Below, one piece after another: positions 1 to 64,000 of a DNA stretch of 64,000 nucleotides. The stretch lies in the NCBI RefSeq assembly GCF_001857965.1, contig NZ_CP017774.1:2418001-2482000 (forward strand), read 5' to 3'. Below the pieces are notes generated by a model that saw only the letters and a list, made by a program, of their open reading frames with translations, did not search any database and had not been told where the DNA came from. Made by a program: the position numbers and the translations under genes. The DNA is from Flavobacterium commune. Lineage in GTDB: Bacteria; Bacteroidota; Bacteroidia; Flavobacteriales; Flavobacteriaceae. Within the stretch, counting starts at the first letter, position 1, and the number at the start of each line of letters is the position of its first letter.

Positions 1-3000
1 TATAATAACAAATTAGATGTTGCAACTATTAATTCATGGTATCCTGTTGGTTATGTGGTGGGTACGGCTAGTACAACGTATGTGATGCCTACTTCGTTTA
101 CTGCTGGGGATTTGTCTTGGGTTGGAGGTTCCAATGATCGTCTTAGATCCAGTAACACAGCACTTACTCGATATGATAGTAATGTAGGCTCTGGTGCTGC
201 AGCCGGATATACAGGAAGAATTTATGTAAATGGTTCGGCTCAGGCTGGTCGTTATTTAAGTTTTAATCTTAAAGAAAATGATGAGTTAACAGTTGTTGCT
301 AACACTGACGCAGCGGGTAGATTAAATTTTGTATATCTTACTGATGCTAATGTACAATCGGATCTTGTAGAAACAACAACTACAACTAAAGAATATAAAT
401 TTGTAGCTAAACAAACAGGAGTTTATAAAATTTATGATCAGGTAAATAAACCAAGTTATTATCGTATTATTCGAAAACCGGCAACTTTAGTAGCGGTTTC
501 CGGGTCTATTGATGTAACTAACGCAGCAGATATTTCTTCAGGATATACAGTTGATTTTACTAATGCAGCAGGGAAAATCTGGAATGCTGTTGTGGCTAAT
601 GGGAAGTATAATGTAACATTGCCAGCGGGATATACTTATACATTAAGTGTAGGTAATGCCAATGGATATTTAATTACTAGTGGAGATAGTTTTGAGGTTG
701 CTGTGGGTTCAAACCAACATAATATTACAATTTCAAAAGTTACATTGTTTACAGTAACTGGAAATGTTACAGGTTTAGGAACAACTATTTCTAATCTTAG
801 TTTGAAGTATACTTCTGATCCAGCAGCTAATAAAACCTATGTTCCGGTAGCTGTTGTTAATGCTGTTACAGGGCAGTACTCAGTAAAATTAGAATCGGGT
901 GTAGGATATACTGTTTCAGGTGTTGGAGTTAATGAATATGAAATTTTAGCTAATTCAGTTACTGTTTCGTCAAACACTACTGTCGATGTCGCTTTTACTC
1001 TAAAACCGAAGTACAAAGTTACTATCACAGCTCCTTCTTTGGATGCAACTCAATTGACTAAATTAGGATTGAAATTCTCCAATATTAATGAGGCTGGAAT
1101 AACTTATACTTTTACGGATATTAATAATGTCAATTTACGTAAAGGAACTTATTCCGTTAGCGCTTTAGGATTGGATGAATATCCGGTAGAGTTAGCAATG
1201 ACATCTAATCTTGTAGTTTCAAATGCAGCAGTTTCAAAAGAACTAACATTTAAAACTGTTACTAATTGGTCTTTTGATGATAAAGTAATTGCTAATGGAA
1301 CAACTAGTTACAAAGGAATGTTGTTTACTGGTGCTGTTGCTAACGAAATTGCCAAAGGTCATCTAAATGCTGGGACGGGTTCTACAATTAGTGTCCCTGT
1401 AAATCCAAATCAAAAAATAACGGTTACTTATTATTATGCAGCTAATTTTTCTATACAAGGAGGTGCAGCCGTTACAACTAGTAGTAATAGTACAGGTCTT
1501 TTTGAAAAGGTTGATTATGTTTATACAGGAACTAGTCCGGGGAATGTTCTTATTGCTGTGAATGGAACAAGTTATTTTACGGATATTAATGTCGATCTAA
1601 TTGTACCTTATACTTCTGTGATTACTGTTGGAATCGACAAAGATTATCAAACGATTAATGGTGCTTTGAAAGCCATTTCTAAAATGGTTCGTACAGCTGA
1701 GCAAAGAGTAACTGTGGTAATCGATCCGGGTAACTACGAAGAAATGATTGTGGTCAATAGTCCTAATGTTACCTTTAAGAATGCTGCGGCTAAACCAAGT
1801 ATTGCTTTGAAAAACAAAGGTGTGGATATTGATGCTAATGCAGTTCGTATTACTTCTTATTATGGTTATGGCTATAGTTATTACAGTCAGGGTAATGACA
1901 ATAAATGGAATGCTGATGTTTTAGCAGTGAACAAAGCGAATAATAGTTATACCTATGAGAATGTTAGTGGAACTACCAATGGTTCTTATTGGAATGCTAC
2001 AGCTGTAATTGCTGCTAATGGTTTTGAGGCCAATGATATTATTTTCGAAAATTCATTCAATCAATACATTTCTAAAAAAGAATCTCAAGATAAAGTAGTG
2101 ATGTGGACTGTAGGTAATAAAGGTCAGCGACCAACAGATTACGGAAATACAGCGGTTCAAAACAGAAGTTTTGTTGAAAGAGCTGCGGCTATTGGTATTC
2201 CAAATGGTGTTGATAAGACTGTTTTGAAAAACTGTAGAGTAGTAGGTCGTCAGGATTCTTTTTACGGAGGCGTAGGTTCCAGAGTAGTGGTTTACAAAGG
2301 AGCGGTAATGGGAGCTGTAGATTATATCTTTGGAGGAATGATAGGAGTGTTTTATAAAACCGATTTTGTAATGAATGTGAGTGATGTTGCCGGAGATGCT
2401 TCTTATTTAACAGCTCCTCAGCAAAGTTCCGGTAGAGGTTTCTTATTGTATGAATGTAAAGTTACTTCGGCAGTGCCGGGAGTTGAAACCGCTTCAGCCT
2501 TTAGAGCTAAGCCGGGTTATTTTGGACGTCCATGGTCGGCTAATACAAGTGAGGTGGTTTTGTATAAAACTAAAATTGAAACTTCTAATTTCACTGGTTC
2601 AGAAGGTTTGTCTTTAATAGCACCTGCAGGATGGACAAGTTCATTAGGAGGTACATCTGATAATATTTATGAGTTTGGAACAATAGAAGATTCAGGTGTT
2701 GATAATTCAGCTAATCGTGTAAGTTGGTCTAAGATGCTTACAACTCCTAAGTTGGCTGATGGTACTGATATCACAACCTTTAATTTTACAAAAGGAACGG
2801 ATGGATGGGATCCAATTCCTAACTTGGAAACAATTGTAACATTACCATTGGATAATTTCGAGGTATTAGTTAATAGTGCTACTTGTAATGGGGCAAATAA
2901 TGGAGCTATAACAGTTTCTTCTAAAGAAAATACATTAATTTATGATGTTAAAATCAATGGTAATAATTATGTTTTAAATTCTGAAAATGAATACACAAAA

Positions 3001-3558
3001 ACATTGAGTAATCTGTCGGCAGGAGTATATGAAATTTGTTTTTCAACTACAAGTATTCCGGGTTACAAACAATGTTATGAGGTAAAAATTGAAGAGCCTG
3101 AAAAAATAGTGGTTAGTTCTTTTGTTTCTAAAAATTCAAATACTGTGAGACTTTCGATGCAAGGTGCCAGCCAATACAAAGTAACATTAAATGGTGTTGA
3201 AGAGCTGGTTACAGGAACTAATTATACGGCTGCTCTAAAAACAGGAACCAATACCATTTCAGTAAGTACTGATTTAGAGTGTCAGGGTGCTTTTAATGAA
3301 ACGATATTTTTGTCAGAAGGGATTCAGTATTTTCCAAATCCAACTTCGGGAGTTGTTCAGATTTATTTAGCAGGAGTGGATAATGAAGTGAATGTTGCTG
3401 TTTTTGATTTGGCAGGAAATCTGATTTCAAAATATGTAAAATCAATTGCGACTAATAGAAATTTCCAATTAGAATTGTCTTCTTATATGGATGGAATGTA
3501 TTTGATTCAATTAGAAGGAAAAACGATAAGCAAAACATTTAAAATTATAAAAAAATGA
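1..3558 (+). CDS. Secreted multidomain pectin methylesterase (CE8) with type IX sorting domain, 5'-truncated
   Basis: The reading frame is open to the left edge, so the true start lies outside the window; the GTG at 55 is not a convincing start. The first ~1600 nt encode repeated beta-rich modules that look like carbohydrate-binding or fibronectin-like domains. From about nt 1620 to 2800 there is a carbohydrate esterase family 8 domain with its hallmark motifs: GRQDSFYGG (nt ~2245), VDYIFGG (nt ~2317) and FGRPW (nt ~2521), which carry the two catalytic Asp residues and the Arg of pectin methylesterases. The last ~75 residues begin YFPNPTSG and end in TFKIIKK, a typical type IX secretion sorting domain. 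The enzyme should remove methyl esters from homogalacturonan at or outside the cell surface. Its stop overlaps the next start by 4 bp (ATGA), so the two are probably translationally coupled. Confidence 0.88.
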   Translation, partial: YNNKLDVATINSWYPVGYVVGTASTTYVMPTSFTAGDLSWVGGSNDRLRSSNTALTRYDSNVGSGAAAGYTGRIYVNGSAQAGRYLSFNLKENDELTVVANTDAAGRLNFVYLTDANVQSDLVETTTTTKEYKFVAKQTGVYKIYDQVNKPSYYRIIRKPATLVAVSGSIDVTNAADISSGYTVDFTNAAGKIWNAVVANGKYNVTLPAGYTYTLSVGNANGYLITSGDSFEVAVGSNQHNITISKVTLFTVTGNVTGLGTTISNLSLKYTSDPAANKTYVPVAVVNAVTGQYSVKLESGVGYTVSGVGVNEYEILANSVTVSSNTTVDVAFTLKPKYKVTITAPSLDATQLTKLGLKFSNINEAGITYTFTDINNVNLRKGTYSVSALGLDEYPVELAMTSNLVVSNAAVSKELTFKTVTNWSFDDKVIANGTTSYKGMLFTGAVANEIAKGHLNAGTGSTISVPVNPNQKITVTYYYAANFSIQGGAAVTTSSNSTGLFEKVDYVYTGTSPGNVLIAVNGTSYFTDINVDLIVPYTSVITVGIDKDYQTINGALKAISKMVRTAEQRVTVVIDPGNYEEMIVVNSPNVTFKNAAAKPSIALKNKGVDIDANAVRITSYYGYGYSYYSQGNDNKWNADVLAVNKANNSYTYENVSGTTNGSYWNATAVIAANGFEANDIIFENSFNQYISKKESQDKVVMWTVGNKGQRPTDYGNTAVQNRSFVERAAAIGIPNGVDKTVLKNCRVVGRQDSFYGGVGSRVVVYKGAVMGAVDYIFGGMIGVFYKTDFVMNVSDVAGDASYLTAPQQSSGRGFLLYECKVTSAVPGVETASAFRAKPGYFGRPWSANTSEVVLYKTKIETSNFTGSEGLSLIAPAGWTSSLGGTSDNIYEFGTIEDSGVDNSANRVSWSKMLTTPKLADGTDITTFNFTKGTDGWDPIPNLETIVTLPLDNFEVLVNSATCNGANNGAITVSSKENTLIYDVKINGNNYVLNSENEYTKTLSNLSAGVYEICFSTTSIPGYKQCYEVKIEEPEKIVVSSFVSKNSNTVRLSMQGASQYKVTLNGVEELVTGTNYTAALKTGTNTISVSTDLECQGAFNETIFLSEGIQYFPNPTSGVVQIYLAGVDNEVNVAVFDLAGNLISKYVKSIATNRNFQLELSSYMDGMYLIQLEGKTISKTFKIIKK

Positions 3559-4259
3559 GAAAACCATTAATTTATTTTGTTCTTTCATTGGTTATTTTTA
3601 CTACTGCTTGCAGTAATGATGATAATGAAAAAAATACTCCCGAATTAGGAGAATTGTTCTTGGCGAGTCCTTTGGATAATTCTACCTGCGAAGGGACTTC
3701 TGTTTCCGGTACCAAATGCGAAGTTACTTTGGCTTGGGAACCTACAGCTGATACCGATAGTTATACGTTGACAATAACTAATCTTGAGACAAACAAAGTG
3801 GTTTTGATTAAGAATAATATTGAAACGACTTCGTATAAAGTGACTTTGGACAAAGATGTTCCTTTTTCATGGAAAGTGTCTTCTACAGATGATTTGTCTA
3901 AGGAATTCAATAATCTTAGCAAAGTATGGAAATTTTATGCCTCTGCTGGTGAAAGTGTGGCTAATTATGCACCTTTTCCGGCTGATTTAATTGCACCAAT
4001 TCAAGATAAAATGGTAACGGCCGTTGATGGTAAAATTACCTTAAAATGGGCTGGATCTGATACGGATAGTAGTGGCTTAAAATATACTATTTATCTTGAT
4101 AAGGTAGATGGAAAACAAACTCCTCTATCGGGATTGACTAATATATCAGATACACAAATTAGTGTTTCAGTAACCAGTGGAGTGTATTATTGGAGAGTAA
4201 AAACGTCTGATGCTAATAGCAGTTCGTTTTCTCAAATAGTACAATTTACGGTGAACTAG
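3555..4259 (+). CDS. Outer-membrane lipoprotein with two Fn3-like domains
   Basis: A 234-residue protein with a lipoprotein signal peptide: a hydrophobic stretch and then TTACSNDD, with Cys about residue 19. The Asp-rich tail after Cys is common in surface-exposed lipoproteins of Bacteroidota. Two beta-sandwich units follow (residues about 35-130 and 140-234), each with the W-x-x-x-x-D/S-Y pattern of fibronectin type III-like folds. No catalytic motif is visible. It overlaps the pectin methylesterase by 4 bp and precedes a terminator. A role in glycan binding or in holding partner enzymes at the surface is inference from position; the exact family is not recognised. Confidence 0.7.
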   Translation: MRKPLIYFVLSLVIFTTACSNDDNEKNTPELGELFLASPLDNSTCEGTSVSGTKCEVTLAWEPTADTDSYTLTITNLETNKVVLIKNNIETTSYKVTLDKDVPFSWKVSSTDDLSKEFNNLSKVWKFYASAGESVANYAPFPADLIAPIQDKMVTAVDGKITLKWAGSDTDSSGLKYTIYLDKVDGKQTPLSGLTNISDTQISVSVTSGVYYWRVKTSDANSSSFSQIVQFTVN

Positions 4260-4287
4260 ACGTTCGATACAGTTATCTAAATTATAT

Positions 4288-4320
4288 ATAGCCTGGAAGT
4301 TTTTTCCGGGCTATTTTTTT
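4288..4320 (+). terminator. Rho-independent terminator
   Basis: A hairpin with arms ATAGCC-TGGAA and TTCC-GGGCTAT is followed by a run of seven T residues. It sits 30 bp after the lipoprotein stop and should end the transcript of the methylesterase-lipoprotein pair. Confidence 0.8.
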
Positions 4321-4331
4321 GCAATTAAATA

Positions 4332-4456
4332 ATGCCATTTGGAAATATAAAATGGTCTTATTGTCAGTTCGAGCGCAGTCGAGAACCGTTATTGAATCTC
4401 GACTGTACTCGATTGGACAAAAAATAATTAGATTTCTCCATATTTCTAAATGGTGT
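4332..4456. repeat. Nested inverted-repeat element
   Basis: The outer arms at 4332-4348 and 4440-4456 match in 14 of 17 positions when one is reverse-complemented. The inner arms at 4363-4382 and 4397-4418 share the core TCGAG-N-GCAGTCGAGA in inverted form. Interspersed palindromes with such TCGAG/CTCGA cores are, from memory, common between genes in flavobacterial genomes. The element fills most of the gap between the lipoprotein terminator and the FecR gene (4260-4674). The rest of that gap is AT-rich with no clear gene. Confidence 0.55.
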
Positions 4457-4674
4457 ATAAGATGCGAATTGAGATTGTTTTTTTGTCGTTTCGGATAGCT
4501 TGTTTTATGTAAGTTGTTAGTATGTAGTTTTTTACTTGTTTTTGGGTAAAATTCATTTTTTATGCTTAACTTTTACATCGTGTTAAATTTTAATCCTAAA
4601 AAAAAATAATTAGTAAAATTGTCACCCTAAAAAACTTTTTTGCTAACATAACATTAACACACAAGATAAATACA

Positions 4675-5814
4675 ATGGATTCCAGCACAAATTTGATAAA
4701 TATCCTAAAGGAAACAGTTACTAATGGAAGTGTAGATGCTTCTAAAATTGCCTTGTTGCCTCAGGAAGAGCAAGACTTAATAAAAGAACTCCAGGCTAAT
4801 GGCATGCTCGAAGAAGCATTGTTGTATATGGAATCGATAGATACCCAAAAATCATGGGAAGAATTAAAAGAGAAAATTGAACTTAGAAAAAAGCCCATTG
4901 TAATTAATTGGAGAACTGTTTTTCAATATGCAGCAGTTTTTGTGTGTTTATTGGGCTTGGTTTATGTTTTTCAAAATAATACAAATAATTCAGATGAAAT
5001 TGTAATTCCTGATGATGCCATTCAATTAGTATTGGAAAATGGAGATATTCAGATTTTAAGCCCAAATGGTGATCAGCAAATAATCAAGAAAAATGGAGAG
5101 GTAGTAGCTTCTCAAAAAGAGAATCAAATTAGTTATGCTTCTGATGATTCAATGGATAAATTGGTTTACAATCAAATCAAGATTCCTTACGGAAAAACTT
5201 TTGTAATTACTCTGTCTGATGGTACAGTGGTCAATATGAATGCAGGTTCTTCTTTGAAATATCCGGTGCAATTTATAAAAGGGCACAATCGTGAAGTGGT
5301 GCTGGAGGGAGAAGCTTTTTTTGAGGTAACAAAAGATAAAAAACATCCTTTTATTGTAAAAACAAGAGGGGTTGATGTGAAGGTTTTAGGAACAAAATTC
5401 AATGTGAGTTCTTATAAAGAAGAGGCTGATATTAATACCGTTTTGGTTGAAGGATCGGTTAGTTTATCAAGTGTGGTAGCACCAAATGAAAAGGAAATGC
5501 TTGTTCCGGGTGAAAAAGGAACCTGGAATATTCAAAAAAACGGAATAGCAGTTGAAAAAGTAGATACCCGAATTTATACCGAGTGGATGACAGGAGAGCT
5601 TGTTTTTAGAAAGGCAACTTTTAGAGAAATCATCATAAGATTAGAACGTACCTATAATGTTACAATAGAGAATAATAAAAAAGAACTTTTAGACAGAAAA
5701 TTCAATGCCAGTTTTAATAAAAATATTGAAAGTATTGATAAGGTCTTGCAAACAATGAGTGAAATTCAAAATTTTACCTATAAAAAAGAGGGTAAACTCA
5801 TAAAAATAAACTAA
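4675..5814 (+). CDS. FecR-type anti-sigma factor (no adjacent sigma gene)
   Basis: A 379-residue inner-membrane protein. Residues 1-75 form a cytoplasmic helical part, residues ~82-100 (FQYAAVFVCLLGLVYVF) a single membrane span, and residues ~165-270 the periplasmic FecR domain, with IPYGKTFVITLSDGT, the LEGEAFFEV block and VLGTKFNVSSY. The C-terminal ~70 residues resemble the domain that contacts the STN domain of TonB-dependent receptors. In this family the protein holds an ECF sigma factor and releases it when the partner receptor binds its glycan. Its likely partner is the SusC gene starting at 5988, which does carry an STN domain. The usual sigma gene is missing upstream. The only ECF sigma in the window is at 26158. 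Confidence 0.9.
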   Translation: MDSSTNLINILKETVTNGSVDASKIALLPQEEQDLIKELQANGMLEEALLYMESIDTQKSWEELKEKIELRKKPIVINWRTVFQYAAVFVCLLGLVYVFQNNTNNSDEIVIPDDAIQLVLENGDIQILSPNGDQQIIKKNGEVVASQKENQISYASDDSMDKLVYNQIKIPYGKTFVITLSDGTVVNMNAGSSLKYPVQFIKGHNREVVLEGEAFFEVTKDKKHPFIVKTRGVDVKVLGTKFNVSSYKEEADINTVLVEGSVSLSSVVAPNEKEMLVPGEKGTWNIQKNGIAVEKVDTRIYTEWMTGELVFRKATFREIIIRLERTYNVTIENNKKELLDRKFNASFNKNIESIDKVLQTMSEIQNFTYKKEGKLIKIN

Positions 5815-5896
5815 CTAATTTACTAACAAACTAAAACGCCAATTAATGAAATAAGAGTGTAATTTTTTTAAGGAAAGAAGAAACTCATTTAAAAAA

Positions 5897-5929
5897 AAAT
5901 CGGAAAATAGTACCAGTATTTCCCGATTT
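5897..5929 (+). promoter_or_regulatory. Hairpin in the fecR-susC gap
   Basis: A 13-bp stem with one mismatch (arms AAATCGGAAAATA and TATTTCCCGATTT) and a 7-nt loop. It lies 59 bp before the SusC start and no T-run follows on the + strand. It may be an attenuator, a processing site or an RNA stabiliser that separates anti-sigma and receptor expression. On the - strand it would be followed by a T-run. Confidence 0.5.
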
Positions 5930-5987
5930 AGTAATGTGTTTCAAACGACGTATCGAAATTAAAATCATTTAAAACCCATCCAAAATT

Positions 5988-8900
5988 ATGAAAAAAATAA
6001 TTAAAGGGAAATGGCTCAGTCCGTATTTGCCTAAAATTAGTCTAAAGATGAAACTAACCACGCTATTATTGATACTTTCTTTGGTCAGAATCCAGGCAAG
6101 TACCTATTCGCAAAATACAAAGTTGACATTAAATGTGAATAATACTTCTGTTGAGCAGCTGTTCAATAAAATCGAGTCCGTTTCAGAATATCGATTTTTA
6201 TTTGAAAGCAGTTTGATTGATTTAGACAGAAAGGTTTCTGTTAATGTTGAGAACAAAAAAATAGTTGAAATATTAGACAAAGTTTTTAAAGGAACGGATG
6301 TTTCTTATACCATAAACGACCGACAGATATTATTAGTCAGAAAAAAAGAAGCAGCTCCATTAGTAACTAATGCGGTGAAAGCTCTGGATGTTCAGGAAGT
6401 AAAAGTTTCAGGAGTAGTCAAAGATGCTCAGGGAATGCCAATTCCGGGTGTTAATATCTTAGAAAAAGATACTAAAAACAGTACTCAAACTGATTTTGAC
6501 GGGAAATTCACTATTCGTGTAAAAGGATCATCCAGTGTGTTGGTTTTTTCATTCATTGGATTCGAGACCTTATCAAAAGCAGTAGGACAAAACAGCAATT
6601 TGAATATTGTTTTAAAGGACGAAAATTCTACCTTAAACGAAGTGGTGGTTATTGGTTATGGAACTGCTAAAAAAGGAGATTTAACAGGTTCTGTTGCTTC
6701 AATTGGAGGAGAAGATTTGAAAAAAACTAATATGAATAATGTGGCTGAGAGTTTGACAGGACGTGTAGCAGGGGTTCAGGTAACTTCTTCTGAAGGTTCT
6801 CCGGATGCTGCCATCAATATTCGAATTAGAGGAGGAGGTTCTTTAACTCAGGATGCGTCTCCATTAATCATTGTAGATGGTTTTCCAATAGCCAATTTAA
6901 ATGATATTGCTCCATCGGATATTGAAACGATAACGGTTTTAAAAGATGCTTCTTCTACTGCAATTTACGGTTCCAGAGGAGCTAATGGAGTTATTCTTGT
7001 AACTACTAAAAAAGGAAAAGACGGTAAAATTTCTACAACATTTAATTCTTTTTACGGATTTAAAAAGATTGCTAACACTATTGGTGTTTTAAATCCTGAA
7101 GAATATGCAAGATTGCAATACGAATATGTGAATCGTTTTAAAGAAGACGACAGTTCGTATCAACAATATTTTGGACAATGGTCTGATCGTGATCTTTATA
7201 CAGGAATGAAAGGTAATAATTGGCAAAAACAGGTTTATGGTCGTCTGGGAGAAACCAGAAGCCGAGATTTAGGTATTAGAGGTGGGACCGATAAAGTGAA
7301 CTTCAATTTTAATTATGCCCATATTGATGAAAAAACCATTATGATCGGTTCTGAATACAAAAGAAACAATTTATCTCTGGCTGTAAAAAACAAAGCTACT
7401 GATAAAATTGATTTGTCTTTCACGGTGCGTTATTCGGATACAGAAATTAAAGGTGGAGGAACTAATGAGCAAAATGCTAAATCTGTTTCGGCCGATGCCC
7501 GTTTACGTAATAGTGTGGCTTATGCACCAATTCCTTTAGAAGGTTTGACTTCCGATAATACAGATGAGGCCGATGCCAGCTTTTTAGTACATCCTTTTGT
7601 AGCAGCAGCTGATAATGACCGTCTGCAATTAAGAAAAAACTTCAATGTTTTAGGAGGAATATCGTATAAAATTTTGCCGGGTCTTCAATTGGGTTCTGAT
7701 TTAGGTCTGGATAATTACTATAATCAGGATTATCGTTTTTATGGACGTTCAACTTTTTATGTAAGAAATCAGGTAGCGGCAGAAAATCAAGGGAAACCAG
7801 CCTTAGCTTTGTTAGACAGAAAGAATGTTACATTTAGAATTGCTAATACAGCTAATTATGATTTCAAGAAAATATTAGGAGAAGATCATAGCTTAAAATT
7901 ACTGGCAGGTCAGGAATTAATAAAAATAAATAGTACTGAATTAACCAGTGAAATTCATGCCTTCCCTTTGTTTTTTGATTTTCAAAGTGCCAAAAATCTT
8001 TCTTCTCAGGGAGATGCACAATTTACACAAACTACTTATGCTCCTGAGGATAAATTACTATCTTTTTTTGGACGTGTAAATTACGACTACAAAAACCGTT
8101 ATTTATTTACAGCAACCTATCGTGCAGATGGGTCCAGTAAGTTTTTAGGAAAAAACCGTTGGGGTTATTTCCCGTCAGCTGCTGTGGCATGGAAACTTTC
8201 TGAAGAAGATTTCATGAAAAATGTTTCCTGGTTAAAATTATTGAAACTAAGAGCCAGTTATGGTCAGGCAGGGAATAACAATATTCCAACAGGTCAAACC
8301 AGTTTGTTGTTTAATCCTAATGTTACAACATGGGTTGAAGGGGTTAGCAGTTTTTGGGCTCCATCAAAAACAATGCCTAATCCGGATTTAAAATGGGAGA
8401 CAACCATAACTCAAAACTTCGGTTTGGATTATGAGTTGTTTAACGGAAAAGTGAGTGGAAGTGTTGAAGCCTATAAAAATATCACCAGAGATTTGTTGAT
8501 TAATTTCAATGTTCCGGGTAGTGGATACGATACACAGTACCGAAATATGGGAGAGACTCAAAATACCGGTATTGAGGCTTCGTTGAATCTTAATATTATT
8601 AATAAACCGAATTATGGTTTAAGTCTTTCTATGAACTTTGGGATGAATAAAAACCGAATCAATTCATTAGGAGTAATGAATGATTTCTTTTGGTCAACAA
8701 ACTGGGCATCTACCGCATTTGCAGATGATTATGCTGTAAGAGTTGGACAGCCATTAGGAATAATGCAAGGATATAAAAGTGATGGACGTTATGAAGTGTC
8801 TGATTTTGATTACAATGGAACCAGTTATACTTTAAAAGCAGGAGTTCCTAATACTACACTCCTGGGTACACTTGCTCCTGGGGTAATGAAATTAAAGGAT

Positions 8901-9509
8901 ATTAATGGGGATGAAGTAGTTGATGCAAAAGATTTAACGATAATAGGTAATGCTAATCCAAAGCACACAGGAGGTTTTGTGTTAAATGCTAACGCTTATG
9001 GTTTTGACTTATCGGCAGCTTTTAATTATAGCTTTGGTAATGATGTTTATAATGCCAATAAAATCGAGTATAGTACAGCAACTGAAAATACACAGTATAG
9101 AAATTTAAGTACTTTGATGGCTTCTGATAATAGATGGACTAATTTGAATGCAGCGGGAGAAATTGTTACTGATCCGGCCGAATTAGAAGCCTTGAATGCT
9201 AATACTACTTTGTGGTCTCCATTCATGAGAAATTATGTGTTCAGTGATTGGGCAGTAGAAGATGGTTCTTTCTTACGTCTAAATACCCTTTCATTAGGAT
9301 ATACCATACCGGCAGATGCACTTTCTAAATATGGTATTGCCAAATTAAGATTTTATGCAACGGCTAATAATGTATTTGTTATCACTAAATATTCAGGTTT
9401 AGATCCGGAGGTTTCTACAATCAGAAGAACACCTCTTACGCCAGGAGTGGATTTTGCCCCATTCCCAAGAAGCAGACAAGTTTCTTTAGGTTTAAATCTT
9501 AATTTTTAA
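5988..9509 (+). CDS. SusC-family TonB-dependent receptor with STN domain (pectin PUL 1)
   Basis: A 1173-residue outer-membrane transporter for oligosaccharides, powered by TonB. The signal peptide is preceded by a basic stretch, so Met21 is an alternative start. Residues ~45-115 form an STN (secretin/TonB N-terminal) domain, which signals to an anti-sigma factor. Residues ~135-210 form a carboxypeptidase-D-like plug extension (VSGVVKDAQGMPIPGVNILE). A TonB-box-like stretch is at ~217-224 (LNEVVVIGYG). The plug follows, with IRIRGGGS and the SusC hallmark VLKDASSTAIYGSRGANGV. The rest is the beta-barrel, ending in an aromatic residue (LNLNF). The SusD gene starts 10 bp later. Together with the PL10 lyase downstream this points to import of pectic oligosaccharides. 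Confidence 0.95.
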   Translation: MKKIIKGKWLSPYLPKISLKMKLTTLLLILSLVRIQASTYSQNTKLTLNVNNTSVEQLFNKIESVSEYRFLFESSLIDLDRKVSVNVENKKIVEILDKVFKGTDVSYTINDRQILLVRKKEAAPLVTNAVKALDVQEVKVSGVVKDAQGMPIPGVNILEKDTKNSTQTDFDGKFTIRVKGSSSVLVFSFIGFETLSKAVGQNSNLNIVLKDENSTLNEVVVIGYGTAKKGDLTGSVASIGGEDLKKTNMNNVAESLTGRVAGVQVTSSEGSPDAAINIRIRGGGSLTQDASPLIIVDGFPIANLNDIAPSDIETITVLKDASSTAIYGSRGANGVILVTTKKGKDGKISTTFNSFYGFKKIANTIGVLNPEEYARLQYEYVNRFKEDDSSYQQYFGQWSDRDLYTGMKGNNWQKQVYGRLGETRSRDLGIRGGTDKVNFNFNYAHIDEKTIMIGSEYKRNNLSLAVKNKATDKIDLSFTVRYSDTEIKGGGTNEQNAKSVSADARLRNSVAYAPIPLEGLTSDNTDEADASFLVHPFVAAADNDRLQLRKNFNVLGGISYKILPGLQLGSDLGLDNYYNQDYRFYGRSTFYVRNQVAAENQGKPALALLDRKNVTFRIANTANYDFKKILGEDHSLKLLAGQELIKINSTELTSEIHAFPLFFDFQSAKNLSSQGDAQFTQTTYAPEDKLLSFFGRVNYDYKNRYLFTATYRADGSSKFLGKNRWGYFPSAAVAWKLSEEDFMKNVSWLKLLKLRASYGQAGNNNIPTGQTSLLFNPNVTTWVEGVSSFWAPSKTMPNPDLKWETTITQNFGLDYELFNGKVSGSVEAYKNITRDLLINFNVPGSGYDTQYRNMGETQNTGIEASLNLNIINKPNYGLSLSMNFGMNKNRINSLGVMNDFFWSTNWASTAFADDYAVRVGQPLGIMQGYKSDGRYEVSDFDYNGTSYTLKAGVPNTTLLGTLAPGVMKLKDINGDEVVDAKDLTIIGNANPKHTGGFVLNANAYGFDLSAAFNYSFGNDVYNANKIEYSTATENTQYRNLSTLMASDNRWTNLNAAGEIVTDPAELEALNANTTLWSPFMRNYVFSDWAVEDGSFLRLNTLSLGYTIPADALSKYGIAKLRFYATANNVFVITKYSGLDPEVSTIRRTPLTPGVDFAPFPRSRQVSLGLNLNF

Positions 9510-9519
9510 TTTTTAAAAA

Positions 9520-11316
9520 ATGAAAAAAGTACTTTTATATATATCAATAATTACAGTTGGCTTTTTAAGTTCATGTAATTCAGATGATTTTTTAGATGCT
9601 CCCGCAAAATCAACTTTAGATGAGTCGGTTATCTTTTCTAATGCAGGTTTGGCTAAAGGAGCTGTAGACGGAATTAAAGTTCCATTTGGAGAAACGAACT
9701 CTTACCGTGGACGTTTTTTACCATGGTACGGTTTGAATACGGATGTGGAGTGGTTTAACACTTCTCAAACCATAAATGCCAATTCAGAATTGTGTAATTA
9801 CAACACAAAATGGGATAATACCAATATGAATACGACTAACAATGCCTGGGCTATGATGTATTCAGGTATTGAACGTGCTAATATTTGTATCCGTGGTTTG
9901 CGTACCTATGGGAATCCGCAACCGGGAACTGAATTGGGTTATCTTTTAGGAGAATCTTTGGCGTTGAGAGCGGTATATTATGCTGATTTGTTAAAAGCCT
10001 GGGGAGATATTCCTGCACGTTTTGAGCCGATAACTTCCGCAACAATATATATCCCTAAATCAAGTCGTGATGTGATTTATAAACAACTTATTCAGGACTT
10101 AGGAGAGGCTGCTGATTTAGTGCCCTGGCCTAATGGAAGTGCAGCTACTTCCAGTGTACACCGAATTAATAAAGCTTTTGTGAAAGCATTACGCGCCCGT
10201 TTAGCAATGGCAGCCAGCGGATTGCAGCAATATCCTGATGGAATAAGAAGAAGTAATGATGCAGATCTTACGGTTGACAAAATGTACAAACTGGCTTTGG
10301 ATGAATGTAGAGATGTAATCAACAGTGGTACGGCACGTTTAGAAACTTCTTTTGAAACCTTATGGAGAAAATACAATCAGGAAGATGTAACTGCCGGAGG
10401 CGAATCATTATGGCAAATTCCTTTTGCTGATGGTCGTGGACGTATGTTGTTTACTTTTGCAGTTCGTCATAATAGTATTGATCAATTTCAGGCAAATGGT
10501 AATAATAGAGGAGGAGCTGCAGGACCATTACCTTTTGTATTCTATGACTACAATCAGGCCGATACCCGTAGAGATGTGACCTGTGTGCCTTATAAATATG
10601 GTACAGCGGTTAGTGGTGTTTCTAAGCAGGAATTGAATGATTTGGATACCTGGTATTTTGGAAAATACCGTTACGAATGGATGTCTCGTTATGTTACTTC
10701 AACTAATGATGATGGAGTAGATAAATTGTATATGCGTTATGCCGAAGTGCTTTTAATAGCTGCCGAAGCGGCTAACGAATTAGAAGGGCCTTCAGCTGCT
10801 GCTCCCTATTTAAAAGAAATTAGAAAAAGAGCTTTCCCATCGGCATCACATGCAACCATGGTAGATGCTTATGTAAATGCTTTGGCGTCTAAAGAGGCGA
10901 TGTTTAATGCTATTGTGGATGAACATAAATTTGAGTTCACCGGAGAAATGGAGCGTAAACAAGCTTTAATTCGTTGGAATTTATTGAAAACAAAATTAGA
11001 CGAAGCTAAGGTGAAAATGACAAACCTTCAGGCTCGTACTGGCGAATATGCCGATGTACCTTCAACTTTATATTTTAAAACCGCAGCTGATAATGTTTCA
11101 TTGGAAATTTACGGATTAAACCGTGGAGAAACTACCAATCCCGGTGTAGGATATACTGCAAAAAGCTGGCTTAAGTTAGAGCCACTTAAAATCAGTACAC
11201 TATATGATGCTACTATTAATCCGGATACAAGACAATTCTGGCCTATTTGGCAAGTCTTTATTACTGGTAGTAACAAACAATTAGTAAATGATTACGGATA
11301 CGGAAATGAAAATTAA
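9520..11316 (+). CDS. SusD/RagB-family surface glycan-binding lipoprotein (pectin PUL 1)
   Basis: A 598-residue lipoprotein with a lipobox ending FLSSCNSDD (Cys ~19). The body has the family pattern of an N-terminal helical segment with TPR-like repeats (around GESLALRAVYYADLLKAWGDIP, near residues 145-165) and a late block LYMRYAEVLLIAAEAANE (near residues 405-425). SusD proteins form the lid of the SusC transporter and capture oligosaccharides. It lies 10 bp after SusC and is surely co-transcribed. The C-terminal part is longer than in the SusD at 31446 (598 versus 512 residues). Confidence 0.94.
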   Translation: MKKVLLYISIITVGFLSSCNSDDFLDAPAKSTLDESVIFSNAGLAKGAVDGIKVPFGETNSYRGRFLPWYGLNTDVEWFNTSQTINANSELCNYNTKWDNTNMNTTNNAWAMMYSGIERANICIRGLRTYGNPQPGTELGYLLGESLALRAVYYADLLKAWGDIPARFEPITSATIYIPKSSRDVIYKQLIQDLGEAADLVPWPNGSAATSSVHRINKAFVKALRARLAMAASGLQQYPDGIRRSNDADLTVDKMYKLALDECRDVINSGTARLETSFETLWRKYNQEDVTAGGESLWQIPFADGRGRMLFTFAVRHNSIDQFQANGNNRGGAAGPLPFVFYDYNQADTRRDVTCVPYKYGTAVSGVSKQELNDLDTWYFGKYRYEWMSRYVTSTNDDGVDKLYMRYAEVLLIAAEAANELEGPSAAAPYLKEIRKRAFPSASHATMVDAYVNALASKEAMFNAIVDEHKFEFTGEMERKQALIRWNLLKTKLDEAKVKMTNLQARTGEYADVPSTLYFKTAADNVSLEIYGLNRGETTNPGVGYTAKSWLKLEPLKISTLYDATINPDTRQFWPIWQVFITGSNKQLVNDYGYGNEN

Positions 11317-11399
11317 AGCTGGTTTTGCTATTCGAAAAAATATTTATGTTGTATAATGTTAATAAATTTTGGGTAGCAGGATTCATTAAATAAAAAATT

Positions 11400-13001
11400 A
11401 TGAAAAAATTTATAGTTAAAATATTTTTAGCTTCCTTATTTGTTGTAGGGACTCTAATGAGTTGTACAGGTTACAATGAAGACGTAATCGATATGCTGGA
11501 GGTTAACAGAGCTTTTGCTCCTGTAGAACTTACTGCAACAATCAGAACACAAACTACAGTTGAGTTAAACTGGACTCCACGAGATAATGTAGATCATTAT
11601 GTAGTTGAATTTAGTGCCGATGATCCCAATTTTACTACTATTGCGAAAAGTTTAGAAGTGAGTGCTTCCGAATTGCCTTTGAGAGTACAAATGGAAGGGG
11701 AAACAGTCTATTCTATCAGGGTAAAAGCCATTGTAAATGGATTAGAAGATTCTAAGTGGACGACTGTTACTGCTACTACACTTACCGAGCAAATCTTTTT
11801 AAGTATCATCGATGGTGATATTGCATCTAAAGAAGCAACGTTAAGATGGGTTGCTGGTAGTAATGTAACATCAATTGTATTAACTCCAGGAAATATTACA
11901 CATACTATTACAGCTACAGAAAAAGCTAACGGTATTGCTACGGTAACAGGTTTGAGTCCGGAAACATCTTATCAGGCGGTTTTATATAATGGAACAAAGA
12001 AAAGAGGTGTTGTTACTTTTACGACTGGTATTGATATAGGAGATGGTATTTTGGTAAAAAGTACCGATGATTTATTAGTTGTTATTGCAAATGCTGATTC
12101 AGGAGCAAAATTATTTTTAGAGCCTGGTGAATACAAATCATTTGGGACAGATGGAATAACTCCAAGTACTGATATCGTATTGGCGAAATCAATTACTATT
12201 AGCGGAATTCCTGGGAAAACTAAACCTGTTTTACGCTATAAAGTGACGGTTAATGCTGGAACTAGTAATGTTTCCTTATTGGATTTGGAATTAGATGGTA
12301 GGGTATATAATACTACTAGTGGTTTACTTGAAAACATTACCAATGCAAGTGTTATTTCTGTGACGGGAGCAAGTTCAAATTATGGTGATTTTATAATTAG
12401 TGGTTGTAACATTCACGATTATACCCGTGCTTTAATTAGTGCAAATGCAAGTGCCGCCAGAGTTAATTCTTTTACGGTTGAAAATAGCATTGTTACCAAT
12501 GTTAATACTAACATAGGTGCTGATTTTATTGATTTCAGAAATACGTATGTAGCTAATGTTACTCTTAAAAACAGTACTTTTAATAAATGCTCGGCTTCAA
12601 GAGATTTTGTGCGTATAGATGCTGCAACAGGTTTGTCAGGTACAGGTTTGACTAGCAATGTTTTAATTGATGCTTGTACGATTCATAATAGCACTATGTT
12701 GGCTACAAACAGAATTTTATATGTTCGTTTTTTAAATAATGTGTTGACAGTTCGTAAAACGTTGTTTGCCAATACAGCTGCTATTTATTCCAATCAAGCA
12801 AATACATCCAATCCTACTTTCACAGACAATAATTATTTTAATTCTCCGAACTTTAAAGATGCTACGATAACTAATAATAAAGTTGATGCATCAGGAACTA
12901 CTTTAGACCCAGGATTTACAAATGCTGCTTCTGGAGATTTTACCATTAGCAATCAAACTTTAAAAGATAGACTAGTTGGTGATCCTCGTTGGATTAAATA
13001 A
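11400..13001 (+). CDS. DUF4957/DUF5123-like beta-helix lipoprotein with Fn3 domains
   Basis: A 533-residue lipoprotein: the signal ends GTLMSCTGYNED (Cys ~22). Residues ~38-125 and ~130-208 are fibronectin III-like domains. Residues ~215-533 have the short repeated strands and N/S/T-rich turns of a right-handed beta-helix (SNVSLLDLELDG, VENSIVTNV, LKNSTFNKC). This arrangement matches proteins annotated DUF4957/DUF5123, which often sit in pectin PULs of Bacteroidota. The beta-helix fold is shared with pectate lyases and pectinesterases, but I see no CE8 or PL catalytic motif. It could be a surface glycan-binding protein or an uncharacterised lyase. It follows SusD by 83 bp and precedes a terminator. 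Confidence 0.75.
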   Translation: MKKFIVKIFLASLFVVGTLMSCTGYNEDVIDMLEVNRAFAPVELTATIRTQTTVELNWTPRDNVDHYVVEFSADDPNFTTIAKSLEVSASELPLRVQMEGETVYSIRVKAIVNGLEDSKWTTVTATTLTEQIFLSIIDGDIASKEATLRWVAGSNVTSIVLTPGNITHTITATEKANGIATVTGLSPETSYQAVLYNGTKKRGVVTFTTGIDIGDGILVKSTDDLLVVIANADSGAKLFLEPGEYKSFGTDGITPSTDIVLAKSITISGIPGKTKPVLRYKVTVNAGTSNVSLLDLELDGRVYNTTSGLLENITNASVISVTGASSNYGDFIISGCNIHDYTRALISANASAARVNSFTVENSIVTNVNTNIGADFIDFRNTYVANVTLKNSTFNKCSASRDFVRIDAATGLSGTGLTSNVLIDACTIHNSTMLATNRILYVRFLNNVLTVRKTLFANTAAIYSNQANTSNPTFTDNNYFNSPNFKDATITNNKVDASGTTLDPGFTNAASGDFTISNQTLKDRLVGDPRWIK

Positions 13002-13023
13002 TCTTTAATATTTTAAATTCAAT

Positions 13024-13055
13024 AAAGAGGTGTGCTATTAGCATGCCTCTTTAGT
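13024..13055 (+). terminator. Probable intrinsic terminator after the beta-helix gene
   Basis: Arms AAAGAGG-TG-TGC and GCA-TG-CCTCTTT with a 5-nt loop, 22 bp after the stop codon. Only a short T-tract follows, so termination may be partial and the PL10 gene may still be read through. Confidence 0.6.
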
Positions 13056-13110
13056 TATAATGTGTTTTGAATTAACAATAGAATTTTTTTCTAAAATAAG
13101 ATAATCAATT

Positions 13111-14673
13111 ATGAAATATATACTAATCCTGTTCTTTGTTTGGAATCTTTCGTCCTGTTCAAAAGATGATATAGAAAAAGAAGTACAAGTAAAAACTATT
13201 ACAATTAATGGGGATAATTCATTAACCAGCACACCTAAACAATTAACAGTGAATGTACTTCCTGCTGATGCGACAAACAAGGAAGTAAGCTGGAGTGTTT
13301 CGGATCCATCAACAGCTGTAATTACCGAAACCGGACTTTTGACAGGCCTAAAAAACGGAACGGTAAAAGTTACTGCCACAGCCAAAGACGGTTCTGGTAG
13401 CTATGGAGATAAAACCTACACTGTTTCAGGAATAACATCACCTGCCGTATTGATACAAAGTATTGCTATTACAGCTGCTGCAATTACTAACGGTCAGCCA
13501 TTGCAATTGACCGCTCAAATTGCTCCTGCAAATGCGACTACTAAAACGCTCAGCTGGACTACTTCAAGTCAGGCAATAGCAACTATTAGTGCCGATGGTT
13601 TGTTAACTCCCAGACTTAATGGTACAATTACTGTAACAGCTACAGCTACTGATGGAAGCGGAAAAAGTACCCAACTTCAAATAACTATTTCAGGAGTCAC
13701 CACCGTGTATCTAACTACAGTGCGAGGCGAAAGTATCTTGTTGTGGCAAAGAAATAATGGAGGATGGGGGAAAACCATTGCTGATTTAAATGATTATAAT
13801 GTAGCACCTACAACTCAAGAAAAAACAGCTGCATTGGCCACAAAAAACAATACTGATACTACTATAGACAACGGGCATGTGGTAACCGAATTACGATGGT
13901 TACTAGCCGATTACAAAACAACTCAGAATCCTAATTATTTAGCAGCTGCCGAAAAAGCGATTGATTGGCTGTTTTTAGCCCAATATGCTAATGGAGGTTG
14001 GCCACAATATTATCCGGATAAAAGTGGGTACAGACATCAAATTACCTATAATGATAATGCTATTGCGAATGTGATGAACCTGATGTGGGATATTATAAAA
14101 GGCAAAAATAATTTAGAACTGGTAAATCCAACATACAAAGACAAAGCAACTACCGCTTTCAATAAAGGTATCGATATTATATTACAAACTCAAATAACAT
14201 ATAAAGGCAAAAAAACAGTTTGGTGTGCGCAACATGATGAGGTGACTTTGCTACCTGCTTTAGCCAGATCTTATGAGTTACCTTCTTTTAGCGGTTCGGA
14301 ATCAGTTGGTATTGTACGTGTTTTAATGCTGGTAGAACAACCATCAGCAGCGGTAAAACAGGCTGTAAAAGATGCCATTGACTGGTTTAATGGAGCTAAG
14401 ATTATCGGAATTGCTACACAAAAAATTACCGATGCTTCTCAGCCTACAGGGCAGGATGTTATTGTGGTTTCATCTCCTGGAAATGTAATATGGGCAAGAT
14501 TTTATGATTTAACGAACAATTTACCAATGTTTTGTGGTCGTGACGGAATCCCAAAAACAACTTTAGCCGAAATTGAGAATGAAAGAAGAGTTAATTATTC
14601 CTGGTATGGCAATTGGCCCAATGCCTTGATTGGTTCAGAATATACCAATTGGAAAGCTAAACATGGTTTGTAA
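13111..14673 (+). CDS. Pectate lyase, PL10 family, lipoprotein with two Ig-like (Big_2) domains
   Basis: A 520-residue protein with lipoprotein signal WNLSSCSKDD (Cys ~16). Residues ~25-110 and ~115-205 are bacterial Ig-like domains of the Big_2 type (repeats of SWTTSSQAIATISADG and VSWSVSDPSTAVITETG). Residues ~210-520 form the PL10 catalytic domain with its typical landmarks: LLWQRNNGGWGKTIADLND near the start, ANGGWPQYYPD, RHQITYNDNAIANVM, LPALARSYELPSFSGSESVGI and, late, FCGRDGIPKTTLAEIENERR. PL10 enzymes cut de-esterified homogalacturonan by calcium-dependent beta-elimination, so the enzyme should act after the methylesterases encoded in the window. The lipid anchor suggests the cell surface. 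Confidence 0.92.
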   Translation: MKYILILFFVWNLSSCSKDDIEKEVQVKTITINGDNSLTSTPKQLTVNVLPADATNKEVSWSVSDPSTAVITETGLLTGLKNGTVKVTATAKDGSGSYGDKTYTVSGITSPAVLIQSIAITAAAITNGQPLQLTAQIAPANATTKTLSWTTSSQAIATISADGLLTPRLNGTITVTATATDGSGKSTQLQITISGVTTVYLTTVRGESILLWQRNNGGWGKTIADLNDYNVAPTTQEKTAALATKNNTDTTIDNGHVVTELRWLLADYKTTQNPNYLAAAEKAIDWLFLAQYANGGWPQYYPDKSGYRHQITYNDNAIANVMNLMWDIIKGKNNLELVNPTYKDKATTAFNKGIDIILQTQITYKGKKTVWCAQHDEVTLLPALARSYELPSFSGSESVGIVRVLMLVEQPSAAVKQAVKDAIDWFNGAKIIGIATQKITDASQPTGQDVIVVSSPGNVIWARFYDLTNNLPMFCGRDGIPKTTLAEIENERRVNYSWYGNWPNALIGSEYTNWKAKHGL

Positions 14674-14752
14674 TTATTGATTAATTTTGATTGCAATTTA
14701 TTCACTTCGTAAATTGTGATTTTTTCAATTTAATAATTAATAAAAAGGACAA

Positions 14753-15757
14753 ATGGCAAATGTAATATTGCAGCATAAAATCAAAAAGATATCATTTTTA
14801 TTCTTTTTTATGATTGGTATTCAGTGCGCAAACGCCCAATACCTTAAAGGTTTAACTCAAGTAAGAGATACTTCTTTTGCGACAGCGAGCGCTTTCAAAA
14901 AGACATTGAAATACCATCCTAATACTACGATGGTTCCCGAAATGAATTTTGAAAATATAAAGCAAAAAAACAATGTTGTTTATTGTAGTTACGGAAAACG
15001 CAAAATGAAATTGGACGTTTTCGTTGATAAGAATATCAAGAAAAAACAAACAGCCATCATTATCATTCACGGCGGTGGATGGCGTTCAGGCAGCAGAGAA
15101 CAGCACCATCCGATGGCGCAAAAATTAGCGAGTTTGGGTTATGTTTGTTTCACTCCTGAATACCGACTTTCTACAGAAGCACTTTTTCCAGCGGCTATTT
15201 ATGATGTGAAAGCCGCTATTCGTTGGGTTCGAAAAAATGCCAATCAATACAATGTAGATCCGAATCAAATTGTGGCATTGGGATTTTCGGCTGGTGGAGA
15301 AATGGCGGCATTTATGGGGACAACCGGGAATATGCCACTTTTTGAAGGAGTGGTGACCAATTCTAATTCGCAATCTCAGGTCAATGCAGTGGTTGATATT
15401 GATGGTACTTTATCCTTTGTACATTCAGAAGGAGGCGAAGGCGATGATAGCAAAAATATCTCTGCAGCAACCTATTGGTTTGGTTATTCGAAAAAAGACA
15501 ATCCAAAGCTTTGGGAGGCTGCTTCGCCTTTGAGTTATGTAAGTGCGAGTACGCCGCCAACATTATTTATTAATAGTTCAGTAGCCCGAATGCACGCCGG
15601 ACGCGATGATTACAGAAAGGTTTTAGATAAAAACGGAATCTATTCAGAAGTGCATGAATTCGAAAATTCGCCTCATTCTTTTTGTTTGTTTAATCCTTGG
15701 TTTGAACCTACTATTCAATATATTGATAGTTTCCTGACTAAAGTTTTTAAGAAATAA
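14753..15757 (+). CDS. Secreted alpha/beta-hydrolase esterase (probable pectin or oligosaccharide deacetylase)
   Basis: A 334-residue protein with signal peptide (cleavage near CANAQ, residue ~29). It has the oxyanion-hole motif HGGGW (~105), the nucleophile elbow GFSAGG (Ser ~179) and a late His in SPHSF (~306), a complete Ser-Asp-His hydrolase set of the CE10/lipase-like type. A clear AAAAAGGAC precedes the ATG at 14753. It shares long near-identical blocks with the esterase at 33082, around the region MAQKLASLGYVCFTPEYRLS. Position at the end of a pectin PUL suggests removal of acetyl or similar esters; the substrate is not shown by sequence. Confidence 0.85.
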   Translation: MANVILQHKIKKISFLFFFMIGIQCANAQYLKGLTQVRDTSFATASAFKKTLKYHPNTTMVPEMNFENIKQKNNVVYCSYGKRKMKLDVFVDKNIKKKQTAIIIIHGGGWRSGSREQHHPMAQKLASLGYVCFTPEYRLSTEALFPAAIYDVKAAIRWVRKNANQYNVDPNQIVALGFSAGGEMAAFMGTTGNMPLFEGVVTNSNSQSQVNAVVDIDGTLSFVHSEGGEGDDSKNISAATYWFGYSKKDNPKLWEAASPLSYVSASTPPTLFINSSVARMHAGRDDYRKVLDKNGIYSEVHEFENSPHSFCLFNPWFEPTIQYIDSFLTKVFKK

Positions 15758-15774
15758 AAAGTAAATTTTATAAA

Positions 15775-15816
15775 ATAACAAAGCCTCAAAATTATTTTTG
15801 AGGCTTTGTTATTTTA
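15775..15816. terminator. Bidirectional terminator between esterase and tRNA-Trp
   Basis: A perfect 16-bp stem (arms ATAACAAAGCCTCAAA and TTTGAGGCTTTGTTAT) with a short loop, AT-rich at both outer ends. It lies between the convergent esterase (+) and tRNA (-) genes, so it can serve both. Confidence 0.85.
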
Positions 15817-15821
15817 GTTTG

Positions 15822-15892
15822 CACGGGCGGAGGGATTCGAACCCCCATCAACGGTTTTGGAGACCGCTATTCTACCCTTGAACTACGCCCGT
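15822..15892 (-). tRNA. tRNA-Trp (anticodon CCA)
   Basis: Read on the - strand this is a 71-nt cloverleaf. The acceptor stem ACGGGCG pairs with CGCCCGT. The D-arm begins TAGTTCAAGGGTAGAA. The anticodon stem GCGGT/ACCGT encloses the loop CTCCAAA, with CCA at + positions 15858-15860. The T-arm contains GGTTCGAATCC. The discriminator base is G and CCA is not encoded, as is usual in this group. It marks the boundary between pectin PUL 1 and the accessory segment. Confidence 0.95.
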
Positions 15893-16078
15893 AGAAAACA
15901 AGAGCTAACTGCCTTGAGGGCGCAAATATACTTTTATTTAGAGAAAAAACGAACAGCAGCAGCAAGTATAAACAATAAATTTTGTTACTGTTTTCTAATG
16001 AAATGGTTAGGAGACGATTACACGGAAATCTTTTTTTATTTCTGGATGTTTTTTTTTATTAACCTCCTGTAACCTGGC

Positions 16079-16172
16079 GATGTGACGGATTAAGGAAGCC
16101 TAATATTCCAAATACAAAATCAACTTCCCATTAAGCCTATTGCCCAAATCCGTTGTAGTGGCTGTTAGTGGC
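16079..16172. repeat. Imperfect palindrome and GTTAGTGGC repeat at the end of the accessory gene
   Basis: ACGGATT (near 16084) and AATCCGT (near 16147-16153) form outer arms; GGAAG and CTTCC form inner arms. On the - strand, CAGCCACTA occurs twice in tandem and covers the stop codon of the accessory gene. GTTAGTGGC at 16164-16172 is the inverse of GCCACTAAC at 17054-17062, on the far side of the gene. The look is that of a cassette boundary (attC-like), but the strict attC core is not met. Confidence 0.4.
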
Positions 16173-17022
16173 TGGCTTTCTCGTTTAAATTATTGTCGTT
16201 TTTTAACGATTTATACATATCTGAATTAAAAAAGTCTTTTTCATTTTTTAGTATTTCTTCAACAATTTTTTTTTCTTGTTCTGCACTAATCTTTGGACCG
16301 TCATCTATCATTTTAATTCTATTGTATAAAAAACCTCCAAAATAGTTATCTTGGATTGATTGAGGAAGAGTTAATTTGCTTGGAGAAAAGCTAACTCTTA
16401 GATTATTTCCAGTTGTTGGTTTTCCCTTGACTATACTCCACATTATAAACCTTAAAAATTTAACGTAAACTGCTACTGTAGAATAATCGTTGTTAACTAC
16501 TATTGTTGCATCAATCATTCTTGACAAATAAATGTCAGAACTTTTTAAATTTGAAACTGAATTGCTTATTCTATCTGTTAGAAAAATATTAAGATTATCA
16601 AAATTTTTCGGGTGTTTATTATTTGCTAAAAATTCTTTCCATTCGTCCGCTGTTTCATTTAGAAATTTAAGTTCTGGAACGTTTGATGTTGGATGTTCTA
16701 ATTGGTCTAACAATACTCTCCAAAAAACAGAAACCATAAAATAAGACAAATCTTCGTTGTAATGAAACAGTTGCTTATTATTTTCTAAGTATGGAAAGAA
16801 TATATTATTAGCAAACCATCTTTCTCTTTTACTGAATTCTTGTTCAGCCTTTTCACTTAAAAGAAATTTTGTAATTCCGTCTTGAACTCGTTTATTTGGA
16901 TTTTCATGACCACGAAGAAACCTACCACCAGTTTTTTTCATATAATCGAATGCAAATTTTGGAATGAGATGACTCTTTTTTAATTCACATTCAATATCGT
17001 AAAGCTTGCATTTTCCTATCAT
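16165..17022 (-). CDS. Accessory protein of unknown function with a degenerate zinc-finger-like N-terminus
   Basis: The frame extends to 17097, but the upstream 25 codons run through a palindrome; the ATG at 17022 fits better and gives 285 residues. The N-terminus reads CKLYDIECELKKSHLIPKF. As I remember them, related proteins start with a CxxC pair before SHIIPKF and have a second C-x-x-C in a YLLC-x-x-CE block, followed by FSKRE. Here the second Cys of the first pair is Tyr and the later block reads FLLSEKAEQEFSKRE, so the presumed metal site is incomplete. The rest is mixed alpha/beta without a recognised catalytic motif. The gene stands alone between other operons, unlike its PUL neighbours in content. 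Function unknown; a nuclease-like or defence role would be guesswork. Confidence 0.65.
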   Translation of the reverse strand: MIGKCKLYDIECELKKSHLIPKFAFDYMKKTGGRFLRGHENPNKRVQDGITKFLLSEKAEQEFSKRERWFANNIFFPYLENNKQLFHYNEDLSYFMVSVFWRVLLDQLEHPTSNVPELKFLNETADEWKEFLANNKHPKNFDNLNIFLTDRISNSVSNLKSSDIYLSRMIDATIVVNNDYSTVAVYVKFLRFIMWSIVKGKPTTGNNLRVSFSPSKLTLPQSIQDNYFGGFLYNRIKMIDDGPKISAEQEKKIVEEILKNEKDFFNSDMYKSLKNDNNLNEKASH

Positions 17023-17402
17023 AAGAATTAAGGTTCTTGAGCGTTTTAAGCTTGCCACTAACTTGTGTATAGGCGAAATAAACCTTCGTATATACACCTA
17101 AAAATGGGTAGATTGGCGAAGATTTGTTTCGCTTTATGTATTTTGAAATGTATTAATTTTTTCTTACAAATCTTCAAATGGATTTTTTTATTGGGTGTTT
17201 TTCTTATTAAGGATGTATGTGTTTATTTATTTGCTTTTTTAATGCACGTGTCAACCCCATACATACTCCATACATACTCCATACATAGTTGCAGTAAAGT
17301 TTAATGATAAATAATGCTTAAAAATTAAATTTAAAACTTCTTCTAAAAACAAAAAAAGTACAGCTTGCACTGTACTTTTAGAGTATAAAAAATGAAATAG
17401 TA
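17023..17402. other. Non-coding stretch upstream of the accessory gene
   Basis: Contains GCCACTAAC at 17054-17062 and a strong imperfect palindrome at 17065-17097 (arms GTGTATAGGCGAA and TTCGTATATACAC, 11 of 13 pairs, 7-nt loop). It also has about 2.7 tandem copies of an 11-bp unit CATACATACTC at 17258-17287. The GH2 terminator lies at 17350-17379. The short + strand open frame across 17065-17304 has no coding character. Confidence 0.5.
17350..17379 (-). terminator. Terminator of the GH2 gene
   Basis: On the - strand a perfect 10-bp stem (AAAAGTACAG/CTGTACTTTT, loop 6 nt) runs into a T-rich tract. It is 24 bp beyond the GH2 stop codon. Confidence 0.85.
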
Positions 17403-19739
17403 TTATTTCTTTTCAGTAACAATACTGAGCGTTGTTGCTCCTTGTGTCAAACCATCAACATCTGCTTTTATTGAAATGCTTCCGCTGTCTTTAGTGGCTT
17501 TAATAATCGCAATGGCTTTTCCTTGATAAGCTCTTGTTTTTTGACCTTGGTAACCATCGTGGTTGATGATGTTTCCATTGTCAACAGCAATAATTTTACC
17601 TGAATCAGTAATAGAAAATTGGATTAGATTATCCGCATTGGCACATCTAATTCCTTTTTCGTCCACAATAGTTGCGGTAATAAAAGTGACATCGTCCCAG
17701 TTGTTAGCAACTGTGCTTTTGCTTTGCGTTAAAATGATTTTGGCAGGCTTTCCCGCAGAAGTGTGTTCTTCCTGAGTTACCACTTTTCCGTTGTTTTTTC
17801 CAATAGCTTTTATTGTTCCTTCTTCGAAAGTAACATTCCATTCTCTTGGTGAATCGTCAGCTGGTTTTTTCAAAGAACCTAATGATTTATCGTTCAGGAA
17901 AAGTTCTACTTCTTCGCAGTTACTGTACACATTTACTTTGGCATTATCATAGGTATCAAAGTCGCTCGGGGTCCAATCGGAAACCCAGAAACCGGCACCC
18001 GCATTATCTGATTTTCTAACAATATGCACCACAGGTTCTGAAGACCACCAGCTGTCTCTTTGCAACGATTGTTGCTTCCAGTTTCCAGCTCTGTCAAACA
18101 AACCTTGATTGTTCGTCGTTTCTGGCCAGTCGGCTTCGCCTAGGTAATCGTAACCGGTCCATAAAAATTGTCCTGCCATATACGGCTTGTCTCTTAAAGC
18201 CAGCCATTGATTCAATACATGGGTGTTTTCGGTACCAATAACTTTCCAGTCTGGATGTGCTTCATGAGCTGCAATTAGTTCGTTTTCACGGTAATTCTGA
18301 CCTACAATTTCCATCTGTGCAGCATAACCATTGTCATATACCTTAGAAACGTTAGGTCTAAAAAGCGCCATCGTTACAGGTCGGGTGTTGTCGTATTTCT
18401 TTACGACATCTTCCTGCATCTTGTATTTTTTGTAACCTTCCGGATAGCTTAAATCATCATGAATTTCGTTTCCAATGCTATAAATCACAATCGATGGATG
18501 ATTTCGGTCTCTTAAAATCATGTCTTTGGTGTCTTGTTCCCACCATTCTTTGAAATATAAATTATATCCTTTTTCACCATTGTGTTTGGCTGCCGTCCAG
18601 GTATCGAAAGTTTCATCCATAACTACAAATCCCATTTGGTCACACAAATCAAGAAATTCTGGCGCTACAGGATTATGCGAAGTACGAATTCCGTTTACGC
18701 CCACTTCTTTTAATTTTTGCAAGCGCTCTTTCCAAACGCCAAGCGGAACTGCTGCTCCAACGGCTCCACCATCATGATGCAGACAAACTCCTTTTATTTT
18801 ATAATTTTTATTGTTTAACCAAAAACCAGTTTCGGCTCTAAATTCGGCGTTTCTGATTCCAATAGTAATCGTCTGATTGTCGATAAGTGTTTTCCCTGAA
18901 TACAATTTGGTATTCACCGTATATAAATTGGGCGCTTCAATATCCCATAATTTAGGATTTAGAATTTCAATTTCCTTTGATAATTCGTTGGTTTTATTGG
19001 CTGAAATATTTTCCTGGCTTTCGCTGGATTTTACCACTTTTCCAGTATTATCTATAACTTCAATTTGTAATTTATAAATTCCGGAAGCCCCTTTATTTTC
19101 TATTTCGGTTTTGATACTTACCACTGCTTTTTTTGCAGTAGGATTAGGAGTTGTAATCTGTGTTCCCCAATGTTTAAAATGTGTTTTATTTACTGCAACT
19201 AAACGCACATGACGATAAATTCCCGCACCTGTATAATAGCGTGAAGCGGGTTGGATAGTGTTGTCAGCTCTAACTGCAATGGTGTTGGTTTTATCTTTTC
19301 CAAAGTTCAAATAAGGTGTCAAATCATAACTGAAACTGATGTAGCCATAAGGACGTTTTCCTAAATGTTTTCCGTTGATCCAAACGTCACTATTAGCCAT
19401 AACACCATCAAATTCGATAGCGAATAATTTATTGGCATCGGCAGCGTCAACCTTAAAGGTTTTGCGATACCAACCAATCCCGGCAGGCAAATAACCACCG
19501 CCACGTGCTGTTGGATTTTCACGGTCATAAGGACCTTCAATGCTCCAATCGTGAGGCACGTCAAGATTTCTCCAGCTTTTATCGTTGAACTCTGGTTTTT
19601 CAGCACCGGCTATTTCTCCTTTTGTAAATTGCCAGTTCGCATCAAAATTGATGGTTTGTCTCCCTTGAGCTAAAATTGTCGTGGCAAAAGCTAAAAAGAA
19701 TAAAAGGCTGTAGGCTTTTATGTTTTTTGGATTCTTCAT
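17403..19739 (-). CDS. Secreted GH2 beta-galactosidase
   Basis: A 778-residue protein with a signal peptide (ending TTILAQG, ~residue 25). Residues ~30-190 are the GH2 sugar-binding jelly roll (FDANWQFTKGE, DVPHDWSIEGPY), ~190-300 the Ig-like domain and ~300-590 the TIM barrel. The acid/base is in YSIGNEIHD (Glu ~424) and the nucleophile probably in VIGTENTH (Glu ~501); FLWTGYDYLGE follows. The C-terminus has further Ig-like domains of the DUF4982 type. Such enzymes release terminal beta-galactose, here plausibly from galactan side chains of pectin or from hemicellulose. It lies downstream of the aldo/keto reductase and LacI genes on the same strand, with a 236-bp gap that holds a palindromic element, so it may have its own promoter. 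Confidence 0.9.
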   Translation of the reverse strand: MKNPKNIKAYSLLFFLAFATTILAQGRQTINFDANWQFTKGEIAGAEKPEFNDKSWRNLDVPHDWSIEGPYDRENPTARGGGYLPAGIGWYRKTFKVDAADANKLFAIEFDGVMANSDVWINGKHLGKRPYGYISFSYDLTPYLNFGKDKTNTIAVRADNTIQPASRYYTGAGIYRHVRLVAVNKTHFKHWGTQITTPNPTAKKAVVSIKTEIENKGASGIYKLQIEVIDNTGKVVKSSESQENISANKTNELSKEIEILNPKLWDIEAPNLYTVNTKLYSGKTLIDNQTITIGIRNAEFRAETGFWLNNKNYKIKGVCLHHDGGAVGAAVPLGVWKERLQKLKEVGVNGIRTSHNPVAPEFLDLCDQMGFVVMDETFDTWTAAKHNGEKGYNLYFKEWWEQDTKDMILRDRNHPSIVIYSIGNEIHDDLSYPEGYKKYKMQEDVVKKYDNTRPVTMALFRPNVSKVYDNGYAAQMEIVGQNYRENELIAAHEAHPDWKVIGTENTHVLNQWLALRDKPYMAGQFLWTGYDYLGEADWPETTNNQGLFDRAGNWKQQSLQRDSWWSSEPVVHIVRKSDNAGAGFWVSDWTPSDFDTYDNAKVNVYSNCEEVELFLNDKSLGSLKKPADDSPREWNVTFEEGTIKAIGKNNGKVVTQEEHTSAGKPAKIILTQSKSTVANNWDDVTFITATIVDEKGIRCANADNLIQFSITDSGKIIAVDNGNIINHDGYQGQKTRAYQGKAIAIIKATKDSGSISIKADVDGLTQGATTLSIVTEKK

Positions 19740-19795
19740 TTTTATGGTGTTTAAGTTGGTTTATTTTACGTTTCTTCTGCCAATTACAGAGAATG

Positions 19796-19969
19796 GCAAA
19801 CAGGTCTGTGGTCTTTTTTATTTAATCTCTTTAGGTTTAATTCCTCGGAGCTTTGCTTCGTTTTTTACCGCAGATTCGCGATTTTCATATTATAATCTGC
19901 GAATCTGCGGTTGTTTTTTAATACCTCGTGGGCTCAGCTCCGTGGCAGTTTAATTCGTTAGCAAACAGG
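19796..19969. repeat. Palindromic element flanked by 9-bp direct repeats
   Basis: The direct repeat GCAAACAGG occurs at 19796-19804 and 19961-19969. Between them are inverted arms CCTCGGAGCT (19843-19852) and AGCTCCGTGG (19936-19945), and a central perfect stem ACCGCAGATTCGC/GCGAATCTGCGGT (19867-19911). It looks like a small non-coding repeat element (MITE-like). The central hairpin could also act as a terminator for the aldo/keto reductase gene, which ends at 19976. Confidence 0.45.
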
Positions 19970-19975
19970 CGGATC

Positions 19976-20965
19976 TTATTTTAAAATCAAATTGATTTTT
20001 TCTAATTCTTCCGTGCTGAAATTGGTGTTTTCCAAAGCTTTAATAGAATCTATAATTTGCTCCGGTTTGCTGGAACCAATTAATACCGATGTTATTCGCT
20101 CATCACGTAAAATCCAGGCCAATGCCATTTGTGCTAATTTTTGTCCTCTTTCTTTGGCAATGTTATTAAGCGCTATAATTTTTTCAATTCTTTCAGGAGT
20201 AATATGATCTGCTTTTAGGAATTGTCCGCTGGTGGCTACTCTGGAATCGGCTGGAATTCCGTTCAAATATTTGTCAGTCAATAAGCCTTGTGCCAATGGA
20301 GAAAACGGAATGCAACCTACTTGTTCTTTACCCAATAAATCCAAAAGTCCGTCTTCTACCCAACGCTCAAACATTGAATATTTTGGCTGGTGAATCAGGC
20401 AAGGAGTTCCCATTTCTTTTAATATTTTAAATGCTTTTTCAGCTTCGGCCGGACGATAGTTTGAAATACCCACATACAAAGCTTTTCCTTGTTGAACAAT
20501 CAAATTCAAAGCTGCCATGGTTTCCTCTAAAGGCGTTTCCGGATCAGGTCTATGGTGGTAAAAAATATCGACATATTCCAAGTCCATTCTTTTTAAACTT
20601 TGGTCTAAACTGGAAACCAAATATTTTTTCGAACCCCAATCGCCATAAGGTCCGTCCCACATCGTATAACCGGCCTTAGACGAAATAATCATTTCGTCCC
20701 TGTAGTTTTTAAAATCTGATTTAAAAATTTTTCCTAAACATGTTTCAGCCGAACCTGGAGGCGGACCGTAATTGTTAGCCAAATCAAAATGGGTAATTCC
20801 ATTATCAAAAGCAGTTTTAATTAAGTTTCTGCTGTTTTCAAAATCACTGTTTTCTCCGAAGTTGTGCCAAAGTCCTAATGAAAATGCAGATAATTTCAAT
20901 CCTGAATTTCCACATCTGCGGTATTCCATTTTATCGTATCGGTTTGCTGCTGGTTGATATGTCAT
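19976..20965 (-). CDS. Aldo/keto reductase of the YghZ (L-glyceraldehyde 3-phosphate reductase) type
   Basis: A 329-residue cytoplasmic enzyme without signal peptide. The tetrad is visible: Asp and Tyr in HFDLANNYGPP (~residues 58-68), Lys in IISSKAGY (~95) and His in DIFYHHRPD (~136). The insert GPPPGSAE and the loop WDGPYGDWGSKKYL are typical of the YghZ/AKR14 group, NADPH-dependent reductases of aldehydes and sugars. It sits between the LacI gene and GH2 on the same strand. A LacI-type operator lies 17 bp upstream of its start, so it is probably part of the repressor's regulon. The natural substrate cannot be read from sequence. Confidence 0.9.
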   Translation of the reverse strand: MTYQPAANRYDKMEYRRCGNSGLKLSAFSLGLWHNFGENSDFENSRNLIKTAFDNGITHFDLANNYGPPPGSAETCLGKIFKSDFKNYRDEMIISSKAGYTMWDGPYGDWGSKKYLVSSLDQSLKRMDLEYVDIFYHHRPDPETPLEETMAALNLIVQQGKALYVGISNYRPAEAEKAFKILKEMGTPCLIHQPKYSMFERWVEDGLLDLLGKEQVGCIPFSPLAQGLLTDKYLNGIPADSRVATSGQFLKADHITPERIEKIIALNNIAKERGQKLAQMALAWILRDERITSVLIGSSKPEQIIDSIKALENTNFSTEELEKINLILK

Positions 20966-20981
20966 ATTTTTGTTATTTTTT

Positions 20982-20995
20982 CGTAATCGTTTACG
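20982..20995. promoter_or_regulatory. LacI-type operator upstream of the aldo/keto reductase
   Basis: CGTAATCGTTTACG, a near-perfect palindrome of the LacI/GalR kind (TAA-n-CG-n-TTA centre). It is in the 48-bp gap between the LacI stop (21014) and the reductase start (20965). The identical 14-mer occurs in front of the LacI gene. Confidence 0.8.
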
Positions 20996-21013
20996 GTGAT
21001 TATTAAATTTTTT

Positions 21014-22033
21014 TTATTCTCTTTTGGAAGACTCTCTTGTGATTAATGTTGGAGTCAGTATTCTTTTTTGATGGTTTGTTTTTTCTCCTTTTTTCGAAAT
21101 TAACTCGTAAATAAGATGGAAGGCTTCTTCGCCCATTTGTACTGTTTTTTGATCCACAGTAGATAGAGAAGGAGTGATGTGTTCCCCAAATAAGTCATTG
21201 CAAAAACCAATGACTCCAAACTCATTAGGAGCCTGAATTGCTCTTTCTTTTAATTCTTTTAAAACGCCAAGAGCGGTAAAATCTTCCACGGCAAAAATAG
21301 CATCCGGCTTATTTTCTAAATTTAAAAAATAAGCTGCACCTATTCTTCCTGCTTCAATGCTGATGTCTCCGTTGTAAATTAAGTTGTTGTCAAAAAGAAT
21401 ATTGTATTGTTCCAATGCAGCTTTGTAACCTCTAATTCTTTCCGAAAAAGCTTTGATATGCTGCGGTCCGGAAATGTGTGCAATCCTTTTGTATCCTGAT
21501 TTTATAAGGGATTCGGTTGCCATAAATGCACCCAAATAATCATCAATACAAACCGAAGAAATTTCTAAATCGTCATTGGTTCGGTCAAAAAAAGCAATCG
21601 GAATATTTTTCTCTTTAACCGATTTGAAATGAGAGAAATTAGTGGTGTTTTTAGAAATGGAAACCAGAATGCCATCGACTCTGGCACCAATAAAAGTGTC
21701 AATTCCCTTTTTTTCAAATTCTTCCGATTCATTCGATTGATAGATCAAAACATCATAGCCATGTTGACTCGCTAAATTTGAAATGCCATGAATTACAGAT
21801 CCAAAGAATAAGTGTTCGGCTGTTGGAATTAAAACACCAATCAGTTTTGTTTTTCCAGAACGTAGGGATGAAGCTATTTTGTTGGGCATATAATCCAAAC
21901 GTTCGGCGACTGCTTTTACTTTTTTCTTCGTACTGGCACTTATTTCAGGATGATTGCTTAAGGCACGGGAAACCGTTGCAGGAGCAATTCCTAATTCTTT
22001 GGCAATATCGCTAATGGTTATTTTATTCTTCAT
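21014..22033 (-). CDS. LacI/GalR-family transcriptional repressor
   Basis: A 339-residue regulator. Residues ~3-50 form the LacI DNA-binding head: helix-turn-helix ITISDIAKELGIAPATVSRA, then the hinge helix region YMPNKIASSLRSGKT. The rest is a periplasmic-binding-protein-like effector domain (LIGVLIPTAEHLFFGSVIHG near residue 65, VIGFCNDLFGEHITPSLSTV near 280), which usually binds a sugar. Two identical CGTAATCGTTTACG sites lie at 22039-22052, 6 bp from its own start, and at 20982-20995, before the next gene. This supports autoregulation and control of the aldo/keto reductase and perhaps GH2. A galactose-related effector is an inference from GH2 alone. Confidence 0.93.
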   Translation of the reverse strand: MKNKITISDIAKELGIAPATVSRALSNHPEISASTKKKVKAVAERLDYMPNKIASSLRSGKTKLIGVLIPTAEHLFFGSVIHGISNLASQHGYDVLIYQSNESEEFEKKGIDTFIGARVDGILVSISKNTTNFSHFKSVKEKNIPIAFFDRTNDDLEISSVCIDDYLGAFMATESLIKSGYKRIAHISGPQHIKAFSERIRGYKAALEQYNILFDNNLIYNGDISIEAGRIGAAYFLNLENKPDAIFAVEDFTALGVLKELKERAIQAPNEFGVIGFCNDLFGEHITPSLSTVDQKTVQMGEEAFHLIYELISKKGEKTNHQKRILTPTLITRESSKRE

Positions 22034-22038
22034 ATTTC

Positions 22039-22052
22039 CGTAATCGTTTACG
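22039..22052. promoter_or_regulatory. LacI-type operator upstream of the lacI gene
   Basis: Exact copy of the CGTAATCGTTTACG site at 20982-20995, placed 6 bp before the repressor start on the - strand, where bound protein would block its own transcription. Confidence 0.8.
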
Positions 22053-22113
22053 AAAATAGAATTTTATTTTGAAATAGCGAAATTGAAGTAAGTTAAATTT
22101 TGTAGATTGTTGT

Positions 22114-23346
22114 TTACGAATGCTTTTTCATGTCCTTTACCAAATTAGCAGTAAAAAACACAATTGCAATTCCACCTAAGCCAATGCAAAGCCACATAAA
22201 CCAGGCTTGTTGCCAAAAAGACTGGGTTTTGATTTTGTTTTCTTTAGCAGTAAGATGTTGGATGTCATGAATTGTAGCTTCAGGTAAATCAGTATTAATG
22301 TTGTTTTTGAAGTTTTCTAAATCGTATTCTGGCTGATTAAGTTTTGGATTTCCTGTTTGTATGTTGTAGGTTTCATTGGCTTTCAAATCGGCAATTACAG
22401 TAATTGGATTTTGGAAAAACTGAATTTTAGCAAAAGTCAAAGGTTGATTGTCGTGATTTTCAATTTCGATAAAAAAATCTTTTTCGAAAAGCTGCTGAAT
22501 GGTAAAGATGTTCTTTTGATTGGAATTTAATTCGAAATTGGAAAGCGTTTCTTGATAGCTTTTGGTTTTGTGTTTTATAACCGTTTTTTTATTGACAAAT
22601 ATTCGGGCATTGCGTTGGAATAAATTCGGATTGGATACCGTGAAATGAATTTGGTTAACAATTTGTGGATACTTAAAAGCAACATGAATCAGCGTTTTTT
22701 TCTGCGCCTGAATTTGCATTGTTTTAATGCTACTTGTTTTAATTTCAATTAAATCGGCAGCATTGATTTTATGGGTAAAGTAGCCAATTTTTAAGATGTT
22801 TATGGGTAATGATATACTGTCGTTTAAATCAATTTTTAAATAGCGATAGGAGGAAAGGGGCAACGGAATGGTCTTGAAAACACTAACAGCTTCACTATTT
22901 TCAAGTTCGCTTAAAACGGCTTTGTTCACTAATCCAAACCATTCTTTTTGGTCATTACTACCGCTGATGCTGTACGGTTTTCTAACGTCAGAATTGTTTA
23001 TCGATAGTGCGATTTCGGAAATAGATGTTTTATCATTTTCGAAAATAATAGTGGTTTCTTTCTTTGGAATTGCCGTTCTGGAAAGTATTTTAAATTCCGA
23101 AAAAGAGCTGGATTTGCTTTCCATATTTCCTTGCAGAATATAATAAGGCACTTCAGTTCCATTGGGATCAAGGATTCTAAAATCACTCAGATCTTCTTTC
23201 GAAAAAGAACGAATTTCAGAAGGCAAACTCATTTTATGTAAACCATTTTTGGCTACAGCATTGATTTTTGCAGTAGTGTTGGATTGTGCCAAAATACCAT
23301 TGGTAAGCAGCAGAATTAAAAACGCTAAAAATTTATTCAGTTTCAT
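22114..23346 (-). CDS. DUF3999-type exported membrane-anchored protein
   Basis: An upstream in-frame ATG exists at 23370, but the ATG at 23346 directly precedes the signal peptide (MKLNKFLAFLILLLTNGILAQ) and is preferred, giving 410 residues. The long middle is periplasmic and beta-rich, with two discoidin-like strand patterns (SISGSNDQKEWFGLV, YRYLKIDLND). A C-terminal membrane span (~residues 380-402, WLCIGLGGIAIVFFTANLV) is followed by a short basic tail. This matches DUF3999 proteins, which commonly sit next to DUF2339 genes; their function is unknown to me. Its start overlaps the end of the DUF2339 gene by 14 bp, so the two are translationally coupled. Confidence 0.75.
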   Translation of the reverse strand: MKLNKFLAFLILLLTNGILAQSNTTAKINAVAKNGLHKMSLPSEIRSFSKEDLSDFRILDPNGTEVPYYILQGNMESKSSSFSEFKILSRTAIPKKETTIIFENDKTSISEIALSINNSDVRKPYSISGSNDQKEWFGLVNKAVLSELENSEAVSVFKTIPLPLSSYRYLKIDLNDSISLPINILKIGYFTHKINAADLIEIKTSSIKTMQIQAQKKTLIHVAFKYPQIVNQIHFTVSNPNLFQRNARIFVNKKTVIKHKTKSYQETLSNFELNSNQKNIFTIQQLFEKDFFIEIENHDNQPLTFAKIQFFQNPITVIADLKANETYNIQTGNPKLNQPEYDLENFKNNINTDLPEATIHDIQHLTAKENKIKTQSFWQQAWFMWLCIGLGGIAIVFFTANLVKDMKKHS

Positions 23347-25819
23347 TGTTGGCGTGGTTTTTATTATCATCCTGAACCAATATTTTTAATTTTTGGTACA
23401 CAAATGAAATAATTAGAATTAGAACTCCCAATAAGATAAAGGCAATTATTTTTCCAGTTTCGGAAGCATTGCTGATGTCGAACAAAAATAATTTTAAAAT
23501 GGTAATTCCTAATAAGATTAAAGCCGCTATTCGTAGGTTTTTAATGTGTTTTCGAATTCCAATAATTAGGAAAACAAAAGCCAGAATTCCCCATAAAATA
23601 GGATATGCTGTTTTTATAATTTGGTTTCGGCTGAGTTGTATTTGGTCAAAAGCGATTTGTTGTTTTAGATACTGCAAATTGCTTACTGCGTAATTTTTAT
23701 AAAGCGGACTAGATTGAACATCCTGCGCTGTAACTGGTACATTTGAAAATACCAATCCGTGAAGCATTAATTCGGTACTGGCTAGATAGACAATGAAAAA
23801 TGCGGCAATCCAAATAAAAAATTTCTTTTGGAATATTTCAAATATTGGATTTTCAGAATTGATTTGGTACAGCTTATAGCCAAAAAACAGCGTAATAATT
23901 AACGAAATATAGTGCAAATAGAATCCGATTCTTTGATGAATTCCTGTTGTAATGTATTGCTCGTGTTCGTAAAACGAATAGTTAGAGAAGAAAAATGTAA
24001 ACAATACAATATTGATAATCGCTAGGATATTGGCAAGTTGGTTAGCAACCGTATTTTTGATTTTATAAAAATAGTTGAAAACAAAAACACTAAAAATGAA
24101 ATGATAAGTAACAGGAAGTGTAAATGCCGAATTCACTCCTTGGATATGAAGATTAGCCTGGTAATTTACTTCAAATAATCCAACCAAATAACCGATTAGA
24201 ATTCCGATGATACTTATAAAATAACGGTACTCTTTTGGGTTAAAAGTGATTCCGAATTGCTGTTGATTTTCTTCTTCGTTTTTTAATAAATAATGGGAAG
24301 CAAATAAGGAAGCAACGGCAAAAATACCTGTTAAGAATATTTTATTGAATACAATTGGTAACGTAAGATCAGATAGATAAATTGCTTTCCAGTCCATCAA
24401 CAAGCTAATGGTCATTAAGGCTTGAACAATAACTGAAGCAAATCGGTAATAATTTATTTTTGATTTTTGAGCCAGCCATAATAAAATTACGGCTTCTGCT
24501 GCCCAAAATAAAGTAATGAAATTGCCTTCAAATTGTATTGGAATAGCGAGTGTTATAAAGGTAAGCGTCAATCCAATCAATAAGTAAACGGCTGTTTTGT
24601 CCAGACCCATTTTTTTGTATAAAAAGCAGGCGTAAGTAAAATTCAATAATCCCAATGCGGTGGTGAATATTCCTTTAAGTTCAGGATGGAAATTTTCTAA
24701 AATCACCATTCCGGCAGCATAAAACAAAAAGCTATTACTGGCCAGAATACTCAATTCTGTTACAGAAAAAAGTCCTTTGGTTCTAATATTGTTGATAATG
24801 TTGATGAGTATGAAAACAAAATAAAATGCAAATCCAAAAATTAACCCACCAAGATAATGCGGTGTTTTTTCATCGAGTTCATTAAATAACCAACCGCCAT
24901 ACAACAATACGGTAAAGGAGTAAGACAAGATGTTTATGATTCCCCATTTTTTATAATACGCTAACGCTAAAATCCCGATGTTTAAAATGAGGATATAGCT
25001 AAACAATACCACATAATTTCCTTCGCCCGTGCTAAGCATAAACGGAACTGCAAATCCGCCAATTAGAGATAGTACAGCCAACTCTTTTCGGTTATAAGAA
25101 AGTGAAATGAGTGAACTAAATACGGTAATAAGCACCATAATGATGAATGCCACGGTTTGACCAAATAAATGATAACTGTGGAAAGCAATAGCAATAGTAA
25201 AGTAGAAAACAGCAATGGCACCAGCTACAAAAACAGAGCTGAAGGCGGCATATTTTTTACGTAATTTATGTGCAACTCCCAGTATTAATGCGCCAGCAAG
25301 CATACCAATTCCCACACGGGCCGGTTCGTTAATCCAGTCTTTGTCGATAGCGTATTTTACAAAATAACTAATGCCTAAAACCAGAATTAAAATTCCGATT
25401 TTGTTGATTAGGTTTTCGCCAATAAATTTCTCTAAGTCAGGATTGTTTTCTCTGAATCTTTCCCAAAAAGTTTTCTCAGGTTCTACAGGAATGTATGATT
25501 TTGGTGCTGGTTTTGGTTCTTCCGTTTTTGGAGTAGGAACTGTCTCTATTGGCTGAATAACGTTCTCTGTTTTTTCCTGAATTGTTTCCTTTTCAATAGG
25601 AACAGGGGCTATTGGTTTTTCGATTGCAACAGCTACTGGAGGTTTTGTAGCTTCAGGAGTTGCAATTGGTTTTTCAGGAAGTTTTTCTACTACTTTTTGT
25701 TGGTCTATTTTCCGACTCAATTCTCTTAAATTGTCTTCAAGTCCGTCGAATTTTGAATCAAGAGTGGTTTTGATATAGTATAAAAATCCAAAAAGTAATA
25801 ACAATAAAAAAATAGTCAT
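23333..25819 (-). CDS. DUF2339 polytopic membrane protein
   Basis: The frame reaches 25861, but ATG 25819 directly precedes the first membrane span (MTIFLLLLLFGFLYYI) and is preferred (828 residues). A short coiled coil follows (ESKFDGLEDNLRELSRKI region), then a Pro/Glu/Lys/Val-rich linker of ~90 residues. The family block WERFRENNPDLEKFIGENLINK and about twenty or more hydrophobic segments continue to the C-terminus. This layout (one span, linker, then a large polytopic body) is the DUF2339 pattern. Transport or envelope roles have been guessed for the family, but none can be read here. It forms an operon with the DUF3999 gene. Confidence 0.85.
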   Translation of the reverse strand: MTIFLLLLLFGFLYYIKTTLDSKFDGLEDNLRELSRKIDQQKVVEKLPEKPIATPEATKPPVAVAIEKPIAPVPIEKETIQEKTENVIQPIETVPTPKTEEPKPAPKSYIPVEPEKTFWERFRENNPDLEKFIGENLINKIGILILVLGISYFVKYAIDKDWINEPARVGIGMLAGALILGVAHKLRKKYAAFSSVFVAGAIAVFYFTIAIAFHSYHLFGQTVAFIIMVLITVFSSLISLSYNRKELAVLSLIGGFAVPFMLSTGEGNYVVLFSYILILNIGILALAYYKKWGIINILSYSFTVLLYGGWLFNELDEKTPHYLGGLIFGFAFYFVFILINIINNIRTKGLFSVTELSILASNSFLFYAAGMVILENFHPELKGIFTTALGLLNFTYACFLYKKMGLDKTAVYLLIGLTLTFITLAIPIQFEGNFITLFWAAEAVILLWLAQKSKINYYRFASVIVQALMTISLLMDWKAIYLSDLTLPIVFNKIFLTGIFAVASLFASHYLLKNEEENQQQFGITFNPKEYRYFISIIGILIGYLVGLFEVNYQANLHIQGVNSAFTLPVTYHFIFSVFVFNYFYKIKNTVANQLANILAIINIVLFTFFFSNYSFYEHEQYITTGIHQRIGFYLHYISLIITLFFGYKLYQINSENPIFEIFQKKFFIWIAAFFIVYLASTELMLHGLVFSNVPVTAQDVQSSPLYKNYAVSNLQYLKQQIAFDQIQLSRNQIIKTAYPILWGILAFVFLIIGIRKHIKNLRIAALILLGITILKLFLFDISNASETGKIIAFILLGVLILIISFVYQKLKILVQDDNKNHANNETE

Positions 25820-25861
25820 AGCAGGTTTTTTGAAAATAATGAAATGTAAATATAGTAACAT

Positions 25862-26157
25862 TTATAAATCAACTGTCATTTTTTTCTGATGTTAGCTGCT
25901 TTTTTTAAGTTGGTTTATTCGTTTTTGCTAGTGTATTGTTTTTTATAAAAGAATTAAATTGGTTCTTATTATTCTGGTTGATGGCAACGAATGCTATTTT
26001 TTTGAGAAATAAAAATAATTTTCAAAACCCTATTTTTTTAATGTTTGTAGGGATTGTTCTCTTTGTTTGATAAAATATTATGTTAAAATTTTAAGATATT
26101 CGAAAATTGATTATTTATTTTTAGATTTGACCCACTAACCCTTAAAGCATATTTTAA
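25862..26157. promoter_or_regulatory. Divergent intergenic region with a -7-like box
   Basis: This gap separates the - strand DUF2339 operon from the + strand sigma-factor operon. TAGATTTG at 26122-26129 fits the Bacteroidota -7 consensus TAnnTTTG, 28 bp before the sigma start. No well-spaced -33 TTG is seen, so the call is tentative. Confidence 0.35.
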
Positions 26158-26742
26158 ATGGCATTTGTAAATAAATACAATGACATAGATCTTGTGAAGC
26201 GTCTTCAGGAAAACGAAGAAGAAGCTTTGACGATTATTTATAAAGAATATTGGGAAATCATGTATTTGGCGGCCTATAATCTTGTTAAAGATAGATCGGT
26301 ATGTGAGGATATAGTTCAGGAAGTGTTTATTTCGCTATGGCAAAGAAGGGCGAAATTGCAGATAAAAGTTTCTTTGAAAAGTTATTTGTACACTAGCACT
26401 GTGTATAAAGTTTATGACCATTTTGATAAAAATAAAAAGATGCTAAAGGGCGAGTTGTTTGATAATTTTGAAAATAAAATTGAAACTTCTAATCCAGAAA
26501 CCAAGTTAATGCATGAAGAATTAATTCATCATTTAGATTCCATTATTGATACTTTACCGGACAAATGCAAAGAGGTTTATAAGTTGAGCAGAGAGAATAT
26601 GTTGTCTAATAAAGAGATTGCTGAGCAATTAAATATTTCGCAACGTACGGTTGAAGGCCATATTTCTAAAGCTTTAAAGATTTTAAAGGAATCGCTTGGA
26701 GTAGCCGTAAGTATTGAGTTTATCACACTTTTTTTAAAGTAA
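26158..26742 (+). CDS. ECF-type RNA polymerase sigma-70 factor
   Basis: A 194-residue cytoplasmic protein. Region 2 spans ~residues 20-90 (EEALTIIYKEYWEIMYLAAYN, CEDIVQEVFISLWQRR). Region 4 spans ~130-180, with the helix-turn-helix LSNKEIAEQLNISQRTVEGHISKAL. The FecR anti-sigma gene follows at 102 bp, then SusC with an STN domain, the standard trans-envelope relay for sensing glycans in Bacteroidota. It is the only sigma factor in the window, so it might also serve the FecR at 4675, which lacks its own. Confidence 0.95.
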   Translation: MAFVNKYNDIDLVKRLQENEEEALTIIYKEYWEIMYLAAYNLVKDRSVCEDIVQEVFISLWQRRAKLQIKVSLKSYLYTSTVYKVYDHFDKNKKMLKGELFDNFENKIETSNPETKLMHEELIHHLDSIIDTLPDKCKEVYKLSRENMLSNKEIAEQLNISQRTVEGHISKALKILKESLGVAVSIEFITLFLK

Positions 26743-26844
26743 AAAAATAAGATGTGTAAAAAAAAGTAAAAATAATTACAAATAGAGCAGGTGTGAAACG
26801 TTTTTTTGGAGACTTAGTTATATAAGCATACAAAAAACGAACAA

Positions 26845-27996
26845 ATGAGTTTCAATCACCAACACTATTTTTCAGAATTAGTTAGTAAACTTCTCGATGG
26901 TTCTATTACGAAAGAGGAATTAGACAAACTACTGAATTTCTTTTTAAATAATCAGGAAATCGAAAATTGGCCTGCTCATTTAGGATCCAAAGAAGATGTG
27001 CAGCAAAGAATGCATGAAAAAATCCGATTAGAATTGGATTTCGATAAAAAAGAAGAAACTAAAGTAATTCCGTTATATCAAAAACCTTTCTTTAAATATG
27101 CTGTAGCGGCATCAGTAGCAGTATTGATAACATTTACAGCTTTTTTTAATCAACAAGAAACAAATACTGTTGTTGCAGCGGTTCCTAACAAAATAGAAGT
27201 TGGTACTGATAAAGCGATGTTAACTTTGGAAGATGGTTCCACTGTTGTTTTAGAAAAAGGTAAAACTTACAATAATAAAAACGTAAATAGCACTGGAAAA
27301 GAGTTGTTGTACAACAAATCCAATTCGGCTTCAAAAAAAGTAGCGTATAATTATTTGACTATTCCACGAGGTGGGCAGTTTGCCATCACGCTTTCTGATG
27401 GTACAAAAGTTTGGTTAAACTCAGAAACCAAATTGAAATTTCCGGTAAATTTTGTAGAAGGAAAAACCAGAGAAGTAGAATTAGTTTATGGTGAAGCTTA
27501 CTTTGATGTGTCTCCAAGTACAGCTCATAAAGGGGCAGGTTTTACAGTGTCTCAAAAGGCTCAGGAAATCCATGTTATAGGTACCGAATTTAATATAAAA
27601 GCATACAAAGACGATTCGAGTATTTCTACCACTTTAGTAGAAGGAAAGGTCGAAATGCAATTTGATAATGTCAAACAAAACTTAATTCCAAATCAACGCG
27701 CCAATTTTGACCTTAAGACCAACAAGGTGAAAATAGCCAAGGTAGATGTCTATAGCGAAATATGCTGGAAAGATGGTGTTTTCAGTTTTGAGGATAAGCC
27801 ACTTGATGAAATTATGAAAGTGTTATCGAGATGGTATGATATTCAGGTTGTTTTTGAAAACGAATCTATCAAAAAAGAGCAATTTAATGGAGTTTTAATA
27901 AAAGACAGAAATATTGATGAGATTTTGAGGTCTATTAAAAACTCCGGAATTATAAAGAAATATGAATTTAAAAATAAAACCTTGATACTGAAATAA
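26845..27996 (+). CDS. FecR-type anti-sigma factor
   Basis: A 383-residue single-span protein. The cytoplasmic N-terminus (~1-80) should bind the sigma factor at 26158. The membrane span is ~residues 85-105 (YAVAASVAVLITFTAFF). The periplasmic FecR domain (~175-280) shows IPRGGQFAITLSDGTKVWLN, the VYGEAYFDVS block and VIGTEFNIKAY. The C-terminal domain (~315-383, FSFEDKPLDEIMKVLSRWYDI) is the part that receives the STN signal from the receptor. It is similar throughout to the FecR at 4675. Confidence 0.94.
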   Translation: MSFNHQHYFSELVSKLLDGSITKEELDKLLNFFLNNQEIENWPAHLGSKEDVQQRMHEKIRLELDFDKKEETKVIPLYQKPFFKYAVAASVAVLITFTAFFNQQETNTVVAAVPNKIEVGTDKAMLTLEDGSTVVLEKGKTYNNKNVNSTGKELLYNKSNSASKKVAYNYLTIPRGGQFAITLSDGTKVWLNSETKLKFPVNFVEGKTREVELVYGEAYFDVSPSTAHKGAGFTVSQKAQEIHVIGTEFNIKAYKDDSSISTTLVEGKVEMQFDNVKQNLIPNQRANFDLKTNKVKIAKVDVYSEICWKDGVFSFEDKPLDEIMKVLSRWYDIQVVFENESIKKEQFNGVLIKDRNIDEILRSIKNSGIIKKYEFKNKTLILK

Positions 27997-28003
27997 AAAA
28001 AAA

Positions 28004-28050
28004 GAGGGTTAGTAGTTTAGATATTTAGCGGTTTCCTTACTACTTCCCTC
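28004..28050 (+). promoter_or_regulatory. Hairpin in the second fecR-susC gap
   Basis: Arms GAGGG-TT-AGTAGT and ACTACT-T-CCCTC enclose a loop of about 22 nt, 46 bp before the SusC start. No T-run follows. The position matches the hairpin at 5897-5929 in the first pectin PUL. Confidence 0.45.
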
Positions 28051-28095
28051 CCTATACATTAATTAAACTATTGTTCAACTAACAACCACAAAACT

Positions 28096-31000
28096 ATGAA
28101 AATTAATTCTATTAATTGTCGTTTTGAATTTCAAAAACGGCTTCTATTGATTATGATGAAAACATTTTTAATCCTATTTTGTACGACCGTTTTCAGTTTC
28201 AATACTGAAACCACCTTTTCGCAGGCAAAAATATCTATTGATGAAAATCAATTGGTTTCGGTCAAAGAAGTTTTTAAAATAATTCAAAAGCAAACCAATT
28301 ACAGTTTTATTTATCCTAACGACTTTTTTAAAGATGCCCCAAAGGTGCAATTGAAAAAAGGCACCATTGAAATTTCTAAATTATTAGCTCCGATTTTTAA
28401 ATCCCGTAATTTGAATTTTGAAATAACAGCTGATAAGAATATTATCATTAAAGAGGCTTTGAATATTGAGGCGAAAGAAAAGCCCATTGAAGCGAAAGAA
28501 AAAGCTGTTCAGGAAATAAAAGTGTCCGGTAAAATAACCGATGAGAATAATCAGCCTATTCCGGGAGCAAGTATTCTTGTTAAAGGAACTCAAATAGCCA
28601 CACAGACTGATCTTGACGGTAAATATTTAATAAAAGTACCATCAAATGAGAGTGTTTTGGTTGTATCATTTATAGGATATGGAACCAAAGAAATAAAGAT
28701 TAATAATCAGTCAGTAATCAATTTCCAACTTCTGCCAGAAACCGCAAAATTAGAAGAAGTTGTTGTAGTGGGTTACGGTTCAAGTAAACAAAAAGATTTA
28801 ACGGGTTCTGTTTCTTCTGTAAAATCAGAAAATTTTAACAAAGGACCGCAATTGAGCGCACAGCAAGCTATTCAAGGAAAAATGGCTGGTGTTGTAATTG
28901 CTCAGAATAGTGGTAAACCAGGAGGATCTAATACAGTAATCATTCGTGGAGGAACTTCCTTAACAGGAACCAATGATCCTTTGTATGTTATTGATGGTGT
29001 GCCAATTTCTACTTCGGCAGGAGTGAGTTCAGCAAATATCAGAGGGAATGGAACTGACTTTTTTGATCAGGAACCAACCAATCCTTTGATGACCATTAAT
29101 CCAAATGATATTGAATCGGTAACTGTTTTGAAAGACGCTTCTTCAACAGCTATTTATGGTTCAAGAGGAGCAAATGGTGTAATTGTTATTACAACCAAAA
29201 AAGGAAAATCAGGAAATTTAAAAGTGAGTCTTGATGTTACCGGAGGTATTGCTACAGTTTCAAATAAATTAGATGTATTGTCAGCTGATGAATACAGAAA
29301 AATTAATACCGATTTAGGTTTGACTTTTTCTGATTTAGGTGGAAATACCAATTGGCAGGACGAAATTTACAGAACCGCAAAAACACAGGATTATAATTTA
29401 TCTTTTTCAGGTGGCTCAGACAAAACCGCATACAGAGCTTCTTTAGGATATGGTAATCAGGAAGGAGTATTAATTGGTTCTAAATTAGAAAGAGCTAATG
29501 CAAGAATCAACGTGAATCATTCCGCACTTGATGATAAACTTACATTTGATTTTAGAGTGAATTATGGTCAAACATTCTCTAATAATTCACCGGTGTCAAA
29601 TACGGTAGGAAGTGAAGCAGGAACAAGTATTAACTATGAATCCTATGTCTTTAATCCAACGTATCCAATTTATGATGCCAATGGAAAATACAACCATGTG
29701 CCTCCGTATAGAATCAATCCGGTTTCTTTTTCTAATGATGTTTTAGATGAGGTTACCAATAATCGTTTCTTAGGAAATTTATCCACCACTTATAAGATTT
29801 TAAACCCTTTAAGTGTAAATGTAAACTTAGGTTATACTAACCAGGCCATCAACAGAAATTCCTATGTTAAAAAATCCAATCCGCTGGGAGAAGGAATGGG
29901 CGGATATGCCAGTGTTCAAAAACTAGAAGATTACAGCAAGTTATTAGAAACTATTTTGAGATATAATGACTCATTTGGTAAGCATAGTGTAGATGCTATT
30001 GCGGGTTATTCATACCAATATTTTGTAAACGAAGGAATTCGTAATGCCGTATCAGGATTTTTATCAGATGAATTCAAATGGTATAGCCTTCAGGCTGCCA
30101 GTACTAATCAAGGAGTAACTTCTTTTAAAGGAAGTAATAAATTGATTTCGATGTATGGTAGGGTAAACTATAATTTTGATGATATTATTCTGGCAACCGC
30201 AACTGTGAGAAGAGATGGTTCAAGCCGATTTGGTTCAGGAAATCAATGGGGGGTATTTCCATCGGGGTCTTTGGCATGGAGAGTTTCTAATATGGATTTC
30301 TTTAAATCTAAAACTATTTCTGATTTAAAAATCAGAACCAGTTATGGGGTGACAGGAAATCAGGAAATTGGAAATTTGAATTCCATTACAAGATTGGGAG
30401 CTACTTCAGCAGGATATATTGTTGGAGGACAAAGAATCACCACTGTATTACCATTGCAATATGCTAATCCGGATTTAAAATGGGAGCAAACTGCACAGTT
30501 TAATACGGGTATCGATTATTCGATATTAGATGGTAGAATTCGCGGAAGCATCGATTATTATGTTAAAAAAACTACTGATCTTTTATTGCGTATTCCGGTG
30601 CCTTCGCCTACAGCTGTTAGTACCCAATTAGCAAACGTGGGAAGTGTACAGAATAAAGGTATTGAGTTAGAGATTTCAGCCGATATCATTAAAAAAGCTG
30701 ATTTTTCATGGAGTACTTCTATCAACTATACAAGAAATAGAAATAAGGTATTAAGTCTTTCTAACAGCTTGTACAAAGGGGATAATATTCAGGTTGCACC
30801 ATTGCAAGGACAAGGCTTAACAGCAGGTATTTATGCCCAACTTATACAACCGGGATTGCCTGTGGGGACTTTTTACGGAAGAGAATTCAAAGGAATCGAA
30901 AATGGTGTTGAGATAATTGATCCTGAAATGAAAGTTATTGGTTGTGCCCAACCGGATTTTACATTTGGTATTACCAATTCATTAAATTATAAGAGATTTT

Positions 31001-31416
31001 CATTAGGATTTAATTTTAGAGGATCTGTTGGGAATGATGTGTTTAATTTAACTGCTAATAATTTAGGGTATTTAAGTAATCTTCCTGGACGAAATGTATT
31101 GCAGGAAGCTGTTTCAAGCGGTGTTTTAAGAACGCAACCTAAACAATATTCTTCCAGATGGATTGAGGATGGTTCTTTTGTAAGATTAGACAATGTTACT
31201 TTAGGTTATGATATTAATCTTAAAAATTTGCCTGCAATCTCTAATGCAAGATTGTTTATTACGGGACAGAATTTGTTGTTGTTTACTAAATATTCAGGTT
31301 TAGATCCTGAGGTTAATTCAGATGTTTCTGGTACTGGAATTGCTCCTATTGGAGTTGATTATTTAGCTTATCCAAAAGCTAAAACAGTAAGTGCCGGATT
31401 AAGTGTAACCTTCTAA
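28096..31416 (+). CDS. SusC-family TonB-dependent receptor with STN domain (pectin PUL 2)
   Basis: A 1106-residue outer-membrane transporter. The N-terminus is long and basic before the signal segment (MMKTFLILFCTTVFSF), so Met20 or Met21 may be the real start. Residues ~45-115 are the STN signalling domain. A short linker contains the repeat EAKEKPIEAKEKAV (~residues 127-141). Residues ~145-215 form the carboxypeptidase-D-like domain (VSGKITDENNQPIPGASILV). The TonB-box-like LEEVVVVGYGS is at ~220. The plug has VIIRGGTSL and VLKDASSTAIYGSRGANGV, and the barrel ends LSVTF. It pairs with the SusD 30 bp downstream. The esterases and CE12/CE8 downstream suggest pectic substrates such as rhamnogalacturonan. 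Confidence 0.95.
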   Translation: MKINSINCRFEFQKRLLLIMMKTFLILFCTTVFSFNTETTFSQAKISIDENQLVSVKEVFKIIQKQTNYSFIYPNDFFKDAPKVQLKKGTIEISKLLAPIFKSRNLNFEITADKNIIIKEALNIEAKEKPIEAKEKAVQEIKVSGKITDENNQPIPGASILVKGTQIATQTDLDGKYLIKVPSNESVLVVSFIGYGTKEIKINNQSVINFQLLPETAKLEEVVVVGYGSSKQKDLTGSVSSVKSENFNKGPQLSAQQAIQGKMAGVVIAQNSGKPGGSNTVIIRGGTSLTGTNDPLYVIDGVPISTSAGVSSANIRGNGTDFFDQEPTNPLMTINPNDIESVTVLKDASSTAIYGSRGANGVIVITTKKGKSGNLKVSLDVTGGIATVSNKLDVLSADEYRKINTDLGLTFSDLGGNTNWQDEIYRTAKTQDYNLSFSGGSDKTAYRASLGYGNQEGVLIGSKLERANARINVNHSALDDKLTFDFRVNYGQTFSNNSPVSNTVGSEAGTSINYESYVFNPTYPIYDANGKYNHVPPYRINPVSFSNDVLDEVTNNRFLGNLSTTYKILNPLSVNVNLGYTNQAINRNSYVKKSNPLGEGMGGYASVQKLEDYSKLLETILRYNDSFGKHSVDAIAGYSYQYFVNEGIRNAVSGFLSDEFKWYSLQAASTNQGVTSFKGSNKLISMYGRVNYNFDDIILATATVRRDGSSRFGSGNQWGVFPSGSLAWRVSNMDFFKSKTISDLKIRTSYGVTGNQEIGNLNSITRLGATSAGYIVGGQRITTVLPLQYANPDLKWEQTAQFNTGIDYSILDGRIRGSIDYYVKKTTDLLLRIPVPSPTAVSTQLANVGSVQNKGIELEISADIIKKADFSWSTSINYTRNRNKVLSLSNSLYKGDNIQVAPLQGQGLTAGIYAQLIQPGLPVGTFYGREFKGIENGVEIIDPEMKVIGCAQPDFTFGITNSLNYKRFSLGFNFRGSVGNDVFNLTANNLGYLSNLPGRNVLQEAVSSGVLRTQPKQYSSRWIEDGSFVRLDNVTLGYDINLKNLPAISNARLFITGQNLLLFTKYSGLDPEVNSDVSGTGIAPIGVDYLAYPKAKTVSAGLSVTF

Positions 31417-31445
31417 ACTAAACTTCAATTAAAAATAATACTATT

Positions 31446-32984
31446 ATGAAAAAATATATAATCAAATTAATATGGTGTTCATTTGCTGTTTCACTATTAT
31501 TGCCGGGATGTACCAATTTAGAGGAGGAAACATTCGGAAGTTTGTCTCCTGATACTTATTATAACAATGAAGCAGAGGCACTTTCTTCTGTAGTGGGAGT
31601 TTATCAGGCTTTGTCTCAGGTAGCTCATATTGGGGATCCTTGGCGCATTGCCGAATTTGGAACCGATGAGTTTATCGTGCCAGGAAGAGCCAGCGGGGGA
31701 TGGTTTGATCAAAACAATATTGACATAATCAATCATACTGTAGCTCCAACTAATGCTACTTGTGGTAGAGCATGGAGAAATATTTTTCAGGAAATTGGTA
31801 CGGCTAATGCTGTTTTAGAAAGTTTGCAGGCATCTCCAAATAGTGCCAATTTAAAAGGATTAATTGCTGAGGTAAGAGCCTTACGTGCTTATGGTTATTT
31901 TTATGCAATGGATTTTTGGGGTAATGTACCATTAGTTACTGTGGCAAGAATAGATCCTAATAATTTGCCTGGTACTACTCCCAGAGCGGAAATATTTAAT
32001 TTTGTTGAGACAGAAATGTTAGCCGCTATAGAAGATTTACCTTCAATAACAACTGTAAACAAAGCAAGTTATTATCCAAGGTTTACAAAAGAAGCTATTT
32101 ATGGCGCTTTGGCAACCATGTATTTGAATGCTCAGGTATATACAGGAACTCCTAAATGGACTGAAGCTGTTGCCATGTGTGATAAAATTATCAGCACAAA
32201 TAAATATTCAATGGAAGCAGCTGTAGTAGATAATTTCAAATCGACTAAAGAGCAGAATTCAACAGAGATAATTTCTTCTTTTTCTATTGCGCCAGCACAG
32301 AATGCAGGAAACAATCAATTTATTTTATATACTCAAAACGCATTAGATAAATTAAAATATAATTTGCCTTTTACACCGGCCAATGGTTACAGTACCTATC
32401 AGGAAGCTCTTGACAGATATGAAAATCAGGATGTCCGTAAGTCATTGATTGAATATGGACCACAATATTATTTAGATGGTGTTACACCTTTAAGATATCC
32501 AAACGGAACACAATTAAATATAATTGCTGTACAGAGTTTAATCAGCGCAGAGGATAATGAAGGTTACAAGGTGTTAAAATATACTCCTATAGGAACATCA
32601 TGGTCTGGTTTTAATGCTGATAATGACTTGGTTTTAATACGTTATGCTGATATTTTATTGATAAAAGCCGAAGCCTTGTTTAGAGGAGGTACTACAACAA
32701 TCACTGATACACCATTAAATTTAGTAAATACCGTAAGAGGTAGAAGTAATGCGTCTCTTTTATCAAGCTTGACTTTGAAAAATATTGAAGACGAAAGAGC
32801 TAGAGAATTGATTTGGGAAGGTCACCGTAGAAGAGATATGATTCGTTTTGGGACTTATTTTACAGGAACCTGGGCATTCAAAACAACGCAAACGGATACT
32901 TTTAGAGGTATATATCCTATTCCTCAGGAGCAGCGAACTGCAAATCCAAAACTGGAACAGAATCCAGGTTACCCTTTGAATTAA
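31446..32984 (+). CDS. SusD/RagB-family surface glycan-binding lipoprotein (pectin PUL 2)
   Basis: A 512-residue lipoprotein with a lipobox at LLLPGCTNLEEE (Cys ~22). The helical TPR-like core has LIAEVRALRAYGYFYAMDFWGNVPLV (~residues 138-163), the landmark of the family. Later come LVLIRYADILLIKAEALFRG (~395) and the C-terminal SusD signature DERARELIWEGHRRRDMIRFG followed by YPIPQEQ. It should cap the SusC pore and bind oligosaccharides. A terminator follows at 33015. Confidence 0.95.
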   Translation: MKKYIIKLIWCSFAVSLLLPGCTNLEEETFGSLSPDTYYNNEAEALSSVVGVYQALSQVAHIGDPWRIAEFGTDEFIVPGRASGGWFDQNNIDIINHTVAPTNATCGRAWRNIFQEIGTANAVLESLQASPNSANLKGLIAEVRALRAYGYFYAMDFWGNVPLVTVARIDPNNLPGTTPRAEIFNFVETEMLAAIEDLPSITTVNKASYYPRFTKEAIYGALATMYLNAQVYTGTPKWTEAVAMCDKIISTNKYSMEAAVVDNFKSTKEQNSTEIISSFSIAPAQNAGNNQFILYTQNALDKLKYNLPFTPANGYSTYQEALDRYENQDVRKSLIEYGPQYYLDGVTPLRYPNGTQLNIIAVQSLISAEDNEGYKVLKYTPIGTSWSGFNADNDLVLIRYADILLIKAEALFRGGTTTITDTPLNLVNTVRGRSNASLLSSLTLKNIEDERARELIWEGHRRRDMIRFGTYFTGTWAFKTTQTDTFRGIYPIPQEQRTANPKLEQNPGYPLN

Positions 32985-33014
32985 GTAATAAATTTGGTTA
33001 ATAAATAGTTGGTT

Positions 33015-33058
33015 AAACCCATGTGTTCCTAGATTATTCTAAAATACATGGGTTTTTT
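33015..33058 (+). terminator. Intrinsic terminator after susD
   Basis: A perfect 10-bp stem (AAACCCATGT/ACATGGGTTT) with a 21-nt loop and a T-run, 31 bp after the SusD stop. It would let the receptor pair be expressed at a different level from the esterases that follow. Confidence 0.75.
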
Positions 33059-33081
33059 ATCTTAATTTAATTTTGTGTGTA

Positions 33082-34083
33082 ATGATGTCTTTTACCAATG
33101 TATCGATTAGATTTATTTTAATTTTTGTTTTAGTACTATCGTTGAACCATAGTTATGGTCAATCTTATACAGGAGTAACTGGAATTAGAGATTCTTCTTA
33201 TTCTACTAAAAATGCTTATAAATATGATGTAAAAACGCATCCGTCTATCAAGATTGTTACTGAATTTAAGTTTTCTTCAGTTAAAGAAATACGAAATATT
33301 AGCTATTGCGAAATTGGGAAACGTAAATTGAATTTGGATGTCTTTTACAATACTGAAAAGGCAAATTCCAAACGAACAGCAATCATCATTATTCACGGTG
33401 GCGGTTGGCGAACGGGAATCAGGGAACAACATTATCCGATGGCGCAAAAGTTAGCCAGTTTGGGTTATGTGTGTTTTACACCAGAGTATCGTCTTTCTAC
33501 CGAAGCACTTTTTCCGGCAGCTGTTTATGATATTAAAGCAGCGATTCGTTGGGTTCGGGAAAATGCCGCAGCTTATAATTTTGATGCCAATCGAATCGCT
33601 GTTTTAGGTTTTTCCGCTGGAGGCGAAATGGCGGCTTTTATGGGTACAACGGGAAATATGCCGTTATTTGAAGGAACTTCTTGTAATTTAAATGCAAAAT
33701 CTCATGCAAATGCCGTGGTAGATATTGACGGAACCTTATCTTTTGTACATCCGGATGGGAGAGAAGGAGATGATAGCAAAGGAATTTCGGCTGGAACCTA
33801 TTGGTTTGGCTATTCAAAAGCAGAAAACCCGAAATTATGGGAAGCAGCATCGCCGTTGAGTTATGTAAGTGCTCAAACGCCACCAACACTTTTTATCAAT
33901 AGTGCTGTGCCTTGGATGCATGCGGGCCGGGAAGATTATATCAAAGTTTTGGATAAAAACGGAATCTATTCGGAAGTAAAAGAATTCGAAGGAGCTCCGC
34001 ATTCATTTTGTTTGTATGAGCCTTGGTTTAGTCCAACAATTCAATATATAGACAATTTTTTAACTAAAGTTTTTAATAAATAA
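33082..34083 (+). CDS. Secreted alpha/beta-hydrolase esterase, paralogue of 14753-15757
   Basis: The longest frame begins with TTG at 33073; ATG 33082 (or 33085) gives a normal signal peptide (cleavage near HSYGQ), 333 residues. HGGGW (~104), GFSAGG (Ser ~178) and PHSF (His ~304) make up the oxyanion motif, nucleophile and catalytic His. Large parts, for instance EYRLSTEALFPAA and AIRWVR, are identical to the esterase at 14753, so the two are recent paralogues. It begins the enzyme set behind the SusC/SusD pair and is followed closely (12 bp) by another esterase. Deacetylation of pectic sugars is an inference. Confidence 0.85.
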   Translation: MMSFTNVSIRFILIFVLVLSLNHSYGQSYTGVTGIRDSSYSTKNAYKYDVKTHPSIKIVTEFKFSSVKEIRNISYCEIGKRKLNLDVFYNTEKANSKRTAIIIIHGGGWRTGIREQHYPMAQKLASLGYVCFTPEYRLSTEALFPAAVYDIKAAIRWVRENAAAYNFDANRIAVLGFSAGGEMAAFMGTTGNMPLFEGTSCNLNAKSHANAVVDIDGTLSFVHPDGREGDDSKGISAGTYWFGYSKAENPKLWEAASPLSYVSAQTPPTLFINSAVPWMHAGREDYIKVLDKNGIYSEVKEFEGAPHSFCLYEPWFSPTIQYIDNFLTKVFNK

Positions 34084-34095
34084 TATTTCAATGCT

Positions 34096-35082
34096 ATGAA
34101 GCAGTTTTTTCAAAATGTTTTTTGGATGGTCCTTTTTGTTTCTTTTTATGCAAAAGCACAACAAACCACAATTAAGATTCCAAAAGACACTTCTTTTACG
34201 GTAAAAAATGAATACAAAAAATACCTGAAAAACTTTCCACATATAAAACCCGCTAAAGATTCTTTGCCGGAAAATGTAAATGAAAGTAGGAACCTGATAT
34301 ATACCACACTAAAAGACACTCCTTTTGGAGACCGAGATTTACATCTTGATGTTTTTTCGCCAAAGAAAAAAGGAAAATATCCAGCCTTAATTATGGTTCA
34401 TGGCGGAGGATGGAGAGCGGGAGATAAAGCATTGCAAGTACCGCTGGCTCAAAAATTGGCAGCCAAAGGAATTGTAACGGTTTCTGTGGAATACCAATTG
34501 TTGCAGGAAGCCAAATATCCGGCAGCTGTTTTTAATATAAAATCGGCAGTGCGATGGGTACGTGCCAATGCGGATAAATACGGAATTGATTCGGATAAAA
34601 TAGCAATTTCAGGTTGTTCGGCAGGAGGACAATTGGCCTTATTAGTCGGACTTACAAATGGAGTTGAAGTCAAGGAAGGAAATCAGGGGAATTTAGGTTT
34701 TTCGAGTGATATACAAGCCATCGTAGATTTGGATGGAGTAGTGGATTTTATGGCACCTTTGTCTCTTAATCTAAAACGAGGTCCTGATTCACCAGATGTA
34801 CAATGGTTAGGAGGCACTTTTTATGAAAAACCGGAAATTTGGAAAGATGCTTCTCCTATCTTTTGGGCTAATGAAAAATCTTGTCCCATCTTGTTTGTCA
34901 ATAGTGGTTTTCCAAGATTTCACGCCGGTCAGGATGAGTTAATCGGGATGATGAAAGATTGGGGAATATATACCGAAGTTCATAAATTTGATATCCAGCT
35001 CCATACATTCTGGTTGTTTAATCCCTGGATTGATCCAACGGCGAATTATATCAATGATTTTTTAATTAAAGTTTTTAAATAA
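34096..35082 (+). CDS. Secreted alpha/beta-hydrolase esterase, divergent second copy
   Basis: A 328-residue protein with signal peptide (MKQFFQNVFWMVLFVSFYAKAQ). It shares the layout of the preceding esterase, with HGGGW (~102), GCSAGG (Ser ~175) and a C-terminal LHTFWLFNPW (His ~302). It is clearly more distant, with Cys before the nucleophile and an insertion around NGVEVKEGNQGNLG. The stop is directly followed by the ATG of the CE12 gene, so the two are co-translated. Probably a carbohydrate esterase acting on a related but different ester. Confidence 0.82.
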   Translation: MKQFFQNVFWMVLFVSFYAKAQQTTIKIPKDTSFTVKNEYKKYLKNFPHIKPAKDSLPENVNESRNLIYTTLKDTPFGDRDLHLDVFSPKKKGKYPALIMVHGGGWRAGDKALQVPLAQKLAAKGIVTVSVEYQLLQEAKYPAAVFNIKSAVRWVRANADKYGIDSDKIAISGCSAGGQLALLVGLTNGVEVKEGNQGNLGFSSDIQAIVDLDGVVDFMAPLSLNLKRGPDSPDVQWLGGTFYEKPEIWKDASPIFWANEKSCPILFVNSGFPRFHAGQDELIGMMKDWGIYTEVHKFDIQLHTFWLFNPWIDPTANYINDFLIKVFK

Positions 35083-35898
35083 ATGAATATGAAAATAAAA
35101 TTTATAGTTCCAGCCGTTTGTGTAATAGCTAGTTTTATAATGGCTTTCGGTGTGAAAAAAAATCACGTAACGGTTTATTTAGTTGGCGATTCCACAATGG
35201 CGGATTATGCTAATAATTACGAGCCGGGCAAAGATTATATGAAAACAAGATATCCGGTTACAGGATGGGGACAGGTTTTTCAGCAATATTTAGTGAAAGA
35301 TAGTTTGCGAAAAGTGAATAAATTAATCAAAACGGACAGTGCTTTTGTCGATGACCGAGCCAGAGGCGGTCGCAGTACACGAACATTTTTTCAGGAAGGA
35401 AGATGGCGGGCGGTGTATGAAAATCTTAAAAAAGATGATTTGGTTTTGATGCAATTTGGGCACAACGATGCTGCCGAAGACAGAGCCGAAAGATATGTTA
35501 CCATTGAAGGTTATAAGGAATTTTTAAGATTATTTGTTGACCAAACCAGATCCAAAGGAGCAGTTCCAATTATCTTAACACCAGTGGCCAGAAATTATCC
35601 ATGGAAAGAAGGGAAACTTCAAAATGTTCACGGATTGTACGATCAGGCTGCAAAAGATGTGGCAAATGAATTGCAGGTTTTGGTTATCGATTTGAACAAG
35701 AAATCAATGGATTTTTTCACTAAAAAAGGAGAGACTTTTTCGGCTGAAAATTATTTTATGAATTTCCCTGCCGGTAAATATGAAGCCTATCCAGAGGGAC
35801 AAAAAGACAATACCCATTTTCAAACCAAAGGTGCTGTTGAGGTAGCCCGACTTGTTTTTGAAGGAATGAAAGAATTAAATGCAACTATTAAAAATTAA
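35083..35898 (+). CDS. Rhamnogalacturonan acetylesterase (CE12, SGNH hydrolase)
   Basis: A 271-residue exported protein; ATG 35083 abuts the previous stop, with ATG 35089 as an alternative. Block I is LVGDSTMADY (Ser ~37) and carries the nucleophile. Block II is in ARGGRSTRTF (Gly). Block III is MQFGHNDAAE (Asn ~128). The catalytic Asp and His are in DNTHFQTKGA (~246-249). These four blocks and the length match CE12, enzymes that remove O-acetyl groups from rhamnogalacturonan I or from related pectin and xylan substrates. Its place between esterases and a CE8 gene supports pectin. Confidence 0.9.
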   Translation: MNMKIKFIVPAVCVIASFIMAFGVKKNHVTVYLVGDSTMADYANNYEPGKDYMKTRYPVTGWGQVFQQYLVKDSLRKVNKLIKTDSAFVDDRARGGRSTRTFFQEGRWRAVYENLKKDDLVLMQFGHNDAAEDRAERYVTIEGYKEFLRLFVDQTRSKGAVPIILTPVARNYPWKEGKLQNVHGLYDQAAKDVANELQVLVIDLNKKSMDFFTKKGETFSAENYFMNFPAGKYEAYPEGQKDNTHFQTKGAVEVARLVFEGMKELNATIKN

Positions 35899-35913
35899 TA
35901 AAAACTGTTTTCT

Positions 35914-36900
35914 ATGAGAAATGTAATCCGACTAAAATACATTTTGTTTTTTTTATTTATTAGCCAATTCTTTTTTGCCCAAACAGCAAATCCTGAAAAA
36001 TATAAATATCAATTTGTTGTTGCTAAAGACGGCAGTGGTGATTATAAATTCATTCAGGATGCAATCGATGCGATGCGAAAATTCCCTTTGGCTCCAATCA
36101 CTTTATATATTAAAAATGGAGTTTATAACGAAAAAATAGATTTGTCTGCCAATAATACCGATGTGATTTTTATTGGTGAAAGTGTTGATAAAACCGTTAT
36201 TACTTATAATGATTATTCAGGAAGAGGCAAAATGGGGACTTTTGATTCCTATACCGCTAAAATATCTGGAAACCGATTTAAGGCTGAAAATATAACTTTT
36301 GAAAATTCAGCAGGCAGGGTAGGGCAGGCAGTAGCCTTGTATGTTGATGCTGATAAAGCCGTTTTTAAAAATTGTAAATTTTTAGGAAATCAAGATACGA
36401 TCTATCATGGCGGTGAATATTCCAGACAATTTTTTGTGGATTGTCATATAGAGGGAACAACCGATTTTATATTCGGTCCGGCAACGGCAGTTTTTAAAAA
36501 TTGTACAATCCTTTGTAAAGCGAATTCTTATATCACAGCACCCAATACTCCAAAGGATAAAGAGTTTGGTTTTGTCTTTATGGATTGTAAAGTTAGTGTG
36601 ACTAGCGAAGTTGATAAAATGTACCTTGGCCGACCTTGGAGAGCCTGGGCAAAATCAGTATTTATAAAATGTGAATTGCCTAAACAAATTGCTCCGCAAG
36701 CATGGGATAATTGGGGAAATGTTGAGAATGAAAAAACAGCTTTTTTTGCTGAATACGAATGTAGTGGTGAAGGTTTTAGACCAAAAGAAAGAGCGCCATG
36801 GACACATCAACTGAAAAAAGCAGAAGCCGAAAGATATACTTTGAAAACTATTTTGGGCAGTAATTCAAAATCTTCAGAAAAGGAATGGTATGAATTGTGA
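35914..36900 (+). CDS. Pectin methylesterase (CE8)
   Basis: A 328-residue secreted enzyme (signal ends FLFISQFFFAQ). The right-handed beta-helix starts at VVAKDGSGDYKFIQDAIDA (~residue 36). The catalytic parts are GNQDTIYHGG (Gln/Asp ~160-162), TTDFIFGPAT (Asp ~184) and YLGRPWRAW (Arg ~240). The length is that of a stand-alone CE8 domain, in contrast to the >1160-residue form at the left edge. It demethylates homogalacturonan, exposing it to lyases such as the PL10 enzyme. It is the last gene before a strong terminator. Confidence 0.94.
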   Translation: MRNVIRLKYILFFLFISQFFFAQTANPEKYKYQFVVAKDGSGDYKFIQDAIDAMRKFPLAPITLYIKNGVYNEKIDLSANNTDVIFIGESVDKTVITYNDYSGRGKMGTFDSYTAKISGNRFKAENITFENSAGRVGQAVALYVDADKAVFKNCKFLGNQDTIYHGGEYSRQFFVDCHIEGTTDFIFGPATAVFKNCTILCKANSYITAPNTPKDKEFGFVFMDCKVSVTSEVDKMYLGRPWRAWAKSVFIKCELPKQIAPQAWDNWGNVENEKTAFFAEYECSGEGFRPKERAPWTHQLKKAEAERYTLKTILGSNSKSSEKEWYEL

Positions 36901-36939
36901 TTTTTTAAAATAGATTGACAGGGTTAACAACAAATTTTT

Positions 36940-36972
36940 AAACCAGTGGATTATATTTCACTGGTTTTTTTG
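36940..36972 (+). terminator. Intrinsic terminator after the CE8 gene
   Basis: Perfect 9-bp stem AAACCAGTG/CACTGGTTT, 10-nt loop and a T-run, 39 bp beyond the stop. It ends the second pectin operon. Confidence 0.88.
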
Positions 36973-37079
36973 TAATAACTTCCATCGTATAAATATCAGG
37001 CTAATTTTTATTGAATTATTTTATGGTATTATAAAAAATACTAAAATATTTTTATCAAAAATAAAATAACAAACAACAT

Positions 37080-37092
37080 GCAACCGATTGTG
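37080..37092. promoter_or_regulatory. CAATCGGTTG operator, copy 1 (inverted)
   Basis: Read on the - strand, the core CAATCGGTTG is identical to the copies at 56027, 61928 and 62180. It lies 16 bp upstream of TATATTTG (37102-37109), that is near the expected -33 region of a promoter for GH95. Confidence 0.65.
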
Positions 37093-37316
37093 TAATTTTT
37101 ATATATTTGTAAAGTTGAATTTATACTTAAGCTTTTGAGTCTGGCAAAAGAAGTTATAATTCAAAAGAAAAATAACAATCTGGTGATTAAAAAAAAACTT
37201 TAATTTGAAGGTTTTTTTCATCCCTTTTTTTAAGTGTTATTTAAACACATATATAAAGGGGCTGTTTGTTAAAATTGGAGTATTGGAGATAATTTAGGAT
37301 TTTGTCAATTAATAGA

Positions 37317-39776
37317 ATGAAAAACTTTTTTTTAATATACTTGGTTTTAGTGTTTTCATTGGGATATTCCCAAGAGAATAATAGACTGAAACTTTGGTAT
37401 AATCAACCTTCAGGGAAAACTTGGGAAAATGCTTTGCCTATTGGTAATGGTTTTCTAGGTGCTATGGTTTATGGAAATGTTGAAAATGAAATTATCCAGT
37501 TAAATGAAAATACAGTATGGAGTGGTGGACCGAATAGAAATGATAATCCAAATGCTTTAGCTGCTTTGCCGGAAATTCGAAAAATGATTTTTGATGGAAA
37601 ACATAAGGATGCTGAAAAATTAGCAAACCAGGCTTTTATTTCAAAAAAATCACAAGGGCAGATGTTTCAGCCGGTAGGGAATCTTAATTTAAGTTTTGAA
37701 GGACATGAAAAGTATTCTAATTATAGGAGAGAACTTAACATAGAAAATGCAATTTCAAAAACAAGTTATGAGGTTGATGGTGTAACTTATATGAGAGAGG
37801 CTTTTGTTTCATTTTCAGAAAGAGTGATTGTAATTCATCTTACGGCAAATAAAAAAGGGAGTCTTTCATTCACTGCTAATTATACTTCGCCCCATAAGAT
37901 TAAGAATTTTTCAGTAAGCAATTCAAAAGATCTTGAAATCACAGGTATTACCAGTGATCATGAAGGAGTAAAAAGTTTGATTAATTTTAAAGGAATAACT
38001 CGTATCAAATTAGATAACGGAAAATTAGAACAAACTGATAATTCACTTATTGTAAAAAATGCCAATGCTGCTACTATTTTTATATCAATAGCTACAAATT
38101 TTAATAACTATAATGATGTAAGCGGTAATGAAGCGAAACGTGCTGCTGATTATATGAATGCAGCCTATGGAAAATCTTATGAAACCCTTAAGAAGAAACA
38201 TATTGCTGCCTATCAAAAATATTTCAATCGGGTGAAATTAGATTTGGGGACAACTCCGGCAGCTGATTTGCCAACAGATGAGCGTTTGAAAAATTTTAGA
38301 AATACAAATGACCCACAATTTGTAGCATTATATTATCAGTATGGCCGCTATTTATTGATATCTTCTTCACAGCCTGGAGGACAACCGGCTAATTTACAGG
38401 GAATTTGGAATAACAGTCTTACTCCGGCCTGGGACAGTAAATATACTATTAATATAAATGCTGAAATGAATTATTGGCCTGCTGAAAAAACCAATCTTTC
38501 AGAACTACACCAACCTTTTTTAGAAATGGTAAAAGATCTAGCTGTGACGGGACAAGAAACTGCCAAAACCATGTATGGTACAAGAGGATGGATGGCACAT
38601 CATAATACTGATATTTGGCGGGCTACTGGTGCTGTGGATGGTGCTTTCTGGGGATTATGGACAGCAGGAGGCGGATGGGCCAGTCAGCATTTATGGGAAC
38701 ATTATCTTTATAAAGGGGATAAAGAATTTTTAGCATCTATATATCCTGTACTAAAAGGTGCAGCCTTATTTTATGTAGATTTTCTGGTAGAACATCCTAA
38801 ATATAAATGGATGGTTGTAAATCCGGGGAATTCTCCGGAAAATGCACCACAGGCTCATAATGGTTCATCGCTTGATGCAGGAACAACAATGGATAATCAA
38901 ATCGTTTATGATGTTTTTTCTACCACAATTCGGGCAGCACAAATTTTAAAAGAAGATGCTATTTTAATAGATACGTTGCAACAGTTACGCAGTCGATTGG
39001 CTCCGATGCATGTGGGAAAACACAATCAGCTTCAAGAATGGTTGGATGATATTGATGATCCTAAAGACAATCATCGTCACGTTTCTCACCTTTACGGATT
39101 GTTTCCATCTAATCAAATTTCGGCATACAAGACACCTGAATTATTTGCTGCTTCTAAAAATACTTTGCTTCAACGAGGCGATGTTTCCACGGGTTGGAGT
39201 ATGGGCTGGAAAATTAACTGGTGGGCAAAATTGCAAGATGGAAATCATGCTTTTTCGCTTATAAAAAATCAACTTACTCCTTTAGGTGTAAATTCAGGAG
39301 GTGGGGGAACTTATAATAATCTTTTTGATGCGCATCCTCCATTTCAGATTGATGGAAATTTTGGTTGTACTTCGGGAATTACAGAAATGTTAGTTCAAAG
39401 TTCTGACGGAGCTATTCATTTGCTTCCGGCATTAGCTGATGTTTGGCCAGATGGTAGCGTTGAAGGAATACGTGCTCGAGGTGGTTTCGAAATTGTAGAG
39501 ATGAAATGGAAGAATTATAAACTTACCAAATTAGTTGTAAAATCAACATTAGGAGGGAATCTAAGATTGCGTTTACCAAATAATCTCAAACAAAAATCAG
39601 GTGCTGAATTAGCAATGGCAAATGGAGAAAATCCGAATCCTTTTTATTTTGTTGATGAAACGGCACAAGCCATTATATCTGAAAAATCCAATATAAAACC
39701 ACTTGAGCTTAAACCTATAATATTGGTTGATATTGAAACAAAAAAAGGGAATGTTTACACATTTGTTAGTAAATAA
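37317..39776 (+). CDS. GH95 alpha-L-fucosidase / alpha-L-galactosidase
   Basis: ATG 37317 gives a normal signal peptide (MKNFFLIYLVLVFSLGYSQ) and 819 residues; the longer frame begins with TTG 37302. The N-terminal beta domain (~25-270) starts with LWYNQPSGKTWENALPIGNG and has LNENTVWSGGP, both GH95 hallmarks. The (alpha/alpha)6 barrel has ININAEMNYWPA (two Asn that activate water, ~380), NPGNSPENA (Glu ~507, general acid) and FQIDGNFGCTSG (Asp ~680). Known GH95 enzymes remove alpha-1,2-linked L-fucose or L-galactose from hemicelluloses and pectin. It is the first gene of the run after the operator, so it is probably transcribed together with the xylan enzymes. Confidence 0.92.
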   Translation: MKNFFLIYLVLVFSLGYSQENNRLKLWYNQPSGKTWENALPIGNGFLGAMVYGNVENEIIQLNENTVWSGGPNRNDNPNALAALPEIRKMIFDGKHKDAEKLANQAFISKKSQGQMFQPVGNLNLSFEGHEKYSNYRRELNIENAISKTSYEVDGVTYMREAFVSFSERVIVIHLTANKKGSLSFTANYTSPHKIKNFSVSNSKDLEITGITSDHEGVKSLINFKGITRIKLDNGKLEQTDNSLIVKNANAATIFISIATNFNNYNDVSGNEAKRAADYMNAAYGKSYETLKKKHIAAYQKYFNRVKLDLGTTPAADLPTDERLKNFRNTNDPQFVALYYQYGRYLLISSSQPGGQPANLQGIWNNSLTPAWDSKYTININAEMNYWPAEKTNLSELHQPFLEMVKDLAVTGQETAKTMYGTRGWMAHHNTDIWRATGAVDGAFWGLWTAGGGWASQHLWEHYLYKGDKEFLASIYPVLKGAALFYVDFLVEHPKYKWMVVNPGNSPENAPQAHNGSSLDAGTTMDNQIVYDVFSTTIRAAQILKEDAILIDTLQQLRSRLAPMHVGKHNQLQEWLDDIDDPKDNHRHVSHLYGLFPSNQISAYKTPELFAASKNTLLQRGDVSTGWSMGWKINWWAKLQDGNHAFSLIKNQLTPLGVNSGGGGTYNNLFDAHPPFQIDGNFGCTSGITEMLVQSSDGAIHLLPALADVWPDGSVEGIRARGGFEIVEMKWKNYKLTKLVVKSTLGGNLRLRLPNNLKQKSGAELAMANGENPNPFYFVDETAQAIISEKSNIKPLELKPIILVDIETKKGNVYTFVSK

Positions 39777-39809
39777 AACAATTTTATAAAAATTAAAAAT
39801 AGGACTAAA

Positions 39810-40652
39810 ATGAAAAAAAAATTAAATCTACTTTTTGCTTTCACACTATTATTTTTTGGAACAAATACATTTGCCCAAAATCCTAAATTTCATATTTATC
39901 TCTGTTTAGGGCAGTCTAATATGGAAGGCTATGCTAAAATTGAACCCCAGGATACTATAGTAAATAAGCGTTTTCAGGTTTTAGAAGCAGTAGATTGTGA
40001 TAATTTGAACAGAAAAAAAGGACAATGGTACACAGCAGTTCCGCCTTTGAGTCGTTGTACTACAGGACTTAGCCCGGCAGATTATTTTGGAAGAGAAATG
40101 ATTGCTAATCTTCCGCAAGATGTAAAAGTTGGTGTTATCAATGTAGCTGTGGGAGGATGTAAAATCGAACTTTTTGACAAAGATAATTATGAAGCTTACG
40201 TGAGTACAGCACCACAATGGTTGAAATCGATGGTGTCTCAATATGACGGGAACCCTTATGCCAGATTGGTAGAAATGGCTAAAATTGCTCAGAAAGACGG
40301 AGTGATAAAAGGAATATTATTACATCAGGGAGAATCGAATACTGGTGATACGCTTTGGACAAAAAAGGTAAAAGTAGTTTATGATAATTTATTGAAAGAT
40401 TTAAATCTTAAAGCTGAATCTACGCCTTTATTGGCTGGAGAAGTGGTTCATGCAGACCAAAATGGGGTATGTGCCGGTATGAATAAAATTATTGCCACTT
40501 TGCCTCAAACAATCCCCAATTCCTATGTGATTTCTTCCAGCGGATGCCAGGATGGTGCAGATAATCTTCATTTTACAGCCGAAGGATATAGAGTGTTAGG
40601 GAAACGATATGCTGCAAAGATGCTTGAGATAATGAAAAAGAATAAAATTTAA
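39810..40652 (+). CDS. CE6/SASA-type acetylesterase (acetylxylan esterase-like)
   Basis: A 280-residue secreted SGNH-type esterase (signal ends NTFAQN). The nucleophile is in CLGQSNMEGY (Ser ~34). GVINVAVGGCKIELFD gives the block II Gly, LLHQGESNTGD the block III Gln-Gly-Glu, and DNLHFTAEGYRVLG the catalytic Asp and His (~259). The motif GQSNM and a HQGESN block define the sialate O-acetylesterase/acetylxylan esterase group (Pfam SASA, CAZy CE6). Between GH95 and GH43 genes it most likely removes acetyl from xylan or xylo-oligosaccharides. Confidence 0.88.
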   Translation: MKKKLNLLFAFTLLFFGTNTFAQNPKFHIYLCLGQSNMEGYAKIEPQDTIVNKRFQVLEAVDCDNLNRKKGQWYTAVPPLSRCTTGLSPADYFGREMIANLPQDVKVGVINVAVGGCKIELFDKDNYEAYVSTAPQWLKSMVSQYDGNPYARLVEMAKIAQKDGVIKGILLHQGESNTGDTLWTKKVKVVYDNLLKDLNLKAESTPLLAGEVVHADQNGVCAGMNKIIATLPQTIPNSYVISSSGCQDGADNLHFTAEGYRVLGKRYAAKMLEIMKKNKI

Positions 40653-40695
40653 ATCAGGCTAGTCTTTTAAAATAACCAACCAAAAAAATATAAAT

Positions 40696-41655
40696 ATGAG
40701 ATTGAATACCAAGGTTTTATTGGCGTTTTGTTGTTTGTCGATGATTGAAATTACAGCACAAAATCCTATCATCAAGCATATTTTTACTGCTGATCCTTCG
40801 CCAATAGTACATAAAGATACGCTGTTTTTATACACAGGGCATGATGTCGCTACCGAAGCTGATACTAATTATAAAATGGCCGATTGGCATGTGTTTTCTA
40901 CAACTGATATGGCAACCTGGAAAGATCACGGGGCACCACTTTCGCCGAGTACTTTTTCGTGGGCTACAGGTGATGCTTATGCCGCACAGTGTATCGAGAG
41001 AAACGGGAAATTTTACTGGTTTGTTTCGACCTTTCATAAAAAAGATGGAGTTAGTGGAGGCGGAGCAGCTATAGGAGTTGCTGTTTCAGATACGCCTACA
41101 GGTCCTTTTAAAGATGCCATTGGTAAAGCTCTTGTGATAAACGAAATGACCAAAGATTTACCTCACGCTTGGGATGATATTGATCCTACCGTATTTGTGG
41201 ATGATGACGGACAAGCTTACATGTTTTGGGGGAATGGAAGCTGTAAATGGGTGAAATTGAAAGAGAACATGATAGAAATGGATGGTCCTATTGCCACTTT
41301 TAAACCTAAAAATTATATTGAAGGACCTTGGGTTTATAAAAGAAAAGGACTTTATTATTTGGTATATGCCAGTGCAGGTACAAAACCGGAAATGATTGAA
41401 TATTGTACCGCTACAAATCCCGCAGGTCCATGGACATACCAGGGGATTATTCAGGAAAATGTACCTAACAGTTTTACGACACATCCGGGAATTATTGATT
41501 ATAAAGGAAACTCATACTTTTTTTATCATAACGGAACTTTGCCTACAGGAGGTAGTTACAGACGCTCTGTTTGTGTAGATTATATGTATTATAATGAGGA
41601 TGGAACTATTCAGAAAATAGTACAAACTACTGAAGGTGTAAAAGCTTTAAAATAA
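40696..41655 (+). CDS. GH43 family glycosidase, single domain
   Basis: A 319-residue secreted five-bladed propeller enzyme (signal ends IEITAQ). The catalytic Asp is in FTADPSPIV (~33), the pKa-modulating Asp in DIDPTVFVDDDG (~159), and the acid Glu in IEGPWVYKRKG (~213). The family covers beta-xylosidases, alpha-L-arabinofuranosidases and related enzymes. It is close in motifs to the catalytic halves of the GH43-CBM6 genes at 51350 and 54639, but lacks CBM6. The specificity cannot be decided from reading. It starts 44 bp after the CE6-like gene. Confidence 0.9.
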   Translation: MRLNTKVLLAFCCLSMIEITAQNPIIKHIFTADPSPIVHKDTLFLYTGHDVATEADTNYKMADWHVFSTTDMATWKDHGAPLSPSTFSWATGDAYAAQCIERNGKFYWFVSTFHKKDGVSGGGAAIGVAVSDTPTGPFKDAIGKALVINEMTKDLPHAWDDIDPTVFVDDDGQAYMFWGNGSCKWVKLKENMIEMDGPIATFKPKNYIEGPWVYKRKGLYYLVYASAGTKPEMIEYCTATNPAGPWTYQGIIQENVPNSFTTHPGIIDYKGNSYFFYHNGTLPTGGSYRRSVCVDYMYYNEDGTIQKIVQTTEGVKALK

Positions 41656-41663
41656 AAATTGAC

Positions 41664-43223
41664 ATGAAAATAAGAGATACTTTTTTTTATATTGTTTTGC
41701 TGGTTGGTTTAACAATTACTACTAATTATGCTCAGGAAAATAAAGCTAAAAATCCATTGATTTATGCAGATGTTCCTGATTTATCAATGATTAGAGTAGG
41801 TGATACTTATTATATGAGTAGCACTACAATGCACGTTAATCCGGGAGTTCCAATTATGAAATCTACTGATTTAGTAAATTGGAAACTTGTCAATTATGCA
41901 TATGAAACATTAGAAGATGACAATGACAGGCTCAATTTAGATAATGGAAAAAATGATTATGGCAGAGGTTCATGGGCTAGCTGTTTGCGTTTCCATGAAG
42001 GAATTTATTATGTAAGTACTTTTTCAGGAACAACGGGTAAAACATATATTTTTTCTACAAAAAATTTAGAAAAAGGACCTTGGAAAAAAATAGTATTAAA
42101 CAACTCATACCACGATCACTCCATTCTTTTTGATGATGATGGAAAAGTGTATATGGTTTGGGGAGCAGGAAAAATTCAAATTATAGAGCTAAATAAGGAT
42201 CTTTCAGGAGTAAAAGAAGAAACTAAAAGAGTCTTAATAGAAAATGCAAGTGCTCCTGCTGGAAACAATATAATGTTGCAATCTGAAGGTTCTCAACTTT
42301 TTAAAATTAACGGAAAATATTATTTATTTAATATCAACTGGCCAAGAGGAGGAATGCGTACTGTAATTATTCATCGTGCCGATAACATCAATGGTCCTTG
42401 GGAAGGAAAAGTGGGATTGCAAGATCAGGGTGTGGCACAAGGTGGACTTATCGATACTCCAGATGGTAGATGGTTTTCTTATTTATTTAAAGATGCCGGA
42501 GGTGTGGGACGTATTCCTTATTTAGTTCCGGTTAAATGGGAAGATGGCTGGCCAATATTAGGAGTGAATGGAAAAGTTCCTGAATATTTAGATTTACCAC
42601 CAAGCAAAGGATTGATTCCTGGAATTGTAAATTCAGATGAGTTTACACGTAAAAGAAGTGATCAAGATTTGTCTTTAGTTTGGCAATGGAATCATAACCC
42701 AGACAATTCACTTTGGTCTGTGAGAGAGAGAAAAGGGTATTTAAGATTAAAAACAGCCAGAATAGACAGCAGTTTTGTTCAGGCTAAAAATACCTTGACT
42801 CAAAGAACTTTTGGACCTGAAAGTTCGGCTTCAACAATGCTTGAGATTTCTAAAATGAAAGAAGGAGACATGGCAGGACTTGCTTTACTGCAAAAAGAAT
42901 TTGGATTAATAGCGGTGAAAATTGAAAATGGTTCTAAAAAAATTGTAATGATTGATGCTTCCAAAGGAATTCCAAAAGAAATTGCAAGTGTAACTGTAAA
43001 CCAAGACAAAGTATATTTTAAAGCAGAATGTGATTTTAAAGATAGAGCAGATAAAGGAAAGTTTTATTACAGTTTGGACGGAAAAGAATGGATTAGTATT
43101 GGGAACACTATAAAGTTACCTTACACACTTCCACATTTTATGGGATACCGTTTTGGTCTGTTTAATTATGCTACAAAAAATACGGGTGGATATGTAGATT
43201 TTGATTGGTTCAGAATTAAATAA
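41664..43223 (+). CDS. GH43 family beta-xylosidase / alpha-L-arabinofuranosidase with C-terminal beta-sandwich
   Basis: A 519-residue secreted enzyme (signal ends NYAQEN). The GH43 propeller covers ~30-310, with catalytic Asp in IYADVPDLSMIRVG (~34-37), the second Asp in HDHSILFDDDG (~152) and acid Glu in QSEGSQLFKINGKYY (~213). The C-terminal ~200 residues (DEFTRKRSDQDLSLVWQWNHNP onward) are the concanavalin-like domain typical of beta-xylosidases of this family, which completes the active site. The start is 9 bp after the previous stop. Likely acts on xylo- or arabinoxylo-oligosaccharides. Confidence 0.9.
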   Translation: MKIRDTFFYIVLLVGLTITTNYAQENKAKNPLIYADVPDLSMIRVGDTYYMSSTTMHVNPGVPIMKSTDLVNWKLVNYAYETLEDDNDRLNLDNGKNDYGRGSWASCLRFHEGIYYVSTFSGTTGKTYIFSTKNLEKGPWKKIVLNNSYHDHSILFDDDGKVYMVWGAGKIQIIELNKDLSGVKEETKRVLIENASAPAGNNIMLQSEGSQLFKINGKYYLFNINWPRGGMRTVIIHRADNINGPWEGKVGLQDQGVAQGGLIDTPDGRWFSYLFKDAGGVGRIPYLVPVKWEDGWPILGVNGKVPEYLDLPPSKGLIPGIVNSDEFTRKRSDQDLSLVWQWNHNPDNSLWSVRERKGYLRLKTARIDSSFVQAKNTLTQRTFGPESSASTMLEISKMKEGDMAGLALLQKEFGLIAVKIENGSKKIVMIDASKGIPKEIASVTVNQDKVYFKAECDFKDRADKGKFYYSLDGKEWISIGNTIKLPYTLPHFMGYRFGLFNYATKNTGGYVDFDWFRIK

Positions 43224-43232
43224 AGATTGAGT

Positions 43233-44531
43233 ATGGTTATAAATAAATTTTATAAGCAGGATTATCATCGAATTATCCAATTTTTTGTACTGATTCTTAT
43301 TTTGATAGTTCCGGCTTTGGCCATAAGCCAAAACAAAAAGAAAACCGTAAAATCAGCAATCAAAACATCTCAATATCGTAATCTTTTTAAAGAAGCAGGT
43401 TACAGTCAGGTTGAAATAGACCAGAAATTAGCTAAAGCTTATTATGATATTTTTGAAGGTCCAAATCGTGTTTATTTTAAAGAAGGCGATTCTTTAGGTT
43501 ATGTTTCTGATGTTAAAAATAAAGATGCACGTACCGAAGGCATGTCTTATGGTATGATGGTAGCAGTTCAATTGGATAAAAAAGAGGTTTTTGATCGTCT
43601 TTGGCGTTGGTCGGTAAAATACATGCAGCATCAAAGTGGACCAAGAGAAGGCTACTTTGCTTGGAGTGTAAATCCAGAAACCAAGAAAAAGAATTCGCAG
43701 AATTCAGCTTCTGACGGGGAATTATATTATATAACCAGTTTACTATTTGCCTCTAATAAATGGGGTAATAATACTGGTATTGATTATTATAAAGAAGCTC
43801 GTAGAATATTAGATGCGATGTGGAAAAAAGATGGAACTGATAATGTATATAATCTGATTAATACTGAGCACAAGCAAATAAGTTTTGTACCTGAAGGAGG
43901 AAGTTACAATTGGACAGATCCTTCTTATCATTTGCCTGCTTTCTATGAAGTTTGGGCATTGTATGCTAAAGATGGACATGAGGAGTTTTATAAAGAATGT
44001 GCCAATGTTTCTCGTAATTTTTTGCATAAAGCCTGTCATCCTGTAACAGGTTTAAATGCAGATTATACAGAATTTAACGGTCAACCACATTCCACTCGAT
44101 GGATGCCGGCAGCTTTTCGTTATGATTCCTGGCGTGTTCCAATGAATATTGCGATGGATTATACCTGGTATGGAAAAGATAAAAAATGGCAGGAAGATTA
44201 CGCTAAGAGATTTCAAAATTTCCTTAAGTCTAAAGGATTAGAAACTTATGAGGATCAATTCAATCTGGACGGTTCTACTCCTGATTTTATTCTTCAGGCG
44301 GGTCCAGTTAAAAAGTTGAGACATTCTATAGGATTAGTATCTACGGCAGCAACTGCTTCACTTGTCAATAAAGATAAAGGAAGTGTAGATTTTGTTCGTG
44401 CAATTTGGAATGCTAAACTAGAGCCTTATGAAGATGGCTATTTTGATCCCTATTATGATGGTTTGATGTATCTCTTCAGTTTAATGCATCTTAGTGGAAA
44501 TTATCAAATTATAGAGCCAGAAATTAATTGA
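43233..44531 (+). CDS. GH8 reducing-end xylose-releasing exo-oligoxylanase-like enzyme
   Basis: The frame starts with TTG at 43227; ATG 43233 is preferred (432 residues). A membrane/signal segment (FFVLILILIVPALAIS, ~14-32) follows a basic stretch. The (alpha/alpha)6 barrel has the acid Glu in ARTEGMSYGMM (~101) and the base Asp in FRYDSWRVPMN (~299), with YNWTDPSYHLPAFYEVW between. Exo-oligoxylanases (Rex) of this family cleave xylose from the reducing end of xylo-oligosaccharides. The strong GH43/CE context makes this more likely than an endo-cellulase. It is the clearest sign that the run targets xylan. Confidence 0.9.
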   Translation: MVINKFYKQDYHRIIQFFVLILILIVPALAISQNKKKTVKSAIKTSQYRNLFKEAGYSQVEIDQKLAKAYYDIFEGPNRVYFKEGDSLGYVSDVKNKDARTEGMSYGMMVAVQLDKKEVFDRLWRWSVKYMQHQSGPREGYFAWSVNPETKKKNSQNSASDGELYYITSLLFASNKWGNNTGIDYYKEARRILDAMWKKDGTDNVYNLINTEHKQISFVPEGGSYNWTDPSYHLPAFYEVWALYAKDGHEEFYKECANVSRNFLHKACHPVTGLNADYTEFNGQPHSTRWMPAAFRYDSWRVPMNIAMDYTWYGKDKKWQEDYAKRFQNFLKSKGLETYEDQFNLDGSTPDFILQAGPVKKLRHSIGLVSTAATASLVNKDKGSVDFVRAIWNAKLEPYEDGYFDPYYDGLMYLFSLMHLSGNYQIIEPEIN

Positions 44532-44559
44532 AATTAAAATTTTTAAACTTAAAAAATAA

Positions 44560-45675
<1,116 letters not shown>

Positions 45676-45687
45676 AAAAAGATTTTT

Positions 45688-47770
<2,083 letters not shown>

Positions 47771-47814
47771 AAATAATCAGATATTGGATTAACAACGGTC
47801 TATAAAAAACAATT

Positions 47815-48993
47815 ATGAGTAAATTTTTAAAATTATGTAACATCAACACTGGTTTGACATTAGGAATGTTTTTCTTTTTGAATTTTGTTACAGTTAAAGC
47901 TCAAAGTTCGATAATTGAAACAAAACAGGAGCTAATAGGTGTTCCCTCCCAAACCAATATCCGTAATGCCAAGTATCCTCAAATACTACCAGACAATCGG
48001 GTTGTTTTTAAAATTAAGGCACCGGATGCTGCTAAAGTACAAGTCGATTTAGGAAAAAAATACGACATGATAAAAGAGGAAGACGGAACTTGGAATCTGA
48101 CTACTGATGTCATCAATAAAGGATTTAATTATTATTCCTTACTTATTGATGGTGTAGCGGTTGCTGACCCTGCAAGCGAAAGTTTCTATGGAATGGGACG
48201 TATGGCCAGTGGGATAGAGATTCCAAATAAAGAAGGTGATTTTTATGCTCTAAATAACGTGCCCCATGGTGATATCAGAATTAAGCAATATTTTTCAAAA
48301 GCCACGAATTCCTGGCGTGAAATGTATGTTTATACTCCACCAGGCTATGAAAAATCTACCGAAAAATATCCTGTTTTGTATCTATTGCACGGAGGAGGAG
48401 AAGATCAGAGAGGATGGGCTACTCAAGGGAAAGCTAATTTAATTTTAGATAATTTAATTGCCGAAAACAAAGCCAAACCGATGGTGATAGCAATGCTTGA
48501 TGGCAATATGGGAAATACAGGAGGAATTACAGGTTTTAATGAAAATGCGCTGAAGGCCTTTGAAAATGAATTGAAGTTAGGAGCAATTCCGTTTGTGGAA
48601 AGTAATTTTAGAGTGGCAACCGATGCCAAAAACAGAGCTTTGGCCGGTTTATCAATGGGTGGATTGCAGACTTTATATGCTGGTGTGAAAAATTCAAATA
48701 TGTTTTCAAGTATAGGAGTGTTTAGCTCTGGTTGGTGGGCAAATAATACAACATTATCTGAACCTCAATATGAGTTTATGAAAAACAATGTCGCAACTCT
48801 TAACTCAAATATTAAAGAATTCTGGATTTCTATGGGAGGAAAAGAAGATATTGCGTATGAAAACTGCAAAATAATGATGAGCAAATTCGACCAAATGGGG
48901 ATAAAATACAAATATAGTGAATATCCTGGAGGTCATAGTTGGCCGGTTTGGAGACACGATTTATTTCTGTTTACACCATTATTGTTTAAGTAA
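47815..48993 (+). CDS. CE1-type esterase with CBM48-like domain, copy 4 of 4
   Basis: A 392-residue secreted protein (signal ends VTVKAQS). Residues ~45-135 form the early-set domain, with YPQILPDNRVVFKIKAPDA. The esterase domain has YLLHGGGEDQRGW, nucleophile AGLSMGGLQT (Ser ~281) and His in GGHSWPVW (~374). The stop is followed by a 130-bp gap before the oxidoreductase gene. It completes the set of four esterases that would remove feruloyl, acetyl or similar groups from the hemicellulose. Confidence 0.9.
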   Translation: MSKFLKLCNINTGLTLGMFFFLNFVTVKAQSSIIETKQELIGVPSQTNIRNAKYPQILPDNRVVFKIKAPDAAKVQVDLGKKYDMIKEEDGTWNLTTDVINKGFNYYSLLIDGVAVADPASESFYGMGRMASGIEIPNKEGDFYALNNVPHGDIRIKQYFSKATNSWREMYVYTPPGYEKSTEKYPVLYLLHGGGEDQRGWATQGKANLILDNLIAENKAKPMVIAMLDGNMGNTGGITGFNENALKAFENELKLGAIPFVESNFRVATDAKNRALAGLSMGGLQTLYAGVKNSNMFSSIGVFSSGWWANNTTLSEPQYEFMKNNVATLNSNIKEFWISMGGKEDIAYENCKIMMSKFDQMGIKYKYSEYPGGHSWPVWRHDLFLFTPLLFK

Positions 48994-49123
48994 ATCATAA
49001 AGACAATTGTACCAAGAATGAACATAAGCAATGTATCATCTTCTACTTATTGTTGATTTTGGGATTTGATTTTTATTATTAGAAAAAGATAAAATTTTAC
49101 AAGACCATTAAAATATTTTTAAT

Positions 49124-50542
49124 ATGAGTAAAAGAGAAAATTCAAGACGTATATTTTTAAAACAAGCTATATTAGGATCGGCTACAGTTGCTATAGCTCC
49201 GTCATTATTTGCAAATTCAGCTTCGGCATCCGAAAAAGAGAAGGTTAAGTTAGCTTTGGTAGGTATTGGTAACCGTGGCGGGCAAATTGCCAAGGATTTG
49301 TATGCTACTGGTTTGTGTGAAATCGTAGCGCTTTGTGATGTAGATATGGGAGCTAAGCACACACAGGAAATTATGACAATGTTTCCCAAAGCCAAACAGT
49401 TTAAAGATTTTCGGGAAATGTTTGATAAAGCGTCAAATGAAATCGAAGCAGTTTCTGTAGGTACACCAGATCATTCCCATTTCCCTATTTGCATGATGGC
49501 ACTCTCTTTAGGAAAGCATATTTATGTTGAAAAACCTATGGCTTGCACCTTTTATGAAATTGAACTAATGATGCAGGCAGCCAGAAAACATCCTAATGTG
49601 GTAACCCAAGTGGGTAATCAGGGACATTCAGAGGCAAACTATTTCCAGTTTAAAGCATGGAAAGAAGCCGGGATTATCAAAAATGTAACTGAAGTGGTAG
49701 CCCACATGAATTCGCCCCGAAGATGGCATGGTTGGGATCCAAATATTTATAAACTTCCGGAAGGACAACCAATTCCCGAGGGTATGGATTGGAACACCTG
49801 GTTAATGGCCAGACCCTATCATGACTACAGCGAAAAGTACCATCAGGGTAACTGGCGTTGTTGGTATGATTTTGGAATGGGAGCACTGGGAGATTGGGGA
49901 GCTCATATTTTAGACACAGCCCATGAATTTCTAGATCTTGGACTGCCTTATGAAGTTAATCCGATTAAATTAGAAGGTCATAATGATTACTTCTTTCCTA
50001 TGTCGTCCACAATCCAATTTAAATTCCCTAAAAGAGGTAGTATGCCACCTATGAATATTACTTGGTATGATGGTGTAAACAATATGCCAGCTTTACCATC
50101 CGGATATGGTGGTTCTCAATTGGATCCTAATATTCCAACAGTCGCTGGTGCAAAGTTGCAGGAGGCAAAGTTGAATCCCGGAAAAATAATTTACAGTGAT
50201 GATCTTATTTTTAAAGGTGGTACGCACGGAAGTACTTTAAGCATCATTCCAAGTGACAAAGCCAAAGAAATGGAATCAAAGTTGCCAGAAGTTCCTGTAA
50301 GCACTTCTAATCATTTTGCTAATTTTCTGCTGTCCTGCTTGGGAAAAGAGAAAACCAGATCACCGTTTAAGATTTTTGGTCCACTGAGTCAGGTTTTCTC
50401 ATTGGGAGTGATTGCTCAAAGATTAAATACACCTATTCAATTTGACAGAAATACAAAAACGATTACAAACAATCCGTTTGCTAATGCATTATTAACAGAT
50501 GTCCCACCACGCAAAGGATGGGAAGAATTTTATAAACTTTGA
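49124..50542 (+). CDS. Tat-exported Gfo/Idh/MocA-family oxidoreductase
   Basis: A 472-residue NAD(P)-dependent dehydrogenase. The N-terminus has a twin-arginine motif SRRIFLKQ and a hydrophobic segment ending LFANSA, so it is probably exported. The Rossmann motif LVGIGNRGGQIAKD is at ~44-57 and the catalytic EKP in HIYVEKPMACT at ~137. The C-terminal part (DYSEKYHQGNWRCWYDFGMGALGDWGAH) is the form seen in secreted members of Bacteroidota. Related enzymes oxidise the 3-OH of sugars to 3-keto forms. The next gene encodes a DUF1080 (3-keto-disaccharide hydrolase) protein, so the two could act as a pair. Confidence 0.9.
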   Translation: MSKRENSRRIFLKQAILGSATVAIAPSLFANSASASEKEKVKLALVGIGNRGGQIAKDLYATGLCEIVALCDVDMGAKHTQEIMTMFPKAKQFKDFREMFDKASNEIEAVSVGTPDHSHFPICMMALSLGKHIYVEKPMACTFYEIELMMQAARKHPNVVTQVGNQGHSEANYFQFKAWKEAGIIKNVTEVVAHMNSPRRWHGWDPNIYKLPEGQPIPEGMDWNTWLMARPYHDYSEKYHQGNWRCWYDFGMGALGDWGAHILDTAHEFLDLGLPYEVNPIKLEGHNDYFFPMSSTIQFKFPKRGSMPPMNITWYDGVNNMPALPSGYGGSQLDPNIPTVAGAKLQEAKLNPGKIIYSDDLIFKGGTHGSTLSIIPSDKAKEMESKLPEVPVSTSNHFANFLLSCLGKEKTRSPFKIFGPLSQVFSLGVIAQRLNTPIQFDRNTKTITNNPFANALLTDVPPRKGWEEFYKL

Positions 50543-50573
50543 TAAAAGAATCGTTCAAAAATAAAATCTAAAC

Positions 50574-51314
50574 ATGAAAAAAATATTGTTACTAACTATA
50601 GTGTTGCTTAGCAGTCTTGTTGTTCAGGCACAAAAAGACAATTCGAATACTTTAACCCCACAAGAAGTGAATGAGGGTTGGGAGTTACTATGGGATGGAA
50701 AAACGACCAATGGATGGAGAGGGGCAAGAATGGATACGTTTCCCACAAAAGGATGGAGTATTGCAAACGGTAGCTTAAAAGTACATAGCACTGATGGTGG
50801 AGAATCTTCTAATGGTGGGGATATTGTTACCGTTAAAAAGTATAAAAATTTCATTTTGAAAGTTGATTTTAAAATAACAAAAGGAGCTAATAGTGGAATA
50901 AAGTACTTTGTGGATTCTGATTTGAATAAAGGAGCAGGATCTGCAATTGGTTGTGAATTCCAAATATTAGATGATGAAAATCATCCTGATGCAAAAAATG
51001 GAGTCAGAGGAAATCGTACACTCGGATCCCTTTATGATTTAATTACCTCTAAAAGAGACAAGAATTTCAAGTTTGATAAGAACGACTTCAATACAGCCAC
51101 AATCATAGTTCAAAATGAAAAAGTAGAACACTGGTTAAATGGAGTTAAACTTGTAGAATATACCCGAAATAACCAAATGTGGGATGCTTTAGTTGCCTAC
51201 AGTAAATATAAGGATTGGCCAAATTTCGGAAACGCAGCAGAGGGTAATATTCTATTGCAAGACCATGGAAATGAAGTGTTTTTCAAAAATATAAAAATTA
51301 AAGTTTTAAAATAG
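50574..51314 (+). CDS. Secreted DUF1080 protein (3-keto-glycoside hydrolase family)
   Basis: A 246-residue protein with signal peptide (ends SLVVQAQK). The concanavalin-like domain (~30-246) shows [20 protein letters not shown] at the start, then [16 protein letters not shown] and [15 protein letters not shown], both typical of DUF1080. The family includes 3-keto-disaccharide hydrolases acting on sugars first oxidised by a Gfo/Idh/MocA dehydrogenase. It starts 32 bp after the oxidoreductase, consistent with a two-gene unit. The activity on xylan- or arabinan-derived sugars is a hypothesis. Confidence 0.88.
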
Positions 51315-51349
51315 TGGTTCTTTTTTTAATGTTATTAATAACAAAAATT

Positions 51350-52693
51350 ATGATTAATTATTCAAAATTGCATAATGCAAGGGTATTGGCTTTTGGGATA
51401 TTTTTTCTTTTGAATCTTTCAACAGTAAAAGCCCAAAAACCAATAATTCAAACAAAATATACTGCCGATCCTGCACCAATGGTACATAATGATACCATAT
51501 TTCTTTATACTTCACATGATGAAGATGATGCAAAAGGCTTTAAAATGCTCGATTGGTTGCTTTATACATCAACCGATATGGTCAATTGGACAGAACATGG
51601 AGCAGTTGCATCTTTAAAAGATTTTAAATGGGCTAAGCAGGATAACGGAGCCTGGGCAGTGCAGTGTATCGAACGAAATGGTAAATTTTATTTGTATTGT
51701 CCTATGCACGGTGGAGGTATAGGAGTATTAGTTTCAGATAGTCCGTATGGTCCATTTATAGATCCTCTGGGGAAGAGACTAGTCTATTCTGATCACAACA
51801 TTTGGGACGATATAGATCCAAGTCCGTTTATTGATGATGATGGTCAGGCCTATTTGTATTGGGGAAATCCACATTTGTATTATGTGAAACTAAATGCGGA
51901 TATGATTTCTACTTCTGGCGAAGTTGTAAAAGTAGATTCAAAGCCTAAAAATTATCAGGAAGGACCATGGATTTGGAAAAGAAAAAATCATTATTATTTG
52001 TCTTATGCTTCTACCTGTTGTCCGGAAGGTATTGGTTATGCCATGAGTAATTCAGCTACAGGACCTTGGGAATACAAAGGAATGATTATAGATGCAAGTG
52101 AAAAAACAAGAGGAAATCATCCGGGAATTATTGATTACAAGGGGAAATCCTATGTTTTTGGACATAGTTATGATTTGTTAAAAAGTGAGACTTCTACCTT
52201 TTATGAAAGACGTTCTGTAGATGCTGAACAGCTGGTTTATAACGAAGACGGAACAATTAAAAATTACAGTTATTTCACCAAAGAAGGACCGGAACAAATA
52301 GAAACACTCAATCCTTTTAGACGTATAGAAGCAGAAACGATGGCTTGGAGTAAAGGTGTTAAAGCCGATAAAAATAAAGAATCCGGAGTTTATGTAACTC
52401 AAATCCATAACGGTGACTTTATTCAGATAAGAGGGGTTGATTTTGCAAAAGGCGCTAAAAAAATAGAGCTTATTGCAGCCTCTTTAAACGGAGGAACAAT
52501 TGAGATACGTCTGGATAATGTTGATGGTGATATCATTGGTATCAGTAAAATAGAAAATACGGGTGGAGGACAAAATTGGAAAACATTCAAAACTAAAGTA
52601 AAAAAAGTAAATGGCGTACATGATTTGTTTTTTGTTTTTAAAGGAGAGCAAGGAGAATTATTCAATTTTGACGCATGGAAATTCAGTAAATAA
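51350..52693 (+). CDS. GH43 glycosidase with C-terminal CBM6
   Basis: The frame opens with GTG at 51314, overlapping the previous stop; ATG 51350 precedes a proper signal peptide (ends STVKAQ), giving 447 residues. GH43 landmarks are YTADPAPMV (Asp ~39), DIDPSPFIDDDG (~156) and QEGPWIWKRKN (Glu ~203). Residues ~320-447 are a CBM6 with RIEAETMAWSKGVK and a C-terminal FNFDAWKF. It differs from the gene at 40696 in having the binding module, and is a paralogue of 54639. Likely arabinofuranosidase or beta-xylosidase acting on polymer. Confidence 0.9.
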   Translation: MINYSKLHNARVLAFGIFFLLNLSTVKAQKPIIQTKYTADPAPMVHNDTIFLYTSHDEDDAKGFKMLDWLLYTSTDMVNWTEHGAVASLKDFKWAKQDNGAWAVQCIERNGKFYLYCPMHGGGIGVLVSDSPYGPFIDPLGKRLVYSDHNIWDDIDPSPFIDDDGQAYLYWGNPHLYYVKLNADMISTSGEVVKVDSKPKNYQEGPWIWKRKNHYYLSYASTCCPEGIGYAMSNSATGPWEYKGMIIDASEKTRGNHPGIIDYKGKSYVFGHSYDLLKSETSTFYERRSVDAEQLVYNEDGTIKNYSYFTKEGPEQIETLNPFRRIEAETMAWSKGVKADKNKESGVYVTQIHNGDFIQIRGVDFAKGAKKIELIAASLNGGTIEIRLDNVDGDIIGISKIENTGGGQNWKTFKTKVKKVNGVHDLFFVFKGEQGELFNFDAWKFSK

Positions 52694-52699
52694 ACACCA

Positions 52700-54634
52700 A
52701 TGAGAAATATATTTTTTTTATGCTGCTTCATCATTTTTTCAGCAGCTTATTCACAAAACACAATGTCGGTTTCCAGTCCTAATGGAGACCTGACATTAAA
52801 GGTGTTAATCAACGACGGAACGGCTTTTTATTCCGTTGCTTACAAGGGAGGAATTGTATTAGAAGATTCTCCACTAGGATTAATTACTAATGCTGGTGAT
52901 TTTACAACTAATATGAATTTTGTGAGTTCAACTACGGCAAAAGTAGAGGAAACTTACCATCAGACTAAGATCAAACAATCAAAAGTAAATTATAATGCCA
53001 ATACTTTGAACTGTGTATTTTCGAATGCCAAGCAACAAAAAATAGCAGTTTTGTTTCAGGTAAGTGATAATAATATTGCTTTTAGATATGAGCTTCCGGC
53101 ATGGGGAGATACTAAAGTATGTGTGGTTTCTGAAGAAAAAACAGGATTTAAATTTCCGTCATCAACAACAACTTTTCTTTCTCCGATGATGCGACCAATG
53201 ACAGGATTTGCCCGTACTGCACCAAGTTATGAAAGCGGTTACGAAGCGGATGCTCCATTGAGTAAAACCACATCTTCTGAAGGTTATGTGTTTCCGGGAC
53301 TTTTCAATTTAGCCAATAAAGCCTGGATTTTGTTATCCGAAACAGGAGTGAGTAGTTTGTATACCGCATCCCATTTAAGTGGGTATAAAAACGGTATATA
53401 CACTGTAGAGTATCCCAATCCGAAACAAAATAATGGTTTTGGAAGTTCGGGAGCACAAATAAGTCTTCCCGGAGTAACACCCTGGCGAACAATCACTGTA
53501 GGAGAAACACTAAAACCTATTGTTGAAACTACCATTCCTTTTGATGTTGTAAAACCACTTTACAAGCCTTCACAAGAGTATAAAATGGGACGCGGTAGCT
53601 GGAGCTGGATTGTATGGCAGGACAATAGTATGAACTATGAAGATCAGGTAAAATATATTGATCTGGCTGCTGCTATGAAGTTTGAATATATTTTGATTGA
53701 TGCCTGGTGGGATGATAGAATTGGTTATGACAAAATGAAAGAATTAATTAAGTATGCTAAATCTAAAAATGTTGAGGTATTCTTATGGTATAATTCTAAT
53801 GGTACTGTTAATGATGCTTTTCAGACTCCGCTCAATAAAATGAATACCGCTATTGCCCGAAAAAACGAAATGAAGTGGCTTAAAGAAGCAGGTGTAAAAG
53901 GATTGAAAGTGGATTTCTTTGGAGGAGATAAACAAGAGACTATGAAACTGTATGAAGATATTCTTTCAGATGCTAATGATTATGGTTTAATGATTGTTTT
54001 TCATGGTGCAACATTACCTCGTGGTTGGGAAAAAATGTATCCTAATTTTGTAGGAAGTGAAGCTGTAGTAGCCTCTGAAATGTTAATTTTTTCGCAGGAT
54101 GTACGTGAAAAAGAAGCTTATTTTGCGTCATTACATCCTTTTATTCGAAATGCAGTAGGAAGTATGGAATTTGGAGGCGTATTATTAAATAAATTTCTAA
54201 ACAAAGGAAATACAAAAGGACAAGAACGATTGACTACTGATGCTTTTCAATTAGCAACTTCGGTTCTTTTTCAAAATCCTGTTCAGATGTTTGGTCTGAC
54301 TCCTAATAATTTGACTGATGTACCTGCTTTTGAATTGGATTTTTTAAGAAAGGTTCCAACCACATGGGATGAAACAGTTTTTATAGACGGATATCCGGGC
54401 AAATACAGTGTTGTAGCCCGAAGACAGGAACAAAAATGGTATGTAGCAGGTGTAAATGCCGAGAAAACAGCTAAAGTTTTAAAACTAAAATTACCTATGC
54501 TTGCTGGTCAAACGATCACGATGTATAATGATAAAGCGGATAAAGAAACGTATACCACTAATTTAAAAGTTTCTAAAAATGGAGAATTGTCTATAACAAT
54601 ACAACCTAATGGAGGAGTTGTAATAACCAATTAG
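52700..54634 (+). CDS. GH97 glycosidase, retaining-type (alpha-galactosidase-like)
   Basis: A 644-residue secreted enzyme (signal ends AAYSQN). The N-terminal GH97 super-sandwich covers ~25-270 ([25 protein letters not shown]). The TIM barrel has [16 protein letters not shown] and the nucleophile Asp in [12 protein letters not shown] (~405). The acid/base is probably the Glu in [10 protein letters not shown] (~454), and a C-terminal beta domain follows. An Asp at this place marks the retaining branch (alpha-galactosidase type) rather than the inverting SusB type, which uses Glu residues. It may remove alpha-linked galactose decorations. It is 6 bp after the GH43-CBM6 gene. Confidence 0.88.
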
Positions 54635-54638
54635 AATT

Positions 54639-56003
54639 ATGAAACAACCTTATAAAATAGTAGCAATACTTATTACCATTTTAAATTGTACAATAGGAGA
54701 AGCACAAAATCCTATTGTACAAACCAATTATACTGCCGATCCGGCTCCTATGGTTTATAATGGCAAAGTGTATTTATATACCAGTCATGATGAAGATGAT
54801 TCTACCTGGTTTACAATGAACGATTGGCGATTGTATACCACCGACGATATGGTCAATTGGACTGATCATGGTGCTGTATTGTCTTATAAAGAATTCGATT
54901 GGGCAAAAATGAACGCTTGGGCACCACAATGTATAGAGCGAAAAGGAAAGTTTTATATGTATGTTCCCATAACTGATCGTCAGGGAAAGAACGGTATTGG
55001 AGTTGCTGTTGCTAATAGTCCTTATGGACCATTTATTGATCCGTTAGGAAAACCTTTAGTTTCAAATAGTAATGCCGATATTGATCCTACTGTATTTATA
55101 GATGATGATGGACAAGCTTATTTATTTTGGGGAAATCCGGTGTGTTATTATGTAAAGTTAAATGAAGACATGATTTCTTATAAAGGTGAAATCCAACAAA
55201 TTTCGAATACAATTGAAGCATTTGGCAAGCGTGAAGGAAAAGTAAATGAACAAAGACCAACTACTTATGAAGAAGGACCGTGGTTGTACAAACGCAATAA
55301 TCTTTACTATTTATTTTTTGCAGCAGGACCTATTTCGGAGCATATTGGGTATTCAACCAGTAAAAACATAACTGGACCGTGGAAATATCAAGGAGTTGTA
55401 ATGCCTACACAAGGAGGTTCTTTTACGAATCATCCGGGAGTTATTGATTTTAAGGGAAAAAGTTATTTTTTCTATCATAATGGAGCATTACCGGGAGGTG
55501 GAGGTTTCACCCGTTCTGTAAGTGTTGAAGAACTTAAATTTAATAAAGACGGTTCGATCGTGCAAATGAATATGACCGAAGGAATTAAACAAAGTTTAAG
55601 TCCGTTAAATCCTTTTACTAAAACGGAAGCAGAAACTATTGCCTGGTCAGAAGGTGTGAAGTCGATGAAAAATGATGTAGTTGGTAATTTTATTACAGCA
55701 AAATATAATAATGCTTATACCAAAGTCAAAGAGGTAGATTTTCGTCAAGAGGGAGCTTCAAAATTTACAGCCCGAATCGGTACAACGCATAATAGTAATG
55801 TAACTATGGAGGTACGATTGGACAGTAAAGAAGGAGAGTTAATTGGAACTGTAAATGTTCCAATGACAGGAGGAAATGACAGATGGGTATTACAGACAAT
55901 TGATATAAAAAAAGTATCCGGAATTCATGATGTCTATTTCGTTTTTAAAGGGAAAGCCCAAAAGGATATTATGTATTTTGATTATTGGAAATTCTCAAAA
56001 TAA
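54639..56003 (+). CDS. GH43 glycosidase with C-terminal CBM6, second copy
   Basis: A 454-residue secreted protein (signal ends TIGEAQN), 4 bp after GH97. The propeller has YTADPAPMV (Asp ~34), [12 protein letters not shown] (~150) and [12 protein letters not shown] (Glu ~212). CBM6 covers ~325-454 ([23 protein letters not shown]). It is a paralogue of 51350-52693. It has a longer loop in the propeller ([20 protein letters not shown]), which could change substrate fit. Confidence 0.9.
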
Positions 56004-56026
56004 TTTTATTTTTTTTTAAGAAAAAA

Positions 56027-56038
56027 GCAATCGGTTGT
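56027..56038. promoter_or_regulatory. CAATCGGTTG operator, copy 2
   Basis: GCAATCGGTTGT lies 24 bp after the preceding stop and 135 bp before the GH43 start at 56173. The T-rich surroundings hold no clear -7 box, though TAGGATTCG near 56056 is a weak match. It splits the enzyme run into a second possible transcription unit. Confidence 0.65.
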
Positions 56039-56172
56039 CTAAAAAGTTTTTAAATTAGGATTCGAAAGATACATGAATAAAAATTATGTTAGCTGATTTC
56101 AAAAGTATCCTAAATTAAGTCTAGAAATAAAATAATTAAGCAATAAAAAATAAACAATTAAAAATTAACCTA

Positions 56173-57906
56173 ATGAAAAAAACAAAAGTCTTACTATTAT
56201 TAAGCGTTGTTTTGTTATCTGTAACTGGAGCAAACAGCCAAAATAAACCAAAAAATAATCCTCCTTTATTTTCTAATTTCAGCTATCAAGGAAACGATCA
56301 GGTGTATATAGATAATCCATTAAAATCTGATGAGTTTTATACTCCTATTTTACAAGGATGTTATCCTGATCCGGCCATCACTAGAAAAGGGGACGATTAT
56401 TACATGGTATGTTCTTCATTTGCCATGTTTCCGGGTGTGCCTATTTTTCACTCTAAAGATTTGGTCAACTGGACTGACCTGGGAGGAGTATTGAATGATG
56501 TTACGCAATTCAATCCTCATGACACCGGAATTAGTGCTGGAGTTTATGCGCCTGGAATTACTTATAATCCTCATAATGATACATTCTATATGATTGTAAC
56601 GGCATTTTCAGGAGGTTTAAACAATATTATTGTAAAAACAAAAGATCCTAAAAAAGGTTGGGGGAATCCAATAAAATTAGGTTTTGGAGGTATCGATCCT
56701 TCTATTTTCTTTGATGATAACGGTAAAGGTTATATCGTTCATAATGATGCTCCGGATAATGGGAAAGAGCGTTACAATGGACATCGTGTGATTAAAATTT
56801 GGGAATATGATGTGGAAAATGATAAAGTAATTCCGGGAACTGACAAGATTATTGTTGATGGAGGAGTAGATCCTGCTAAAAATCCAATTTGGATTGAAGC
56901 ACCACATCTTTATAAGAAAGACGGAAAATATTTTTTAATGTGTGCTGAAGGTGGTACTGGAGGCAATCATACTGAGGTTATCTTTAAAAGTGATAGTCCA
57001 AAAGGACCATTTATTCCTGCACCAAGCAATCCAATTCTAACACAAAAGTATTTTGGAAGAGACAGAAAAAACAAAGTCGATTGGGCTGGTCATGCCGATT
57101 TGGTTAAAGGACCTGGAGACAAATATTATGGTGTTTTCTTAGCGGTTAGACCAAACGAAAAAAATAGGGTAAATACCGGTCGTGAAACTTTTATGCTGCC
57201 TGTAGATTGGTCTGGTGAATTTCCAGTTTTCGAAAATGGATTGATTCCATTGGAACCAAAAATGAAAATGCCACAAGGAGCTACTGAAAACAAAACAGGT
57301 AAGGAAGGATTCTTCCCGAATGGTAATTTCACTTTCAATGATAATTTCACATCAAACAAATTGGATAATCGTTGGATTGGTCTAAGAGGACCTCGTGAAA
57401 AATTTATAGCAATTACTAAAAAAGGATTACAAATTAATCCGTTTGAAACCAATATAAAAGAGTTAAAACCTACATCTACGTTGTTTTATCGCCAACAGCA
57501 TAATAGATTTTCATTGACAACAACTATTGATTACAAACCAAAATCAGACAAAGATTTAGCAGGTGTTGTAGCCTTGCAAAATGAAGGTTCTAATTATGTT
57601 TTTGGAATTACCATGAAGGATAAAGACTATTATGTAGTGCTGCAAAAAAATCAGAAAACAAGAAGAGATGCCGCAATAAATTCTACAATTGTGGCAAGTG
57701 CAAAAATAGATCTTAAAAAACCGGTTCAGCTTCAAATGAAAGCAAATGGAGATGATTATGAATTTGCTTATTCTGTCAACGGAACTGATTTTGTTAATGT
57801 AGGAGGAATTGTTTCCGGAGATATTTTATCAACGGATGTTGCAGGTGGATTTACAGGTTGTTTATTAGGATTGTATGCTACTTCAACTAATGATGCACGA
57901 CCATAA
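56173..57906 (+). CDS. GH43 beta-xylosidase-like enzyme with C-terminal beta-sandwich
   Basis: A 577-residue secreted enzyme (signal ends TGANSQN). A linker precedes the propeller, with catalytic Asp in GCYPDPAITRKG (~66), second Asp in GGIDPSIFFDDNG (~176) and Glu in WIEAPHLYKKDG (~240). VDWAGHADLVK supplies the metal-binding region. The C-terminal ~200 residues (FNDNFTSNKLDNRWIGLRGPR onward) are the concanavalin-like domain of beta-xylosidases. It likely releases xylose or arabinose from the non-reducing end, complementing GH8 at the other end. Confidence 0.92.
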   Translation: MKKTKVLLLLSVVLLSVTGANSQNKPKNNPPLFSNFSYQGNDQVYIDNPLKSDEFYTPILQGCYPDPAITRKGDDYYMVCSSFAMFPGVPIFHSKDLVNWTDLGGVLNDVTQFNPHDTGISAGVYAPGITYNPHNDTFYMIVTAFSGGLNNIIVKTKDPKKGWGNPIKLGFGGIDPSIFFDDNGKGYIVHNDAPDNGKERYNGHRVIKIWEYDVENDKVIPGTDKIIVDGGVDPAKNPIWIEAPHLYKKDGKYFLMCAEGGTGGNHTEVIFKSDSPKGPFIPAPSNPILTQKYFGRDRKNKVDWAGHADLVKGPGDKYYGVFLAVRPNEKNRVNTGRETFMLPVDWSGEFPVFENGLIPLEPKMKMPQGATENKTGKEGFFPNGNFTFNDNFTSNKLDNRWIGLRGPREKFIAITKKGLQINPFETNIKELKPTSTLFYRQQHNRFSLTTTIDYKPKSDKDLAGVVALQNEGSNYVFGITMKDKDYYVVLQKNQKTRRDAAINSTIVASAKIDLKKPVQLQMKANGDDYEFAYSVNGTDFVNVGGIVSGDILSTDVAGGFTGCLLGLYATSTNDARP

Positions 57907-57930
57907 GTAATTTTTGATAGTATTAAGAAG

Positions 57931-57966
57931 ATGGTTGTCCTGAATCGAAATATTCAGGACAACCAT
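57931..57966 (+). terminator. Perfect hairpin after GH43
   Basis: A perfect 15-bp stem (ATGGTTGTCCTGAAT/ATTCAGGACAACCAT) with a 6-nt loop, 25 bp after the stop. No long T-run follows, so it may end or protect the transcript. The 170 bp after it before the SGNH gene are AT-rich with no other feature seen. Confidence 0.7.
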
Positions 57967-58136
57967 AATTTAAGTCAAACTGAATTTTAAAATCAGTAGT
58001 TTTCCAATAATGCTTTTCATACGTAAAGCTAGAATCCTATTGTGTATTAACAATGACGTGATTTATTTATATAAATACTATTAATGTTGGGAAAATCTAT
58101 GTAAATGATGTTGTTAAAGCACAATAATAATTAATT

Positions 58137-59360
58137 ATGTATAAACGATATACAAGTTGGCTCTTATTTTTTTATTTACTGATTCTTTTTTCAGGATGTC
58201 AATCACAACGCTTATCAAATAATAAGTCAAGTTGGGTTGGAAGTTGGGCTACAGCACAACAACTAGTTGAACCACATAATGTACCTCCAAGTCCCGGACT
58301 TACAAATAATACCTTACGACAAATTATTAGAGTTTCTATAGGAGGTAAAAATATAAGGTTACATTTTTCCAATTTATTTAGTGATGAATCTACAGTTTTA
58401 GAATCGGTAACTGTTGCTAATGTTGTTGATGCTGCTATGATTGATGGTCAATCGCTTAAGCAACTTACTTTTGGCGGAAAATCATCAGTGACTATTGAAG
58501 CGAAAACGGATGTTTTTTCAGACGCATTTGATTTTCCATTACAAGCAGGTCAATTATTAGCTATTACAATTCATTATGGTAAAACAGCTTCGAAAATATC
58601 AGGTCATCCTGGATCTCGAACCACATCATTTCTTTTAGAAGGGGATCATAGTAAGAATGTCAATTTTTCTGGTGCAATTAAAACCGATCATTGGTATACC
58701 ATAATGGGAGTCGATGTTATGGCTTCCAAAAAAACAAATGCTATTGTTTGCTTGGGAAATTCAATAACAGATGGGAGAGGTTCAGGAACGAATAAGCAAA
58801 ATAGATGGACGGATATTTTGTCCGAACGATTATTAGCCAATCATGCTACAAATACTATAGGTGTATTAAATTTAGGTATTGGTGGTAATTGTGTTTTGAG
58901 AGGAGGTTTAGGTCCAACAGGATTAGAGCGTTTTGACAGGGATGTACTTTCTCAAAATGGAGTTAAATGGTTGATTCTTTTAGAAGGAATTAATGATATT
59001 GGAGGTATTCGAAAAGCAGAAGACGCAACTGTAAGAGCTAATGAACTCATTGAAGCTTATAAGGTAATGATAAGCAAAGCCCATGCTAAAGGAATAAAAG
59101 TGTACGGATGTACCATTTTACCTTTTAAAAAATCATTTTATGATGCCGATTTTAAACAAGAAGCCAGAAGTATTGTAAATGAATGGATACGATCTGGCAA
59201 GAGTTTTGACGCGGTTATTGATTTTGATAAAGTGATGGAATCAAATACAGAATCACAGACTATTTTACCTGATATGCATGATAACGATTTTTTACATCCT
59301 AATGAAAAAGGTTATCGTCGTTTAGGAGAGGCAATTGATCTGGGATTATTTAAAATTTAA
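58137..59360 (+). CDS. SGNH/GDSL hydrolase lipoprotein (probable carbohydrate esterase)
   Basis: A 407-residue lipoprotein with the signal LILFSGCQSQR (Cys ~22). Residues ~30-200 are a beta-rich accessory domain (SWVGSWATAQQLVEPHN). Residues ~200-407 are the SGNH fold: CLGNSITDGRGSG (Ser ~206), LNLGIGGNCVLRGG (Gly), LLEGINDIGG (Asn ~283) and DNDFLHPNEKGYRRLGEA (Asp/His ~382-387). The motif GNSITDGRGS with a large N-terminal domain is that of a secreted esterase group found next to xylan and pectin enzymes. Deacetylation is the likely job; the substrate is not shown. Confidence 0.85.
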   Translation: MYKRYTSWLLFFYLLILFSGCQSQRLSNNKSSWVGSWATAQQLVEPHNVPPSPGLTNNTLRQIIRVSIGGKNIRLHFSNLFSDESTVLESVTVANVVDAAMIDGQSLKQLTFGGKSSVTIEAKTDVFSDAFDFPLQAGQLLAITIHYGKTASKISGHPGSRTTSFLLEGDHSKNVNFSGAIKTDHWYTIMGVDVMASKKTNAIVCLGNSITDGRGSGTNKQNRWTDILSERLLANHATNTIGVLNLGIGGNCVLRGGLGPTGLERFDRDVLSQNGVKWLILLEGINDIGGIRKAEDATVRANELIEAYKVMISKAHAKGIKVYGCTILPFKKSFYDADFKQEARSIVNEWIRSGKSFDAVIDFDKVMESNTESQTILPDMHDNDFLHPNEKGYRRLGEAIDLGLFKI

Positions 59361-59402
59361 TATTTATAAAACAGGAATTGGTTATCATTCAAAATAATAA
59401 TT

Positions 59403-61682
59403 ATGGAGTTAAAAAAAATTAAATATGTATTACTGCTTATCTGTATTCAGTCTTCTTTTGCTCAAATGCAACCCTTCAAATTGCAGGAAGTAAGGCTTAC
59501 AGATGGTGTTTTCAAAAAAGCTCAGGATGTTGATTTAAAATACATTTTAGATCTAAATCCAGATAAATTGCTTGCTCCATATCTAATTGATGCAGGATTG
59601 CCATTGAAAGCTCAACGATATGGCAACTGGGAAAGTACAGGATTAGATGGCCATATTGGTGGACATTATTTGTCTGCATTAGCTATGATGTATGCCAGTA
59701 CCGGAAATAAAGAACTAAAAACCCGTCTGGATTATATGGTTAATGAACTGGCTCTTTGTCAGGCAAAGAATGGTAATGGCTATGTTGGAGGAATTCCTAA
59801 TGGGAAAGTATTTTGGGAACGTATTCACAAAGGAGATATTGACGGAAGTACTTTTGGGTTAAACAATACATGGGTACCTATTTACAATATTCATAAGCTT
59901 TTTGCAGGTTTACGTGATGCTTATGAGATAGGAGGTAATAATCAGGCAAAACAAGTATTGATAGGATTAGGCGATTGGTTTATTGAATTGATACAACCAC
60001 TTTCTACTGAGCAAATTCAGCAAGTATTGAATACAGAGCATGGAGGAATCAACGAAACTTTTGCTGATTTGTATATTATTACCAAAGACAAAAAGTATCT
60101 TGATGCAGCAAAAAGACTTTCGCATCTTAAAATTTTGAATCCTTTACTTGAAAAACAAGATAAGCTCACAGGGCTTCACGCTAATACACAAATACCAAAA
60201 GTAATTGGTTTTGAAAAAATTGGCACATTGACAAACAATGCTGAATGGGAACATACAGCGGAATATTTTTGGCATAATATTACAGAAAATCGCAGTGTTG
60301 CATTTGGAGGAAACAGTGTTCGGGAACACTTTAATCCAACTAACGATTTTAAAAGTATGTTAGAATCCAATCAGGGACCTGAAACTTGTAACAGTTATAA
60401 TATGCTTCGATTAAGTATGGCTTTATTTTTAGATAATAATGATGTGAGTTATCTTGATTATTATGAACGTACACTTTATAACCATATTTTATCGACTCAA
60501 CATCCTGAAAAAGGAGGTTTTGTATATTTTACACCCATTCGCCCAAACCATTACAGAGTTTATTCACAACCAGAAACTAGTATGTGGTGTTGTGTGGGTT
60601 CCGGGATAGAAAACCATACCAAGTATGGTGAATTAATATATAGCCATTCTGATAAAGACGTTTTTGTTAATCTTTTCATTCCTTCTGAATTGAATTGGAA
60701 AGAAAAAGGAATTCAACTGATACAAAAAAATAATTTTCCAAATGAGAATGCTACTGAATTACTATTAAAACTGAATAAAAAACAGACATTCTCTCTTAAC
60801 ATTCGTTATCCTAAATGGGCTGAAAATATTAAAGTTATAGTGAATGGAAAAGCAGAAGTAGTGAAGGCCAATCCTTCAGAATATATTAATTTGAATAGGA
60901 ATTGGAAAAATGGTGATAAAATTGTTGTGCAATTTACGATGAACACCAAATTAGAATATCTTCCAGACGGTTCTAATTGGGCAGCTTTTGTACGCGGACC
61001 TATCGTTTTAGCAGCTAAAACTTCTACAGATGATTTAAAAGGACTTTTTGCTGATGATAGTAGAATGGGACATGAAACAAGAGGAAAATTGTACCCAATT
61101 AATGAAGCTTATGCCTTGGTAGACGATTCTAAAAATTATGTTTCAAAATTGCAACCTATTGATAATATGAATTTCAAAATGGATTCATTGACTTTACAAC
61201 CTTTTTATCAAATTCATGATGCACGTTATCAAATGTATTTTCAAACTTTCACCCAAAAAGATTATGAAAAACAAAAAGAGGCTCAAAAACAAAAAGAAAT
61301 GGAACTTTTAGCCATTGAAGCTAAAACTGTAGATAAAATTAATTGTGGTGAGCAACAACCAGAGGTGGATCATCAGTACAAAGGGGAACAAAGTAATTCC
61401 GGTTATAATGATGAGAAATTTTGGCGTACTACACGTTCCTATATTTCATACCAACTACAAAACAAAAACAATGCAGGTAAATACACTGAAATCACTACTT
61501 TGAATGATGCTAATCTTGAAAATATTGAAATTACAATCAATGGAAATGAAGCTAAAATAATTGCCGTTGAAAGTAAGCTTATTAAAATTGAAGTACCAGT
61601 AGAAGAGAGTTTTCAATTGAAGATTACTGCCAAAAATAAAATTGTATCGCCTCGTTTTTATCAAATAAGGATTTTAAAATAA
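59403..61682 (+). CDS. Beta-L-arabinofuranosidase, GH127/GH146 type (DUF1680)
   Basis: A 759-residue secreted enzyme (signal ends SSFAQ). The (alpha/alpha)6 barrel begins LDLNPDKLLAPYLIDAGL and holds STGLDGHIGGHYLSALA. The Zn-Cys catalytic centre is visible: QGPETCNSYNM (Glu ~326, Cys ~328) and MWCCVGSGIENH (the CC pair ~397-398). These are the cysteines of the thiolate-based mechanism in GH127/GH146. The C-terminal part has beta-sandwiches and a Gln/Lys-rich helix (KQKEAQKQKEMELLAIEA). It removes beta-L-arabinofuranose, found on arabinan and arabinoxylan-type polymers. GH146 is a close alternative to GH127. Confidence 0.9.
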   Translation: MELKKIKYVLLLICIQSSFAQMQPFKLQEVRLTDGVFKKAQDVDLKYILDLNPDKLLAPYLIDAGLPLKAQRYGNWESTGLDGHIGGHYLSALAMMYASTGNKELKTRLDYMVNELALCQAKNGNGYVGGIPNGKVFWERIHKGDIDGSTFGLNNTWVPIYNIHKLFAGLRDAYEIGGNNQAKQVLIGLGDWFIELIQPLSTEQIQQVLNTEHGGINETFADLYIITKDKKYLDAAKRLSHLKILNPLLEKQDKLTGLHANTQIPKVIGFEKIGTLTNNAEWEHTAEYFWHNITENRSVAFGGNSVREHFNPTNDFKSMLESNQGPETCNSYNMLRLSMALFLDNNDVSYLDYYERTLYNHILSTQHPEKGGFVYFTPIRPNHYRVYSQPETSMWCCVGSGIENHTKYGELIYSHSDKDVFVNLFIPSELNWKEKGIQLIQKNNFPNENATELLLKLNKKQTFSLNIRYPKWAENIKVIVNGKAEVVKANPSEYINLNRNWKNGDKIVVQFTMNTKLEYLPDGSNWAAFVRGPIVLAAKTSTDDLKGLFADDSRMGHETRGKLYPINEAYALVDDSKNYVSKLQPIDNMNFKMDSLTLQPFYQIHDARYQMYFQTFTQKDYEKQKEAQKQKEMELLAIEAKTVDKINCGEQQPEVDHQYKGEQSNSGYNDEKFWRTTRSYISYQLQNKNNAGKYTEITTLNDANLENIEITINGNEAKIIAVESKLIKIEVPVEESFQLKITAKNKIVSPRFYQIRILK

Positions 61683-61927
61683 TTCAAATACAGATTATTT
61701 TCAAGTGGTTAAATACTTACGATAAGAGGACATATTGTTAAGGTTTAATAAAATGTTAATTTTTTGTTCTTGTTTTTGTTATCTATTCGTCATAATTATA
61801 AGATTATGGATTAATTTTTTTTAGAGTTTTTCAGTATATTCCTGTATTAATTATATAATGTGTAATTAAATAATATTTTAAATATTTATAATTAATTTAA
61901 TTTTACTTTTTTTTACAAAAAAAATAC

Positions 61928-61940
61928 GCAATCGGTTGTG
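61928..61940. promoter_or_regulatory. CAATCGGTTG operator, copy 3
   Basis: GCAATCGGTTGTG; its right half supplies the TTG of the -33 element of the promoter at 61936-61966, so a bound regulator would directly compete with RNA polymerase. Confidence 0.7.
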
Positions 61941-61966
61941 TTTAATATTATTTTATTATATATTTG
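61936..61966 (+). promoter_or_regulatory. Bacteroidota-type promoter (TTG-N20-TATATTTG)
   Basis: TTG at 61936-61938 and TATATTTG at 61959-61966 are spaced by 20 nt, as in the -33/-7 consensus TTG and TAnnTTTG of this phylum. Predicted transcription start is near 61973. The first hairpin downstream is at 62061-62092. Confidence 0.6.
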
Positions 61967-62060
61967 TTTAATTCTTAATCTTTTGTTAATTAAGATGTCT
62001 GTTGTTTCGTGAATTTTGAGAATCGAGGTTTTTAGAATTTTAGTTAGTGTGGTTTGTAGT

Positions 62061-62092
62061 AAAGGCCGGGAATTGGTTACTCTCGGCTTTTT
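62061..62092 (+). terminator. Hairpin with T-tail inside the leader
   Basis: Arms AAAGGCCGGGA and TCTCGGCTTT pair with one bulge and a G:T or mismatch, and a short T-run follows. It stands about 90 nt after the predicted start of transcription and 420 nt before the SusC ATG. It could end a short RNA or act as an attenuator. Confidence 0.55.
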
Positions 62093-62179
62093 AAGAGTCA
62101 GTAACTATTTTTGCGATATATATAGAAGTTTTGATGTTGTATAAGAATTAAAAACGCTCGGAAAAATTGAAAAAAGAAT

Positions 62180-62191
62180 GCAATCGGTTGT
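62180..62191. promoter_or_regulatory. CAATCGGTTG operator, copy 4
   Basis: GCAATCGGTTGT, 252 bp after copy 3 in the same orientation. A weak -7-like TAGGTTG lies at 62214-62220. The two copies in one gap could support looping between two bound regulators. Confidence 0.65.
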
Positions 62192-62513
62192 TTTACTTGT
62201 TTAGGTAAGTAATTAGGTTGTGTTATAGAATACGGGAATTATTAATTATAACCAGTCTGATAAGGGTGTATGGAAAGATTCAAAAAAAAACTAAATAAAC
62301 CAAACATAAACTATTAACTAACAATTAAAAAGACCAGCTCAAGCCTATGAAATAAAAGTTTTTTTTTAAAAAAAATTCACTGTATTTATGTAGTGTAATT
62401 TAGCAACCATAAATTAGAATCATTTGAAGTGATTTTATTGATAATGAGGAAGAATATGGTTATTAAAGTTAAGTTCTAATTTTTAACAAATTAAAAAATG
62501 TCAAAATATTAAT

Positions 62514-64000
62514 ATGAAAATACGATTAATTAAAATTCCACGAAAAACAAATATCGTGGTAATGGGAGTTTTATTTCAGTTTTTGTTTTCGAATGCATTG
62601 CTGGCTAAAGGGGTTGGTGTTGATTCACCTTCTTTGGCAACAGAAAAAAAACCAGTCGCGCAACAAATTATCGTTTCTGGGACAATTACATCTTCTGAAG
62701 ATAAATTACCTGTTCCGGGAGTTACTGTCGCAGTTAAAGGTAATCCAAAATTAGTGGTTGTTACTGATTTTGATGGAAATTATAAAATTAGTTTGCCTTC
62801 CAGTGATGCAGTTTTGGTTTTTTCAAGTATTGGATTTAAAACCATTGAGAAAAAAGTAGGTTCGCAAACCATAATTAACATTGTCATGTCTAGTGATCAA
62901 ACTAATCTTGAAGAAGTGGTGGTTGTAGGTTTTGGTACGCAAAAGAAAGCCAGTGTTATTGGAGCTATTTCTCAAACTACAGGTAAGGTTTTGCAGCGAA
63001 CGGGAGGTGTTTCCAGTTTAGGAGCTGCGTTGACAGGTAACCTGCCAGGGATTTCTACTTTACAGACAACTGGTAAGCCAGGAGAGGAAGATCCTCAAAT
63101 TATTATTAGGGGGGTTAGTTCTTGGAATAATAGTAGCCCGCTTATTCTTGTGGATGGTATTGAACGTGAAATTAGTAGTGTTGATATTACTTCTGTTGAA
63201 ACTGTTTCGGTTTTAAAGGATGCTTCGGCTACTGCTGTTTATGGTGTTCGAGGCGCAAATGGGGTAATTTTGATTACTACTAAAAGAGGGGTTGAAGGAA
63301 AAGCAAAAATTGACTTTGGTTTCAACTCTGTAATGAAAACAGCTTCTAAACTACCGGGTAAATATGATGCTTATGATGCTTTACTTATTAAAAATAGAGT
63401 AATTGAATACGAATTGAATCAGAGGCCAGACAGTTGGGCTTATATCAGACCACAATCTTTTATTGATAACTATCGCAATCAAACTACTCAGGAGCAAAGA
63501 GAGCGTTATCCTAATATTGATTGGCAGGATTTTATGTTTAAAGATTTTGCAATGACTCATAATGCAAACCTGAATATAACAGGAGGAACGGATAAGGTTA
63601 AATATTTTGCGGCTGTAGATTATTTACATGAAGGAGATTTAGTTGATTTAATTCCTAATGGGAAAGGTTTTGATTCTGGTTATGCTTTAAATAGATTGAA
63701 TTCTAGAGCGAATTTGGATTTTCAATTATCAAAAACTACAACTTTAAAAGTGAATTTAGCAGGTTCTTATTCTCAAAAGCAACAGCCATGGAGGGTAATT
63801 TCTGAAGGCTATTTGTGGCAAGGGGCTTATACCTTACCACCAGATGTTTATTATCCGAAATACTCCGATGGGGCATGGGGATACCATCCTTTAAATCAGG
63901 TTCAAGGGGCGAATTCTGCAATGAACTTGACAATGGGGGGAGCTGAATATATAACAACTACTCGTATTACCTCTGATTTTAATTTAAAACAAGATTTAGG
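62514..64000 (+). CDS. SusC-family TonB-dependent receptor without STN domain, 3'-truncated
   Basis: The ATG at 62514 opens a frame that runs off the right edge after 495 codons. A signal segment (NIVVMGVLFQFLFSNALLAKG, ~13-33) is followed directly by the carboxypeptidase-D-like domain (~50-125, VSGTITSSEDKLPVPGVTVA). Next come the TonB-box-like LEEVVVVGFGTQ (~137-148), the plug with IIIRGVSS and VLKDASATAVYGVRGANGV, and the first barrel strands. There is no STN domain, unlike the receptors at 5988 and 28096, so control by sigma/anti-sigma is unlikely. It probably imports the oligosaccharides made by the upstream hemicellulose enzymes. A SusD gene is expected just beyond the window. Confidence 0.92.
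   Translation, partial: MKIRLIKIPRKTNIVVMGVLFQFLFSNALLAKGVGVDSPSLATEKKPVAQQIIVSGTITSSEDKLPVPGVTVAVKGNPKLVVVTDFDGNYKISLPSSDAVLVFSSIGFKTIEKKVGSQTIINIVMSSDQTNLEEVVVVGFGTQKKASVIGAISQTTGKVLQRTGGVSSLGAALTGNLPGISTLQTTGKPGEEDPQIIIRGVSSWNNSSPLILVDGIEREISSVDITSVETVSVLKDASATAVYGVRGANGVILITTKRGVEGKAKIDFGFNSVMKTASKLPGKYDAYDALLIKNRVIEYELNQRPDSWAYIRPQSFIDNYRNQTTQEQRERYPNIDWQDFMFKDFAMTHNANLNITGGTDKVKYFAAVDYLHEGDLVDLIPNGKGFDSGYALNRLNSRANLDFQLSKTTTLKVNLAGSYSQKQQPWRVISEGYLWQGAYTLPPDVYYPKYSDGAWGYHPLNQVQGANSAMNLTMGGAEYITTTRITSDFNLKQDL

Follow-up and report, generated by a model that had tools for sequence, protein, structure and literature searches.

A conserved palindrome in the xylan locus of Flavobacterium commune as the predicted operator of a LacI-family repressor

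The 12-mer GCAAYCGRTTGY recurs along a glucuronoarabinoxylan locus of Flavobacterium commune (genome G000; other G codes denote other genomes), and its copies there are very probably the operators of a cytoplasmic LacI-family repressor, here designated LacI*, which a xylan-derived sugar would release. This is a new regulon of a known kind. The window analysed is a stretch of 64,000 nucleotides, and coordinates that fall beyond it are window-relative. That LacI* is the protein that recognises GCAAYCGRTTGY is suggested by the linkage between the two.

The core of the site, the 10-mer CAATCGGTTG, occurs in five exact copies in the window, against a mean of 0.15 in dinucleotide shuffles, and none of 100 such shuffles reached five. 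A preliminary description of this DNA had reported four copies (37081-37090 on the minus strand, 56028-56037, 61929-61938 and 62181-62190), always between genes and only in the hemicellulose part. All four are real and the confinement to the hemicellulose part is true for the window, but a fifth exact copy (44737-44746) had been overlooked and, because it falls within a putative esterase gene (44563-45675), "always between genes" does not apply to the 10-mer. In the whole genome, CAATCGGTTG is present 16 times, versus 3 for the reversed pattern. Ten of these copies are intragenic (44737, 90137 in a transketolase gene, L001-L007 and L016) and six are intergenic, namely the four reported earlier and those at window-relative 73940 and 100476. 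Scatter within genes, which the preliminary description had regarded as an argument against a regulon, is indeed seen outside the locus, where every copy is intragenic; the intergenic copies, by contrast, are all confined to one xylan locus of 63 kb. Two of them were counted as intergenic by judgement: the copy at 73940 overlaps a 70-aa ORF on the opposite strand, and that at 100476 lies inside the longest-ATG reading of the GH3 ORF, while an alternative ATG at 100583, together with the start positions called for GH3 in G005 and G161, puts it between GH67 and GH3. Extension of the core by one base on each side gives GCAAYCGRTTGY, which has exactly six matches in the 3.85-Mb genome, and these are the six intergenic sites.

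A weight matrix built from 155 sites of relatives, with G000 excluded, was run over 124 kb of G000. The six intergenic sites came out on top (21.5-27.0 bits), followed by the intragenic 44736 site at 20.3 bits, after which the next best score fell to 11.6, a level within the mononucleotide-shuffled range (maximum 14.6). The 44736 site, ACAATCGGTTGT (44736..44747, + strand), was rejected as a real operator since it is kept only in the closest orthologue (G005, protein 93% identical); it is absent from the Est1 homologues of G364, G342, G256 and G161 and is probably a coding coincidence. Around the YCGR centre, the half-site GCAA ranks 1 of 256 in 52 regions. GCAAYCGRTTGY is a short palindrome with a central CG, as LacI/GalR operators are; in the same 52 regions the bases between its half-sites are almost never symmetric and read TCGG or CCGA.

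The first predicted operator, GCAACCGATTGT (37080..37091, +), lies 225 bp ahead of the GH95 gene (ATG 37317), and a TAnnTTTG-type -7 box, TATATTTG (37102..37109, +), stands 10 bp past it. The ORFs behind it and their Pfam matches delineate a putative operon (37302..56003, +) for GH95, a SASA esterase, two GH43 enzymes, GH8, four esterases, a Gfo/Idh/MocA protein, a member of the 3-keto-disaccharide hydrolase family, GH43-CBM6, GH97 and another GH43-CBM6; short gaps and a shared strand suggest that these genes form one operon. The next predicted operator, GCAATCGGTTGT (56027..56038, +), is located 134 bp ahead of a GH43 gene (GH43_C2; GH43c), at a unit made of GH43, a GDSL esterase and GH127 (56173..61682, +). 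Two more predicted operators, both GCAATCGGTTGT, precede SusC1. One (61928..61939, +), which has the top weight-matrix score of the 124-kb stretch, lies over the -33 element predicted for the SusC1 promoter and is followed, 19 bp past its end, by the -7 box TATATTTG (61959..61966, +); the other (62180..62191, +) is 252 bp downstream of the first, and a search for TAnnTTTG behind it found none. SusC1, a TonB-dependent receptor (62514..64000, +), runs on to window-relative 65693, and SusD1, SusC2 and SusD2 come after it. The regulon proposed earlier (GH95, the GH43 unit and SusC1) does have sites throughout but was drawn too narrowly, since sites are also present ahead of GH98 and in the stretch from which the GH67 and GH3 operons diverge. 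A hairpin between the SusC1 operators (62061-62091) was considered as a conserved RNA and set aside, as Rfam, terminator and DNA searches gave no clear support: near it, Rfam returned one weak match, below cut-off, in an adjacent stretch on the other strand; the terminator scan at the hairpin found none; and the matches listed from a DNA search of 398 genomes covered mainly the promoter and the gene start, and the hairpin not clearly.

The LacI* gene (G000:C1:2522951-2523979, minus strand; window-relative 104951-105979) lies 4.5 kb beyond the last site and closes the locus. The LacI-type regulator postulated beyond the right edge of the window is therefore present, but 41 kb away from that edge and not beside the next SusD. 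The genome contains seven LacI-family genes, and LacI* is the one in the xylan locus. The protein (343 aa) has an N-terminal LacI HTH (PF00356, residues 8-53, 43.7 bits against a cut-off of 27) and a C-terminal periplasmic-binding-protein-like sensor domain (PF13377, 109.9 bits; PF00532, 101.8 bits), and matches to the Lac repressor chain end at about chain residue 306 of 360. Among solved structures, CcpA proteins are closest by sequence, with RbsR and PurR lower in the list. None of 18 matched NCBIfam equivalog models (CytR, RbsR, CcpA, PurR and others) reached its cut-off, the best being CytR with 211.9 bits against 436, so the group to which LacI* belongs is left unnamed. The roles of recognition-helix positions are known for the LacI family; LacI* has a T-S pair there that is found in 0 of its 6 paralogues. 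The paralogue at 21014 is flanked by a palindrome of its own, CGTAATCGTTTACG, at 20982 and 22039, which bears out the earlier remark that this gene has its own sites. The weight-matrix scan found no site ahead of the LacI* gene itself in G000.

Within the genus Flavobacterium, LacI* was found in 38 of 199 sampled genomes. In these 38, 95 of 167 12-mer sites lie no more than 25 kb from LacI*, versus about 2 expected from a uniform spread, and 36 of the genomes have at least one site within that distance; the other 72 sites are farther away or on another contig. Of 52 LacI*-bearing regions, 48 contain the 12-mer; for 300 letter-permuted patterns the mean was 0.65 and the maximum 10. No 12-mer occurs in the four regions G184, G207a, G082 and G530, and the sole copy of G460 is called inside an ORF. 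The position of the sites is nearly exclusive: 93 of 98 in the regions examined fall outside ORFs and, where a gene starts within 1 kb, 92 of 95 are 50-500 bp ahead of the nearest start, the gene behind being mostly GH67, SusC-type, GH3 or MFS. LacI* and GH67 occur together in 37 of the 199 genomes, LacI* only in 1, GH67 only in 3 and neither in 158. The 12-mer is found upstream of 36 of 37 GH67 genes in LacI* genomes and of 0 of 3 in genomes without LacI*, a control weakened by the distance of those three genes themselves (54-57% identical). Around LacI* orthologues of other genera (57-75% identity), an exact 12-mer between genes is found in 18 of 20 regions. As a marker of LacI*, the mere presence or absence of the 12-mer was rejected, because at least one copy is found in 152 of the 199 genus genomes, among them 114 of the 161 without LacI*; only position and clustering are informative.

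Conservation at orthologous genes, whose absence the preliminary description would have taken as evidence against a regulon, is found at the closest orthologues but is incomplete. Orthologues of GH43c with at least 89% identity have the site upstream in 6 of 6 genomes, G000 included, and it lies 99-133 bp ahead of the gene in G005, G364, G342, G256 and G161; a site within 700 bp is found for two of six more distant homologues (64-82%, three of them truncated by the region end). The GH95 orthologue of G005 also has a site ahead of it; no site of its own was found for GH95 in G134, G161, G364 and G342. Upstream sites are present at SusC1 homologues in 8 relatives, and two or more sites ahead of such homologues recur in relatives. 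Spacings of paired sites include 78, 111-113, 121, 252, 284, 307-309, 322, 338-351 and 366 bp; by inspection these suggested no single phase, and a shared helical phase was discarded.

Promoters of Bacteroidota have a -33 element. Their -7 consensus, TAnnTTTG, is placed at -12 to -5 in the promoter description consulted (PMC9723704). In 21 of 126 site-strand rows, TAnnTTTG begins 17-19 bp past the site, and all other downstream offsets together account for 11 rows (6 at 0-16 and 5 at 20-52). This phased box is largely a property of SusC-type promoters (18 of 39 rows), in which the site is often over the -33 element and, where the box is phased, spans -42 to -31. It occurs in 0 of 29 GH67-side and 0 of 5 LacI*-side rows; a clear -7 box at a constant position is missing from the GH67-side promoters, and in GH3-side rows the box abuts the operator in just 2 of 17, where the site covers the start site. 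The GH67-side, LacI*-side and GH3-side rows give no support to a single -7 box layout for all promoters. In G000, the 18-19 bp spacing is seen at the first SusC1 site only, the GH95 spacing is 10 bp, and no -7 box was found behind the GH43c, GH98 and second SusC1 sites.

A mechanism can be proposed on this basis. Encoded at the far end of the 69-kb glucuronoarabinoxylan utilisation locus, LacI* would act as a cytoplasmic dimer. The promoters it would occupy by binding GCAAYCGRTTGY are those of the GH95 operon, the GH43-GDSL-GH127 unit, SusC1-SusD1-SusC2-SusD2, GH98 and two divergent operons, GH67-GH115-GH10-transporter-GH43-transketolase and GH3. Bound over the -33 element or close to the start site, it would block RNA polymerase. 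A xylan-derived sugar entering via SusC/D and an inner-membrane GPH-type symporter would lower the affinity of LacI* and thereby switch the locus on; xylose, xylobiose or a glucuronated xylo-oligosaccharide are candidate inducers. A broader proposition, to which I give even chances, is that a single orthologous LacI-type repressor with cytoplasmic sensing governs whole SusC/D-type xylan loci throughout Flavobacteriaceae, with outer-membrane uptake included and, in relatives, xylose catabolism as well, in place of the HTCS one would expect. Its operator would then have been fitted to unrelated promoters (SusC, GH8, GH115, GH30-like) with a constant spacing to the -7 box, and would often be paired tens to hundreds of bp apart, possibly forming repression loops.

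LacI* might own the sites and yet be mainly an activator, or a global catabolite regulator of the CcpA type, rather than a local repressor. CcpA is able to activate or repress, CcpA proteins are the nearest solved relatives of LacI* by sequence, and the GH67-side promoters, which have no recognisable fixed -7 box, leave the layout open there. However, the phased SusC-type sites cover the -33 element and two GH3-side rows cover the start site, where activators rarely bind, and LacI* is unlikely to be global because the exact 12-mers of G000 are confined to the xylan locus; on balance this reading is improbable, if the most plausible of the alternatives. Still less probable is that the sites are occupied by another protein, be it a LacI paralogue (any of the six) or the GntR-type regulator found beside xylA/xylB in relatives. 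Some 12-mers do occur in genomes without LacI*, and the GH67 operon of G015 includes a GntR gene, with same-length genes likewise placed in other relatives. Against a GntR protein, LacI* is accompanied by an intergenic 12-mer but by no GntR homologue within 20 kb in 17 of 20 family-level regions, and no GntR family was detected among the scanned locus proteins of G000. Against a paralogue, the T-S pair is exclusive to LacI* among the seven, the 21014 paralogue has its own palindrome, and the site is missing from two GH67 loci whose LacI gene is another one (33% identical). That the repeats reflect chance, composition, or a mobile or structural element deserves almost no credence: the 10 intragenic copies among 16 do look random, but the shuffle, permutation, position, phasing and conservation tests are all contrary.

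LacI* shares with LacI/GalR repressors of local sugar regulons (LacI, CcpA, PurR, RbsR, CytR) the HTH and the periplasmic-binding-protein-like sensor domain, and its sites share with theirs the palindromic operator with central CG, placed on the promoter in SusC-type cases; its association with a SusC/D-type polysaccharide locus sets it apart from them. The control of such loci in Bacteroidota has mostly been described from gut Bacteroides, with HTCS as periplasmic sensors. The xylan PULs of B. ovatus and P. bryantii are, as here, cases of SusC/D xylan locus control, but their HTCS sense in the periplasm. No HTCS, SusR or ECF regulator was found among the 38 ORFs between window-relative 37302 and 105979, of which 35 were scanned over their full length, parts of SusC1 and SASA-GH2 were covered and SusE2 was covered as a 32-aa piece; such a regulator might still act from outside the locus. 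An ECF sigma/FecR pair lies outside the locus (26158-27996), adjoining its own SusC.

The earlier statement that a LacI-type PUL regulon would be unusual is partly right, but there are LacI precedents in Gramella flava xylan PULs (PMC5306329) and among Bacteroides uronate regulators (PMC3878776). The figure key for the xylan PUL of Gramella flava JLT2011 lists lacI, xynA, xynB, aguA (GH67), xylA, xylB, xylE and SusC/D; this member of the same broad group (Flavobacteria) resembles the present case by gene context, and both main-text mentions of LacI fall in the legend of that figure, where no test of an operator or regulon is described (PMC5306329). The Bacteroides regulators UxaR, UxuR, KdgR and UxmR (PMC3878776, PMC4052901) belong to the same phylum and family as LacI*, and the uronate catabolism they control overlaps the glucuronate side chain of xylan. 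PMC3878776 lists the LacI-family uronate regulators with monosaccharide pathways, assigns polysaccharide loci to HTCS and SusR-like systems, and gives xylose to an NrtR-family XylR; PMC12125979 describes systems of B. ovatus, P. bryantii and Xanthomonas campestris as run by LacI-family or HTCS regulators. Among the matches listed from the open-licence PMC literature, no title or abstract was found that reports mapped LacI operators in a xylan locus of Flavobacteriaceae.

The same sequence precedes xylan-digesting genes in many related bacteria. The operator predicts regulon genes in named species, for instance in the loci of F. johnsoniae CI04, F. sufflavum and F. cellulosilyticum, and could yield a sugar-inducible promoter for genetics in Flavobacterium. 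Its conservation provides a handle on how Flavobacterium may switch on the degradation of plant hemicellulose.

The 64-kb window contains five copies of the 10-mer CAATCGGTTG, against 0.15 expected from shuffles. The four copies of the preliminary description are all real, but its count missed a fifth, at 44737 in an esterase gene. The genome of Flavobacterium commune (G000), a single contig of 3.85 Mb in which the window spans G000:C1:2418001-2482000, holds 16 copies versus three of the reversed control. The proposal of an element confined to intergenic DNA at hemicellulose genes does not extend to ten of these, which are within ORFs, but it stands for the six intergenic copies, all of which, in a scan of the whole genome, fall in one locus (window-relative 37080-100487; this numbering runs past the right edge). 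The strict form GCAAYCGRTTGY, a 12-mer with one base added on each side, has six exact genomic places, identical to these six. Allowing one mismatch brings the 12-mer near background (38 matches in each direction, versus 18 forward and 35 reverse for the control). When 124 kb were scanned with a weight matrix made from 155 sites of relatives, G000 being left out, the six intergenic sites ranked highest, followed by the in-gene copy, which is preserved only in the related genome G005, and then by noise.

The locus (window-relative 37302-105979) encodes GH95, a SASA esterase, several GH43, GH8, four esterases, GH97, GDSL, GH127, two SusC/SusD pairs, GH98, a GH30-like protein, a GH2 beta-galactosidase-type protein, GH5, two transketolase subunits, GH43, a GPH-type symporter, GH10, GH115, GH67, GH3 and a SASA-GH2 protein; the presence of GH10, GH67, GH115 and GH43 points to glucuronoarabinoxylan as its substrate. 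Five of the six sites lie 107-575 bp upstream of a gene, namely GH95, GH43c (behind the site at 56027), SusC1 (behind two sites, 61928 and 62180) and GH98; the sixth separates the GH67 operon from a divergent GH3 operon. A scan of its 38 ORFs, three of them in part, found no HTCS, SusR or ECF regulator. Genes for an ECF sigma factor and a FecR anti-sigma factor open the neighbouring SusC/D locus (window 26158-36900), so that two differing styles of regulation adjoin. The transketolase pair of the xylan operon (window-relative 89481-91396; L018:5481-7396) shares 95.5-97.5% DNA identity with a second pair (L001:258-2170, around G000:C1:603.4-605.3 kb), and this pentose-phosphate enzyme was apparently duplicated recently into the xylan regulon.

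A LacI-type regulator had been suspected, perhaps past the right edge, and a LacI-family gene does lie there, on the minus strand (window-relative 104951-105979), 4.5 kb beyond the last site. Its product, LacI*, is one of seven LacI-family members encoded in the genome. It combines a LacI HTH with a domain for sugar sensing; no NCBIfam model matches it above cut-off, and its nearest solved relatives by sequence are CcpA proteins. Within its recognition helix, L-A-T-S-T-I-S-R, the T-S pair sets it apart from all six paralogues, and across 51 LacI* orthologues the S is invariant and the T variable. Another LacI-family gene of the window (21014-22033) is flanked by exact CGTAATCGTTTACG palindromes at 20982-20995 and 22039-22052, as expected of an autoregulated local LacI regulon distinct from the xylan regulon.

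Among 199 sampled Flavobacterium genomes, 38 carry LacI* at E <= 1e-140 (46 genes in total). These 38 hold 167 distinct 12-mer places, 95 of them within 25 kb of LacI*, where about two would be expected under uniformity; such a place exists in 36 of the 38, G031 and G184 being the exceptions. Mere presence of the 12-mer is no proof, since 114 of the 161 genomes lacking LacI* still have at least one somewhere. Fifty-two LacI* regions (1.59 Mb) were then compared, covering 32 of the 46 genus genes, that of G000 included, and 20 orthologues from other genera. The 12-mer is in 48 of them (absent from G184, G207a, G082 and G530), while 300 letter-permuted patterns matched 0.65 regions on average and ten at most. 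GCAA ranked first of 256 half-sites and ACAA, a variant frequent upstream of the MFS gene, second. The inner bases are nearly always asymmetric (GCAA-TCGG-TTGC 22, its reverse complement 17, symmetric TCGA 2). In 51 genus regions, 19 of them picked for sites away from LacI*, 93 of 98 sites lie outside ORFs. A gene start follows within 1 kb on either strand for 95, and for 92 of these the nearest is 50-500 bp away: SusC-type 32, GH67 27, GH3 13 and MFS 7, the others being scattered or unnamed. A recurrent pair, ACAATCGGTTGT and ACAACCGATTGT, spaced by exactly 78 bp, precedes the MFS symporter gene in G097, G008, G131, G015 and other LacI* regions, among the matches listed (45 of 59 rows).

The association extends to GH67. 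An alpha-glucuronidase domain scores above cut-off in 40 of the 199 genomes, a count that omits a sub-threshold match in G025 and two fragments in G207. LacI* and GH67 occur together in 37 genomes, LacI* alone in one, GH67 alone in three and neither in 158 (Fisher p = 1.6e-35, phylogeny ignored). The exact 12-mer stands 490-591 bp upstream of the conserved GH67 domain in 36 of the 37 genomes with both, the exception being G096, whose genome is 75% complete. In the three genomes without LacI*, the 18-19 kb around GH67 lack the strict form of the site as well as the wider one, RCAAYCGRTTGY, and two of the three have another LacI gene there, 33% identical. This control is not clean, because those three GH67 proteins are just 54-57% identical to that of G000; similarly distant GH67 genes of other genera (51-72%) do carry the site where LacI* is present.

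For one Flavobacterium, PMC9723704 gives TAnnTTTG as the sigma-A -7 box and places it at -12 to -5. This motif starts 17, 18 or 19 bp past the 12-mer in 1, 17 and 3 of 126 site-strand rows, and in 11 rows in sum at all remaining downstream offsets (0-16, 20-52). The 21 phased rows, many of them homologous promoters and hence not independent cases, comprise 18 of the 39 rows of SusC-type genes (SusC1 of G000 included), GH8, GH115 and a GH30-like gene. At such promoters the putative operator would span -42 to -31, where the -33 element sits. The box ends on the first base of the operator in four rows, of which two belong to GH3 and two to other genes divergent from GH67, and also by eye in G000; the operator would there overlie the start site. 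The box lies 36 bp upstream of the operator in four of eight MFS rows, and has no fixed position in the 29 GH67-side rows. For GH95 of G000 its offset is 10, and none was seen behind the GH43c, GH98 and second SusC1 sites. The layout of a repressor, the probable role of LacI*, is thus well seen at SusC-type promoters and less clear elsewhere. The symporter, together with xylA in relatives, suggests as inducer xylose or a short xylo-oligosaccharide reaching the cytoplasm. The predicted 5' leader of SusC1 contains, between the two putative operators, a hairpin at 62061-62091 (AAAGGCCGGGA...TCTCGGCTTTT, then T) that could be a terminator or attenuator; it matched no Rfam family above cut-off and was not found by a terminator scan.

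Conservation of the sites upstream of orthologous enzymes, the lack of which would have spoken against the proposal, is seen in close relatives but is incomplete. In the orthologous locus of G005 (LacI* 86% identical), sites precede GH95 and GH43c, and a pair precedes SusC1. The GH43c site is present in all six genomes whose GH43c is at least 89% identical (G364, G342, G256 and G161 among them), but in two of six with distant homologues (64-82%; three cut by the region end). At least two sites lie upstream of SusC1 homologues (53-92% identical) in G005, G364, G342, G348, G256, G295, G414 and G161. In G134, G161, G364 and G342 no site within 700 bp belongs to GH95 itself; two of these genomes, G364 and G342, have sites ahead of the SusC gene that lies upstream of GH95. 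A search of 397 genomes of the family returned 47 with LacI* at E <= 1e-85. From 32 orthologues listed outside the genus at >=56% identity, 20 (57-75%) were taken with 20 kb around each: 18 regions have an intergenic exact 12-mer, mainly adjoining GH67, while G530 has no site and G460 only one, called within an ORF. Of 80 named genome loci, from genomes overlapping in part with the other samples, 68 contain the strict form and 72 the wider form. The GH67 operon of G015 holds xylose isomerase (TIGR02630) and fructose-6-phosphate aldolase (TIGR00875), both above cut-off, together with mannonate dehydratase, a GntR-type regulator and a kinase resembling xylulokinase that scores below cut-off.

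In Bacteroides thetaiotaomicron, portions of PMC3878776 assign LacI-family regulators to uronates, and HTCS and SusR-like regulators to polysaccharide loci. The main text of a LacI-family regulon survey (PMC4052901) contains neither the word xylan nor Flavobacter-. I regard the xylan regulon as new but of a known kind, because LacI-type repressors are a classic family, xylan PULs of Gramella flava have already been published with a lacI gene in them (PMC5306329), and no paper listed in the literature searches maps these operators by its title or abstract. The mechanism is not new; the regulon is firm, testable and family-wide.
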